DNA of 64,000 bases from Skeletonema tropicum (lineage: Eukaryota > Bacillariophyta > Thalassiosirophyceae > Thalassiosirales > Thalassiosiraceae): the NCBI GenBank assembly GCA_037178625.1, contig CM074146.1, positions 1-64,000 of the forward strand. The letters are read 5' to 3'. The notes beneath the pieces are model-generated. The model did not search any database. It saw only the letters and a program-made list of their open reading frames with translations, and was not told the origin of the DNA. Positions 1 to 64,000 of the stretch are shown in pieces. The position numbers were made by a program, and so were the translations under genes. How positions within the stretch are numbered: the stretch's first letter is position 1; every line of letters starts with the position of its first letter.

Positions 1-1610
1 CCGAGTGTATAGCGTAGTTATGAGGATAATAATAAATAGGGGGGCGCCCGTAGGGGGGCGTAATAAATATTATTAGGAAGGCGTGGTTACTGCCAATATG
101 GGTGTGTTATTTGTGTGCCGCTGTGCGTTAACATGGGGGGTAATAGAAGAGGTGGTATGGGATGTCTCCGAGCGACGGAGCGAGAGATTTGACGTGTGAG
201 CAGTCGCTGCTCTATTGATATTATGGAAATTAATACAATAGCTGCAGTGATGAAACTTGACGGATAGCTGCGCCATGACATAGCGCTTATGTCATTTATA
301 AATTTATGCTACCGTACGGACGGGTTTGTTTGTTGTATGGCATCTTGTGTCTCTCTAGTGGAAGCGTCGGCCATGTCAATAGTTCGAGTTGAGGAGGAGA
401 TGAATGATCTGAGGGGTGATTCTTTGGTAGAGGTGCTCATACTGTGCAATCAAGCTGGCAGTAGCACTTTCAAATAAACTACAGTCACGGTTCAAAATAG
501 CCGTGGTCATGTTTCACTATCACATAAGCCACATTTCTGACGGTTATGTGAAAAAATTATCACTTTGTTTAGGGGAAAAAAATAAACAGCGGGCATGCCC
601 GCTTACCCCCAAAAAACTCACCAGTGCTATCATATGCCGAAGGTTTGTTGTCAACATTCATCAATTAATAATAACTTAGAAAATTACACGCAACAAGACC
701 AGGCCGATCCGCTGCAGTCAGAGGAGTGATCGAAGCAAGCTAAGTTTTGACTCACGTTCTATTTCAGACGTGTGTCGCTGATATGTATCAGTTGTCTGCT
801 GCATTTGTTGCTTGTTTTTATTTCGTGTATGGAAGTGCATAGATATCATGATGTTGTGTGCACATCTGTGATGTTTGTTTGCCTCTATCCCGCTGCGAGC
901 TTCCCATTCCAGTTCCATCCTCTTGGCCGGCACTAGCATCGGCATCTGTAGCATTCAAAGGAGGACTTTGATTCGGCGTGGGAGCGTAATGTGGATGCGG
1001 ATACCCCCGTCTCATTTGATTGTTTGAGCCATCAGTACGACACAAAAGTGACAAGATTATTGTTGAATTGCTGAATACGGTTGGAAGTGCCAATTATTCT
1101 ATCAGTATCGCGATCATGTACGGAGATATCTTTTTATTTTTCCTTACCCGGAAAGATTATGTGGTCGATTGCATGATGCTTGCACACAGCAGCGAATAGA
1201 TTGTTAGAGGTTTGCCACTGCCATGAGAAGGTTTATTTGTTGTGGTGTTGTCGCATATCGTTGTCCCAGCTGCTGCGTCCTATATTGTCACAATTATGTT
1301 GTCTTACTCTCGACCCGGCTGAATCGACGATGCCGATGTTGTGCGATGTGCCGAGAAGGTAAAAAAGATCTTTTTATGCGCTGATCGAGTAGATTGCCGC
1401 AGCAGATGGCAAGATTTGTGCGGCCGTGTGCATATCACTGGCGAGGCTAATACATGGCGTTCAAGGTGGGCATGCTGCTTGTTGTTCGTTTATGTCAGCA
1501 GCAAGATGTGGCCGGCCGAAGAACATCATTGAGTGCAACCACGCGATCTTTTGATCGGCAGCGGGGCCTGAGGCCGGAGGAGAAAAGTTGTGCAATTTGC
1601 AATTTCCAAG
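1..1610. other. No recognisable gene
   Basis: Only short open frames without recognisable domains are seen on either strand. Some low-complexity G-runs lie at 41-60 and a GC-rich inverted repeat (GCGGGC/GCCCGC) near 589-602. No RNA gene was recognised. Confidence 0.5.
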
Positions 1611-2122
1611 CTACTGGCGGGAACTAAATCGTACCGGAAATAAATCGTACCACGGAGAAATCTCCACACAAATCACTAACAAAACACAAAAAAGACGCAT
1701 TCTACACCCTAATATCATGGTTCTGAGCCTCCATGTCAACGCCTATCCCAAATAATCGACCATAATATGATAGTATAGACAAGTAGCTTTCGATAGAACC
1801 ACTGGTCAACGTTGTATGTAGTATACTCGCATAGCAGCAGCAGCGCAGGCATGCAGATATGCCGTAGACATGCGTCATTCTAGATCGAAATAGCAGTTAT
1901 TGGTCCCAAATTTGTCGATAGGTGCTCAATCTCGACGAACTATAGTCTCTTCTGCATCATATAATGTATATATACTGTTTGGGATTCTATGTTTAGGCTG
2001 CTATATGTATTTTCGTCGAGTATCATGGCCAAATTTATGACTCTTTTCATGTTGTTAGTGTTTTGTGCGTAAAATTTGATAAATCGTACCGCGGCGAGGT
2101 ACGATTTAGTTCCCGCCAGTAG
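1611..2122. mobile_element. MITE-like element with 25-bp perfect TIRs
   Basis: The ends are perfect inverted repeats of 25 bp, beginning CTACTGGCGGGAACTAAATC at 1611 and ending with its reverse complement at 2122. The 4-bp word CAAG flanks both sides and may be the target-site duplication. The 512-bp interior has no transposase-like frame, so this is a non-autonomous DNA transposon. The superfamily is not clear. A second, internal inverted copy of the ATAAATCGTACC word lies next to each terminus. Confidence 0.75.
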
Positions 2123-2692
2123 CAAGCCCAGCCAGGCAAAAAAGATCTTTTGTCTTTTGTGCGCGCTCGCTCCTTCGCCATTGTGTTTTGTGGTAGATGG
2201 AATGAGAACTGTTCGAACTTCAACCTTCAACCTTCTACCAAAAGAGCAGTCCCACTACCTGGTAGAGACAAGTAATTGTAAAAATAGGACTTTTTTAGTG
2301 TTGCAATCTTTTGTCTTCTGCCCGTGCTTTGAAGCGTGCTTTTAATTGACCAATGAAAAAGATACCTGTCTGAGATCTCAGACACGTATCTGAACATAAA
2401 TGTGACAGCTTTCAGCTAACTAGCACTATAGAGCACTGCCTATCCACCTGATGACACACATAACACGCACACCCAAAATTAAAAATTTCCAGGACAGTGG
2501 CGGGTCAATCAGAAAAAAATTTGACCTGGTCAAAAAAATATCATAACATAACAACTCCACATTGAAAATTATTTGCAGAGCAATTTTATTGTAGGACATA
2601 GTCATTTAAAATTATCTGACCTGAACACTTCCAATGGGACAAGGCCCCGAGGGCCACACTGCATTACATACACACATACAGAATGCCCAGGC
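2123..2692. other. No gene; possible exon boundary at 2579
   Basis: Nothing recognisable in most of the stretch. At 2575-2590 the sequence GCAG followed by AGCAATTTTAT resembles 5627-5639 upstream of the PIF1 remnant. Both encode SNFI(A/V)G and both are followed 60-95 bp later by the same GC hairpin, so this is probably a relic of the same element family. Confidence 0.35.
2643..2655. repeat. GGCCC-CGA-GGGCC hairpin, copy 1
   Basis: A 5-bp GC stem around a CGA loop. The same 13-mer or its reverse complement recurs at 3341, 5724 and 8431, always among transposon relics. Confidence 0.6.
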
Positions 2693-3478
2693 ATGCAGGG
2701 TACCCAGTTTATAATTGCACGTTTTGCACCAAGGATTGTTTGTGGGAAGCCCAATCTCTACGTTCTACACAATCAAGTCAATTCGGTTCTTCAACCTGAT
2801 ATCGTGAGTTACGAACATCATCGTCTCGGTCTCAATCATGGGGAGCGCATGGAACGCGTAGATATTCAAACCCTTATTGATGCATCACGCAACTTTGCAT
2901 ATTACGAAATCATCGTCATCGTATGCAGTATTACCACCCGAAGTAATCGGCTCTTTGATGGATTCTTACTGTTCATCGATATCTTTGCGAGAAGTGCTGT
3001 GCAGGAAATCTTTTTCGTCCGAACTCCAGATGAATACGACCAACTTCAACTTCACGACAAACTTCAGCACCAAGTCGCGGATGACTGTATATACCTTGAA
3101 GTTCAAGTCACAAATGGTAACAAGCCCTTCTCACAAGTCACAAACGGCAATAGGCCCTTCGCGAACAATCGCAATACTTTATCATCCACATTTTCTATGG
3201 CCGATCTACGTCTACCTAGTTCAAAGGAGGAAGAACTACTCAGTCTACCTAGTCCAAAGGAGGAAGAACTACTCATCCAATATCCTTCTCCTACGGGAAA
3301 GATCAATGATTATCAAGAGCTTCTGGAAATGCCAATTATCGGCCCTCGGGGCCCCCGTTCATGGAGTGCAGAGCAGCGTAATAGGGGGCCGCAGGTGCCC
3401 TTCTATTACAGGTGGGAAATTCAGATTTTTTCAGCCAAATTATTCTACAGAGTTCTAGGTAGGAATAAGTATATGTGA
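2693..3478 (+). CDS. Hypothetical protein, 261 aa (uncertain)
   Basis: This open frame starts at the first ATG; the frame is open further upstream to about 2573, where there is no ATG. No domain is recognised. It contains two imperfect internal duplications: VTNGNKPF/VTNGNRPF and LPSSKEEELL/LPSPKEEELL, the second made by a 33-bp tandem DNA repeat near 3211-3276. A GGCCC-TCG-GGGCC hairpin lies inside the frame at 3341-3353. A second long frame overlaps on the same strand, so coding potential is doubtful. It may be part of the neighbouring transposon relics. Confidence 0.25.
   Translation: MQGTQFIIARFAPRIVCGKPNLYVLHNQVNSVLQPDIVSYEHHRLGLNHGERMERVDIQTLIDASRNFAYYEIIVIVCSITTRSNRLFDGFLLFIDIFARSAVQEIFFVRTPDEYDQLQLHDKLQHQVADDCIYLEVQVTNGNKPFSQVTNGNRPFANNRNTLSSTFSMADLRLPSSKEEELLSLPSPKEEELLIQYPSPTGKINDYQELLEMPIIGPRGPRSWSAEQRNRGPQVPFYYRWEIQIFSAKLFYRVLGRNKYM
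3341..3353. repeat. GGCCC-TCG-GGGCC hairpin, copy 2 (reverse orientation)
   Basis: Reverse complement of the hairpin at 2643-2655, with loop TCG. Confidence 0.6.
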
Positions 3479-3536
3479 AATTTAGTGTGAAGGTTTACTG
3501 TTGGGACACGTAGAGTCCTCAGTAGAGCCTACCGGC

Positions 3537-3580
3537 GTAGGATCTGTATGTGTTCCTACGTAGAAAGCGAGAAGTACCTG
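3537..3580. repeat. Left copy of inverted repeat bounding the PIF1 region
   Basis: 3552-3580 is a perfect 29-bp reverse complement of 7732-7760, and weaker identity extends to 3537/7775. It lies about 215 bp beyond the stop of the minus-strand PIF1 relic. The right copy lies about 240 bp beyond the stop of the plus-strand PIF1 frame. It is therefore either the TIR of one 4.2-kb element or a conserved 3'-end motif of two elements. Confidence 0.7.
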
Positions 3581-3793
3581 TTGAAAGCGAGAAATTCAAT
3601 GTACTAAATGCGCTTTTTTGGCGTCTAAATCCGTCTTTACGAGAAAGAAATACAGGTTTTGCACAGGTTTTAGTCGATTTAGTTGTTGTATTTCTTCAAC
3701 GTAAGAAATGGTCTTTTTTGCAGAATTGTGCAGTGATCAATTTTACTAATGTAATGACCTGATGCAGACGGACTCTGGATTTAGTCGATGTAT

Positions 3794-4258
3794 TCATCGT
3801 CGTGAGAAATTGTCTTTTTTTGTAGAATCGTACTTTCTCTTGCTATACCTCGTCTTCGTCTCTTCTGCCTTTCCCTCCAAGTATTCTACCCACTTTGCTC
3901 GCTTCTTGTATGATTCGCAGAGCTGCCCATTTTGCTTTCTCTTGCAATTTTTTATTCGGTTCGTTGAAACGCTGTTTCCCGTCCAGTATATGGCACTGTC
4001 CGTTGGGTATGCTTGATCTTTGGAACCAAGTGTTTTGCCTCTGCTAGTTGCCACGTACAATGTCCCAAGGTTCTTGCTAATCTCCCACAACTCATCTGAC
4101 GGATCTAATATCATTCGGTTCCAGCGGTCTCCTTCGTCGAATCCAGCTTCAAGTCCTTGACAGCGGTGAATGGTGATGGCGTAAGCGATTTGCAATGGCA
4201 TGAATAATGCGGTGCAGCATCCCTTGTTGCAAATCTGCTCGTAGGGAGGGATGGGCAC
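3794..4258 (-). pseudogene. PIF1-family helicase, C-terminal fragment
   Basis: The minus-strand frame encodes about 154 residues closely similar to the last part of the protein at 5838-7490. It has helicase motif V (PLQIAYAITIHRCQG) and motif VI (YVATSRG), then a Lys-rich tail. There is no ATG at the frame start (GTG), and the upstream minus-strand DNA still resembles the other copy but is out of frame. Walker A, Walker B and motifs III-IV are missing. PIF1 family helicases unwind 5'-3' and are often carried by eukaryotic transposons. This is a dead, inverted, diverged partner of the plus-strand copy. Confidence 0.8.
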
Positions 4259-4427
4259 GTGCTGTGCGCATTACGTTGGAATTGGAAGGATGCATTTGCA
4301 TCGGTATGCAAATAAAACGAGTTAGTAGTGTTTTTGCAGCACAATGATACATGTACATGACAAGCTGGTGAATTGGTAAAATTGTGCAGTGAACGATTTT
4401 ATGTATTGTGTTGTGGTTGTGTTAGTG

Positions 4428-5060
4428 TTAGTCTGTGAAAGTATTTAGAGACACAACACAAGAACAACTTTCCGCGGAACAAAACTCACTGGATTGGTAC
4501 TTGAACTTGGCCTTGGACCCAGCTTCGTTGCTTTGCTTTGGCGGCGTGACGACTGCATGTATAGTTTTTGAAAGGAAGGCTATCAAGCTTTTTTCTCTCA
4601 CTCTCGTCAACAACAAATGTTGCCATGGATCGGAAGATAGGATCGTTTGTGCGGATGGTAGCCCAAGGATATTCATACCATTTCCAGTTAGAAGTTGAAG
4701 CCTCCTTCGAAACATGCCCCCGTTTCAGTCCGCTGTGAGTGTGAGACAACTCCGTCAAAGTAGATGAGGTCGAAGCATCGGCCGACTTCGAAGAACATGC
4801 GACACGCTCAAGGCCGCAAGGTTGACTCATCAAACGACGAAACCCATTGCCATTACATCCAACATTTGAAGTCGCGCCATCGGCATTAGTCTCCTGCTCT
4901 TGTCCAACATGAGACAGCTCCGCCACAGTCGATGATGCCCGACTTTGATGCACTTGCGCTTGCCTGCCACTTACGGCCGCTAGGTTTACTCATCAAATGA
5001 CGAGAACCCTTGCCATTAGTGTTAGATCCAACAGCTGACGTCGCGGCAGCAGCGCATCGG
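4428..5060 (-). pseudogene. Degenerate repeat-containing ORF between the two PIF1 copies
   Basis: The minus strand encodes a Ser/Thr-rich frame (about 155 residues at 4486-4953). The module NGNGFRRLMSQPCG, followed by a Ser-rich stretch and ELSH, is present, and a second copy (NGKGSRHLMSKPSG) lies just upstream in another frame. So an internal duplication has been frameshifted. No domain is recognised. It probably belonged to the PIF1-carrying element. Confidence 0.4.
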
Positions 5061-5744
5061 TATTGCCAATTATCATGATTGTGTACTTAGATTGATAAGA
5101 AGTAGAAAGGTTTACACAATACTTTATGATTGCAATGAAAAAATAATAGATCGACCGCGAGATGTGGACGGAAGCGATTTGCTGTCAACGAAGCAGGAGG
5201 AACACGCTGTCAGACAGAGAAAGAATCCAGACACGGATAGATGAAGAAATAATTAAGTATACCGATTCGGACTAATTTTTGTCAATTGAATTTGTCACAA
5301 ATGGGACACAATATCGATGAATGTAAATGCATGCGTCACCGGACAAATGAGAACCAACACCTCAGCTGTACATAATGACGTGTTGATGAAGTTGAAGCGA
5401 CACGTGGCAAAATCCAAAAAAACGAAAAGAAGCGCCGGGCGGAGGCTGAGTATGTCAGTTTTGTCACGTCCGCGAAGAATCCAGAGAAACTGTCAAGCAC
5501 GAGAAAGACACTTTGAATTGGTAAAATTGTGCACAATACAATTCTACTAATTTATCCTACATACCATAACAACAAAACAGAACATCACCATGCACCAAAT
5601 ACACTAAGACTATGTCTACGTCATTGCAGAGCAACTTTATAGCCGGATTCCATTGTAAAAAGACTATATGTAAATGTAAAACCAAAGTGCAATGACCTAC
5701 TACAAATGACACAAAACTGGACAGGCCCCGAGGGCCCGCGCTGA
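5061..5744. other. Non-coding; possible decayed intron/exon of the PIF1 gene
   Basis: A GT-AG interval from about 5521 (GGTAAAATTG) to 5629 (TTGCAG) looks like an intron with a CTAAT-like branch site. The GTGCA(G/C)-type sequence after AAATTG recurs near 3722 and 4379. No protein domain is recognised here. Confidence 0.35.
5724..5736. repeat. GGCCC-CGA-GGGCC hairpin, copy 3
   Basis: Same 13-mer as at 2643, located just upstream of the first helicase-like residues. Confidence 0.6.
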
Positions 5745-5837
5745 TCCCGCCACAGGCACCACCACGCTCGCCACATTCTGCGCGCCCCTGTTTATAATGT
5801 CAAGGGCTGCACGCTGCATTCCCTTCTTGGTATTAAC

Positions 5838-7490
5838 GTGCAGGTGCCATGGGCATCTTTGAATGTTGAAAGGAAGAAAGAGCTTCAAAAGAAGCTCAAA
5901 GAACTTCTTGTCTTGATGGTCGACGAGAGAAGCATGATGAATTCACACGTGACATATGGAGCTGAAGAGCACGTTCGAGAATGTGCATTTTACGGACACA
6001 ATAACACGGAGCGGTGGGGTGGTGTTCCTGTTGTACTGTTGTTCGGTGACGATTTCCAATTGCCACCAACGGACATGAATGGAGCCATAAGCGGATATGA
6101 CAAGTATCACAATAACCAGAGACCCCAATCAATGACTGCAAGAAGCAAGAACAACCAGGTATGCGAGTACGAAGGTTGTTACATTCTTACTGTCATGATG
6201 GTAGATAATGTGTTCAAATTGACTCGAAACTTCAGGACACAAGACAAGGACGACTGCGAATTGATGAACAGAATGAGAGTGGGCGATCAAACAAAGGAGG
6301 ACGCACGTCGTTTGATCAACTTGCATTTAAGCTACTATTCCTCCAAGTTCAGAGACACTATCGAGGACGATCCAAAAACATTGCATGCCTACGCAAAACG
6401 GGAGGAAATGAATAAGCAAAATGTCAAAATGCTCGTAAAAACACAGAAACGGTTGTCAGTACCGGTAGCACGGCTCAGATGCCAATTCAAGAGCAACATG
6501 GTTGGCAATCCCACTGTGTACCAGTCGCATTTCTTCGGCAAAAAGATGTTGTACACTTTAGACGTTTCCGTTGGTGTGCACGTGTGCCTGGAGACAGCTA
6601 ACATTGATCCGAACTCTGGCCTGTACGTTGGAGCGATTGGGAAGGTGATTGACATCGTTTATGACGAGCAGCACTCCGTAGGACCAAACACAAATGGTGT
6701 TGAATCCCTCCCAAAGTATATAGTCGTTGATTTCCCATACTTCAAACCGCGGCAAGGCATTGAACCCTGGGACAAAAAGAATCCAACGGTGAGTGAATGT
6801 AGAAATGTATTCTTGAATTCGAAATATAGCATGGCACTGATCAATCATCCCTCTTTACACAAATTTGCAATCACTCCACTCCACCACTCCACTCAGCACG
6901 TGCCAATACCACCCTACACTCACATCTGCAACAAGGGATGCTGTACTGCCACGTTCATGCCCCTGCAAATTGCATTCGCAATCACAATACACCGCTGCCA
7001 GGGCATGGAGGCCGGGTTCGGCAAGGACGATCGATGGAATCGCATGGTGATAGATCCGTCAGATGAGCTCTGGGAGAGAAGCCAGTGCCTTGGGACAGGA
7101 TACGTTGCTACCAGCAGGGGCAAAACACTTGGTTCCAAAAATGTTATGCACCCGACGGATAGTGCCATTTATTGGACAGGGCCGAGCGTGTCTGTAGAAC
7201 GGTTACACAATTGCAAGACGAACCAAGATGGCCAACTCTGCAAACTCTTCAAGAAGCGGGACAAATGGGTCAAGTACCTTGACGGCAAGGCAGAAGAAAC
7301 CAAGACAAGATACAACAAAAGAAAGCTTGATGAAATGACGAAAACAACTTATCAAAAGGCAGTGAGTGGTACTTTAATAAAGAATAGAGAGGACCTGACG
7401 AACCGCATCACCGAAATCATAACCAGCCCAAACAAAAAATGGAAAGAAACGAAGAAAGAATACCAATTGCCACGCGATTATTTTGCCTAG
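5838..7490 (+). CDS. PIF1-family helicase, N-terminally truncated (transposon-derived)
   Basis: PIF1-like SF1 helicase core of about 550 residues without an ATG start; the first possible initiator is GTG at 5838. Visible motifs are II (VDERSMM, residues ~28-34), III (VVLLFGDDFQLPPT, ~65-78), IV (LTRNFRTQ), V (PLQIAFAITIHRCQG, ~374-388) and VI (YVATSRG). The frame is open upstream to 5745 and encodes KGCTLHSLLGI, the conserved PIF1 motif Ia region. An ATG-like PATGT motif lies in another frame near 5745, so a frameshift is likely. Walker A is absent, so an ATPase is not expected. It ends in a Lys-rich tail. A diverged C-terminal copy lies inverted at 3794-4258. No Helitron Rep motif was found. 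Confidence 0.8.
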   Translation: MQVPWASLNVERKKELQKKLKELLVLMVDERSMMNSHVTYGAEEHVRECAFYGHNNTERWGGVPVVLLFGDDFQLPPTDMNGAISGYDKYHNNQRPQSMTARSKNNQVCEYEGCYILTVMMVDNVFKLTRNFRTQDKDDCELMNRMRVGDQTKEDARRLINLHLSYYSSKFRDTIEDDPKTLHAYAKREEMNKQNVKMLVKTQKRLSVPVARLRCQFKSNMVGNPTVYQSHFFGKKMLYTLDVSVGVHVCLETANIDPNSGLYVGAIGKVIDIVYDEQHSVGPNTNGVESLPKYIVVDFPYFKPRQGIEPWDKKNPTVSECRNVFLNSKYSMALINHPSLHKFAITPLHHSTQHVPIPPYTHICNKGCCTATFMPLQIAFAITIHRCQGMEAGFGKDDRWNRMVIDPSDELWERSQCLGTGYVATSRGKTLGSKNVMHPTDSAIYWTGPSVSVERLHNCKTNQDGQLCKLFKKRDKWVKYLDGKAEETKTRYNKRKLDEMTKTTYQKAVSGTLIKNREDLTNRITEIITSPNKKWKETKKEYQLPRDYFA

Positions 7491-7798
7491 TGGACGATAC
7501 AATGCGATATTCACAACTTGCATGGAAAATAAATTTGTCTTGAAGACAAAATTATTTTCAATCGACATGACAAATTAACGACAATCAATAAAGGATACAA
7601 CAAAGGGAGAATATTTCTCGTGATGAAGAAACATGTCACCTATAATGACAATGTACCTGTATTTCTTTCTGCAATTGACGGTATCCTCGACAGATATAGC
7701 CAATCAATTTCTGTAAAAAGCGCCTTTAAGCCAGGTACTTCTCGCTTTCTACGTAGGAACAAGTACAAATCCTACAGCAGTATGGGTCTACAGAGCCT
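7491..7798. other. 3' flank of PIF1 remnant
   Basis: No gene is seen. A short inverted repeat (AAATAATTTTGTCTTCAAGA-type, around 7528-7562) could form a hairpin just after the helicase stop. The right copy of the bounding inverted repeat follows. Confidence 0.4.
7732..7775. repeat. Right copy of inverted repeat bounding the PIF1 region
   Basis: Perfect 29-bp reverse complement of 3552-3580 at 7732-7760, with weaker match outward. The key word is TTCTCGCTTTCTACGTAGGA. Confidence 0.7.
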
Positions 7799-7912
7799 CT
7801 GTAAATGGCGTCAGTAAAAGGGGGGTGCGTAACCACACGTCCAGACGACTTAAACTGGACTTATGGTGAGCAGTCACAAAGAGGTATGTAAAGTTAGACA
7901 ACCTCAACACTC
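7799..7912. repeat. 114-bp direct repeat, copy 1
   Basis: Nearly identical (two substitutions noticed) to 8105-8218. It begins CTGTAAATGGCGTCAGTAAA and ends at CAACACTC. Confidence 0.85.
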
Positions 7913-8104
7913 CTTCTCGAAACATGAACCGCCGTCAAGCTGTCGTACTTCGCTCCTTCTAACTGCCATATCACTTGCTCCATATTACGGACCCTGAATT
8001 TTACTTCGTCGAGATAACACTCCTCATAATGCCTACCTCACAACAACATGCTTCTGGCGAGGCTCGAACTAGGGACCAGAGCGAAGCGTACTTGGGCTCA
8101 TAAC

Positions 8105-8218
8105 CTGTAAATGGCGTCAGTAAAAGGGGGGTGCGTATCCACACGTCCAGACGACTTAAACTGGACTTGTGGTGAGCAGTCACAAAGAGGTATGTAAAGT
8201 TAGACAACCTCAACACTC
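8105..8218. repeat. 114-bp direct repeat, copy 2
   Basis: Second copy of the 7799-7912 repeat. The 192 bp between the copies hold no recognised gene. The reverse-transcriptase scrap starts immediately after this copy. Confidence 0.85.
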
Positions 8219-8443
8219 TAACCTGCCAGCCACGTTTGGTGGCATCGGTCTCTACGATTTGACTGTTGAAACTGCGGCTGCTACTTTATCCTCATTCTTG
8301 CAACACTATGGCACAACTTCAGCCCTAGGGATCACTTTAAGAGCGGCTATGGAACACCTCCAAGTGGAAATAGGAGTACCGGACTGTCCCTTTAACTATG
8401 AGACACTTCACTGCGCTTGTTTCGACCCGGGGCCCCGAGGGCC
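8219..8443 (+). pseudogene. Retroelement fragment (reverse-transcriptase C-terminal region)
   Basis: The frame encodes about 70 residues starting near LPATFGGIGLYDL and continuing through FLQHYGTTSALGITLRAAME. This resembles the region after the palm/thumb in protist non-LTR-type reverse transcriptases (GG-G-L, then a helix, then a short Leu-rich segment). It stops at the GGCCC-CGA-GGGCC hairpin at 8431. No catalytic YxDD motif is present. Call based on pattern memory only. Confidence 0.4.
8431..8443. repeat. GGCCC-CGA-GGGCC hairpin, copy 4
   Basis: Same 13-mer as at 2643. It sits exactly at the left edge of the 451-bp direct repeat. Confidence 0.6.
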
Positions 8444-8444
8444 G

Positions 8445-8895
8445 ACTACTCGACTAACGAAGTATTTTTCATTTGTAGACAGTGTGGCATCAGCCAACGG
8501 TTCCAACAAAGGGTTCTAAGTATTCAACTTAATTAATTTTCATTCTCGACTTGTGTCATGGTCGCGTAGTCGAATGATGATGGATTTTGCTTCCTCAATC
8601 TTTGGCGGTGATGGATTTCTCGTAAACTGACGCACTCTGAAACAAAGGTCCCGTCTCTAAAATATCTATTCCTAAAATAGTGCCGATGACGTTGCGTTCA
8701 TACATACGTTTGTACACAAAATCGTACTAACGTAACATTAGCCCTACAGGAATTAGACAGCCAATGATATTAACTTTGAGATAATAACCGCATCGTAGGT
8801 GTATTCGTTTTGTGTGTGGTGTTAGGGGTGTAGGAGCAAAGGTCATCATGGAGACCATCCTGTTGAGCTCAGAATTGGAGCTGGAGGAGGAGAAA
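8445..8895. repeat. 451-bp direct repeat, copy 1
   Basis: Almost identical to 9883-10337; the only clear difference is a 4-bp indel after TTCTCGTAAA. It covers the 3' end of the minus-strand gene at 8727-9452. It does not start TG or end CA, so an LTR is not supported. A 1.44-kb segmental duplication with a truncated second unit is the simpler reading. Confidence 0.9.
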
Positions 8896-9452
8896 TCTGC
8901 AATAAGAGCGCTCGGAAACTCCCCGTACTCATGAAAAATCATCAGAACACAACGACCTTGTCGAAGTTGTGCCTGCGATGTGTAGGTACCAGTCTTGGTA
9001 GAAGCAGCAGCAGCAGCAGGCGCTTGTGGAGTCACAAGTGTTGTTTGTTCCGCATAAAAAATTAATTTCATCTCCATTGGATTAGCAAGTCCACCATTAG
9101 CTCCTCCATCAATTAATCCAGACGTATTAGTGGATATTGCAGCAGCCTTGGAGAGTCCATTATAAAATTCGAAGAAATTCCCATCTTCCGCAATTGCCAT
9201 AGAATCAATCCTGTTGGCAGTAGGATAATCTCCGAATAATCCGGCAATAAATGAGGGTCTCCGCCACCTCGAACGAACCTTGAAGTCAAATTCTTCCTTG
9301 AAATCCCTAAAACCATAAATGATTTCAGGCCTGCATGGAGAAATCTCCTCTGCACACGTATCAACCCGGTCGATATCTAGATATAAATCTGACATGCCAA
9401 AATTAATCCTCTGCACATTACCGTCCGCTTCTTTTGACGGAATGGATTCCAT
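8727..9452 (-). CDS. Hypothetical protein, 241 aa
   Basis: ATG-initiated minus-strand frame, not recognised. It begins MESIPSKEADGNVQRINFGM, has an Arg/Trp-rich stretch (RSRWRRPSFIAGLFG), an Ala/Pro-rich linker, then CVLMIFHEYGEFPSALIADF and a Ser run. Neither a signal peptide nor a membrane segment is obvious. The last ~55 codons lie in the 451-bp direct repeat and are repeated alone at 10169-10337. The C-terminus may therefore have been altered by the duplication. Codon-level coherence makes it better than a random frame. Confidence 0.5.
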   Translation of the reverse strand: MESIPSKEADGNVQRINFGMSDLYLDIDRVDTCAEEISPCRPEIIYGFRDFKEEFDFKVRSRWRRPSFIAGLFGDYPTANRIDSMAIAEDGNFFEFYNGLSKAAAISTNTSGLIDGGANGGLANPMEMKLIFYAEQTTLVTPQAPAAAAASTKTGTYTSQAQLRQGRCVLMIFHEYGEFPSALIADFSSSSSNSELNRMVSMMTFAPTPLTPHTKRIHLRCGYYLKVNIIGCLIPVGLMLR

Positions 9453-9882
9453 TTCTGATTGGTATTCACGGGTAACTTTCTAAACTCAAACGAACGAACT
9501 CACTGGGCCGGCGACACTAAAGCCTGCCTCGGATCTCCAATAAGGATTACCTCTTCAAATAAGTCAAAGCTTTCTCAGACGAATGTCTAGCCTTCAGGGA
9601 ACAATACTCACAACTCCAAACACTTCCGTAAAGTTGATTATTGTGTCGAACTCCGATAAGCTTTAGTAGATCAGACCCGAGACTGTTAATCTTTTGCCTT
9701 ATGATCGTTTCTATTGCATACGGATACGACAAACGTGAAGTGTAGCGTAGATCTAGGAAGACTTCGATGTTGTGGAGGTCTTCGGTCGATTTGGAGCATC
9801 ACAACCGCGGCGGATTTACGTATGATCGGGAGATAGAAGGAACTAAGGTGTACACGGATCACTCAAGATCACTGTTGGGCGT
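9453..9882. other. No recognisable gene
   Basis: Upstream flank of the minus-strand hypothetical gene. Only short frames occur, with no motif seen. Confidence 0.5.
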
Positions 9883-10337
9883 ACTACTCGACTAACGAAG
9901 TATTTTTCATTTGTAGACAGTGTGGCATCAGCCAACGGTTCCAACAAAGGGTTCTAAGTATTCAACTTAATTAATTTTCATTCTCGACTTGTGTCATGGT
10001 CGCGTAGTCGAATGATGATGGATTTTGCTTCCTCAATCTTTGGCGGTGATGGATTTCTCGTAAAACCACTGACGCACTCTGAAACAAAGGTCCCGTCTCT
10101 AAAATATCTATTCCTAAAATAGTGCCGATGACGTTGCGTTCATACATACGTTTGTACACAAAATCGTACTAACGTAACATTAGCCCTACAGGAATTAGAC
10201 AGCCAATGATATTAACTTTGAGATAATAACCGCATCGTAGGTGTATTCGTTTTGTGTGTGGTGTTAGGGGTGTAGGAGCAAAGGTCATCATGGAGACCAT
10301 CCTGTTGAGCTCAGAATTGGAGCTGGAGGAGGAGAAA
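9883..10337. repeat. 455-bp direct repeat, copy 2
   Basis: Second copy of 8445-8895. It contains only the C-terminal part of the minus-strand hypothetical gene, without its start. Confidence 0.9.
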
Positions 10338-10560
10338 GATACCCATCTGAAGGGGCGTGGGACAAAAAATTGAGGCTTTTTTGATGACTTTCACAACTCA
10401 TGTGGTGTGTGGTGGTGGATGAGGCAGATATGATGATATGATATGGTGTCATTCCACCACCACCGCCACAACGCAATCATTATCATCATTCCCACCACCG
10501 CCACAATCATCCATGATTGTTGTTGCGGTGGTGGATTGGTAATTACAAAGAAAACACAGC
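10338..10560. repeat. CCACCACCGCC / GGCGGTGGT-rich simple sequence
   Basis: Inverted runs of CCACCACCGCCACAA and TTGTTGCGGTGGTGG (about 10455-10540) can fold back. The same word recurs inside the TIR element family across the window. Confidence 0.6.
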
Positions 10561-10735
10561 TGTGAACCATTCTCACCAAACTAAAACACAAGCAGGAACC
10601 GTTCTTACAAATAAAACACAAGCAGGAACCGTGCTCACCAAACTAAAACACAAGCAGGAACCGTTCTTACAAAGAAAACACAGCTGTGAACCGTTCTCAC
10701 CAAACTAAAACACAGGTGTGAACCAGAAACATGGT
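10555..10735. repeat. Minisatellite, ~30-bp units
   Basis: Five or six imperfect units built from AAAACACAAGCAGGAACCGT and a spacer that alternates between TCTTACAAA and CTCACCAAACT. It lies 100 bp upstream of the secreted-protein gene. Confidence 0.75.
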
Positions 10736-10828
10736 TAGGTTTCTGTTATGTACTCCGAGGATTTGTTTAAATACTGCATAAATTTGAATCCGCTTCAGAT
10801 CAAACACCTCTCTTAACACATATCAACT

Positions 10829-11576
10829 ATGAAGTTCATCAAGATCGCCGCTCTCTCGCTCCTTGCGCTTGCTGGCAATGCCGTCTCTGGTAAGCGTCTG
10901 AAATAATTTTGGCAGTGTATCTTCGTATATCATTTTTTGTCAGGTGATTCATTGCTGCTCCGCTGACCCTCCGACACTTCTTATTCACTCACACACTCAT
11001 GTTGTGTTTTACTTTTCTTTCAACTCGTTTAGGGTTAGGGTTCGAAGATTTTCCTGGAGTCAACCCAGATTGCAACGATGCCTTGCTTGATATCCACTGG
11101 TGTGTCTTCCAAGACCAAACTGATCCATTGGATCAGTTTGACTTTTCCATGGCTAGTATGGACGCCAGAGAGTGCCTCAAAGCTGTTTCGGATTTCGATG
11201 CTAAAAAAGCATGTCTTGAGCCTTTTTTCCTCATCGCTCAAAAGGGTTGTGAAATGTCTTGGCTCATCACATCTGCTAAGGAATCCTGTGAGGATGCAGC
11301 TGCCCTCTTGGAAGACGAAGCAGAGGACAAATTCATTGCCGTCGACGGTAAGTGTATGCGTCTGAGATGTTTGGGGGGTATATCATCATTTATCCTTTTG
11401 TGAGGTACACAAACACAATTGCCTCTTCTTCTTCTTCTCCTCCACCTGTACATCCTCGTTGCAATATGTTTTATTGCTGCTTCGCTGACCCGACCCTTCT
11501 CATGTTGTTATCTTTTACTTTTCTTCCAGCTGCTTTGCCTGAAGCTTATGGGTACAAAGTCCGTGGCCGTCAGTAA
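10829..11576 (+). CDS. Small secreted six-Cys protein, 140 aa, three exons
   Basis: Exons 10829-10889, 11033-11347 and 11530-11576 join in frame (61+315+47 nt) across GT-AG introns with GTAAGC and GTAAGT donors. Exon 1 encodes a signal peptide (MKFIKIAALSLLALAGNAVS) almost exactly, so targeting to the secretory pathway is expected. The mature ~120 residues are acidic and helical-looking, with six Cys at regular spacing (PDCND, HWCVF, RECLK, KACLE, KGCEM, ESCED) that could form three disulfides. It ends AALPEAYGYKVRGRQ. No family is recognised. The two later introns carry T-rich tracts before TTTAG/TTCCAG. Confidence 0.75.
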
Positions 11577-12149
11577 AGATGATTACTGCTGCAATGAGAA
11601 TTAGCATGTTGGGCGACAGGTCATGAACGGCATTTTGGCCACTCATTCACTGCTTTGGCTTTGGCTATAGTATTTGAAGTATTCTACGAACTAAATATTA
11701 GCGTCGCCATTATTAGGTACCACTGTCTTTAGAGTCATTTCTTTCCACTCAATCATATGTCATCATAAGGCAATATCTCAAAATCATGCAGAGAGAATGT
11801 TCCAAAAGAACACCGCCTCCTCCTTCCAGCAGCAACAGCAGCAACCAATGGAACAGCAGCAGCAGTTGGTTGCTGCTGTTGTTGGAGTATCAGTTGTTGC
11901 GTTGCAGTAGCAGATGATCATTAGGTTGCTGCTGCTGTTGTTGGATTGGTGGATTGTTATATTATGTTGTTTGTAGAAGTGTATTGTTGAATATGCCGCA
12001 CCTGAAGTTCATGGACGGCGCCCCATGAAGGTGGACTGTATTAGCGAGTGCGACCACCGCAGGGAGGAGGAGCTTAATATTATCAATGTTGGATGATGGA
12101 CGCGACGGTACATGTGACTATGTTGGACGGTACACGTGACTATCATCAT
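11577..12149. other. 3' flank; CAG/CTG foldback
   Basis: 3' region of the secreted-protein gene. A foldback lies at 11826-11885, with a third copy of the CTG arm at 11930-11946. No other gene is seen. Confidence 0.5.
11826..11885. repeat. CAG/CTG hairpin
   Basis: CCAGCAGCAACAGCAGCAAC pairs with GTTGCTGCTGTTGTTGG about 20 bp later. Confidence 0.7.
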
Positions 12150-12504
12150 GATGAGGCTGATCTATGCTTCGTTCTTCAGCGCAGTGTCTTGGATCTTAGA
12201 CGTGCCAACTGACTAGATCTTATTGCATTACCACCTAATTCAGCGGAGCGTGCGAGGGACCCTGCCCGAGCAGTGTTTATTGTTGAATGGTCTCAAGGTG
12301 TAGCGTGCCAGCCAATCTTGAAGAGGTGGATTAAAAAAACGTTCTTTCACGAGGCCCTCGGCCGAGCACTGATCATTATTTAGACGGTTATGATGGTATA
12401 TATCGATAGAGCTTCAAAAGAGCTTTCGAATGGTTGCTAATTTGTATTTTGGTCAAAATTTGACTTCGGATGTGAATTTCTGGCTGTAACGTCGAATCTG
12501 GCCG
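12150..12504. mobile_element. Diverged, truncated copy of the TIR element at left edge of the array
   Basis: It resembles the interior of the TIR elements in the array, including GAGGCCCTCGGCCGAGCA, GATAGAGCTTCAAAAGAGCT, TTTTGGTCAAA and AATCTGGCCGT. It is cut exactly where the first array unit begins (12505). So the left breakpoint of the array lies inside a member of this transposon family. Confidence 0.65.
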
Positions 12505-13330
12505 TGTTCCAAAAAGGCGAGTGGTGGGTGCCGCTTTACAATATGTATGTATGATACTAACGCGGATGCCTGTCTCATACCGAGGTCACAACGACATGAA
12601 ATATCCCATAAAAGCCCCCTAAATACCCGACTTCGGGCAGTACAACTGTATACAACTGCATTAATTCCCGCCCGCCCGCCAAAACGACAAAAATCAAACG
12701 AGTCTTGTGGCGGTAGGTAGCACGCGATTTTATCGTCATCGGCTCGTTCACAATTCACATGGCTGGCATGTGGAATGGCTGGTTTGATCAAACTGATTCG
12801 CCGGCCGGCCATTGCCCGTTACCATTGTACACTTCGTTGCATGCATGCATGCTACGTACTGTGTATTTGAAACGTGAGAGAGATCGGACACGTTGATCAT
12901 CTGGGCGGTGCGTTCGTTAGAAGCTGCTATACTAGCTGGCGGCCGTTGCTAATTCATCAATCAATCAATTAATTAGTACTGTGCGCCTCAACTTTTTTGA
13001 GAAGGAAAATCTCGATCGATCGAGCCGAGCGTTGCGATCGACCAATACATCATCCTACCAACTCTCTATATATAGTTGACCGTTGATATACTATAATATT
13101 TAGTACTTCTACACAGCAGTGCAGTGCAGTGCAGACTACACAGCTATATAAGTCTAAGTATCGTCCAGCCGGCCGCCCGAGCAATATATATAAATTATTG
13201 ACCGTCAATCCAAAAGTGCAGCTAGAGCCAGCTCGCTAGCCAGAGCCAGCCAAGACGCACAGTACAGTACAGTACAGAAGCGCAGCAAAACCAGCAAAAC
13301 GAAACGACACAAAACGGCGGGCCTAATAGA

Positions 13331-14087
13331 ATGATGAAAAAGAAATCCGCCAGCAGCACAGCGAGGAGCATGTCAATGATGTCACGCAATAATACTAAGC
13401 AACAATTATTACCGCAGCATCAGCCTACTCCGCAGCCAATGATGTCGAATAATGAAAATGATGGTGAGTAGTTCGTACGATATTGAATGTTGACTATTGA
13501 CTATTGAATATTGATACGTTCTCTCATTCTTTCCAGCAGCAAATAATTGTATTGCGCCACCGCTGTCAGACAATGATTACTCAAATAATCATCAGAATCA
13601 TCAGAATCATCATCATTACTCCTCTCAAAAGCAGCACAACCAAACTAATAATAATAATAATATGATGATGGTGAATAATAATCCGCCATCACAAACACCA
13701 CTGCCGCCATCGTCGTCACTGCAACAATATCAAGTTACTACTACTACTAATGGAGGAGGAGGAGGAGGGCTGAATCTGAATAATAGTAATGTGAATTCCA
13801 CAGTATTATATCAACAACATCAACAGAGCAATTATCAGCAGCAGGGCAATACGAATACGAATTCGAATTCGAATACGAATACTCCACAACAACAGCAGCA
13901 GCAGCAGCAGCATCATCATTTGAGCAGCAGTAGTAGCAGTAGTCAGCAATATGTACAATTGAATCAAGGGGGGTGGTGGCAAATGACAGCGACAGATTCG
14001 GGACGCAAACGACAATCAACTGAATGTCTATCTGCTGGAATGATGTACAATGAGAGAGTGTGTGATGAAAGAGAGAGAGAGAGATGA
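13331..14087 (+). pseudogene. Truncated shugoshin 5' copy 1
   Basis: Exon 1 (13331-13463), intron 1, and exon 2 from 13537 up to the GGGGGG at 13966-13971 match the intact gene. The frame then continues into foreign sequence (WWQMTATDSGRKRQSTECLS...) and stops at 14087. The predicted product, about 227 residues, has the Q/N/H-rich leader but neither the coiled coil nor the SGO motif. Eight Gln in the main run. The promoter with its TATA-like words is retained, so it could be transcribed. Confidence 0.85.
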
Positions 14088-14184
14088 TAATAGACTAACA
14101 TCATAAGTAATCACTACTTAAACTTAACGCACTAACTCCTTCGAGATTCAGCAAATCATTGATATCGTGTCTTGTAGTCTAGTC

Positions 14185-15333
14185 GTCGTATCAAGACGAT
14201 GAGTGGTGCTTTGGAAAGCTCTCGTTGCGCTCTATCGATTGATACAATACTATATTCAACGTCAAATCACGGACAGGAGTCAAATACCGATCTTTTGTCA
14301 ATCGACTCAACTAAATTGACCCCTATACTATATTTCGAATATCAAGCTCCAAATGAAAATCGACATTCCAGAAGATTTTGATCCAAATCGACAATGAGAG
14401 GACGATTCGAATCGTCATTCCAAGCTCTATCGATTAAAACAATAAACACTGCTCGTCCTCGCTGCCGCTCGCACTCGCAACAAGAATTGTAGCATCATCC
14501 ACCACTTCGCCTTCGGCTCACTCCATTGTAGTGGCGTGTTGGCGGTGGTTCAATAATAGAAGTAATCCATTAAATTCCATTCTCTCCCTTCGGTCGGCTC
14601 GCCACATCATTGCCGCCACGCACAACAATCAACCATCATCACCACCGCCGACAACATGATGAACTATTGACACTTCGCCTTGCGGCTCGCTTTGTTGTTT
14701 GTTGCGGTGGTGGTATAACACTAATACAACCAAAAAGTCCACCACCGCAGCAACCAATACTCGATACTACACCTGAGTCGAATTGGTAATAATGATAATG
14801 ACTGTTGCTGTGGCGGTGGATGTGAATGCGGTTATTGTTGCGGCGGTGGTGATGATGAGTGTGTTTGTATTATTGTTAAGGTGGGAGCGAGCGACCTTAC
14901 TTCTCTCTATAATCAATATATGAACCAATATCAGATAAAGTGGTATGATACACTGATGAAGGTGGTCGTTCTTCAGCGAAGCGTTTGATGCGCGAGTAGT
15001 CAAGCTCATGGATCGCTTTTTCGCGAGGCCCTCGGCCGAGCAGTGATTATCATTTTGTTATTTTGATACTAATGATAATGATGGTACTAATCGAATCGGG
15101 GTGAAGAGAGCTTTCTAACGGTGGTCAAGTTGTCGATTTTGGTCAAATTCGGACCCTAATGGTGAAAATCTGGCTGTGGCGGTGGATCTTGGATCTGGCC
15201 GTACTGGACACTTTCTAGACCTGTTTTTGACCGGATCGATTGGTACAAAGTCGTCAAATGAGGCTCATTACACCTCTAATCGATAGAGCACGATGAGAGC
15301 TTTCCAAAACGCTACTCATCGTCTTGATACGAC
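14185..15333. mobile_element. TIR transposon, array unit 1 (1.15 kb)
   Basis: The terminal inverted repeats are 56 bp and match at 50 positions; all six mismatches are transitions. They begin GTCGTATCAAGACGATGAGT. The interior is rich in GGCGGTGG, the palindromic GAGGCCCTCGGCCGAG and the GCTCGC/GCGAGC words, with no transposase-like frame. It is thus non-autonomous. No clear target-site duplication is visible. Unit 1 lacks the 9-bp GAAGCGAGC present in the other units. Confidence 0.75.
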
Positions 15334-16263
15334 CGCTAGGCTAGGAGGAAAGATACTTACTTATCGGCCATTGTCATTTTCAGCTTGTCATGATGATGAT
15401 GTTGTGTGCGTGCGGCGTGCGTGGTGCTTGTTCCAAAAAGGCGAGTGGAGGGTGCCGCTTTACAATATGTATGTATGATACTAACGCGGATGCCTGTCTC
15501 ATACCGAGGTCACAACGACATGAAATATCCCATAAAAGCCCCCTAAATACTTATTGTACCCGACTTCGGGCAGTACAACTGTATACAACTGCATTAATTC
15601 CCGCCCGCCCGCCAAAACGACAAAAATCAAACGAGTCTTGTGGCGGTAGGTAGCACGCGATTTTATCGTCATCGGCTCGTTCACAATTCACATGGCTGGC
15701 ATGTGGAATGGCTGGTTTGATCAAACTGATTCGCCGGCCGGCCATTGCCCGTTACCATTGTACACTTCGTTGCATGCATGCATGCTACGTACTGTGTATT
15801 TGAAACGTGAGAGAGATCGGACACGTTGATCATCTGGGCGGTGCGTTCGTTAGAAGCTGCTATACTAGCTGGCGGCCGTTGCTAATTCATCAATCAATCA
15901 ATTAATTAGTACTGTGCGCCTCAACTTTTTTGAGAAGGAAAATCTCGATCGATCGAGCCGAGCGTTGCGATCGACCAATACATCATCCTACCAACTCTCT
16001 ATATATAGTTGACCGTTGATATACTATAATATTTAGTACTTCTACACAGCAGTGCAGTGCAGTGCAGACTACACAGCTATATAAGTCTAAGTATCGTCCA
16101 GCCGGCCGCCCGAGCAATATATATAAATTATTGACCGTCAATCCAAAAGTGCAGCTAGAGCCAGCTCGCTAGCCAGAGCCAGCCAAGACGCACAGTACAG
16201 TACAGTACAGAAGCGCAGCAAAACCAGCAAAACGAAACGACACAAAACGGCGGGCCTAATAGA

Positions 16264-17026
16264 ATGATGAAAAAGAAATCCGCCAGCAGCACAGCGAGGA
16301 GCATGTCAATGATGTCACGCAATAATACTAAGCAACAATTATTACCGCAGCATCAGCCTACTCCGCAGCCAATGATGTCGAATAATGAAAATGATGGTGA
16401 GTAGTTCGTACGATATTGAATGTTGACTATTGACTATTGAATATTGATACGTTCTCTCATTCTTTCCAGCAGCAAATAATTGTATTGCGCCACCGCTGTC
16501 AGACAATGATTACTCAAATAATCATCAGAATCATCAGAATCATCATCATTACTCCTCTCAAAAGCAGCACAACCAAACTAATAATAATAATAATATGATG
16601 ATGGTGAATAATAATCCGCCATCACAAACACCACTGCCGCCATCGTCGTCACTGCAACAATATCAAGTTACTACTACTACTAATGGAGGAGGAGGAGGAG
16701 GGCTGAATCTGAATAATAGTAATGTGAATTCCACAGTATTATATCAACAACATCAACAGAGCAATTATCAGCAGCAGGGCAATACGAATACGAATTCGAA
16801 TTCGAATACGAATACTCCACAACAACAGCAGCAGCAGCAGCAGCAGCAGCATCATCATTTGAGCAGCAGTAGTAGCAGTAGTCAGCAATATGTACAATTG
16901 AATCAAGGGGGGTGGTGGCAAATGACAGCGACAGATTCGGGACGCAAACGACAATCAACTGAATGTCTATCTGCTGGAATGATGTACAATGAGAGAGTGT
17001 GTGATGAAAGAGAGAGAGAGAGATGA
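16264..17026 (+). pseudogene. Truncated shugoshin 5' copy 2
   Basis: Same structure as copy 1; ten Gln in the main run. Stop at 17026. Confidence 0.85.
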
Positions 17027-17123
17027 TAATAGACTAACATCATAAGTAATCACTACTTAAACTTAACGCACTAACTCCTTCGAGATTCAGCAAATCATTG
17101 ATATCGTGTCTTGTAGTCTAGTC

Positions 17124-18281
17124 GTCGTATCAAGACGATGAGTGGTGCTTTGGAAAGCTCTCGTTGCGCTCTATCGATTGATACAATACTATATTCAACG
17201 TCAAATCACGGACAGGAGTCAAATACCGATCTTTTGTCAATCGACTCAACTAAATTGACCCCTATACTATATTTCGAATATCAAGCTCCAAATGAAAATC
17301 GACATTCCAGAAGATTTTGATCCAAATCGACAATGAGAGGACGATTCGAATCGTCATTCCAAGCTCTATCGATTAAAACAATAAACACTGCTCGTCCTCG
17401 CTGCCGCTCGCACTCGCAACAAGAATTGTAGCATCATCCACCACTTCGCCTTCGGCTCACTCCATTGTAGTGGCGTGTTGGCGGTGGTTCAATAATAGAA
17501 GTAATCCATTAAATTCCATTCTCTCCCTTCGGTCGGCTCGCCACATCATTGCCGCCACGCACAACAATCAACCATCATCACCACCGCCGACAACATGATG
17601 AACTATTGACACTTCGCCTTGCGGCTCGCTTTGTTGTTTGTTGCGGTGGTGGTATAACACTAATACAACCAAAAAGTCCACCACCGCAGCAACCAATACT
17701 CGATACTACACCTGAGTCGAATTGGTAATAATGATAATGACTGTTGCTGTGGCGGTGGATGTGAATGCGGTTATTGTTGCGGCGGTGGTGATGATGAGTG
17801 TGTTTGTATTATTGTTAAGGTGGGAGCGAGCGAAGCGAGCGACCTTACTTCTCTCTATAATCAATATATGAACCAATATCAGATAAAGTGGTATGATACA
17901 CTGATGAAGGTGGTCGTTCTTCAGCGAAGCGTTTGATGCGCGAGTAGTCAAGCTCATGGATCGCTTTTTCGCGAGGCCCTCGGCCGAGCAGTGATTATCA
18001 TTTTGTTATTTTGATACTAATGATAATGATGGTACTAATCGAATCGGGGTGAAGAGAGCTTTCTAACGGTGGTCAAGTTGTCGATTTTGGTCAAATTCGG
18101 ACCCTAATGGTGAAAATCTGGCTGTGGCGGTGGATCTTGGATCTGGCCGTACTGGACACTTTCTAGACCTGTTTTTGACCGGATCGATTGGTACAAAGTC
18201 GTCAAATGAGGCTCATTACACCTCTAATCGATAGAGCACGATGAGAGCTTTCCAAAACGCTACTCATCGTCTTGATACGAC
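17124..18281. mobile_element. TIR transposon, array unit 2
   Basis: Second copy of the element at 14185-15333, with the GAAGCGAGC insertion. Confidence 0.75.
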
Positions 18282-19196
18282 CGCTAGGCTAGGAGGAAAG
18301 ATACTTACTTATCGGCCATTGTCATTTTCAGCTTGTCATGATGATGATGTTGTGTGCGTGCGGCGTGCGTGGTGCTTGTTCCAAAAAGGCGAGTGGAGGG
18401 TGCCGCTTTACAATATGTATGTATGATACTAACGCGGATGCCTGTCTCATACCGAGGTCACAACGACATGAAATATCCCATAAAAGCCCCCTAAATACCC
18501 GACTTCGGGCAGTACAACTGTACAACTGCATTAATTCCCGCCCGCCAAAACGACAAAAATCAAACGAGTCTTGTGGCGGTAGGTAGCACGCGATTTTATC
18601 GTCATCGGCTCGTTCACAATTCACATGGCTGGCATGTGGAATGGCTGGTTTGATCAAACTGATTCGCCGGCCGGCCATTGCCCGTTACCATTGTACACTT
18701 CGTTGCATGCATGCATGCTACGTACTGTGTATTTGAAACGTGAGAGAGATCGGACACGTTGATCATCTGGGCGGTGCGTTCGTTAGAAGCTGCTATACTA
18801 GCTGGCGGCCGTTGCTAATTCATCAATCAATCAATTAATTAGTACTGTGCGCCTCAACTTTTTTGAGAAGGAAAATCTCGATCGATCGAGCCGAGCGTTG
18901 CGATCGACCAATACATCATCCTACCAACTCTCTATATATAGTTGACCGTTGATATACTATAATATTTAGTACTTCTACACAGCAGTGCAGTGCAGTGCAG
19001 ACTACACAGCTATATAAGTCTAAGTATCGTCCAGCCGGCCGCCCGAGCAATATATATAAATTATTGACCGTCAATCCAAAAGTGCAGCTAGAGCCAGCTC
19101 GCTAGCCAGAGCCAGCCAAGACGCACAGTACAGTACAGTACAGAAGCGCAGCAAAACCAGCAAAACGAAACGACACAAAACGGCGGGCCTAATAGA

Positions 19197-19959
19197 ATGA
19201 TGAAAAAGAAATCCGCCAGCAGCACAGCGAGGAGCATGTCAATGATGTCACGCAATAATACTAAGCAACAATTATTACCGCAGCATCAGCCTACTCCGCA
19301 GCCAATGATGTCGAATAATGAAAATGATGGTGAGTAGTTCGTACGATATTGAATGTTGACTATTGACTATTGAATATTGATACGTTCTCTCATTCTTTCC
19401 AGCAGCAAATAATTGTATTGCGCCACCGCTGTCAGACAATGATTACTCAAATAATCATCAGAATCATCAGAATCATCATCATTACTCCTCTCAAAAGCAG
19501 CACAACCAAACTAATAATAATAATAATATGATGATGGTGAATAATAATCCGCCATCACAAACACCACTGCCGCCATCGTCGTCACTGCAACAATATCAAG
19601 TTACTACTACTACTAATGGAGGAGGAGGAGGAGGGCTGAATCTGAATAATAGTAATGTGAATTCCACAGTATTATATCAACAACATCAACAGAGCAATTA
19701 TCAGCAGCAGGGCAATACGAATACGAATTCGAATTCGAATTCGAATACGAATACTCCACAACAACAGCAGCAGCAGCAGCAGCATCATCATTTGAGCAGC
19801 AGTAGTAGCAGTAGTCAGCAATATGTACAATTGAATCAAGGGGGGTGGTGGCAAATGACAGCGACAGATTCGGGACGCAAACGACAATCAACTGAATGTC
19901 TATCTGCTGGAATGATGTACAATGAGAGAGTGTGTGATGAAAGAGAGAGAGAGAGATGA
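19197..19959 (+). pseudogene. Truncated shugoshin 5' copy 3
   Basis: As copy 1, with eight Gln but one extra Asn-Ser pair in the NSNSN tract. The upstream block lacks the ACTTATTGTA insertion and one CCCG repeat (18497-18545). Confidence 0.85.
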
Positions 19960-20056
19960 TAATAGACTAACATCATAAGTAATCACTACTTAAACTTAAC
20001 GCACTAACTCCTTCGAGATTCAGCAAATCATTGATATCGTGTCTTGTAGTCTAGTC

Positions 20057-21214
20057 GTCGTATCAAGACGATGAGTGGTGCTTTGGAAAGCTCTCGTTGC
20101 GCTCTATCGATTGATACAATACTATATTCAACGTCAAATCACGGACAGGAGTCAAATACCGATCTTTTGTCAATCGACTCAACTAAATTGACCCCTATAC
20201 TATATTTCGAATATCAAGCTCCAAATGAAAATCGACATTCCAGAAGATTTTGATCCAAATCGACAATGAGAGGACGATTCGAATCGTCATTCCAAGCTCT
20301 ATCGATTAAAACAATAAACACTGCTCGTCCTCGCTGCCGCTCGCACTCGCAACAAGAATTGTAGCATCATCCACCACTTCGCCTTCGGCTCACTCCATTG
20401 TAGTGGCGTGTTGGCGGTGGTTCAATAATAGAAGTAATCCATTAAATTCCATTCTCTCCCTTCGGTCGGCTCGCCACATCATTGCCGCCACGCACAACAA
20501 TCAACCATCATCACCACCGCCGACAACATGATGAACTATTGACACTTCGCCTTGCGGCTCGCTTTGTTGTTTGTTGCGGTGGTGGTATAACACTAATACA
20601 ACCAAAAAGTCCACCACCGCAGCAACCAATACTCGATACTACACCTGAGTCGAATTGGTAATAATGATAATGACTGTTGCTGTGGCGGTGGATGTGAATG
20701 CGGTTATTGTTGCGGCGGTGGTGATGATGAGTGTGTTTGTATTATTGTTAAGGTGGGAGCGAGCGAAGCGAGCGACCTTACTTCTCTCTATAATCAATAT
20801 ATGAACCAATATCAGATAAAGTGGTATGATACACTGATGAAGGTGGTCGTTCTTCAGCGAAGCGTTTGATGCGCGAGTAGTCAAGCTCATGGATCGCTTT
20901 TTCGCGAGGCCCTCGGCCGAGCAGTGATTATCATTTTGTTATTTTGATACTAATGATAATGATGGTACTAATCGAATCGGGGTGAAGAGAGCTTTCTAAC
21001 GGTGGTCAAGTTGTCGATTTTGGTCAAATTCGGACCCTAATGGTGAAAATCTGGCTGTGGCGGTGGATCTTGGATCTGGCCGTACTGGACACTTTCTAGA
21101 CCTGTTTTTGACCGGATCGATTGGTACAAAGTCGTCAAATGAGGCTCATTACACCTCTAATCGATAGAGCACGATGAGAGCTTTCCAAAACGCTACTCAT
21201 CGTCTTGATACGAC
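20057..21214. mobile_element. TIR transposon, array unit 3
   Basis: Third array copy of the element at 14185-15333. Confidence 0.75.
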
Positions 21215-22149
21215 CGCTAGGCTAGGAGGAAAGATACTTACTTATCGGCCATTGTCATTTTCAGCTTGTCATGATGATGATGTTGTGTGCGTGCGGCGTG
21301 CGTGGTGCTTGTTCCAAAAAGGCGAGTGGAGGGTGCCGCTTTACAATATGTATGTATGATACTAACGCGGATGCCTGTCTCATACCGAGGTCACAACGAC
21401 ATGAAATATCCCATAAAAGCCCCCTAAATACTTATTGTACCCGACTTCGGGCAGTACAACTGTATACAACTGCATTAATTCCCGCCCGCCCGCCAAAACG
21501 ACAAAAATCAAACGAGTCTTGTGGCGGTAGGTAGCACGCGATTTTATCGTCATCGGCTCGTTCACAATTCACATGGCTGGCATGTGGAATGGCTGGTTTG
21601 ATCAAACTGATTCGCCGGCCGGCCATTGCCCGTTACCATTGTACACTTCGTTGCATGCATGCATGCTACGTACTGTGTATTTGAAACGTGAGAGAGATCG
21701 GACACGTTGATCATCTGGGCGGTGCGTTCGTTAGAAGCTGCTATACTAGCTGGCGGCCGTTGCTAATTCATCAATCAATCAATTAATTAGTACTGTGCGC
21801 CTCAACTTTTTTGAGAAGGAAAATCTCGATCGATCGAGCCGAGCGTTGCGATCGACCAATACATCATCCTACCAACTCTCTATATATAGTTGACCGTTGA
21901 TATACTATAATATTTAGTACTTCTACACAGCAGTGCAGTGCAGTGCAGACTACACAGCTATATAAGTCTAAGTATCGTCCAGCCGGCCGCCCGAGCAATA
22001 TATAAATTATAAATTATTGACCGTCAATCCAAAAGTGCAGCTAGAGCCAGCTCGCTAGCCAGAGCCAGCCAAGACGCACAGTACAGTACAGTACAGAAGC
22101 GCAGCAAAACCAGCAAAACGAAACGACACAAAACGGCGGGCCTAATAGA

Positions 22150-22909
22150 ATGATGAAAAAGAAATCCGCCAGCAGCACAGCGAGGAGCATGTCAATGATG
22201 TCACGCAATAATACTAAGCAACAATTATTACCGCAGCATCAGCCTACTCCGCAGCCAATGATGTCGAATAATGAAAATGATGGTGAGTAGTTCGTACGAT
22301 ATTGAATGTTGACTATTGACTATTGAATATTGATACGTTCTCTCATTCTTTCCAGCAGCAAATAATTGTATTGCGCCACCGCTGTCAGACAATGATTACT
22401 CAAATAATCATCAGAATCATCAGAATCATCATCATTACTCCTCTCAAAAGCAGCACAACCAAACTAATAATAATAATAATATGATGATGGTGAATAATAA
22501 TCCGCCATCACAAACACCACTGCCGCCATCGTCGTCACTGCAACAATATCAAGTTACTACTACTACTAATGGAGGAGGAGGAGGAGGGCTGAATCTGAAT
22601 AATAGTAATGTGAATTCCACAGTATTATATCAACAACATCAACAGAGCAATTATCAGCAGCAGGGCAATACGAATACGAATTCGAATTCGAATACGAATA
22701 CTCCACAACAACAGCAGCAGCAGCAGCAGCAGCATCATCATTTGAGCAGCAGTAGTAGCAGTAGTCAGCAATATGTACAATTGAATCAAGGGGGGTGGTG
22801 GCAAATGACAGCGACAGATTCGGGACGCAAACGACAATCAACTGAATGTCTATCTGCTGGAATGATGTACAATGAGAGAGTGTGTGATGAAAGAGAGAGA
22901 GAGAGATGA
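22150..22909 (+). pseudogene. Truncated shugoshin 5' copy 4
   Basis: Nine Gln. The AT-rich promoter word reads ATATATAAATTATAAATTAT here, an extra repeat shared (slightly altered) with copies 6 and 7. Confidence 0.85.
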
Positions 22910-23006
22910 TAATAGACTAACATCATAAGTAATCACTACTTAAACTTAACGCACTAACTCCTTCGAGATTCAGCAAATCATTGATATCGTGTCTTGTAGT
23001 CTAGTC

Positions 23007-24171
23007 GTCGTATCAAGACGATGAGTGGTGCTTTGGAAAGCTCTCGTTGCGCTCTATCGATTGATACAATACTATATTCAACGTCAAATCACGGACAGGA
23101 GTCAAATACCGATCTTTTGTCAATCGACTCAACTAAATTGACCCCTATACTATATTTCGAATATCAAGCTCCAAATGAAAATCGACATTCCAGAAGATTT
23201 TGATCCAAATCGACAATGAGAGGACGATTCGAATCGTCATTCCAAGCTCTATCGATTAAAACAATAAACACTGCTCGTCCTCGCTGCCGCTCGCACTCGC
23301 AACAAGAATTGTAGCATCATCCACCACTTCGCCTTCGGCTCACTCCATTGTAGTGGCGTGTTGGCGGTGGTTCAATAATAGAAGTAATCCATTAAATTCC
23401 ATTCTCTCCCTTCGGTCGGCTCGCCACATCATTGCCGCCACGCACAACAATCAACCATCATCACCACCGCCGACAACATGATGAACTATTGACACTTCGC
23501 CTTGCGGCTCGCTTTGTTGTTTGTTGCGGTGGTGGTATAACACTAATACAACCAAAAAGTCCACCACCGCAGCAACCAATACTCGATACTACACCTGAGT
23601 CGAATTGGTAATAATGATAATGACTGTTGCTGTGGCGGTGGATGTGAATGCGGTTATTGTTGCGGCGGTGGTGATGATGAGTGTGTTTGTATTATTGTTA
23701 AGGTGGGAGCGAGCGAAGCGAGCGACCTTACTTCTCTCTATAATCAATATATGAACCAATATCAGATAAAGTGGTATGATACACTGATGAAGGTGGTCGT
23801 TCTTCAGCGAAGCGTTTGATGCGCGAGTAGTCAAGCTCATGGATCGCTTTTTCGCGAGGCCCTCGGCCGAGCAGTGATTATCATTTTGTTATTTTGATAC
23901 TAATGATAATGATGGTACTAATCGAATCGGGGTGAAGAGAGCTTTCTAACGGTGGTCAAGTTGTCGATTTTGGTCAAATTCGGACCCTAATGGTGAAAAT
24001 CTGGCTGTGGCGGTGGATCTTGGATCTGGCCGTACTGGACACTTTCTAGACCTGTTTTTGACCGGATCGATTGGTACAAAGTCGTCAAATGAGGCTCATT
24101 ACACCTCTAATCGATAGAGCATAGAGCACGATGAGAGCTTTCCAAAACGCTACTCATCGTCTTGATACGAC
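23007..24171. mobile_element. TIR transposon, array unit 4
   Basis: Fourth copy. The right TIR has a duplicated ATAGAGC word (24115-24127), also seen in units 6 and 7. Confidence 0.75.
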
Positions 24172-25101
24172 CGCTAGGCTAGGAGGAAAGATACTTACTT
24201 ATCGGCCATTGTCATTTTCAGCTTGTCATGATGATGATGTTGTGTGCGTGCGGCGTGCGTGGTGCTTGTTCCAAAAAGGCGAGTGGAGGGTGCCGCTTTA
24301 CAATATGTATGTATGATACTAACGCGGATGCCTGTCTCATACCGAGGTCACAACGACATGAAATATCCCATAAAAGCCCCCTAAATACTTATTGTACCCG
24401 ACTTCGGGCAGTACAACTGTATACAACTGCATTAATTCCCGCCCGCCCGCCAAAACGACAAAAATCAAACGAGTCTTGTGGCGGTAGGTAGCACGCGATT
24501 TTATCGTCATCGGCTCGTTCACAATTCACATGGCTGGCATGTGGAATGGCTGGTTTGATCAAACTGATTCGCCGGCCGGCCATTGCCCGTTACCATTGTA
24601 CACTTCGTTGCATGCATGCATGCTACGTACTGTGTATTTGAAACGTGAGAGAGATCGGACACGTTGATCATCTGGGCGGTGCGTTCGTTAGAAGCTGCTA
24701 TACTAGCTGGCGGCCGTTGCTAATTCATCAATCAATCAATTAATTAGTACTGTGCGCCTCAACTTTTTTGAGAAGGAAAATCTCGATCGATCGAGCCGAG
24801 CGTTGCGATCGACCAATACATCATCCTACCAACTCTCTATATATAGTTGACCGTTGATATACTATAATATTTAGTACTTCTACACAGCAGTGCAGTGCAG
24901 TGCAGACTACACAGCTATATAAGTCTAAGTATCGTCCAGCCGGCCGCCCGAGCAATATATATAAATTATTGACCGTCAATCCAAAAGTGCAGCTAGAGCC
25001 AGCTCGCTAGCCAGAGCCAGCCAAGACGCACAGTACAGTACAGTACAGAAGCGCAGCAAAACCAGCAAAACGAAACGACACAAAACGGCGGGCCTAATAG
25101 A

Positions 25102-25861
25102 ATGATGAAAAAGAAATCCGCCAGCAGCACAGCGAGGAGCATGTCAATGATGTCACGCAATAATACTAAGCAACAATTATTACCGCAGCATCAGCCTACT
25201 CCGCAGCCAATGATGTCGAATAATGAAAATGATGGTGAGTAGTTCGTACGATATTGAATGTTGACTATTGACTATTGAATATTGATACGTTCTCTCATTC
25301 TTTCCAGCAGCAAATAATTGTATTGCGCCACCGCTGTCAGACAATGATTACTCAAATAATCATCAGAATCATCAGAATCATCATCATTACTCCTCTCAAA
25401 AGCAGCACAACCAAACTAATAATAATAATAATATGATGATGGTGAATAATAATCCGCCATCACAAACACCACTGCCGCCATCGTCGTCACTGCAACAATA
25501 TCAAGTTACTACTACTACTAATGGAGGAGGAGGAGGAGGGCTGAATCTGAATAATAGTAATGTGAATTCCACAGTATTATATCAACAACATCAACAGAGC
25601 AATTATCAGCAGCAGGGCAATACGAATACGAATTCGAATTCGAATACGAATACTCCACAACAACAGCAGCAGCAGCAGCAGCAGCATCATCATTTGAGCA
25701 GCAGTAGTAGCAGTAGTCAGCAATATGTACAATTGAATCAAGGGGGGTGGTGGCAAATGACAGCGACAGATTCGGGACGCAAACGACAATCAACTGAATG
25801 TCTATCTGCTGGAATGATGTACAATGAGAGAGTGTGTGATGAAAGAGAGAGAGAGAGATGA
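25102..25861 (+). pseudogene. Truncated shugoshin 5' copy 5
   Basis: Nine Gln; promoter word as in copies 1-3. Confidence 0.85.
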
Positions 25862-25958
25862 TAATAGACTAACATCATAAGTAATCACTACTTAAACTTA
25901 ACGCACTAACTCCTTCGAGATTCAGCAAATCATTGATATCGTGTCTTGTAGTCTAGTC

Positions 25959-27116
25959 GTCGTATCAAGACGATGAGTGGTGCTTTGGAAAGCTCTCGTT
26001 GCGCTCTATCGATTGATACAATACTATATTCAACGTCAAATCACGGACAGGAGTCAAATACCGATCTTTTGTCAATCGACTCAACTAAATTGACCCCTAT
26101 ACTATATTTCGAATATCAAGCTCCAAATGAAAATCGACATTCCAGAAGATTTTGATCCAAATCGACAATGAGAGGACGATTCGAATCGTCATTCCAAGCT
26201 CTATCGATTAAAACAATAAACACTGCTCGTCCTCGCTGCCGCTCGCACTCGCAACAAGAATTGTAGCATCATCCACCACTTCGCCTTCGGCTCACTCCAT
26301 TGTAGTGGCGTGTTGGCGGTGGTTCAATAATAGAAGTAATCCATTAAATTCCATTCTCTCCCTTCGGTCGGCTCGCCACATCATTGCCGCCACGCACAAC
26401 AATCAACCATCATCACCACCGCCGACAACATGATGAACTATTGACACTTCGCCTTGCGGCTCGCTTTGTTGTTTGTTGCGGTGGTGGTATAACACTAATA
26501 CAACCAAAAAGTCCACCACCGCAGCAACCAATACTCGATACTACACCTGAGTCGAATTGGTAATAATGATAATGACTGTTGCTGTGGCGGTGGATGTGAA
26601 TGCGGTTATTGTTGCGGCGGTGGTGATGATGAGTGTGTTTGTATTATTGTTAAGGTGGGAGCGAGCGAAGCGAGCGACCTTACTTCTCTCTATAATCAAT
26701 ATATGAACCAATATCAGATAAAGTGGTATGATACACTGATGAAGGTGGTCGTTCTTCAGCGAAGCGTTTGATGCGCGAGTAGTCAAGCTCATGGATCGCT
26801 TTTTCGCGAGGCCCTCGGCCGAGCAGTGATTATCATTTTGTTATTTTGATACTAATGATAATGATGGTACTAATCGAATCGGGGTGAAGAGAGCTTTCTA
26901 ACGGTGGTCAAGTTGTCGATTTTGGTCAAATTCGGACCCTAATGGTGAAAATCTGGCTGTGGCGGTGGATCTTGGATCTGGCCGTACTGGACACTTTCTA
27001 GACCTGTTTTTGACCGGATCGATTGGTACAAAGTCGTCAAATGAGGCTCATTACACCTCTAATCGATAGAGCACGATGAGAGCTTTCCAAAACGCTACTC
27101 ATCGTCTTGATACGAC
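25959..27116. mobile_element. TIR transposon, array unit 5
   Basis: Fifth copy, without the ATAGAGC duplication. Confidence 0.75.
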
Positions 27117-28053
27117 CGCTAGGCTAGGAGGAAAGATACTTACTTATCGGCCATTGTCATTTTCAGCTTGTCATGATGATGATGTTGTGTGCGTGCGGCG
27201 TGCGTGGTGCTTGTTCCAAAAAGGCGAGTGGAGGGTGCCGCTTTACAATATGTATGTATGATACTAACGCGGATGCCTGTCTCATACCGAGGTCACAACG
27301 ACATGAAATATCCCATAAAAGCCCCCTAAATACTTATTGTACCCGACTTCGGGCAGTACAACTGTATACAACTGCATTAATTCCCGCCCGCCCGCCAAAA
27401 CGACAAAAATCAAACGAGTCTTGTGGCGGTAGGTAGCACGCGATTTTATCGTCATCGGCTCGTTCACAATTCACATGGCTGGCATGTGGAATGGCTGGTT
27501 TGATCAAACTGATTCGCCGGCCGGCCATTGCCCGTTACCATTGTACACTTCGTTGCATGCATGCATGCTACGTACTGTGTATTTGAAACGTGAGAGAGAT
27601 CGGACACGTTGATCATCTGGGCGGTGCGTTCGTTAGAAGCTGCTATACTAGCTGGCGGCCGTTGCTAATTCATCAATCAATCAATTAATTAGTACTGTGC
27701 GCCTCAACTTTTTTGAGAAGGAAAATCTCGATCGATCGAGCCGAGCGTTGCGATCGACCAATACATCATCCTACCAACTCTCTATATATAGTTGACCGTT
27801 GATATACTATAATATTTAGTACTTCTACACAGCAGTGCAGTGCAGTGCAGACTACACAGCTATATAAGTCTAAGTATCGTCCAGCCGGCCGCCCGAGCAA
27901 TATATATAAATTATAAATTATTGACCGTCAATCCAAAAGTGCAGCTAGAGCCAGCTCGCTAGCCAGAGCCAGCCAAGACGCACAGTACAGTACAGTACAG
28001 AAGCGCAGCAAAACCAGCAAAACGAAACGACACAAAACGGCGGGCCTAATAGA

Positions 28054-28810
28054 ATGATGAAAAAGAAATCCGCCAGCAGCACAGCGAGGAGCATGTCAAT
28101 GATGTCACGCAATAATACTAAGCAACAATTATTACCGCAGCATCAGCCTACTCCGCAGCCAATGATGTCGAATAATGAAAATGATGGTGAGTAGTTCGTA
28201 CGATATTGAATGTTGACTATTGACTATTGAATATTGATACGTTCTCTCATTCTTTCCAGCAGCAAATAATTGTATTGCGCCACCGCTGTCAGACAATGAT
28301 TACTCAAATAATCATCAGAATCATCAGAATCATCATCATTACTCCTCTCAAAAGCAGCACAACCAAACTAATAATAATAATAATATGATGATGGTGAATA
28401 ATAATCCGCCATCACAAACACCACTGCCGCCATCGTCGTCACTGCAACAATATCAAGTTACTACTACTACTAATGGAGGAGGAGGAGGAGGGCTGAATCT
28501 GAATAATAGTAATGTGAATTCCACAGTATTATATCAACAACATCAACAGAGCAATTATCAGCAGCAGGGCAATACGAATACGAATTCGAATTCGAATACG
28601 AATACTCCACAACAACAGCAGCAGCAGCAGCAGCATCATCATTTGAGCAGCAGTAGTAGCAGTAGTCAGCAATATGTACAATTGAATCAAGGGGGGTGGT
28701 GGCAAATGACAGCGACAGATTCGGGACGCAAACGACAATCAACTGAATGTCTATCTGCTGGAATGATGTACAATGAGAGAGTGTGTGATGAAAGAGAGAG
28801 AGAGAGATGA
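28054..28810 (+). pseudogene. Truncated shugoshin 5' copy 6
   Basis: Eight Gln; extended AT-rich promoter word (27901-27920). Confidence 0.85.
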
Positions 28811-28907
28811 TAATAGACTAACATCATAAGTAATCACTACTTAAACTTAACGCACTAACTCCTTCGAGATTCAGCAAATCATTGATATCGTGTCTTGTAG
28901 TCTAGTC

Positions 28908-30072
28908 GTCGTATCAAGACGATGAGTGGTGCTTTGGAAAGCTCTCGTTGCGCTCTATCGATTGATACAATACTATATTCAACGTCAAATCACGGACAGG
29001 AGTCAAATACCGATCTTTTGTCAATCGACTCAACTAAATTGACCCCTATACTATATTTCGAATATCAAGCTCCAAATGAAAATCGACATTCCAGAAGATT
29101 TTGATCCAAATCGACAATGAGAGGACGATTCGAATCGTCATTCCAAGCTCTATCGATTAAAACAATAAACACTGCTCGTCCTCGCTGCCGCTCGCACTCG
29201 CAACAAGAATTGTAGCATCATCCACCACTTCGCCTTCGGCTCACTCCATTGTAGTGGCGTGTTGGCGGTGGTTCAATAATAGAAGTAATCCATTAAATTC
29301 CATTCTCTCCCTTCGGTCGGCTCGCCACATCATTGCCGCCACGCACAACAATCAACCATCATCACCACCGCCGACAACATGATGAACTATTGACACTTCG
29401 CCTTGCGGCTCGCTTTGTTGTTTGTTGCGGTGGTGGTATAACACTAATACAACCAAAAAGTCCACCACCGCAGCAACCAATACTCGATACTACACCTGAG
29501 TCGAATTGGTAATAATGATAATGACTGTTGCTGTGGCGGTGGATGTGAATGCGGTTATTGTTGCGGCGGTGGTGATGATGAGTGTGTTTGTATTATTGTT
29601 AAGGTGGGAGCGAGCGAAGCGAGCGACCTTACTTCTCTCTATAATCAATATATGAACCAATATCAGATAAAGTGGTATGATACACTGATGAAGGTGGTCG
29701 TTCTTCAGCGAAGCGTTTGATGCGCGAGTAGTCAAGCTCATGGATCGCTTTTTCGCGAGGCCCTCGGCCGAGCAGTGATTATCATTTTGTTATTTTGATA
29801 CTAATGATAATGATGGTACTAATCGAATCGGGGTGAAGAGAGCTTTCTAACGGTGGTCAAGTTGTCGATTTTGGTCAAATTCGGACCCTAATGGTGAAAA
29901 TCTGGCTGTGGCGGTGGATCTTGGATCTGGCCGTACTGGACACTTTCTAGACCTGTTTTTGACCGGATCGATTGGTACAAAGTCGTCAAATGAGGCTCAT
30001 TACACCTCTAATCGATAGAGCATAGAGCACGATGAGAGCTTTCCAAAACGCTACTCATCGTCTTGATACGAC
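28908..30072. mobile_element. TIR transposon, array unit 6
   Basis: Sixth copy, with the ATAGAGC duplication in the right TIR. Confidence 0.75.
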
Positions 30073-31009
30073 CGCTAGGCTAGGAGGAAAGATACTTACT
30101 TATCGGCCATTGTCATTTTCAGCTTGTCATGATGATGATGTTGTGTGCGTGCGGCGTGCGTGGTGCTTGTTCCAAAAAGGCGAGTGGAGGGTGCCGCTTT
30201 ACAATATGTATGTATGATACTAACGCGGATGCCTGTCTCATACCGAGGTCACAACGACATGAAATATCCCATAAAAGCCCCCTAAATACTTATTGTACCC
30301 GACTTCGGGCAGTACAACTGTATACAACTGCATTAATTCCCGCCCGCCCGCCAAAACGACAAAAATCAAACGAGTCTTGTGGCGGTAGGTAGCACGCGAT
30401 TTTATCGTCATCGGCTCGTTCACAATTCACATGGCTGGCATGTGGAATGGCTGGTTTGATCAAACTGATTCGCCGGCCGGCCATTGCCCGTTACCATTGT
30501 ACACTTCGTTGCATGCATGCATGCTACGTACTGTGTATTTGAAACGTGAGAGAGATCGGACACGTTGATCATCTGGGCGGTGCGTTCGTTAGAAGCTGCT
30601 ATACTAGCTGGCGGCCGTTGCTAATTCATCAATCAATCAATTAATTAGTACTGTGCGCCTCAACTTTTTTGAGAAGGAAAATCTCGATCGATCGAGCCGA
30701 GCGTTGCGATCGACCAATACATCATCCTACCAACTCTCTATATATAGTTGACCGTTGATATACTATAATATTTAGTACTTCTACACAGCAGTGCAGTGCA
30801 GTGCAGACTACACAGCTATATAAGTCTAAGTATCGTCCAGCCGGCCGCCCGAGCAATATATATAAATTATAAATTATTGACCGTCAATCCAAAAGTGCAG
30901 CTAGAGCCAGCTCGCTAGCCAGAGCCAGCCAAGACGCACAGTACAGTACAGTACAGAAGCGCAGCAAAACCAGCAAAACGAAACGACACAAAACGGCGGG
31001 CCTAATAGA

Positions 31010-31772
31010 ATGATGAAAAAGAAATCCGCCAGCAGCACAGCGAGGAGCATGTCAATGATGTCACGCAATAATACTAAGCAACAATTATTACCGCAGCATC
31101 AGCCTACTCCGCAGCCAATGATGTCGAATAATGAAAATGATGGTGAGTAGTTCGTACGATATTGAATGTTGACTATTGACTATTGAATATTGATACGTTC
31201 TCTCATTCTTTCCAGCAGCAAATAATTGTATTGCGCCACCGCTGTCAGACAATGATTACTCAAATAATCATCAGAATCATCAGAATCATCATCATTACTC
31301 CTCTCAAAAGCAGCACAACCAAACTAATAATAATAATAATATGATGATGGTGAATAATAATCCGCCATCACAAACACCACTGCCGCCATCGTCGTCACTG
31401 CAACAATATCAAGTTACTACTACTACTAATGGAGGAGGAGGAGGAGGGCTGAATCTGAATAATAGTAATGTGAATTCCACAGTATTATATCAACAACATC
31501 AACAGAGCAATTATCAGCAGCAGGGCAATACGAATACGAATTCGAATTCGAATACGAATACTCCACAACAACAGCAGCAGCAGCAGCAGCAGCAGCATCA
31601 TCATTTGAGCAGCAGTAGTAGCAGTAGTCAGCAATATGTACAATTGAATCAAGGGGGGTGGTGGCAAATGACAGCGACAGATTCGGGACGCAAACGACAA
31701 TCAACTGAATGTCTATCTGCTGGAATGATGTACAATGAGAGAGTGTGTGATGAAAGAGAGAGAGAGAGATGA
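31010..31772 (+). pseudogene. Truncated shugoshin 5' copy 7
   Basis: Ten Gln; extended AT-rich promoter word. This is the copy next to the intact gene. Confidence 0.85.
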
Positions 31773-31869
31773 TAATAGACTAACATCATAAGTAATCACT
31801 ACTTAAACTTAACGCACTAACTCCTTCGAGATTCAGCAAATCATTGATATCGTGTCTTGTAGTCTAGTC

Positions 31870-33034
31870 GTCGTATCAAGACGATGAGTGGTGCTTTGGA
31901 AAGCTCTCGTTGCGCTCTATCGATTGATACAATACTATATTCAACGTCAAATCACGGACAGGAGTCAAATACCGATCTTTTGTCAATCGACTCAACTAAA
32001 TTGACCCCTATACTATATTTCGAATATCAAGCTCCAAATGAAAATCGACATTCCAGAAGATTTTGATCCAAATCGACAATGAGAGGACGATTCGAATCGT
32101 CATTCCAAGCTCTATCGATTAAAACAATAAACACTGCTCGTCCTCGCTGCCGCTCGCACTCGCAACAAGAATTGTAGCATCATCCACCACTTCGCCTTCG
32201 GCTCACTCCATTGTAGTGGCGTGTTGGCGGTGGTTCAATAATAGAAGTAATCCATTAAATTCCATTCTCTCCCTTCGGTCGGCTCGCCACATCATTGCCG
32301 CCACGCACAACAATCAACCATCATCACCACCGCCGACAACATGATGAACTATTGACACTTCGCCTTGCGGCTCGCTTTGTTGTTTGTTGCGGTGGTGGTA
32401 TAACACTAATACAACCAAAAAGTCCACCACCGCAGCAACCAATACTCGATACTACACCTGAGTCGAATTGGTAATAATGATAATGACTGTTGCTGTGGCG
32501 GTGGATGTGAATGCGGTTATTGTTGCGGCGGTGGTGATGATGAGTGTGTTTGTATTATTGTTAAGGTGGGAGCGAGCGAAGCGAGCGACCTTACTTCTCT
32601 CTATAATCAATATATGAACCAATATCAGATAAAGTGGTATGATACACTGATGAAGGTGGTCGTTCTTCAGCGAAGCGTTTGATGCGCGAGTAGTCAAGCT
32701 CATGGATCGCTTTTTCGCGAGGCCCTCGGCCGAGCAGTGATTATCATTTTGTTATTTTGATACTAATGATAATGATGGTACTAATCGAATCGGGGTGAAG
32801 AGAGCTTTCTAACGGTGGTCAAGTTGTCGATTTTGGTCAAATTCGGACCCTAATGGTGAAAATCTGGCTGTGGCGGTGGATCTTGGATCTGGCCGTACTG
32901 GACACTTTCTAGACCTGTTTTTGACCGGATCGATTGGTACAAAGTCGTCAAATGAGGCTCATTACACCTCTAATCGATAGAGCATAGAGCACGATGAGAG
33001 CTTTCCAAAACGCTACTCATCGTCTTGATACGAC
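31870..33034. mobile_element. TIR transposon, array unit 7
   Basis: Seventh copy, about 930 bp upstream of the intact shugoshin ATG. The intact gene therefore also has this element upstream. Confidence 0.75.
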
Positions 33035-33777
33035 CGCTAGGCTAGGAGGAAAGATACTTACTTATCGGCCATTGTCATTTTCAGCTTGTCATGATGATGA
33101 TGTTGTGTGCGTGCGGCGTGCGTGGTGCTTGTTCCAAAAAGGCGAGTGGAGGGTGCCGCTTTACAATATGTATGTATGATACTAACGCGGATGCCTGTCT
33201 CATACCGAGGTCACAACGACATGAAATATCCCATAAAAGCCCCCTAAATACTTATTGTACCCGACTTCGGGCAGTACAACTGTATACAACTGCATTAATT
33301 CCCGCCCGCCCGCCAAAACGACAAAAATCAAACGAGTCTTGTGGCGGTAGGTAGCACGCGATTTTATCGTCATCGGCTCGTTCACAATTCACATGGCTGG
33401 CATGTGGAATGGCTGGTTTGATCAAACTGATTCGCCGGCCGGCCATTGCCCGTTACCATTGTACACTTCGTTGCATGCATGCATGCTACGTACTGTGTAT
33501 TTGAAACGTGAGAGAGATCGGACACGTTGATCATCTGGGCGGTGCGTTCGTTAGAAGCTGCTATACTAGCTGGCGGCCGTTGCTAATTCATCAATCAATC
33601 AATTAATTAGTACTGTGCGCCTCAACTTTTTTGAGAAGGAAAATCTCGATCGATCGAGCCGAGCGTTGCGATCGACCAATACATCATCCTACCAACTCTC
33701 TATATATAGTTGACCGTTGATATACTATAATATTTAGTACTTCTACACAGCAGTGCAGTGCAGTGCAGACTACACAG

Positions 33778-33786
33778 CTATATAAG
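33778..33786 (+). promoter_or_regulatory. TATA-like box of the shugoshin gene
   Basis: CTATATAAG lies about 180 bp before the ATG. A second AT-rich word (ATATATAAATTAT) lies at 33821-33833. Both are repeated in all seven truncated copies. The start site is not determined. Confidence 0.4.
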
Positions 33787-33964
33787 TCTAAGTATCGTCC
33801 AGCCGGCCGCCCGAGCAATATATATAAATTATTGACCGTCAATCCAAAAGTGCAGCTAGAGCCAGCTCGCTAGCCAGAGCCAGCCAAGACGCACAGTACA
33901 GTACAGTACAGAAGCGCAGCAAAACCAGCAAAACGAAACGACACAAAACGGCGGGCCTAATAGA

Positions 33965-34514
33965 ATGATGAAAAAGAAATCCGCCAGCAGCACAGCGAGG
34001 AGCATGTCAATGATGTCACGCAATAATACTAAGCAACAATTATTACCGCAGCATCAGCCTACTCCGCAGCCAATGATGTCGAATAATGAAAATGATGGTG
34101 AGTAGTTCGTACGATATTGAATGTTGACTATTGACTATTGAATATTGATACGTTCTCTCATTCTTTCCAGCAGCAAATAATTGTATTGCGCCACCGCTGT
34201 CAGACAATGATTACTCAAATAATCATCAGAATCATCATCATTACTCCTCTCAAAAGCAGCACAACCAAACTAATAATAATAATAATATGATGATGGTGAA
34301 TAATAATCCGCCATCACAAACACCACTGCCGCCATCGTCGTCACTGCAACAATATCAAGTTACTACTACTACTAATGGAGGAGGAGGAGGAGGGCTGAAT
34401 CTGAATAATAGTAATGTGAATTCCACAGTATTATATCAACAACATCAACAGAGCAATTATCAGCAGCAGGGCAATACGAATACGAATTCGAATTCGAATA
34501 CGAATACTCCACAA

Positions 34515-34546
<32 letters not shown>

Positions 34547-37238
34547 TCATCATTTGAGCAGCAGTAGTAGCAGTAGTCAGCAATATGTACAATTGAATCA
34601 AGGGGGGCAAGTTCATACAATGACACGGTTGCAGCAACAACAGCAGCAGCAGAGGCAAGATAATGTTGCTAATCATCATCATCATCTTCCTGCCATGAAT
34701 CATAATGGTGGTGGTGGTGGTACGAATAGTGTGAATATGAATATGAATAAACGGCAAGAGTTGAATGGCAGTGTTGGTCAGCAGCAGCAGCATCATCATC
34801 ATCATCAATTGGAAATGGATCGAGCGGCATTGACTCAAAAGAATCATAAGTTGGCCAAGGAGTTGGTAAGTTTGTTGTGTTGTGCTGTCTCGTTCGTGTG
34901 GTACTGTCTCTTATTGATGAGGAGATGAATTGGGGGGGGGGGATGGATGGATGTTATCATACCTGTGCATCGCCTTCACTGTTGACTGTTTGTTTGGGAT
35001 GTGGGGGGGGAGCAAGAGAACAATGATTTTGACCCAAAGTCACAATGCAAATGCCATGTATCATGATGACACTACTCTACTCTTCCAATTCATTATGTTT
35101 TTCTCTCTCACGTGCATCACGATGAAATACTCACACATGTTTTTCTCTTCACACTCTCTATACAGAGCGATTTACGAGTCAAACACCGTGAAGAAACCAA
35201 GGTAGTCTCCCGCCTCACCATGGAAAATATGAATCTAGCCTCACGATGCCGACAGGCTATTTCCGAGGCTGCCGATCTCAAACGGAAAGTTGTGGGGTAT
35301 GAAAAGCGTCATGGTGATTTTGGGAATTTGCAAAAGGAGGTTTTGTTGCTGAGGAGGCAGATTGAGCGGCAGCATGGAAGTGGAAGTGGAAGTGGTGGAT
35401 CTGGGGTGGAAAAGAGTGGCAGTGGTGGGGGTGGGTTGGATAAGAGTAGTAATAGTCGAAGGAATCGAAGTACATCGCCCAAGGGTGGCAAGCGTAGTGG
35501 TAATCATGGGAGTGACGGGGCTTCATCCAATGCCAATAACACTCCTGTCGATGAGAAAAAGAAGAGAAAGGCAGCAGCAGCAGCAGCAGCGACGAATGGA
35601 TCATCACTGACGTTGGAGACAAAGAATAGTACCGAGACGACGGATCTTGATCGCATCATGGCGAAAGAATTATTCAAGAATAATGGTGCAGCTGCATCTG
35701 CTTCAACTGCGGGCAGTGGCGGTGGAGAAGGAGGTATATCAGATGGTAGTAATGCTAGTAGTGGCAATGCTGCCGAGAAGAAAGATGGGAATACTAATGC
35801 AGTGATGAAGAAGTTTCAAGAGCTGAATATCTCCACTACTGCCGCTGCCGCCAGTTCTTCTTCAGCTACGGCCAATACCAAATCTGGAGGTGGGAGCAAG
35901 GTGACATCTTCGTCTACTTTGGCGAACAATGCTATGTCGTCGAGTAAGCGTTCCAATACCACAACCACAACATCGTCAGGGACGGATAGTACCAGCAATA
36001 GCAATAGCAACAATATCTCTTCGGCCAATACGAAAATTCCAATCAGTGTAACAACGAGTAGTGCAACACAAAAAGATGATGATGAATTTGATGCCGAAAT
36101 TGATATGGTGGGCTTCTTTGCGAAATCATCTCAGACGAAACTCGGTGCTTCCTCCTCCGCCTCGGCTAACAACAGCAGCAGTGACAGCAGTGGAGCCGAC
36201 GGTGTTCCACCCTCTTCGAAGCACTCCCGTTCACACATTACCCACAAGTTGAAAAAGACCGAGACGGACGATCACATGCCCGAAGAGTTGGTTGGCTCCG
36301 CTGATTTACTTTCTCCGTCTAATAAATCCTCCTCCGAGAAGAATGTCGGGGACAATCTACTCAGCAGCCTCGATGCCTTTGAAGCATCATTTGCAAGTGC
36401 CTTTCCTGAAACATCATTCTCCATCAAGAGTGAGGTACCCTCGACAACACAGCTCGACATGTCATTTGATGTTCCTGTATTTGATCCATTCTTCAAAAGT
36501 CCCGTCAACAAAGATAGAGAAGCAACGTCGACATCACTTCATCAATCACCACCAAAATCGAAATCAGCCATGTCGGGAGTTTCTTCGGGGAGTGGAAATT
36601 CCAATTCTCATAAGGACGGTATGAAGAGTCAGCTGAAAGATTTATTCCCCGACTCGGCCCTCACTACAAGTCCGAAGCGTGGGTTGGATTTGACATTCGA
36701 CTCGACATTTCCAGACGTGGACATTGGCGGTGGAAGCAGCAGCAGCAATAGCAATACCAACAAGAGTGGTAAGGGCAAATCATCTCTCTCTGCGGATAAG
36801 CTGGATAGTGCCTTCTCTCGAGCTCATGCGACGCCAACAGCATCGACAAAGACGGCTGGTGGCAGCAGTGCGGGTGGCGGTGGTGGCAAATCATCATCAT
36901 CATCTAATCGTCCGCCACCATTGGATATGAGTGCAGAGATTGAACAACTCGACGCACTTGCATCGGCTAATACCGAAAAGGCAGAAGGGGGAGAGAATAG
37001 AAAGCGATCCGTTCGCAAGGTCAAAACACCATTATCCTACGCTGAGCCATCTATTTCACAAAAACTGAGGAGAGGAGATGTCCTCTTTCCCAAAATAGAT
37101 GCAGACCGAAAGTTGGAATTGGAGGCAAAGCGATCAAAGAGCGGTGGAGCTGGTACGACAGATCTTGATAGAATTATGAGTGAGCATTTCTCTGTGAGCA
37201 ATAATACTAATAAGAAGGACGGGGCAGCACCGTCATAG
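33965..37238 (+). CDS. SGO: Shugoshin, intact three-exon gene, 966 aa
   Basis: Shugoshins protect centromeric cohesin from premature removal, usually by recruiting PP2A, and bind centromeric chromatin. Exons 33965-34097, 34171-34865 and 35166-37238 join in frame (2901 nt). Residues 1-255 are low-complexity N/Q/H/S, with an 11-Gln run. Residues ~258-345 form a heptad-rich coiled coil beginning LEMDRAALTQKNHKLAKEL, split by intron 2. A long Ser/Gly/Asn-rich acidic middle follows. Residues ~888-918 carry the basic SGO motif (RKRSVRKVK, then SYAEPSISQKLRRGD), which matches the family signature S/N-Y-x-E-P-S-L/I-x-x-K-L-R-R. TTDLDRIM occurs twice (~434 and ~939). A double ATG opens exon 1, and the CAGCAG acceptor of intron 1 permits NAGNAG splicing. 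The gene ends the tandem array of its own 5' fragments. Confidence 0.85.
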
Positions 37239-37355
37239 CAGAGAGACTGTTTTAGAGAAAGTGGGAGGGGGATTTTGTATGTCAGTAGTGATGATATATA
37301 ACCAAACGAGCTACTAGTTAAATATAGAATATTATTGGTTAACGAATTGTTCTCT
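37239..37355. other. Shugoshin 3' UTR region
   Basis: AT-rich sequence after the TAG. No clear AATAAA signal is seen. Confidence 0.4.
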
Positions 37356-38065
37356 AAATCGAGGTCTTTCTTTGAATACTTCAATTGTACGACTTGTACA
37401 TCAATCTCTCTTTTTTCTAAATGACTGCAATAGCATGATGAACCTCGATGCCGCAGATGAGCTAAGTAAGGATGCGATTCTACCCTGATGTGATTCGAGC
37501 GATCAACTCGAGTACCAGCAGGACTTAGAAGAGAGTTCTTCTCAACTCTAACCTCACCATCATGTATCGTACTACTTAAACAAGACGTGAGGCCTCCAAG
37601 ATATAGTCAGAATCGATCCTCACTTGTGGTCATTCGTTGGGACTTGGTGGGTGTTGCCGCTTAGGAGACGCCCATCTCATCGACAAGCCACAAGCAACCA
37701 ACTCTGTCGAGGCACTGCGGAAGCCCTAAACCATTGGCTTATCGGGGCTGCATCAGTGTTGTGATAATTCATCTCTCAAACAAATTATGGCATGAATCTA
37801 CAGCTATTCAACGCACGCCGCTCGTAGCCTGTCCCAATAGAACAAGACTCCCTACAGCGAGTGAAATACAACATCATGCACTCTACTACACGACAAAACT
37901 TCCGTCCAGCTAGAGCGGCAGCGGTGGATCACCGATACTGCAAGAGCAAGGGCATTCAGAAGCGAGAGGTGAGTGAATCAAACAGCCAAATAAATAATGG
38001 CGAAAAACAAAAAAACCCACGCTACGCCTAACTAGCACGCTACCGCCACAAGACTCTCGTCTGAT
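37356..38065. repeat. Outer left arm of the large palindrome
   Basis: 37371-37570 matches 53036-53270 in reverse complement, and 37575-37710 plus 37865-38065 match 51355-51085 in reverse complement. The matching is diverged, with a ~150-bp extra piece at 37711-37865. No gene is seen here. Confidence 0.75.
37865..38065. repeat. Dispersed promoter-proximal repeat, copy 1
   Basis: It contains GGCAGCGGTGGATCACCGAT, then AGCGAGAGGTGAGTGAATCA, then CTACCGCCACAAGACTC. Further copies are at 40795-41010 and inverted at 51240-51020. A more diverged version without the first block lies upstream of SGO at 12595-12730 and in each array unit. Confidence 0.7.
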
Positions 38066-39674
38066 TTTTGTCATATGCGGCTCGATTTCGGGGCATCGTT
38101 TTCAGGCTGTGGGGTGAAAGTCAGAAGATCACGGAGGGGTGTAAGTCAGGTCACATGAGGTCACGAAAAGTCCAAGTCAGAACCACGGAGGAATAGTACA
38201 TTGGCGATGGTCTTGACGCAATATTTGTCGCCAAGAGCGTGATATGACAGATCACGGTACATTGTAAAAGCTGTCACAGGTGATGGTAGCAAAGACAATG
38301 ATAGCACATAGGCAACTTGCTTTGTATCGGACGCTGCACTGCTATCCACTGCAAGTAAAAACGTATATATATTCTTAACAGCATGCTGAATCTGTCTCTG
38401 AAGTGGTGTGGATGGATTCGCCGTCTGGAAGCGTGAGGAGCACGGAGCGCACATCATGTGATGAACGACATAATGATCGTCGCTCGACATCAATGAGAAC
38501 ATACACGGCGAACGACGTTGCCGTCTCTACCACCGAGAAAAGGCACACGCAATGAAGCATATTCATTGTATTCATCAATGGATGCGTCGAGACTGCTGTG
38601 TCTTGTGCATCCAACACACTTGTTGGATGTTACGGAAGCGGGCACATCTCATAGCAAAATGCATCCACACGCAACAAGCAGCATCTTCTATGAACACCAA
38701 CACCAACAATATACGAGAATAGTATATTTATGCTATTTGGAGTCTTGGTGGAGACGGGGAAGGTTCAAGAGCGTACTATACCGATGCATAATATTTGAGC
38801 GACGAAAGCAATACACATACTAATCAACTCTTGACGGGCAGCAGTGTACAACTCATTGAAGATTCAGCAGCAAACAGAGTCTCCATTTGCGGCAATAGAT
38901 TAGAGGACCATGCAAGCCAATTGCAGGCGATGCTGATAGAAATGTAACAAAGTTCAAGCCTTACTACAATAGTTTGAGTCCCTGTTGGATGCGAAATACT
39001 ACGCAAACTCCTCTTTTATCGACTCTTGCTTTGGGTATTAAATCTAGTCGTAGACTCTAGTTGAATTACATGATACTTCAGTCACCTATTCGAGAAGAAT
39101 GGTGACGATTCATTGCATTCTGTGATAGAATTGTTGCAGATGAGCTGCGACCACGAACTTTCCTCCTCTTTTTTTCTCCTCTTTCTCGCCCCCAACTCAG
39201 GCGAAGCCCACAGCCTGAGAAAATTGCCGATTTCGGGGACAAACCTGTTTCTCTCGGAAATAGAGGGAAATTAATCCGAGAGTCCGGAGTGTCTGTCCGT
39301 CAACTTCCTCTCCTCCTTTTCTCCTACCTCCTCCCCTACTGGGCCACCACCCCCCGCTTCGCCAAGCTCTCCGACTTCTCAAAAGCCAACTCAAAGTAGA
39401 GCAAGAAACTCTAACACTAACAATAACACAATAACTTACTTCTTCTTAGAAGTAAAATGAGAAAACAAACTATTCTGCTTTCTTTGTTTTCCAGTAGCCT
39501 TCTCCAAACCATAAGCCTTCATTTCAAAAGTTTTATCACTCTCCTTCTTGTCTTTCTAGCAGTCTTTGAGCCTAGTTCCGAGGCTGTGGACAGTAGCCTT
39601 AACTCTCTCATTCGCTTTGCCATCTTTCTTGAACTGTTTTTCCATCTCACCAGCTTTCAACATAGTATCTTTCT
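38066..39674. other. No recognisable gene
   Basis: Only short frames on either strand; no motif recognised. 39160-39370 is C/T-rich with CTCCTC and CCCGC runs. This stretch lies between direct copies of the dispersed repeat and has no counterpart in the right arm, so it may be an insertion. Confidence 0.45.
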
Positions 39675-40480
39675 CTATCTTGGCAAACAGATTCCTACTC
39701 TTTTCATCATTGAGATCCCCTGCACACAATTTCCCCCAGTCATCATCAGATATGATATGGCCAAAGCAACAAATGACATGCCTGCATCATATTTCACCAT
39801 TTCTGATTTGATCTTGAATGAAGGGTTCCCATGCACGTCAGTGTAGGTTTTTGTGAAGAGAACCTCCTTGGAGAACACCTCTTCTCCCTCGATATCTTCA
39901 CTCATCTTCAAAAGGACACGATCTTTCCACATCCGCTCAAGCTCGCTTGAAACAGTAATACCCCCCACCTTATCATCCACAGCGATATTTTGAACTCCAT
40001 CCAACCGGGTAGATGTTGTTGTGGACCTGGCAGATTTTGTCTTCTTAGGATCAGGTGGTACAAAGTCTTCCTCAAGGTTAACGGGTGGTGGACGCTTCCT
40101 TCCAACATCATCATCTTGACGATCATCACCTTGACGAGAGGATGACTCACGAATGGGGGAACTCGGGGACCCCTGTTGTGCAGCATCTACCATTCTTTGG
40201 AGTTTCTTGATTTGCTTCTCCTGATCTTTGATCTTTCGATCCTTTTCCGCCATTTCCTGGTTCTGGATATTGGCCTGGTCCAATATCCAATAGGCTTTGA
40301 AGGCGGTGTTCTCCATTTCATCTCGAGCTGCATTGGAGGTCTCTAACGTTTCTACTCTGTCAATCAACTTACGTAGCAGTTTAAAGGATTATCAGATATA
40401 CCCAGCGGTGCAGCGGTAGAAAGATTGGGCACTGCCGCCTCCGCCGCCTCGTTGTTGTTATTGCTGCTGCCGGCACTCAT
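39675..40480 (-). CDS. Coiled-coil hypothetical protein, 243 aa, two exons
   Basis: Proposed exons are 40480-40402 (ATG; MSAGSSNNNNEAAEAAVPNL) and 40327-39675, joined across a 74-bp GT-AG intron that keeps the frame (79+653 nt). An alternative TTAG acceptor about 16 nt upstream is also in frame. The first half of exon 2 is a coiled coil (EMAEKDRKIKDQEKQIKKLQ). A charged Arg/Lys/Pro/Asp linker with RKRPPP and KKTK, possibly nuclear, follows. The C-terminal part (SELERMWKDRVLLKMSEDIE...) is more ordered and ends MKRVGICLPR. No family is recognised. It could be gene or transposon derived. Confidence 0.5.
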
Positions 40481-41220
40481 GCTCCGGTCTGCGGTAGTCT
40501 GCGGTGGTGATGATGTGATTGCTTGGTATAAGTCTACCGCCACAAAAATAATAATAATAATAATAATCTGTGGCAAATTATTAATAGAATGATACTGCTA
40601 TTGTATTGCCCTAATTGCTACTCCTATGAGTATTGTGTTTGGTGGTGATGCGTTGGATTTGTTGTTTCTCTCGGACGAGAGTTGTGTGCTCATCATTATT
40701 CTGCTCAAAACACAGGGAGATTTGCTCGCTGCGCTCGCAAAACCCTCGTCCGAGGGTTCACTCTTGTTCCGAGAGTGTCCACTCTACAGCTACACAACAA
40801 CAGCTTCCAGCAAGCGGCAGCGGTGGATCACCGATACTGCAAGAGCAAGGGCATTCAGAAGCGAGAGGTGAGTGAATCAAACAGCCAAATAAGTAATGAT
40901 CAAAAAACACAAAACCCCACGCTACCGCCACAAGACTCGTTTGAGGCGGCTCGATTACGAATGCATTCATGGCGTGCCCGAAATCGGGTATTTGGGGGCA
41001 TTTACGGGACGTTCTATCTCGCTCGGTACCCCATCCTGTCCGTCCGGCTCGGTCCTCGCTCTCCTCCGCGGGAATCAACTTGCTCCTCGCTCCTCACTCA
41101 ATGATTCACTTCTTGCACTCATTGTAACACACGCATTCAACAACAAACCTTACTCTCTCTATCTCAGCATTGACGCTCACTTGCACAAGGAAGAACCACT
41201 AATACCAATACAACATCAAG
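40481..41220. repeat. Inter-gene region with dispersed repeat, copy 2
   Basis: 40795-41010 carries the dispersed repeat in plus orientation: GGCAGCGGTGGATCACCGAT, CTACCGCCACAAGACTCGT, then CGAAATCGGGTATTTGGGGG. It lies ~200 bp upstream of the secreted Cys-rich gene, and its mirror copy lies upstream of the right-arm gene. (ATT)n near 40544-40567. Confidence 0.65.
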
Positions 41221-41904
41221 ATGAACATCAACATCAAATACCTCCTTGCATCATTCACCACACTCACACTCGTTACATCCAGCGGCGCACAACCACTCCA
41301 AAATCCACCCTGCAATATTTGTGGTAGTCCAACGGAACAGCAAACGTCATTCGAAATCACCAATCCCGATGCAGTGTTGCACATTGACATGATGATGGAA
41401 GAAGGCAAGACTTGTGCCGAATGGGCATCGGATGGACACGATGGTCGTATTCCACAGCAAGTTTGTGATATGCTGCCTGCTGTGGTAGTGTATGTTTGTG
41501 ATTGTCAGGAAAAAGTTGTGGAGATGGAGAGTTCGTATCCCTCGCCATTGCCTTCGACTTGTCAATTCTGTTCGGACGGAATCACTCTTACTCTTCAATA
41601 TGATGCTACCGTTGACGACGACGACGACGACTATGATGGGTTTGACGAGACATTGTGTCAGCGTCTCGTCGCAGGCGCGCAACTCATTTCGGCAGATAGT
41701 TTGTATTGCGAGAAGCTTCAGGTGGGTGAACAACTTTGTTGTCCTTCCAACAATAGCGGTGGCGGTGTTATTAGTATGGATATGTCGTTAGACCTTTCGT
41801 ATTTGTATCATGTGGGCCGTTCAAAGGCGAGTAAGGCAAAGACTCGAAAGGCCAATCATCATGATTTGAAGAGCAAGGGCGGCAAGTTTGATGGTGCTCG
41901 TTAG
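41221..41904 (+). CDS. Secreted Cys-rich protein with Lys-rich tail, 227 aa (intact copy)
   Basis: A signal peptide (MNINIKYLLASFTTLTLVTS) is followed by two related Cys modules. Module 1 runs from PCNICGSP through the TCAEW and RIPQQVCDMLP motifs to VYVCDCQ. Module 2 runs from TCQFCSDGITLTL to ETLCQRL, YCEKL and QLCCPSN, with a poly-Asp loop between. The spacing C-x2-CG...tC...G-x-I...C...C-x-C is familiar from repeated extracellular modules of diatoms (family memory, not checked). The tail (SKASKAKTRKANHHDLKSKG) is strongly basic. A ~200-bp upstream region carries the dispersed repeat. A nearly identical inverted copy is disrupted at 48126-50817. Confidence 0.7.
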   Translation: MNINIKYLLASFTTLTLVTSSGAQPLQNPPCNICGSPTEQQTSFEITNPDAVLHIDMMMEEGKTCAEWASDGHDGRIPQQVCDMLPAVVVYVCDCQEKVVEMESSYPSPLPSTCQFCSDGITLTLQYDATVDDDDDDYDGFDETLCQRLVAGAQLISADSLYCEKLQVGEQLCCPSNNSGGGVISMDMSLDLSYLYHVGRSKASKAKTRKANHHDLKSKGGKFDGAR

Positions 41905-41915
41905 TAGAGAGAATT

Positions 41916-41923
<8 letters not shown>

Positions 41924-41979
<56 letters not shown>
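41924..41979. repeat. (AG)n microsatellite in left arm
   Basis: About 28 AG units right after the Cys-rich gene. The mirror tract at 48048-48113 is longer. Confidence 0.85.
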
Positions 41980-41982
<3 letters not shown>

Positions 41983-41984
41983 TA

Positions 41985-43237
41985 CTTGTACTGACCGCTC
42001 TCCTTGTTGTTGGCTCGAGCTCGAGAATTAGATTTTCGGACGAACAATATATGGGAAGCGCTATCGGAAGTATACTCTTACTCATTCCATATCCATATGA
42101 TTTCTTTGCGTCGAAGAGACGAGTTATAAGTGCTAGAAGATACTAATCTGCTACCATCAATCATTGCAATACACACTGCTGACTCCACTCATTCTTTCTT
42201 CGCGGCTGTAGAAGAGTCCCAGTGCAAGCATTCCCGAAACCTAATCGCGAATTAGAGTTCCTCATTCACCAGCCATTTATTATGAGTCATCTCCAAAAAA
42301 GATAGAACAGCTTTGTCTTTCTGCCCATGTTGATGATGCACCATAGAAAGGTAGCTCCCCCCAGTGATGACTATGTTTCTCTTATCTACAGAACTCCTTT
42401 GATATCAGTTTTGGTCGATCGATCTTTTATCTTGTCGGATCTTATATTCGGGCGGACTTGGAGACGCCGCTCAGCTCATTGATTTGACTAAATATTCAGT
42501 GCCGGTGCTCTACTACGACATTATTTGTTACACCTCGCTTCTGCTCCACCACAGATGAGACGCGGCATGCCCACTGTGGAAAGGTAATACTCATGGACTT
42601 TTCGTACATCGCACTTGCCTTTCTTCTCGGCGAAGGCTCGAACGTCCGTCCGCGCCTCAAGCATTCAAGAGACAATTTTGAGTACCCTAAATAATAATAC
42701 TTTCATCTCGAAGCGACAATTATGAGCATCTTTCTCTTTGTGCCATTCACGAGATGACAAGGCATAAGCACAGGCAACTCTTTGTGCCATTCACGTGATG
42801 ACAAGGCATAGGCACAGGCAAGACACAGGACAGAGGCATAGGCATAGGCATCGACATCGACTGTTTTGGGTAAAGAGGCACGCTATTGTACACTCATTGT
42901 TGAACACACCATAAAGAGAAAAAGACTTCACAAGTCGAAGTTTTTGGCATCATCAGGTAAGTGCAAATGATTTAGAGAATCGCTATGGATATGCAATGGA
43001 GGGCATGGGGCATTCGTGTGAGAGCGGCTGCTCTTTGGTGAAATAGCTGCAACTGTGACTCTGTGTGATGGTGGCAGTCGTGAGAGCTGTTGCTGTTGTG
43101 TTGCTGCGATGTAAATGCACTGCTCTGTGGTGAGGTTCACTGATATGAGATGTGAAGATTATTCGGATACATAATATCATAATCCTAATATTCTCTCACC
43201 ATTGATCGATCTACCTCACGTGCTTGCAGGTATCATA
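41985..43237. other. Palindrome arm, no further gene
   Basis: 3' flank of the Cys-rich gene and 5' flank of the mini-protein gene. At 42720-42860 there is a GGCATAGGCACAGGCA-type short tandem repeat and a 36-bp local duplication (CTCTTTGTGCCATTCACG). Short frames only. Confidence 0.5.
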
Positions 43238-43238
43238 G

Positions 43239-43246
43239 TATAAATA
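43239..43246 (+). promoter_or_regulatory. TATA box of mini-protein gene
   Basis: TATAAATA 34 bp before the ATG, a short leader. Mirrored at 46782-46789. Confidence 0.55.
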
Positions 43247-43279
43247 GTCAACATCTTCTCATTCGTATTCAAGATCAAG

Positions 43280-43429
43280 ATGCGCTTCTCTGCTCTAGCC
43301 CTCCTCATCCTTGGTATCAGTGCCAGGGTGTCCTACTGCCAAGCATCAAAGGCGAGTAAGGTAGAGACAAAGACTGAAAAGTCAAAGGGCAAAAAGAAGA
43401 CTGGAAAGCGAAAGGGCAAAAAGATGTGA
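43280..43429 (+). CDS. Lys-rich secreted mini-protein, 49 aa (left copy)
   Basis: The signal peptide (MRFSALALLILGISARVSYC) is followed by a ~29-residue tail dominated by Lys with Ser/Thr/Gly (QASKASKVETKTEKSKGKKK, then TGKRKGKKM). Such Lys/Ser polycations are reminiscent of diatom silica-associated peptides (silaffin-like), but that function is an inference from composition only. The DNA TCAAAGGCGAGTAAGG is shared with the tail of the Cys-rich protein at 41221. A perfect-looking inverted copy lies at 46599-46748. Its close TATA box supports expression. Confidence 0.6.
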   Translation: MRFSALALLILGISARVSYCQASKASKVETKTEKSKGKKKTGKRKGKKM

Positions 43430-43599
43430 TATCTGCTTAGACTTAAAAGCATCTATCTGCTCTGCTTGTTGTTAGAGCTCAAGAATTGGATATCGGAAGA
43501 ACTATTGATGTTAATGGACATGCATTGGAAAAAGGATACGAATGTAGATCTTTGCTTCGAAAAGAGACGGTGTCATGATATCATTATGGACATAGCTAA

Positions 43600-43811
43600 G
43601 TGATAAAAGATGATACTCTCGTTTCTACGATCGATATCGACTATTCCACTAAACTGCTGCCTACTACTGCTTATCGTACAATGACAACATTACCATACTC
43701 TTCACCCTCAATATCATTCTCAAATTCTCAATCTCTCATTCTTTCTTATTATTCTCAGTCCGTAGAAGTAGAACCTCCAATCGATCCGCATCAATAAAAT
43801 CTACCTCACTC
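43600..43811 (-). pseudogene. 3' fragment of the plastid-type gene copied into the left arm
   Basis: On the minus strand it repeats the last ~23 codons (VDFIDADRLEVLLLRTENN) and 3' flank of the gene at 45261-46292, without the rest. This marks the inner breakpoint of the inverted duplication. Confidence 0.8.
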
Positions 43812-43839
43812 AGAGAGAGAGAGAGAGGAGCAAGAGTGG

Positions 43840-44600
43840 CTTGTCATGTCAGGCTGCAAGAGATGGAGATTTGATATCTGCGTGTATGTATTGATTGTGT
43901 TGGCTTGAACTCGAGAATTAGATTTTCGGACGAACGCAATTGATGGATGACGTGCATCGGAAGTATATTCTTATATTCCATCTGATTCCTTTGCGTAGAA
44001 GAGACAATGTTATAAGTACTAGTAGTAGAAAATACTCATTTGCTACTATCAATAGATATGTCCATTGCAATACACCTGCTGATTACACTCATTGTTTCGA
44101 ATTCGTAGTCCGTAGAACAGTCCAGTGTTGGCATTCCCGAAATCTAATCACGAATTAGAGTTCCTCATTCATCAGCCATTGACATAAGTAAAAGACATCT
44201 CCACAAAGCTTTCCCCTTGCCTTTGGCCCCATCCGCCCTGTTGTTGATGATGTACCATAGAAAAGGTAACCTCTCCCAGAGATGACTATGTTTCTCTTAT
44301 TATTTACAGACCTCATTTGATATCAGTTGATTGGTCGATCGATCTTGCATCTTGCTGCTTCGTCTATGGGCGGACTTTGAGATGTAGCCCGCTCATTGGT
44401 TTGATTTTGGACGAAGATTTAGTACCGGAGTGTCTCTTGCGACATTTACTACGCCTCGTAGCTCGCTTCTCGCTTCTCGCTCCATCCATGCCATTCCACC
44501 CATCACAACAACCTATCTTCCACGCAAGCGGCGGCTCGATCAAACACCTTGGAATAGTCTCTCTCTCTCGAGCAAGGGAATTCATAAAGCGGCAGGTGCG
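43840..44600. repeat. Diverged direct duplicate of 41910-42560
   Basis: It shares CTCGAGAATTAGATTTTCGG, CATTCCCGAAA, GAATTAGAGTTCCTCATTCA and GGTCGATCGATCTT in the same order as the 3' flank of the Cys-rich gene. 44520-44600 shows a diverged version of the dispersed repeat. No gene is recognised, so an older duplication underlies the younger palindrome. Confidence 0.65.
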
Positions 44601-45260
44601 TGATATAAAGTTGCTGTTGTTGTTGTTGATGGTGGTGTGCGGAAAGTTGTCACAGCTGAATTCAATCTCTAGAATATATTTACCGTCACAAGAAGAGATG
44701 TGGTGCGCAGCTGATGGGTGAGATGATGTTGTGCTGTCGCTCCACACTGCACTATATTATTACTTATTGATGAGTGCAGCGGATGGCGACAGACAGCAGA
44801 TGACGTGTCGAGAAATGATGTGAATCATCGTTTCAATATTATATATCTGTATCTTCTGCATCCATTGCCTCGGAGTCTGAATCTGAGGTTGATGTATCAT
44901 CACGATGTGTTTCGTCAATTTAGAGTTTCAATTTGCACGATAGAGATGTGCACTTCTATGCGCTCACATTGATTGTTCTTCATTCTTACGCTGACGTGAC
45001 GTTATCGTACTTGCTTGGCCGTCTCTCTTATTTCATCGTCTCCTCTGCACATAATATGGCGACGGCGGCGCGAATCATGTTCATTTCTGCTATGTATCGA
45101 ATGCATCGCATGCTTGGGCTGGGCTCGCTTCAAACATACCCCAACTCGCTTCAAACATCAAGAGAAATAGTAATTGCAAAGCAAAGCGGCATATATCATA
45201 CTACTACATACTATCGACCAGCTCTATCCAGCAATCATCATCGTTATCTATCCTATCATC
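44601..45260. other. Upstream region of plastid-type gene, no other gene
   Basis: Short overlapping frames without recognised motifs. A TATATAT-type stretch lies at 44840-44847. Confidence 0.4.
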
Positions 45261-46292
45261 ATGGACTCGACACAACGGAGATCAGTAGCAATGCCAATGC
45301 TATCCTCTCTGACCATCATTATCATCATCTGGTCAGTGCTCATTAGCAGTGCAAATGGCTTTTCCATCACTCATTCTACCAATGCCGCTACTAAAATATA
45401 TAACATACCATTCATCAACAATCATCATAATCCTCCTCGCAATCCTCCTCGCAACAAGCAATCACAATCAGCATCCTTCACTTCAAGAAAGATCAAGAGC
45501 ACTGTAAGTGAAAGTTCCATCCAACTTCATCTCTCTGCTGCTAACGATGGCAATAGCAGCGATGAAACTGACAACAAAATCAACAACCAGAACCACAACC
45601 ACCAGAAGAAGAAGAAGAAGAAGAAGAAAGGAGACTCCATCCGATCCAAAACAGGAATCCGTCCCTCACTCCATCCAACCGAAATCAACTGCATTGCCGA
45701 AGCACTCATGTTACGTTCCACCAAGAATCCAGCCATCTCCATCGACACATCCCAACCCAATGTTGAACCACTTGAGGTGGCAATCACTGCTGGAGGGATT
45801 GCCATGACGGCGATTGACAAACGTAATTCGGATAAGGATGATACTAGTGAAAAGTTTACCATGGAGGAGGCTCAGACTATATCGGGACGTGTTGTAGGTG
45901 TTGTCATGAGAATGACCGAGTTGGAGGACTTGCTGGTGGAGAGAGTGCAGGGTGTGGGTTGGGTCAAGAAGTATGGTGAAGAGGAGAGTTTTGGAGTGTT
46001 AAGGGCCGAGTGTGAGTGTAGTGGTGGTGAAGATGATGATGATAAGACGAAGGCGAAGGAGGAGGAAGAGTTGGTGAAAGTGAAACAACAGGTGGGAGAA
46101 ATGATCAAGATCAATCCACTATTTCGTATGAATCGTGCCGAGTGTCTATTGTGCTTGTTCTTGGATACTGTAGAGCGGCCCAAGTTGGAATTGTTGGGAG
46201 AGGGCGTGGCTGGTGGGAGTGAGGTAGATTTTATTGATGCGGATCGATTGGAGGTTCTACTTCTACGGACTGAGAATAATAAGAAAGAATGA
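45261..46292 (+). CDS. Putative plastid-targeted protein, 343 aa, unknown function
   Basis: The chosen ATG begins MDSTQRRSVAMPMLSSLTII; an in-frame ATG 87 nt upstream would place a second hydrophobic stretch before it. The hydrophobic core ends SSANG|FSI, fitting the diatom bipartite plastid presequence with Phe at +1, followed by a Ser/Asn-rich region. A poly-Lys run (~residues 115-122) precedes an ordered part: EINCIAEALMLRSTKNPA, then the MEEAQTISGRVVGVVMRMTE helix, VGWVKKYGEE, and FRMNRAECLLCLFLDTVERP. No family is recognised. The last 23 codons lie inside the right palindrome arm. Single exon. Confidence 0.65.
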   Translation: MDSTQRRSVAMPMLSSLTIIIIIWSVLISSANGFSITHSTNAATKIYNIPFINNHHNPPRNPPRNKQSQSASFTSRKIKSTVSESSIQLHLSAANDGNSSDETDNKINNQNHNHQKKKKKKKKGDSIRSKTGIRPSLHPTEINCIAEALMLRSTKNPAISIDTSQPNVEPLEVAITAGGIAMTAIDKRNSDKDDTSEKFTMEEAQTISGRVVGVVMRMTELEDLLVERVQGVGWVKKYGEEESFGVLRAECECSGGEDDDDKTKAKEEEELVKVKQQVGEMIKINPLFRMNRAECLLCLFLDTVERPKLELLGEGVAGGSEVDFIDADRLEVLLLRTENNKKE

Positions 46293-46598
46293 GAGATTGA
46301 GAATTTGAGAATGATATTGAGGGTGAAGAGTATGGTAATGTTGTCATTGTACGATAAGCAGTAGTAGGCAGCAGTTTAGTGGAATAGTCGATATCGATCG
46401 TAGAAACGAGAGTATCATCTTTTATCACTTAGCTATGTCCATAATGATATCATGACACCGTCTCTTTTCGAAGCAAAGATCTACATTCGTATCCTTTTTC
46501 CAATGCATGTCCATTAACATCAATAGTTCTTCCGATATCCAATTCTTGAGCTCTAACAACAAGCAGAGCAGATAGATGCTTTTAAGTCTAAGCAGATA

Positions 46599-46748
46599 TC
46601 ACATCTTTTTGCCCTTTCGCTTTCCAGTCTTCTTTTTGCCCTTTGACTTTTCAGTCTTTGTCTCTACCTTACTCGCCTTTGATGCTTGGCAGTAGGACAC
46701 CCTGGCACTGATACCAAGGATGAGGAGGGCTAGAGCAGAGAAGCGCAT
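46599..46748 (-). CDS. Lys-rich secreted mini-protein, 49 aa (right copy)
   Basis: Inverted duplicate of the gene at 43280-43429, with the same predicted 49 residues and the same TATA box distance. It converges with the 45261 gene: the two 3' ends lie about 300 bp apart. Confidence 0.6.
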   Translation of the reverse strand: MRFSALALLILGISARVSYCQASKASKVETKTEKSKGKKKTGKRKGKKM

Positions 46749-46789
46749 CTTGATCTTGAATACGAATGAGAAGATGTTGACTATTTATA

Positions 46790-48044
46790 CTATGATACCT
46801 GCAAGCACGTGAGGTAGATCGATCAATGGTTAGAGAATATTAGGATTATGATATTATGTATCCGAATAATCTTCACATCTCATATCAGTGAACCTCACCA
46901 CAGAGCAGTGCATTTACATCGCAGCAACACAACAGCAACAGCTCTCACGACTGCCACCATCACACAGAGTCACAGTTGCAGCTATTTCACCAAAGAGCAG
47001 CCGCTCTCACACGAATGCCCCATGCCCTCCATTGCATATCCATAGCGATTCTCTAAATCATTTGCACTTACCTGATGATGCCAAAAACTTCGACTTGTGA
47101 AGTCTTTTTCTCTTTATGGTGTGTTCAACAATGAGTGTACAATAGCGTGCCTCTTTACCCAAAACAGTCGATGTCGATGCCTATGCCTATGCCTCTGTCC
47201 TGTGTCTTGCCTGTGCCTATGCCTTGTCATCACGTGAATGGCACAAAGAGTTGCCTGCGCTTATGCCTTGTCATCTCGTGAATGGCACAAAGAGAAAGAT
47301 GCTCATAATTGTCGCTTCGAGATGAAAGTATTATTATTTAGGGTACTCAAAATTGTCTCTTGAATGCTTGAGGCGCGGACGGACGTTCGAGCCTTCGCCG
47401 AGAAGAAAGGCAAGTGCGATGTACGAAAAGTCCATGAGTATTACCTTTCCACAGTGGGCATGCCGCGTCTCATCTGTGGTGGAGCAGAAGCGAGGTAACA
47501 AATAATGTCGTAGTAGAGCACCGGCACTGAATATTTAGTCAAATCAATGAGCTGAGCGGCGTCTCCAAGTCCGCCCGAATATAAAGATCCGACAAGATAA
47601 AAGATCGATCGACCAAAACTGATATCAAAGGAGTTCTGTAGATAAGAGAAACATAGTCATCACTGGGGGGAGCTACCTTTCTATGGTGCATCATCAACAT
47701 GGGCAGAAAGACAAAGCTGTTCTATCTTTTTTGGAGATGACTCATAATAAATGGCTGGTGAATGAGGAACTCTAATTCGCGATTAGGTTTCGGGAATGCT
47801 TGCACTGGGACTCTTCTACGGCCGCGAAGAAAGAATGAGTGGAGTCAGCAGTGTGTATTGCAATGATTGATGGTAGCAGATTAGTATCTTCTAGCACTTA
47901 TAACTCGTCTCTTCGACGCAAAGAAATCATATGGATATGGAATGAGTAAGAGTATACTTCCGATAGCGCTTCCCATATATTGTTCGTCCGAAAATCTAAT
48001 TCTCGAGCTCGAGCCAACAACAAGGAGAGCGGTCAGTACAAGTA

Positions 48045-48047
<3 letters not shown>
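46790..48047. other. Palindrome arm, no further gene
   Basis: Mirror of 41985-43237; only short frames and the mirrored GCCTATGCCT short repeats. Confidence 0.5.

Positions 48048-48113
<66 letters not shown>
48048..48113. repeat. (CT)n microsatellite in right arm
   Basis: About 33 CT units, longer than the mirror tract at 41924-41979. Confidence 0.85.
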
Positions 48114-48115
<2 letters not shown>

Positions 48116-48435
48116 ATTCTCTCTACTAACGAGCACCATCAAACTTGCCGCCCTTGCTCTTCAAATCATGATGATTGGCCTTTCGAGTCTTTGCCTTACT
48201 CGCCTTTGAACGGCCCACATGATACAAATACGAAAGGTCTAACGACATATCCATACTAATAATAGGGGGGAGCAAGCCCTGTGTTTTTTGGGGAGTCACG
48301 AGTGGTGCGCGCCAAGAATTTTCTCAAAATTTTTTGACCATGGCCAAAATTGGCCATCGCCTGATCGGAGTAAGAAATAGGACCCTTTGGCAGCTTATTC
48401 TCTGTTATTATTTGTTTTCATACTTTGAAACTGTT

Positions 48436-48470
48436 GGGGCGCATAGACGGGGGTATGGTCTATGCGCCCC
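48436..48470. repeat. Perfect 13-bp hairpin inside the hAT-like element
   Basis: GGGGCGCATAGAC, a 9-nt loop, then GTCTATGCGCCCC. It overlaps the start of the element's plus-strand ORF. Confidence 0.7.
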
Positions 48471-48847
48471 AAGAGTTTGGTGGGCTCAAGTGCTCACCCT
48501 GTGGAGCTTTTGTTGCCAAACCAGCCAATTTTGTCGACAAAACTCCGATCTACAAAAGACTCAACGCATCGGAGAGCTCTCCGATGCAGCAAAGAGCTGA
48601 CGATGCAGCAAAAGCAATGATGGAAGAGAGTAATGATGATACCACGATGGCGGCCGGTGCCGAGGCAGTGCCAAAGCAAAAGAGGAGAAGGACGAAGAGC
48701 GGTATTAGCCGCAAAATAAAGGGTGGTGAGCAGAAGAAATCCAATGCACCGCATGCCCCGAACGTCCAGCGGAATCCGTCACAGCCAACAAAGGCGCCGA
48801 CGTTTGATTACAATATACACTCTCTATGGGTAATTGGCGTCGGATGA
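48455..48847 (+). CDS. ORF inside the hAT-like element, 130 aa
   Basis: ATG-initiated frame with FGGLKCSPCGAF near the start, two Cys in a CxxC, and a strongly basic nuclear-type stretch (KQKRRRTKSGISRK). Not recognised as transposase. It may be a DNA-binding accessory exon or a chance frame. Confidence 0.35.
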   Translation: MVYAPQEFGGLKCSPCGAFVAKPANFVDKTPIYKRLNASESSPMQQRADDAAKAMMEESNDDTTMAAGAEAVPKQKRRRTKSGISRKIKGGEQKKSNAPHAPNVQRNPSQPTKAPTFDYNIHSLWVIGVG

Positions 48848-50202
48848 TAGCTTGGTTTGGTGGATCTAATGAAGTGGGGTCATGATAATCAATTATATCA
48901 TGCAAAATTGTGAGACATCAGCTCAGCTCAGAAAGCTCTTCATGGCATAATATGGATGCTAAGGGCATAGCATAACCCAAACAACAGCACCAATCGATGA
49001 TATTGATCATGTTGGATGTTCCAGTCGATCAGTGTCCGATACAAACGACGATAACCGCTCAATCATCTCGCTCTACTGTTAGGACGACATATAATTATAC
49101 AACAAAATCACTGCGCCTTTTTTCGTTTTATGAAAGTGGAGCTCATTCACAGCATTTAAATATAAACAACACCATCCAATATAGTCTGACTAGAGCAGGT
49201 CATCTTTATATGCTATATGTAACAGAACATGATATGATATGTGTAATCTAAGCCTGCCACAGAACATGATTCTCGACTCAACGCATGGAGCCATACGATG
49301 CCAATGTAGGATAATACGATGGCTGCAGACCCCATTCAACCATACAGCACCCTTCTATTAGTTACTATCGTCGATGTTGCTCAGCATTCAGGGTTGAATA
49401 AGTCGTAAAGTGGACGCTATATGCCCAAAACGCTAAAAATCAATAATTTTGATGGCTCAAATTTCACCACACATGACTATATATTAGATAGAACCAGTAA
49501 CCCACAGCAATACCATGATGCGCAAACGTTGCTACAATATAGTTGAAACAATATCGTGGTGTTTTTTGGGTTGTAAATGCTGAGGTACTTATGATATTGT
49601 AGAATATGATGCCAAAATTGAGTTGTCGACGGTCGAGGAGATCGGCACCGGTGACACAATAAAACTCGGCTGTCTTTGTCCAAACCCACCAAAAGAGTCG
49701 CCCAAATTCATCCAAATGGTTATACAAAGGAATAGAACCACTGGTTAGGTGCTTAAATTCTTGAAACAGGTCGTGATATCGATTATTCACTATCTGGGCG
49801 GAAGTCGAGCGGCTCAAAATGTCTATTTTTGATATGTGATCGGAAGACAAACAGGTTGGAGCTGCTGATAAAAGCACAAAATGACCAACCATACCATATA
49901 GGATGATATGAGTGTCTCTATTATTGATGGATTTACGTATACTGCTGTGTAGGAGGTCTATACCGTCAAATCCGCCATGGTGGGCATGTTGTTCTAAAAG
50001 ATTAGATGGTGTTTGGCGATATGTACTAATTCCTACAGTTTCGCTAACAAGTTGGCGCCATATTTGACTCGACTCGCCTCCAAATCCATTCCCACGATGG
50101 CCAAAAGTGCCCCTATATGGAGGCTGATATCCACACAAGACAAAGATATAACACCACCAAACTTTGGGGATTTCTATTGGGGGTATAGATAAAGGTATTT
50201 GA
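48848..50202. other. Interior of the hAT-like element
   Basis: A minus-strand frame stays open from the disrupted host gene down to 49464 and adds about 260 residues of element-derived sequence with many aromatic residues (FGRLFWWVWTKTAEFYCVTG). No RNase H-like or zinc-finger pattern was recognised. The origin of this sequence is unknown. Confidence 0.4.
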
Positions 50203-50817
50203 TCAATATTTGATGGAATATAAGAGGTTTGAAATTTGAATATCAGGGGCGTGCACCCCCCTACTAATAACACCGCCACCGCTATTGTTGGAAGGACAAC
50301 AAAGTTGTTCACCCACCTGAAGCTTCTCGCAATACAAACTATCTGCCGAAATGAGTTGCGCGCCTGCGACGAGACGCTGGCACAATGTCTCGTCAAACCC
50401 ATCATAGTCGTCGTCGTCGTCGTCAACGGTAGCATCATATTGAAGAGTAAGAGTGATTCCGTCCGAACAGAATTGACAAGTCGAAGGCAATGGCGAGGGA
50501 TACGAACTCTCCATCTCCACAACTTTTTCCTGACAATCACAAACATACACTACCACAGCAGGCAGCATATCACAAACTTGCTGTGGAATACGACCATCGT
50601 GTCCATCCGATGCCCATTCGGCACAAGTCTTGCCTTCTTCCATCATCATGTCGATGTGCAACACTGCATCGGGATTGGTGATTTCGAATGACGTTTGCTG
50701 TTCCGTTGGACTACCGCAAATATTGCAGGGTGGATTTTGGAGTGGTTGTGCGCCGCTGGATGTAACGAGTGTGAGTGTGGTGAATGATGCAAGGAGGTAT
50801 TTGATGTTGATGTTCAT

Positions 50818-51355
50818 CTTGATGTTGTATTGGTATTAGTGGTTCTTCCTTGTGCAAGTGAGCGTCAATGCTGAGATAGAGAGAGTAAGGTTTGTTGTTG
50901 GATGCTTGTCTTGTGTTACAATGAGTGCAAGAAGTGAATCATTGAGTGAGGAGCAAGTTGATTCCCGCGGAGGAGAGCGAGGACCGAGCCGGACGGACAG
51001 GATGGGGTACCGAGCGAGAAAGAACGTCCCGTAAATGCCCCCAAATACCCGATTTCGGGCACACCATGAATGCATTCGAAATCGAACCGCTTCAAACGAG
51101 TCTTGTGGCGGTAGCGTGGGGTTTTGTGTTTTGTCGTCATTATTTCGCTGTTTGATTCACTCACCTCTCGCTTCTGAATGCCCTTGCTCTTGCAGTATCG
51201 GTGATCCACCGCTGCCGCTTGCTGGAAGCTGTTGTTGTGTAGCTATGGAGTGCATGATGTTGGTTGCTTGTGGCTTGTGGAAGAGATGGGCGTCTTCTAA
51301 GCGGCAACACCCACCAAGTGAGGATCGGTTGACTATCTTAGAGGCCTCACGTCTT
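50818..51355. repeat. Right arm outer part with dispersed repeat, copy 3 (inverted)
   Basis: 5' flank of the right Cys-rich copy. 51020-51240 carries the dispersed repeat in minus orientation. 51240-51355 matches 37575-37710 in reverse complement, joining the inner and outer arms of the palindrome. Confidence 0.7.
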
Positions 51356-51405
51356 GTTAGAATGCCACACCATTTCCCTGATTCTTTCGAAAGGCACTCA
51401 AAATA

Positions 51406-51763
51406 CAGGGACCTACCGCGAACTATACCCACCTACTCGGCTTATACCCACCCTCCAAATCACAGCCTAGCCAAAATATTTATACCCACCTCCTCCGGAT
51501 TCAACTAGAGTAGTGGGCTCAAGTTGCTGCACTTGATTGTGTTCACCTCGAGGCTAGTAGAGTCAACCTTCGTATATCATCGCAACAAGATCCAACGACT
51601 GCACAATTCGATCCAGCACTGCATCAAGACACAACATCATGATGTCGTGGATTGTGGAGGGGTGGCGGGGTCTCTTGGGTGAAAACTCAAGTTATACCCA
51701 CCTAGAGCAGGCTAGCCAAAATTTTTATACCCAGGGGGGGGTATAGTTCGCGGTAGGTCCCTG
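51406..51763. mobile_element. MITE with 25-bp perfect TIRs and TA duplication
   Basis: The ends CAGGGACCTACCGCGAACTA... and their reverse complement are perfect over 25 bp, flanked on both sides by TA. The 358-bp interior is non-coding and repeats TATACCCACCT several times. TA target and small size suggest a Tc1/mariner-type MITE; the superfamily is an inference. Confidence 0.8.
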
Positions 51764-52130
51764 TAATCGCGAACGGGAAGGGACCCGTGAAGCGCAGAAC
51801 AAAAACGAATACTCAAGAATCCAGGGTTGTTCACATTCGTTTTGAGAAATTGCGGGAAGCCCTTAAGTGTAGAAATCCTTAATTATTGCGGGAAGGAATT
51901 TTGTTAGGGTTAGTCATTGTTACATTTTGTTACACCAACATAACAGTGTTCGAATATCGTCACACAAATGTTACAGCGATTCTTTTGGCACCCTATCGTT
52001 TCGAATCGTACAACTGACTCATTTGATCGAATAAGTAATGCTGCCCGCATAAGCTATGATACGGCTAGGCAATGCTCTAGAGAAAAGAATTTTATTAGCT
52101 GAAGTTAGTGAGTAGTGAGAAGAATCTGCC

Positions 52131-52170
52131 GCTGACCCCATCGCCTGCCTCACGCAGGCATGGGGTCGGC
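52131..52170. repeat. Strong hairpin, copy 1 (possible structured RNA)
   Basis: The GCTGACCCCAT...ATGGGGTCGGC and GCCTGC/GCAGGC arms form a ~17-bp stem with one bulged C and loop CTCAC. Copy 2 at 52864-52903 keeps the stem. Confidence 0.55.
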
Positions 52171-52447
52171 GTTCGAAAATCAAGATACCTGTGCCTTCCT
52201 GAGGTTGCTGCTCACTGTTCAGCCTCGGCTGCGTGCTGCGCCTATGTACAACTGCTTTATCTCTTCTCTTTTCCTCGCACACGGTGCACCCTAGTTAGAA
52301 TGCCACACCATCCCCCGAATTGATAGATTGATTATTTTAGTCACTACTCTCTATGTAGACACCGTTGTCAGCAACCGCCCATCCCCCGAATTCATCGCAA
52401 AGGCATCCCAATCGACGTTTGTCCGCATACTCGGGCGCGCCACCTTT

Positions 52448-52580
52448 GCATGCTCTCCGAAACTTGGGCGCGCAATCTTTCGAATTCGAAATTGTCGATG
52501 ATTCGACAAGAGACACTGCGTGCTGTTCATTGATGAATTCGAATTCGAAAGATTGCGCGCCCGAGTTTCAGAGAACGTGC
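52448..52580. repeat. Long foldback with ~43-bp arms
   Basis: 52448-52490 and 52538-52580 are reverse complements apart from about four mismatches. The core is GCGCGCAATCTTTCGAATTC. The loop is about 47 nt. It lies only in unit 2. Confidence 0.75.
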
Positions 52581-52863
52581 AAAATGTGTTTTGAAAAAGG
52601 CGTGGCCAAATGTTTTGCATAGTTTGTAGTATTCGCGAAGTGGGGAGGGACCCACGAAGCGCTCAAATCGAAATCTATCTAATCTGTTGAATCATGTTGT
52701 GGGTGAAATGGCGGGAAATCCTTAAGTTTAGAGGAAGTCCTTAAAAATGTTACAGCGAATAAGTAGTAATGCTGCCCGCATAAGCTATGATACGGCTAGG
52801 CAATGCTAGAAAAAAGGATTTTATTACATATCTCAATTTAGTGAGTATTGAGAAGAATCTGCC

Positions 52864-52903
52864 GCTGACCCCATCGCCTGCCTCTCGCAGGCATGGGGTC
52901 AGC
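52864..52903. repeat. Strong hairpin, copy 2
   Basis: Same stem as 52131-52170, with loop CTCTC. The T:G pair of copy 1 is T:A here. Confidence 0.55.
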
Positions 52904-53035
52904 GTTCGAAAATAAAGATACCTGTGACTTCCTGAGGTTGCCGCTCATTGTTCAGCCTCAGCTACGTGCATGCGCCTAGAGTACTGCTTTATCTCTTCTC
53001 TTTTACTCGCACACGGTGCACCCTAGTTTAGTACA

Positions 53036-53280
53036 TGGGGAAGATTAGAGTTGAATAGAACTCTCTTCTCTGCCAGCGCAAAGCTAGAGGCTACTGTTTC
53101 GGCCACGACCAAAGTCCTGCTGGTACTTGAGTTGATCGCTCTAATCACATCAGGGTAGAATCACATTCTTAGGCATCTGCGACATCGAGGTGCATCATGC
53201 TTTTTAGAAAAAAAGAGAGAGATTAATGTACAAGTGGTACAATTGAAGTATTTATTCAAAGAAAGAGCTCGATTACATTG
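53036..53280. repeat. Outer right arm of the large palindrome
   Basis: Diverged reverse complement of 37365-37570, the 3' flank of shugoshin. Shared words include GTACCAGCAGGACTT-type sequence and TTGAATACTTCAATTGTAC. Confidence 0.7.
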
Positions 53281-53335
53281 GTAAATTTCGTAAGAGACAC
53301 TCCCGCACTAAGCCTGTCTTAAGCGCGCCCTGGAC

Positions 53336-53862
53336 GCACGCTACCGCTCAGAAAATCGCACCAAAAATATTTTGCTATTGTGTAGCTTTCTACGCACAAA
53401 ACACACATCGACTGAAACTAGCGCCTCACTACACTAAACATCGACCCTCTACCTACCTGCACCGACCATAAGTTGATAGTACATGTTATTATCTTTCGAT
53501 TAAGCCTCTGGGAGTCATCATATGCACCATACTCGCATTACAACAGCTGCATAGGTGCTTATATACGCATGCGTCATACATAGAATCACTCTATTTACCA
53601 GCTGAAATAGGCTGTTTTGGAACGATGCTTGCGCTTTATCCTTTATCTACTACTTGTTATAAACTGGTCAACTAATTAATAATTGTATTCGAATATACTT
53701 CCTCAAGAGATTCTGGCTATCAGTTTGGGTTCAACATGCTGATAGGTGCGCTCTATGGAGGGCATACTCACATGGTTGTTTCATATTTTGTGCGGTGTCG
53801 CCTAGTTGTGGAAAAATCGCACCAAAATTTTTTGGTGCGATTTTCTGAGCGCGGTAGCACGC
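53336..53862. mobile_element. TIR element, ~0.53 kb
   Basis: The left end GCACGCTACCGCTCAGAAAA and the reverse complement of the right end (GCGTGCTACCGCGCTCAGAA) agree over ~37 bp with a few differences, continuing into ATCGCACCAAAA. The right end is itself a hairpin around AAAATTTTTT. Interior non-coding; no duplication identified. Confidence 0.55.
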
Positions 53863-54170
53863 AATGTATCATTTTTTTAACGCCTAAACTAGAAGTCTCG
53901 GAATGCAGTGCACATTGTATTGTGAGGATGTAAGTAGTTGTGTGATTTTTAGAAGAGACAGTTGACAATATAGTAGCTTGTTAGGCTTGATGGTTGAATA
54001 ATTGATGCGATGTACAAAAGCTGTTGCTCTTGCCTTGTTGACAGATTACGATTACCATAATAGCGCTTGATTGAGGCCAAAGTTGGACGCATTCCCATCT
54101 ACCAAAGCGATGCCGATATCAAACAACCCTACGGAATGTAAGTCCGTCCGTACTTACCAAGCTTCTTTCT
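53863..54170. other. No recognisable gene
   Basis: Unique-looking sequence at the left edge of the second array. The left TIR expected for the transposon family is absent here. Confidence 0.45.
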
Positions 54171-54965
54171 CCCAAACATCGACCCTTTGTCAATGTACTC
54201 AACTAAAGCGACCCCCAAGAATCCGCACTTGAAGCCCCAAGTCCAAGTCGACATTCCAGATTCTCATTCGAATTTTGACCAGAATCGACAATGACACAAC
54301 CATTCGAATCGTCATTCCAAGCTCTATCGAATAACACAATAAACATATAGTAATACCACTTTATCTGATATTGGTTCATATATTGATTATAGAGAGAAGT
54401 AAGGTCGCTCGCTTCGCTCGCTCCCGGTGGTGTTGTTAATAATGACTTCCACTGTCTCGCTTCGCTCGACTTTCATTATAATATTCTCCACCACCGCCGC
54501 AACAAGAATTACTCCTACTTCCACTGTCTCGCTCCGCTCGACTTTTACTTGCGGCTCAGTTTGTATCATCATTGGCGGCGGTGGTGGATTGAGTAGTAGT
54601 ATCATCACCGACACATTCTCAATCCACGTCGATGGTGGTGGTAGCAGCAGTGGTGGTAGCAACAGGTGAGAATTGAGATTGTGTCGGTGATGAGCTATCA
54701 TTATATCATCACTGGCGGCGGTGTTGGTAATCATTATCACTCACATCCACCATCACTCACATCCACCATCACTGCTGCTACCACCACCACCACCACCACC
54801 ATAGACACTTCCACCAATACTATATACTGCTACTTCGCCTTGCGGCTCGCTCTGGATGAAGAAGAAGTTGTTTTACAACTGCATCATCCACCACCGCCGC
54901 CAAGATACCCGGTGGTGGAAGTGGATACTGTTATTAGCTGTGGCGGTGGTGGTGGTGGATTGGAG

Positions 54966-56353
54966 AGTGAGCCGCAAGGCGAAGTTGTAAGAGTGTTTGT
55001 GGCATAAACTTAGTATGTCATTCCACCACCACCGATGGTAGCGAGTGAGCCGTCAGGCGAGGGAGCTGTCATGATGACAGTATGGTAGGAATGTTATATA
55101 ATAATTATAGTGGCGGTGGTGGAATAATGAATGTTTGTAGAATGGTAGCGGTGGTTGATTGTCATTTTGTGCCGAGCGGAGTCGAGGCCAGTTGATGACG
55201 ACGCCTCTTAAAGGAAGCGTGTTTTCTTAGGCGAGGCCCCCGGCCGAGCAGTGAGTAGTACTTGAATACTTGGATGCACCATGCACCAGATGGAATAGAA
55301 GTGGAGCGAGCGAAGCAAGCGACCAGAATTGACGGCACTGATAAAAAAGAAAGACGTTCTTTCGCGAGGCCCTTGGCCGAGCTGTCGGTAATATCTTGTT
55401 GCGTCAAGATAATAACGGTACTAATCGATTGAGCTTATTAAGGGCTTTCTAACGGTGGTCATATTGTATTATGACTTGGTCAAATTCTGACCTCGGCTTC
55501 TCAAATTCGGGCTCTGGAGCCCGATCGGGCCGTACTGGACACTTTCTAGACCCGTTTTTGACTGATTCGATTGAAATAAAGTGCTCCAATCAAGATGATT
55601 ATATGCTGAATCGATAGAGCACGATGAGAGCTTTCCAAAACGACACTTATCGCCGTCATAGTGAGCCGCAAGGCGAAGTTGTAAGAGTGTTTGTGGCATA
55701 AACTTAGTATGTCATTCCACCACCACCGATGGTAGCGAGTGAGCCGTCAGGCGAGGGAGCTGTCATGATGACAGTATGGTAGGAATGTTATATAATAATT
55801 ATAGTGGCGGTGGTGGAATAATGAATGTTTGTAGAATGGTAGCGGTGGTTGATTGTCATTTTGTGCCGAGCGGAGTCGAGGCCAGTTGATGACGACGCCT
55901 CTTAAAGGAAGCGTGTTTTCTTAGGCGAGGCCCCCGGCCGAGCAGTGAGTAGTACTTGAATACTTGGATGCACCATGCACCAGATGGAATAGAAGTGGAG
56001 CGAGCGAAGCAAGCGACCAGAATTGACGGCACTGATAAAAAAGAAAGACGTTCTTTCGCGAGGCCCTTGGCCGAGCTGTCGGTAATATCTTGTTGCGTCA
56101 AGATAATAACGGTACTAATCGATTGAGCTTATTAAGGGCTTTCTAACGGTGGTCATATTGTATTATGACTTGGTCAAATTCTGACCTCGGCTTCTCAAAT
56201 TCGGGCTCTGGAGCCCGATCGGGCCGTACTGGACACTTTCTAGACCCGTTTTTGACTGATTCGATTGAAATAAAGTGCTCCAATCAAGATGATTATATGC
56301 TGAATCGATAGAGCACGATGAGAGCTTTCCAAAACGACACTTATCGCCGTCAT
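54966..56353. repeat. Two 694-bp tandem subunits (unit A)
   Basis: Subunits are 54966-55659 and 55660-56353. Each starts AGTGAGCCGCAAGGCGAAG and ends CTTATCGCCGTCAT, the right terminus of the TIR family. No gene: the repeated short minus-strand frames have no recognised domain. Confidence 0.95.
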
Positions 56354-56963
56354 TGGCCGCGTAGGAGACAAGATATATACGGCAGTAGAAGATAGCACAC
56401 ATCATCATGGTGCATTGATCTGATGTGATGTGTCGAGAAGTGACTTTTTGATGCGACACCAAAATCAAGATGCCCGTCTCAAAAAGTTCGCCATTCATGC
56501 CACAGAACGAAGCATCACGCACGCGCGCACCGAAGATAGATCCGAAGTCCGTCCAGCTAGCCATCCAATCCAAGCAATCAATCAACCTACCGTAGATACC
56601 ATACCGTACGTCATGACCACACATCATCAACATCATCTCGATTGCATGCCGGCCATAACGACCGACGTATCATCTAACTACTACATGAACATATCATTCA
56701 ATTCACCGACGGGACAATAATATATAAAACGGACCTTCTTACCTTACGACGGGCATCTCGCATCTCTACATCATACAATATATAATAATAATATTCGATA
56801 TTATACTTATCAAGCACGGCACGACGACAAGAGAAAGAATCATCTCTCAGCATTCAGCAGTCAGCAGTACCATATCATCTCTCTCGACAGATATATATTA
56901 TATAGATCGATTCCATAAAATCTTGGCCTTATCAAAACGTACGCTTCACGCTAGCTACAGGAT
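56354..56963. promoter_or_regulatory. Upstream region of the DAGK-like fragment, copy A
   Basis: TATATAAA at 56721-56728 lies 236 bp before the ATG, followed by several TATATA words. Repeated upstream of copy B at 62827-63411. Confidence 0.4.
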
Positions 56964-57716
56964 ATGTGTATGGTACTACAACGGTACCAAGTCATCATGA
57001 TATCCTACGCTTATGCCTCAACCTTCATTTTCTTCTTCTTCTTCTTCGTGTTGCTAGCTTGCTGCTCGAGCACGACGAGTGCATGGTCGCTTTCATCTTC
57101 ACCTTCATCAAGATCATTAAGATCATCGAGCGCCGCGCTATCAAAATCAAAACAATATCATTCCAATCATCTTCATCATCAGGATGATCATCAATGTCAA
57201 TGTCATTCCGAATATAAATATAAATATAAATATTGCTCAGCGATATTCTCCACAAATCATCTCAGTCTCAGATCATCTTCATCATCATCATCAGACGACG
57301 ACGCATGGGCCGACAATAATGACAATGACACCTCAACGCCAACCTCCACCGGATCAACCGCCATAATTCTCAATCTAAACGCACGATCCGTCAGCGGATC
57401 ATCGAAAGAACTCATCTCGCTAGCATCGAGTATCGTAGGTGAAGAGCACGTGTATGTCACGCGGACTATTGAAGATGCGCTGGCAGCTGCTAGGATGGTG
57501 GTTAGGAAGGGCAGCATTAGCAGATCAAGAGCTACTACTACTACTAATATTGATATTGATATTGATATTGGTATTGGCGCCAACAATCTCAATCGTAATG
57601 GTAATGATAATGATGATATTGAAGAATCAATATCATCAATATCATCGCTCGCTCTCATTATGATTCTATTATTTATCATGCATGCACATGACAATCAACC
57701 AAATAATCCGCAATAA
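56964..57716 (+). pseudogene. 5' fragment of a DAGK/sphingosine-kinase-like gene, 250 aa frame
   Basis: ATG 56964, with a second in-frame ATG at 56997. The hydrophobic core (FIFFFFFFVLLACCSSTTSA|W) fits a signal peptide with Trp at +1, as in diatom plastid presequences. A Ser-rich segment follows. Residues ~132-182 (AIILNLNARSVSGSSKELIS ... VTRTIEDALAAARMVV) look like the first strand and helix of the DAGK catalytic domain (N-x-(N/K)-(A/S)-(R/G)). The GGDGT motif expected next is absent. The frame runs out into low-complexity D/I/N-rich sequence and stops. It is presumably truncated, since copy B runs on past the window. Confidence 0.5.
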
Positions 57717-57800
57717 AATATATATATGAATATTACTGTTTACTCCTCATTTACACTGTTTCATTCACCTTTCTCTTGCTATCTTGGCTTGTATTGGTCG

Positions 57801-60800
57801 TATCAAGGCGATGAGTGGTGTTTTAAAATCCTCTCATCGAGATCTATCGATGAAACATACTGCCAAGCCCAAACATCGACCCTTTGTCAATGTACTCAAC
57901 TAAAGCGACCCCCAAGAATCCGCACTTGAAGCCCCAAGTCCAAGTCGACATTCCAGATTCTCATTCGAATTTTGACCAGAATCGACAATGACACAACCAT
58001 TCGAATCGTCATTCCAAGCTCTATCGAATAACACAATAAACATATAGTAATACCACTTTATCTGATATTGGTTCATATATTGATTATAGAGAGAAGTAAG
58101 GTCGCTCGCTTCGCTCGCTCCCGGTGGTGTTGTTAATAATGACTTCCACTGTCTCGCTTCGCTCGACTTTCATTATAATATTCTCCACCACCGCCGCAAC
58201 AAGAATTACTCCTACTTCCACTGTCTCGCTCCGCTCGACTTTTACTTGCGGCTCAGTTTGTATCATCATTGGCGGCGGTGGTGGATTGAGTAGTAGTATC
58301 ATCACCGACACATTCTCAATCCACGTCGATGGTGGTGGTAGCAGCAGTGGTGGTAGCAACAGGTGAGAATTGAGATTGTGTCGGTGATGAGCTATCATTA
58401 TATCATCACTGGCGGCGGTGTTGGTAATCATTATCACTCACATCCACCATCACTCACATCCACCATCACTGCTGCTACCACCACCACCACCACCACCATA
58501 GACACTTCCACCAATACTATATACTGCTACTTCGCCTTGCGGCTCGCTCTGGATGAAGAAGAAGTTGTTTTACAACTGCATCATCCACCACCGCCGCCAA
58601 GATACCCGGTGGTGGAAGTGGATACTGTTATTAGCTGTGGCGGTGGTGGTGGTGGATTGGAGAGTGAGCCGCAAGGCGAAGTTGTAAGAGTGTTTGTGGC
58701 ATAAACTTAGTATGTCATTCCACCACCACCGATGGTAGCGAGTGAGCCGTCAGGCGAGGGAGCTGTCATGATGACAGTATGGTAGGAATGTTATATAATA
58801 ATTATAGTGGCGGTGGTGGAATAATGAATGTTTGTAGAATGGTAGCGGTGGTTGATTGTCATTTTGTGCCGAGCGGAGTCGAGGCCAGTTGATGACGACG
58901 CCTCTTAAAGGAAGCGTGTTTTCTTAGGCGAGGCCCCCGGCCGAGCAGTGAGTAGTACTTGAATACTTGGATGCACCATGCACCAGATGGAATAGAAGTG
59001 GAGCGAGCGAAGCAAGCGACCAGAATTGACGGCACTGATAAAAAAGAAAGACGTTCTTTCGCGAGGCCCTTGGCCGAGCTGTCGGTAATATCTTGTTGCG
59101 TCAAGATAATAACGGTACTAATCGATTGAGCTTATTAAGGGCTTTCTAACGGTGGTCATATTGTATTATGACTTGGTCAAATTCTGACCTCGGCTTCTCA
59201 AATTCGGGCTCTGGAGCCCGATCGGGCCGTACTGGACACTTTCTAGACCCGTTTTTGACTGATTCGATTGAAATAAAGTGCTCCAATCAAGATGATTATA
59301 TGCTGAATCGATAGAGCACGATGAGAGCTTTCCAAAACGACACTTATCGCCGTCATAGTGAGCCGCAAGGCGAAGTTGTAAGAGTGTTTGTGGCATAAAC
59401 TTAGTATGTCATTCCACCACCACCGATGGTAGCGAGTGAGCCGTCAGGCGAGGGAGCTGTCATGATGACAGTATGGTAGGAATGTTATATAATAATTATA
59501 GTGGCGGTGGTGGAATAATGAATGTTTGTAGAATGGTAGCGGTGGTTGATTGTCATTTTGTGCCGAGCGGAGTCGAGGCCAGTTGATGACGACGCCTCTT
59601 AAAGGAAGCGTGTTTTCTTAGGCGAGGCCCCCGGCCGAGCAGTGAGTAGTACTTGAATACTTGGATGCACCATGCACCAGATGGAATAGAAGTGGAGCGA
59701 GCGAAGCAAGCGACCAGAATTGACGGCACTGATAAAAAAGAAAGACGTTCTTTCGCGAGGCCCTTGGCCGAGCTGTCGGTAATATCTTGTTGCGTCAAGA
59801 TAATAACGGTACTAATCGATTGAGCTTATTAAGGGCTTTCTAACGGTGGTCATATTGTATTATGACTTGGTCAAATTCTGACCTCGGCTTCTCAAATTCG
59901 GGCTCTGGAGCCCGATCGGGCCGTACTGGACACTTTCTAGACCCGTTTTTGACTGATTCGATTGAAATAAAGTGCTCCAATCAAGATGATTATATGCTGA
60001 ATCGATAGAGCACGATGAGAGCTTTCCAAAACGACACTTATCGCCGTCATAGTGAGCCGCAAGGCGAAGTTGTAAGAGTGTTTGTGGCATAAACTTAGTA
60101 TGTCATTCCACCACCACCGATGGTAGCGAGTGAGCCGTCAGGCGAGGGAGCTGTCATGATGACAGTATGGTAGGAATGTTATATAATAATTATAGTGGCG
60201 GTGGTGGAATAATGAATGTTTGTAGAATGGTAGCGGTGGTTGATTGTCATTTTGTGCCGAGCGGAGTCGAGGCCAGTTGATGACGACGCCTCTTAAAGGA
60301 AGCGTGTTTTCTTAGGCGAGGCCCCCGGCCGAGCAGTGAGTAGTACTTGAATACTTGGATGCACCATGCACCAGATGGAATAGAAGTGGAGCGAGCGAAG
60401 CAAGCGACCAGAATTGACGGCACTGATAAAAAAGAAAGACGTTCTTTCGCGAGGCCCTTGGCCGAGCTGTCGGTAATATCTTGTTGCGTCAAGATAATAA
60501 CGGTACTAATCGATTGAGCTTATTAAGGGCTTTCTAACGGTGGTCATATTGTATTATGACTTGGTCAAATTCTGACCTCGGCTTCTCAAATTCGGGCTCT
60601 GGAGCCCGATCGGGCCGTACTGGACACTTTCTAGACCCGTTTTTGACTGATTCGATTGAAATAAAGTGCTCCAATCAAGATGATTATATGCTGAATCGAT
60701 AGAGCACGATGAGAGCTTTCCAAAACGACACTTATCGCCGTCATAGTGAGCCGCAAGGCGAAGTTGTAAGAGTGTTTGTGGCATAAACTTAGTATGTCAT

Positions 60801-62826
60801 TCCACCACCACCGATGGTAGCGAGTGAGCCGTCAGGCGAGGGAGCTGTCATGATGACAGTATGGTAGGAATGTTATATAATAATTATAGTGGCGGTGGTG
60901 GAATAATGAATGTTTGTAGAATGGTAGCGGTGGTTGATTGTCATTTTGTGCCGAGCGGAGTCGAGGCCAGTTGATGACGACGCCTCTTAAAGGAAGCGTG
61001 TTTTCTTAGGCGAGGCCCCCGGCCGAGCAGTGAGTAGTACTTGAATACTTGGATGCACCATGCACCAGATGGAATAGAAGTGGAGCGAGCGAAGCAAGCG
61101 ACCAGAATTGACGGCACTGATAAAAAAGAAAGACGTTCTTTCGCGAGGCCCTTGGCCGAGCTGTCGGTAATATCTTGTTGCGTCAAGATAATAACGGTAC
61201 TAATCGATTGAGCTTATTAAGGGCTTTCTAACGGTGGTCATATTGTATTATGACTTGGTCAAATTCTGACCTCGGCTTCTCAAATTCGGGCTCTGGAGCC
61301 CGATCGGGCCGTACTGGACACTTTCTAGACCCGTTTTTGACTGATTCGATTGAAATAAAGTGCTCCAATCAAGATGATTATATGCTGAATCGATAGAGCA
61401 CGATGAGAGCTTTCCAAAACGACACTTATCGCCGTCATAGTGAGCCGCAAGGCGAAGTTGTAAGAGTGTTTGTGGCATAAACTTAGTATGTCATTCCACC
61501 ACCACCGATGGTAGCGAGTGAGCCGTCAGGCGAGGGAGCTGTCATGATGACAGTATGGTAGGAATGTTATATAATAATTATAGTGGCGGTGGTGGAATAA
61601 TGAATGTTTGTAGAATGGTAGCGGTGGTTGATTGTCATTTTGTGCCGAGCGGAGTCGAGGCCAGTTGATGACGACGCCTCTTAAAGGAAGCGTGTTTTCT
61701 TAGGCGAGGCCCCCGGCCGAGCAGTGAGTAGTACTTGAATACTTGGATGCACCATGCACCAGATGGAATAGAAGTGGAGCGAGCGAAGCAAGCGACCAGA
61801 ATTGACGGCACTGATAAAAAAGAAAGACGTTCTTTCGCGAGGCCCTTGGCCGAGCTGTCGGTAATATCTTGTTGCGTCAAGATAATAACGGTACTAATCG
61901 ATTGAGCTTATTAAGGGCTTTCTAACGGTGGTCATATTGTATTATGACTTGGTCAAATTCTGACCTCGGCTTCTCAAATTCGGGCTCTGGAGCCCGATCG
62001 GGCCGTACTGGACACTTTCTAGACCCGTTTTTGACTGATTCGATTGAAATAAAGTGCTCCAATCAAGATGATTATATGCTGAATCGATAGAGCACGATGA
62101 GAGCTTTCCAAAACGACACTTATCGCCGTCATAGTGAGCCGCAAGGCGAAGTTGTAAGAGTGTTTGTGGCATAAACTTAGTATGTCATTCCACCACCACC
62201 GATGGTAGCGAGTGAGCCGTCAGGCGAGGGAGCTGTCATGATGACAGTATGGTAGGAATGTTATATAATAATTATAGTGGCGGTGGTGGAATAATGAATG
62301 TTTGTAGAATGGTAGCGGTGGTTGATTGTCATTTTGTGCCGAGCGGAGTCGAGGCCAGTTGATGACGACGCCTCTTAAAGGAAGCGTGTTTTCTTAGGCG
62401 AGGCCCCCGGCCGAGCAGTGAGTAGTACTTGAATACTTGGATGCACCATGCACCAGATGGAATAGAAGTGGAGCGAGCGAAGCAAGCGACCAGAATTGAC
62501 GGCACTGATAAAAAAGAAAGACGTTCTTTCGCGAGGCCCTTGGCCGAGCTGTCGGTAATATCTTGTTGCGTCAAGATAATAACGGTACTAATCGATTGAG
62601 CTTATTAAGGGCTTTCTAACGGTGGTCATATTGTATTATGACTTGGTCAAATTCTGACCTCGGCTTCTCAAATTCGGGCTCTGGAGCCCGATCGGGCCGT
62701 ACTGGACACTTTCTAGACCCGTTTTTGACTGATTCGATTGAAATAAAGTGCTCCAATCAAGATGATTATATGCTGAATCGATAGAGCACGATGAGAGCTT
62801 TCCAAAACGACACTTATCGCCGTCAT
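57801..62826. mobile_element. TIR transposon family member, enlarged by internal 694-bp amplification
   Basis: The left end GGTCGTATCAAGGCGATGAG... resembles the 56-bp TIR of the first array. The right end (GATAGAGCACGATGAGAGCT, then CTTATCGCCGTCAT) matches the other TIR. Without the extra subunits it would be about 1.56 kb. Shared interior words are GGACACTTTCTAGACC and TCTAACGGTGGTCA. Part of it is the reverse complement of the SGO-array element (54350-54425 against 17820-17895). Confidence 0.6.
58663..62826. repeat. Six 694-bp tandem subunits (unit B)
   Basis: Starts at 58663, 59357, 60051, 60745, 61439 and 62133; each is exactly 694 bp. No difference was noticed between the subunits or from those in unit A. 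Confidence 0.95.
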
Positions 62827-63411
62827 TGGCCGCGTAGGAGACAAGATATATACGGCAGTAGAAGATAGCACACATCATCATGGTGCATTGATCTGATGTG
62901 ATGTGTCGAGAAGTGACTTTTTGATGCGACACCAAAATCAAGATGCCCGTCTCAAAAAGTTCGCCATTCATGCCACAGAACGAAGCATCACGCACGCGCG
63001 CACCGAAGATAGATCCGAAGTCCGTCCAGCTAGCCATCCAATCCAAGCAATCAATCAACCTACCGTAGATACCATACCGTACGTCATGACCACACATCAT
63101 CAACATCATCTCGATTATCATCTAACTACTACATGAACATATCATTCAATTCACCGACGGGACAATAATATATAAAACGGACCTTCTTACCTTACGACGG
63201 GCATCTCGCATCTCTACATCATACAATATATAATAATAATATTCGATATTATACTTATCAAGCACGGCACGACGACAAGAGAAAGAATCATCTCTCAGCA
63301 TTCAGCAGTCAGCAGTACCATATCATCTCTCTCGACAGATATATATTATATAGATCGATTCCATAAAATCTTGGCCTTATCAAAACGTACGCTTCACGCT
63401 AGCTACAGGAT
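62827..63411. promoter_or_regulatory. Upstream region of the DAGK-like gene, copy B
   Basis: TATATAAA at 63169-63176; otherwise the same as copy A minus 24 bp near 63116. Confidence 0.4.
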
Positions 63412-64000
63412 ATGTGTATGGTACTACAACGGTACCAAGTCATCATGATATCCTACGCTTATGCCTCAACCTTCATTTTCTTCTTCTTCTTCTTCGTGTT
63501 GCTAGCTTGCTGCTCGAGCACGACGAGTGCATGGTCGCTTTCATCTTCACCTTCATCAAGATCATTAAGATCATCGAGCGCCGCGCTATCAAAATCAAAA
63601 CAATATCATTCCAATCATCTTCATCATCAGGATGATCATCAATGTCAATGTCATTCCGAATATAAATATAAATATAAATATTGCTCAGCGATATTCTCCA
63701 CAAATCATCTCAGTCTCAGATCATCTTCATCATCATCATCAGACGACGACGCATGGGCCGACAATAATGACAATGACACCTCAACGCCAACCTCCACCGG
63801 ATCAACCGCCATAATTCTCAATCTAAACGCACGATCCGTCAGCGGATCATCGAAAGAACTCATCTCGCTAGCATCGAGTATCGTAGGTGAAGAGCACGTG
63901 TATGTCACGCGGACTATTGAAGATGCGCTGGCAGCTGCTAGGATGGTGGTTAGGAAGGGCAGCATTAGCAGATCAAGAGCTACTACTACTACTAATATTG
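63412..64000 (+). CDS. DAGK/sphingosine-kinase-like gene, copy B, partial at window end
   Basis: Same N-terminal sequence as 56964-57552: presequence with SA|W, Ser-rich part and the NLNARSVSGSSKELISLASS start of the kinase-like domain. The window ends in the ACTACTACT tract. Whether the rest of the kinase follows cannot be seen; by analogy with the shugoshin array this copy may be the intact gene. Confidence 0.5.
   Translation, partial: MCMVLQRYQVIMISYAYASTFIFFFFFFVLLACCSSTTSAWSLSSSPSSRSLRSSSAALSKSKQYHSNHLHHQDDHQCQCHSEYKYKYKYCSAIFSTNHLSLRSSSSSSSDDDAWADNNDNDTSTPTSTGSTAIILNLNARSVSGSSKELISLASSIVGEEHVYVTRTIEDALAAARMVVRKGSISRSRATTTTNI

What the first reader, a model, noticed from the sequence alone, without database searches (positions are those of the whole stretch)
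12505..37238. Tandem array of seven promoter-plus-N-terminus copies ahead of an intact shugoshin gene
Seen: seven ~2.94-kb units repeat the upstream region, exon 1, intron 1 and part of exon 2 of the gene at 33965-37238. They stop at one identical breakpoint (GGGGGG, 34607 in the intact gene). Known: the coiled coil and C-terminal basic motif are needed for shugoshin dimerisation/PP2A and chromatin binding, and all copies lack both. Inference: the array could supply promoter decoys, small RNAs, or Q/N/H-rich N-terminal peptides that influence shugoshin dose. It could also be a passive unstable amplification.
Basis: partly seen in the sequence, partly recalled or inferred. Interest (0 to 1): 0.9.

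Follow-up and report, generated by a model that had tools for sequence, protein, structure and literature searches.

The report
Element-linked arrays of gene front-halves
In a marine diatom, a repeated DNA element sits between head-to-tail copies of the front part of a cell-division gene, and the same arrangement recurs at other genes, so the array looks like the product of a recurrent element-linked duplication process rather than a device special to this gene.

Summary
The array is real. In Skeletonema tropicum (contig C20), seven truncated copies of the promoter, exon 1, intron 1 and part of exon 2 precede an intact shugoshin-like gene. Each ~2.94-kb unit is ~1.3 kb of gene front plus a ~1.6-kb dispersed repeat element. 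A likely allelic contig (C62) has only two truncated copies and a different junction, so the GGGGGG breakpoint is haplotype-specific. The window holds a second case (DAG-kinase-like gene, four truncated copies). Capped searches with the element gave 22 multi-copy clusters of 41, against 1 of 39 for a Pif1-ORF control repeat. At 13 array loci with a gene-like ORF, the ORF is in sense with the element at 12. Inside expanded arrays elements are nearly identical; at array edges and in short arrays neighbouring elements are only 72-87% identical while the host fragments beside them are 99.6-100% identical. Best reading: recombination or template switching between different members of one element family duplicated gene fronts; unequal exchange expanded single lineages; gene conversion homogenised host DNA. 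Capture by the element is a live rival, since shugoshin scraps sit beside the element on three other chromosomes. A regulatory role is untested. New variant of a known kind.

The parts
12250..12504 (+). leftmost element remnant (right-end 'E' part), a different lineage from the element in the units; fused to the first gene fragment
   Evidence: 12075-12504 is 94.9% to C62:70984-71391; its E is 71.9% to that of the first unit
12505..13973 (+). truncated gene fragment copy 1 (its first ~150 nt are the element's right end; then upstream region, exon 1, intron 1, part of exon 2; the same holds for copies 2-7)
13974..15428 (+). element copy 1 (L-F-E) between gene fragments
15429..16912 (+). truncated gene fragment copy 2
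16913..18376 (+). element copy 2
18377..19845 (+). truncated gene fragment copy 3
19846..21309 (+). element copy 3
21310..22795 (+). truncated gene fragment copy 4
22796..24266 (+). element copy 4
24267..25747 (+). truncated gene fragment copy 5
25748..27211 (+). element copy 5
27212..28696 (+). truncated gene fragment copy 6
28697..30167 (+). element copy 6
30168..31658 (+). truncated gene fragment copy 7
31659..33285 (+). element copy 7: left end near 31675, F with left inverted repeat 31864-31925, E with right inverted repeat ~32984-33044, right end reaching ~33285
33286..34607 (+). host part of the repeated segment in the intact gene (upstream region, exon 1, intron 1, part of exon 2)
33965..37238 (+). 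intact shugoshin-like gene (exons ~33965-34097, ~34171-34865, ~35166-37238)
54171..64000 (+). second array of the same kind: truncated N-terminal copies of a DAG-kinase-like gene with 694-nt E sub-repeats; continues to the intact ORF at contig position ~72953-75154, outside the window
   Evidence: Pfam DAGK_cat below its cut-off on the C62 allele

Best explanation
The array is one of many element-linked tandem duplications in this genome. SHOWN: each unit is a dispersed ~1.6-kb element (conserved left part F and right part E with facing inverted repeats) plus a gene front; at array edges and in short arrays, neighbouring elements are of different lineages while the host DNA between them is almost identical; the switch lies inside the element ends; copy number and junction differ between two likely allelic contigs. 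INFERRED: one family member lay upstream of the gene in sense and the left end of another lay in the coding sequence, perhaps on the other haplotype. Non-allelic recombination or template switching between them duplicated the gene front, leaving a chimeric element at the junction and an intact gene downstream. Unequal exchange then expanded one lineage, and gene conversion keeps the host segments, including the functional gene's own front half, identical within a haplotype. No function need be assumed; truncated transcripts, if any, would be by-products.
For: Dispersed family in clusters of many periods; control repeat 1 of 39 clusters. At seven neighbouring pairs, chosen because their elements differed, host DNA is 99.6-100% identical and E cores 71.9-87.1% (C62 two pairs, C20 left edge, C20:321k, C9:3067k, DAGK array, C10:409k). 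Identity steps up inside the element ends. Inside expanded arrays neighbouring E cores are 99-100% identical (shugoshin 6 of 6 pairs, C15 10 of 10, C18 5 of 5, C22 2 of 2, C14 2 of 2), with divergent ones at the last unit of C12 (95.2%) and C6 (85.6%): the pattern expected if inner units were copied by unequal exchange. The same element lineage on the two contigs is 97-99% identical, so elements are not simply fast-evolving. C20's left edge joins a flank matching C62:64383-65188 to a stretch matching C62:70984-71391, a mosaic expected from element-element exchange with unit loss. Contig-specific variants are shared by array copies and gene: 0-2 substitutions within, 8-11 between. Intron 1 is kept.
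Against: Simple recombination between randomly inserted elements does not predict 12 of 13 ORFs in sense with the element. E cores sharing only ~74% identity are poor substrates for ordinary homologous recombination. The short sequence GACAATCAAC lies at the left side of the element at 11 loci, suggesting a defined end. Shugoshin scraps joined to the element's left part occur on C14, C22 and C2, so host DNA also travelled with the element or its sequence. Two elements of C62 share one junction but differ inside, which needs an extra conversion step. No empty-site or pre-duplication allele was found, so true ends and target duplication are unknown. Draft odds of 0.50 were lowered to 0.48 after one search showed that inner elements are alike, which the capture model also predicts.
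Confidence: 0.48

Rival explanations
1. The element itself captures the neighbouring gene front and amplifies it: a one-ended, rolling-circle or alternative-ends transposition reaction starts at the element's left end, reads through the right end into the gene, stops at a chance point in the coding sequence, and yields head-to-tail (element + gene front) copies, some landing elsewhere.
For: ORF in sense at 12 of 13 loci; GACAATCAAC at the left side of the element at 11 loci; shugoshin scraps joined to the element's left part on C14, C22 and C2; near-identical elements inside expanded arrays. Maize Ac reversed-ends transposition makes tandem direct duplications (PMC3744419, PMC4270019: listing and abstract starts only).
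Against: Does not by itself explain elements of different lineages between near-identical host fragments at edges and in short arrays. No transposase or replication protein was noticed in the element; ends and target duplications not determined.
Confidence: 0.29
2. The arrays are maintained because they do something: tandem promoters, decoys, small-RNA sources or N-terminal peptides that tune the dose of the downstream gene, or silent copies that feed gene conversion into the gene.
For: Full gene shown downstream of the truncated copies at two loci (shugoshin-like, DAGK-like), and longer ORFs at others; open frames kept in 9 of 9 truncated shugoshin-like copies; sense bias; front half of the gene homogenised with the array.
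Against: Open frames follow from recent homogenisation. Copy number differs strongly between the contigs (7 against 2; 4 against about 11 E-bearing units), which argues against tightly tuned dose. Some arrays hold a 3' gene part (C18) or an antisense ORF (C20:1015k). No expression data.
Confidence: 0.13
3. Assembly artefact: long-read assembly multiplied a single unit.
For: Noisy PacBio reads assembled with MECAT2 (PMC11032307, passages) can miscount long arrays.
Against: Units differ in repeat lengths; a second contig has its own two-copy version with a different junction; many arrays with unrelated host DNA; the control repeat does not cluster. Exact counts remain uncertain.
Confidence: 0.05

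Closest known systems
Tandem direct duplications by alternative (reversed-ends) transposition of maize Ac/Ds
   Same: Element-driven tandem direct duplication of adjacent gene DNA (titles and abstract starts seen)
   Different: Here arrays reach 20 or more places at many loci, elements at array edges are of different lineages, and no transposase or target-site hallmark was shown
Element-element (Alu-Alu type) non-allelic recombination duplications (recalled, no call)
   Same: Chimeric element at the junction of a direct duplication lying between two family members
   Different: Recurrent multi-copy arrays, sense bias, and a shared sequence near the junction
Transposable-element-derived tandem repeats and satellites (PMC6947457 review; Cassandra arrays PMC7215508; listings only)
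   Same: Dispersed element found in tandem arrays of varying copy number
   Different: Unit is element plus a gene-specific host fragment, so loci differ in unit sequence and period
Gene-fragment-carrying transposons (Pack-MULEs, Helitrons; recalled)
   Same: Gene parts associated with an element; some shugoshin scraps dispersed beside it
   Different: The fragment lies beside, not inside, the element and stays in tandem at its native locus
Concerted evolution of tandem gene families (recalled)
   Same: Host segments homogenised within a haplotype, including the functional gene's front
   Different: Only one full gene; edge elements stay highly divergent

Membership tests
Shugoshin | Shugoshin_C basic motif | tested here: inconclusive
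   Own ORF: no Pfam hit at 0.01. Relative P0002 (82% identical over 95%) scores below cut-off. S. marinoi relative P0006 (69%) has no Pfam hit but is named 'Shugoshin C-terminal domain-containing protein' in UniRef. The more distant relative P0021 passes the cut-off; P0049 does not.
Shugoshin | N-terminal coiled coil with PP2A binding | not testable with these tools
   Coiled-coil-like stretch in exon 2 end and exon 3 seen by eye only
Simple segmental tandem duplication without an element | Unit made of contiguous local DNA only | tested here: not met
   About half of each unit is a dispersed repeat
Element-element recombination duplication | Different or chimeric element lineages flanking near-identical duplicated host DNA | tested here: met
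   Seven selected pairs, six of them profiled along the boundary; not met inside expanded arrays, where elements are 99-100% alike
Element-element recombination duplication | A pre-duplication allele with two separate insertions | not tested
   No such allele was seen among the fetched loci; no search was aimed at it
Terminal-inverted-repeat DNA transposon | Inverted repeats near both ends | tested here: met
   F start against E end, 43-63 nt, 76-91%
Terminal-inverted-repeat DNA transposon | Target-site duplication and exact ends | tested here: inconclusive
   one element examined, no convincing flanking duplication
Helitron | Rep/helicase, TC...CTRR ends with hairpin | not tested
   No systematic test; the Pif1-like ORF at 5838-7490 (below the Pfam cut-off) belongs to another, dispersed repeat
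Retrocopy | Introns removed | tested here: not met
   Intron 1 kept in all 7 C20 and both C62 truncated copies

The most novel reading that the evidence does not exclude
An active element family in this diatom turns the front ends of single-copy genes into tandem arrays in a directed way: it works in sense relative to the gene, joins a defined left end (GACAATCAAC) to a point in the coding sequence, and leaves an intact gene downstream fed by a homogenised set of promoter-plus-N-terminus copies. This would be a recurrent, locus-specific source of regulatory and N-terminal variation that differs between haplotypes.
Probability: 0.18. Interest if true: 0.88.

Novelty: new variant of a known kind. 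Interest (0 to 1): 0.62.

Why it matters
One element family is linked to arrays of gene fronts at many loci, with strong differences between likely haplotypes, in a planktonic diatom. It suggests how divergent element copies can seed gene-sized satellites while host segments are kept identical, and gives many natural replicates to test whether upstream promoter-plus-N-terminus arrays alter gene output. It also warns that gene counts and copy-number calls in such genomes may include truncated fronts.

Tried and rejected
Assembly artefact: rejected as the main explanation (second contig, unit-specific lengths), though counts may be off. Spliced-RNA origin: rejected (intron and upstream DNA kept). 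Known structured RNA or tRNA in the unit: Rfam gave only two weak mir-1538 matches at 11831-11883, outside the units and far below cut-off; ARAGORN found no tRNA. 'Fast-evolving spacer' as the reason for divergent elements: rejected, because the same element lineage is 97-99% identical between the contigs. Looking for target-site duplications on one element (C3:4.54 Mb) led nowhere. Protein search with the truncated DAGK-like ORF found nothing; full-length relatives fall outside that tool's length limits, so it says little. Literature searches (titles and abstract starts only) returned no paper that describes such arrays; the S. tropicum genome paper was read only in passages, which give TE and tandem-repeat totals without these arrays.
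Full report
WHAT IS THERE. The window is bases 1-64000 of contig C20 of a 78.4-Mb, 125-contig assembly. Close named protein relatives are Skeletonema, and the length of contig C22 (1,559,287) equals StrChr22 of Skeletonema tropicum strain CNS00166 in PMC11032307 (passages read). The array is exact: seven truncated gene fragments, then the intact gene, at 2933-2962-nt spacing. The gene is shugoshin-like through its relatives: 69% identity to an S. marinoi protein named 'Shugoshin C-terminal domain-containing', and a more distant relative that passes the Pfam cut-off (P0021). The gene itself gives no Pfam hit. S. marinoi proteins support three exons.

THE UNIT HOLDS AN ELEMENT. About half of each unit is a dispersed repeat. 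Its left part F and right part E carry inverted repeats of 43-63 nt facing each other. Relatives of E (72-82% identical) recur at many loci with different periods. I pooled the hits of these four searches (two short fragment rows dropped). Each search scores about 40 of 1266-1343 candidates, so counts are lower bounds and favour long arrays. They give 136 places in 36 clusters (neighbours at most 7 kb apart, strand not considered), of which 19 have two or more places. The F search (three short fragment rows dropped) adds five clusters, three of them multi-copy, so 22 of 41; some are allelic or duplicated copies of each other, and two pairs (C8, C11:82k) are 5.9-6.8 kb apart and were not read. 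The Pif1-ORF repeat of the same window, used as a control, gives 1 multi-copy cluster of 39; it is younger (98-100% identical copies) and smaller (139 candidates), so it is an imperfect control. The first ~150 nt of the 'gene' segment also match other arrays (C5:4.59 Mb, C10:0.57 Mb) and so belong to the element's right end.

OTHER GENES. In the same window, from 54171 on, a second array precedes an intact 738-aa DAG-kinase-like ORF at ~72953-75154, with four truncated N-terminal copies, three read as ORFs and the fourth (~63.4 kb) seen by alignment. Pfam DAGK_cat is below its cut-off on the C62 allele (E 9e-4). I fetched loci. At 13 array loci with a gene-like ORF (longest ORF, no annotation) in the unit or just after the last E, the ORF is in sense with the element at 12 (shugoshin, DAGK-like, C22:584k, C15:1-30k, C14, C12, C6, C18, C20:321k, C9, C5, C15:370k) and antisense at one (C20:1015k). 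At C5 and C15:370k only the array end was read, so a gene fragment inside the units is not shown there. A full downstream gene is shown for the shugoshin-like and DAGK-like loci; at C20:321k, C9 and C5 the longer downstream ORF runs to the edge of the stretch, and at C12, C14 and C15:1-30k the far end was not fetched. C18 holds the 3' part of a PQ-loop gene rather than the front, and at C6 the element lies between two parts of a prenyltransferase gene. C10:409k had no gene-like ORF in sense and was not counted. Among E loci without an array, the ORF just downstream is in sense at C3 (two copies) and antisense at C10:2.82 Mb; C8:3.02 Mb, C3:4.54 Mb and C2:3.69 Mb were unclear. Of the seven loci fetched, three (C10:409k, C20:319k, C9:3065k) show duplicated flanking DNA and four do not within the stretch fetched; C10 and C9 were already visible as pairs.

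TWO CONTIGS. C62, most likely an unplaced allelic contig (the genome paper says such sequences may remain), carries the same gene at 98.7% identity with two truncated copies. Its junction is ...GGGGGGCAAGTTCATACAATGAC then the element; C20 has GGGGGG then TGGTGGCAAATGAC and the element. For the DAGK-like gene, C62 has 12 E places, 11 of them at ~2.52-kb spacing before the last one ahead of the intact ORF, against four truncated copies on C20; the contents of the C62 units other than the last were not read. For the shugoshin-like segment, copies 2-8 on C20 differ by 0 substitutions and copy 1 by 1; C62 copies differ by 0-2; the contigs differ by 8-11, close to the reported 0.73% heterozygosity. 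So the host segments, including the gene's own front, are homogenised within a haplotype.

THE KEY OBSERVATION. At seven neighbouring pairs, which I chose because their elements differed, host segments are 99.6-100% identical but E cores are 73.9% (C62, two pairs), 71.9% (left edge on C20), 76.2% (C20:321k), 87.1% (C9), 76.1% (DAGK array) and 83.4% (C10:409k) identical. Identity steps from about 60-90% to ~100% inside the element ends. Inside expanded arrays the picture is different: neighbouring E cores are 99-100% identical at shugoshin (6 of 6 pairs), C15 (10 of 10), C18 (5 of 5 read), C22 (2 of 2), C14 (2 of 2), one of two at C12 and one of two at C6; the exceptions are the last units of C12 (95.2%) and C6 (85.6%), and one group inside the DAGK array (76.1% to both sides, the other 5 of 7 pairs 100%). 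The same element lineage compared between C20 and C62 is 97-99% identical. Thus arrays contain expanded identical units plus edge or odd units whose elements are different family members, beside nearly identical host DNA.

MECHANISM. This is what recombination or template switching between non-allelic members would leave: a direct duplication with a chimeric element at the junction and an intact gene at the end, followed by unequal exchange of inner units and gene conversion. The C20 left flank is itself a mosaic that matches two separate places of C62, as expected from element-element exchange with loss of a unit. Against a purely passive account stand the 12:1 sense bias (two-sided binomial about 0.003; loci not randomly drawn), GACAATCAAC at the left side of the element at 11 loci (C20/C62, C15, C22:583k, C22:1208k, C14, C12, DAGK array, C20:321k, C9, C2, C5; not seen at that side of C6, C18, C10:409k, C3:4.54 Mb or C20:1015k), and shugoshin scraps joined to the element's left part on C14, C22 (two copies of one duplicated stretch) and C2 (81-90% identical), with further shugoshin pieces on C2. 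These keep alive a model in which the element itself captures gene fronts. Its superfamily, ends and target duplication remain unknown; one attempt failed.

FUNCTION. All nine truncated shugoshin-like copies keep an open frame of 227-229 aa through the junction, but near-identity makes this uninformative about selection. No expression or small-RNA data were available.

NOVELTY. Element-associated tandem duplications are known (maize Ac reversed-ends transposition, PMC3744419 and PMC4270019, listing and abstract starts only; Alu-type events, recalled). What appears new is the scale and form: many loci, each with its own gene part, one element family, sense bias, and homogenised host DNA beside divergent edge elements. 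Searches (listings) returned no description of it.

Noticed in passing
window 54171-64000 (continues to C20:75154): Second array of the same kind ahead of a DAG-kinase-like gene, with nested 694-nt E sub-repeats (groups of 2, 6, 1, 1 and 2 E copies; the fourth group is of a different lineage).
   Followed up: yes
window 40780-43811 and 46217-51252: Large inverted duplication (arms 97-99.6% identical) carrying two copies of a small secreted-protein-like ORF (41221-41904 and 50203-50817) with different C-terminal ends.
   Followed up: no
window 5838-7490 and 3794-4258: Pif1-like helicase ORF (below the Pfam cut-off) of a young dispersed repeat with many 98-100% copies genome-wide, and a partial inverted relative nearby; used as a control.
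   Followed up: partly
C14:323.7k and 326.7k, C22:1208.6k and 1261.6k, C2:3694.9k and 3706.6-3707.9k: Scraps of the shugoshin-like gene (81-90% identical) on other chromosomes; those on C14, C22 and C2:3694.9k are joined to the element's left part, as if carried with it.
   Followed up: partly
left side of the element at C20, C62, C15, C22, C14, C12, C5, C9 and C2: Short sequence (T/C)GACAATCAAC(C/T) near the gene-fragment side of the element at 11 loci; possibly its left end or a signal of its own. In C12 its TGA is the stop codon of the truncated frame.
   Followed up: partly
C18:1950-2001k: About 50-kb array (24 E places scored, ~2.1-kb period) of the 3' part of a PQ-loop gene, with a longer 311-aa ORF at one end (2000656-2001588).
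   Followed up: partly
window 8439-8895 and 9877-10337: Separate 461-nt direct duplication (98.7%) left of the array.
   Followed up: no
L029 (C6:3446.9-3447.5k): A stretch reads N, apparently withheld or a gap, beside an array; not pursued.
   Followed up: no
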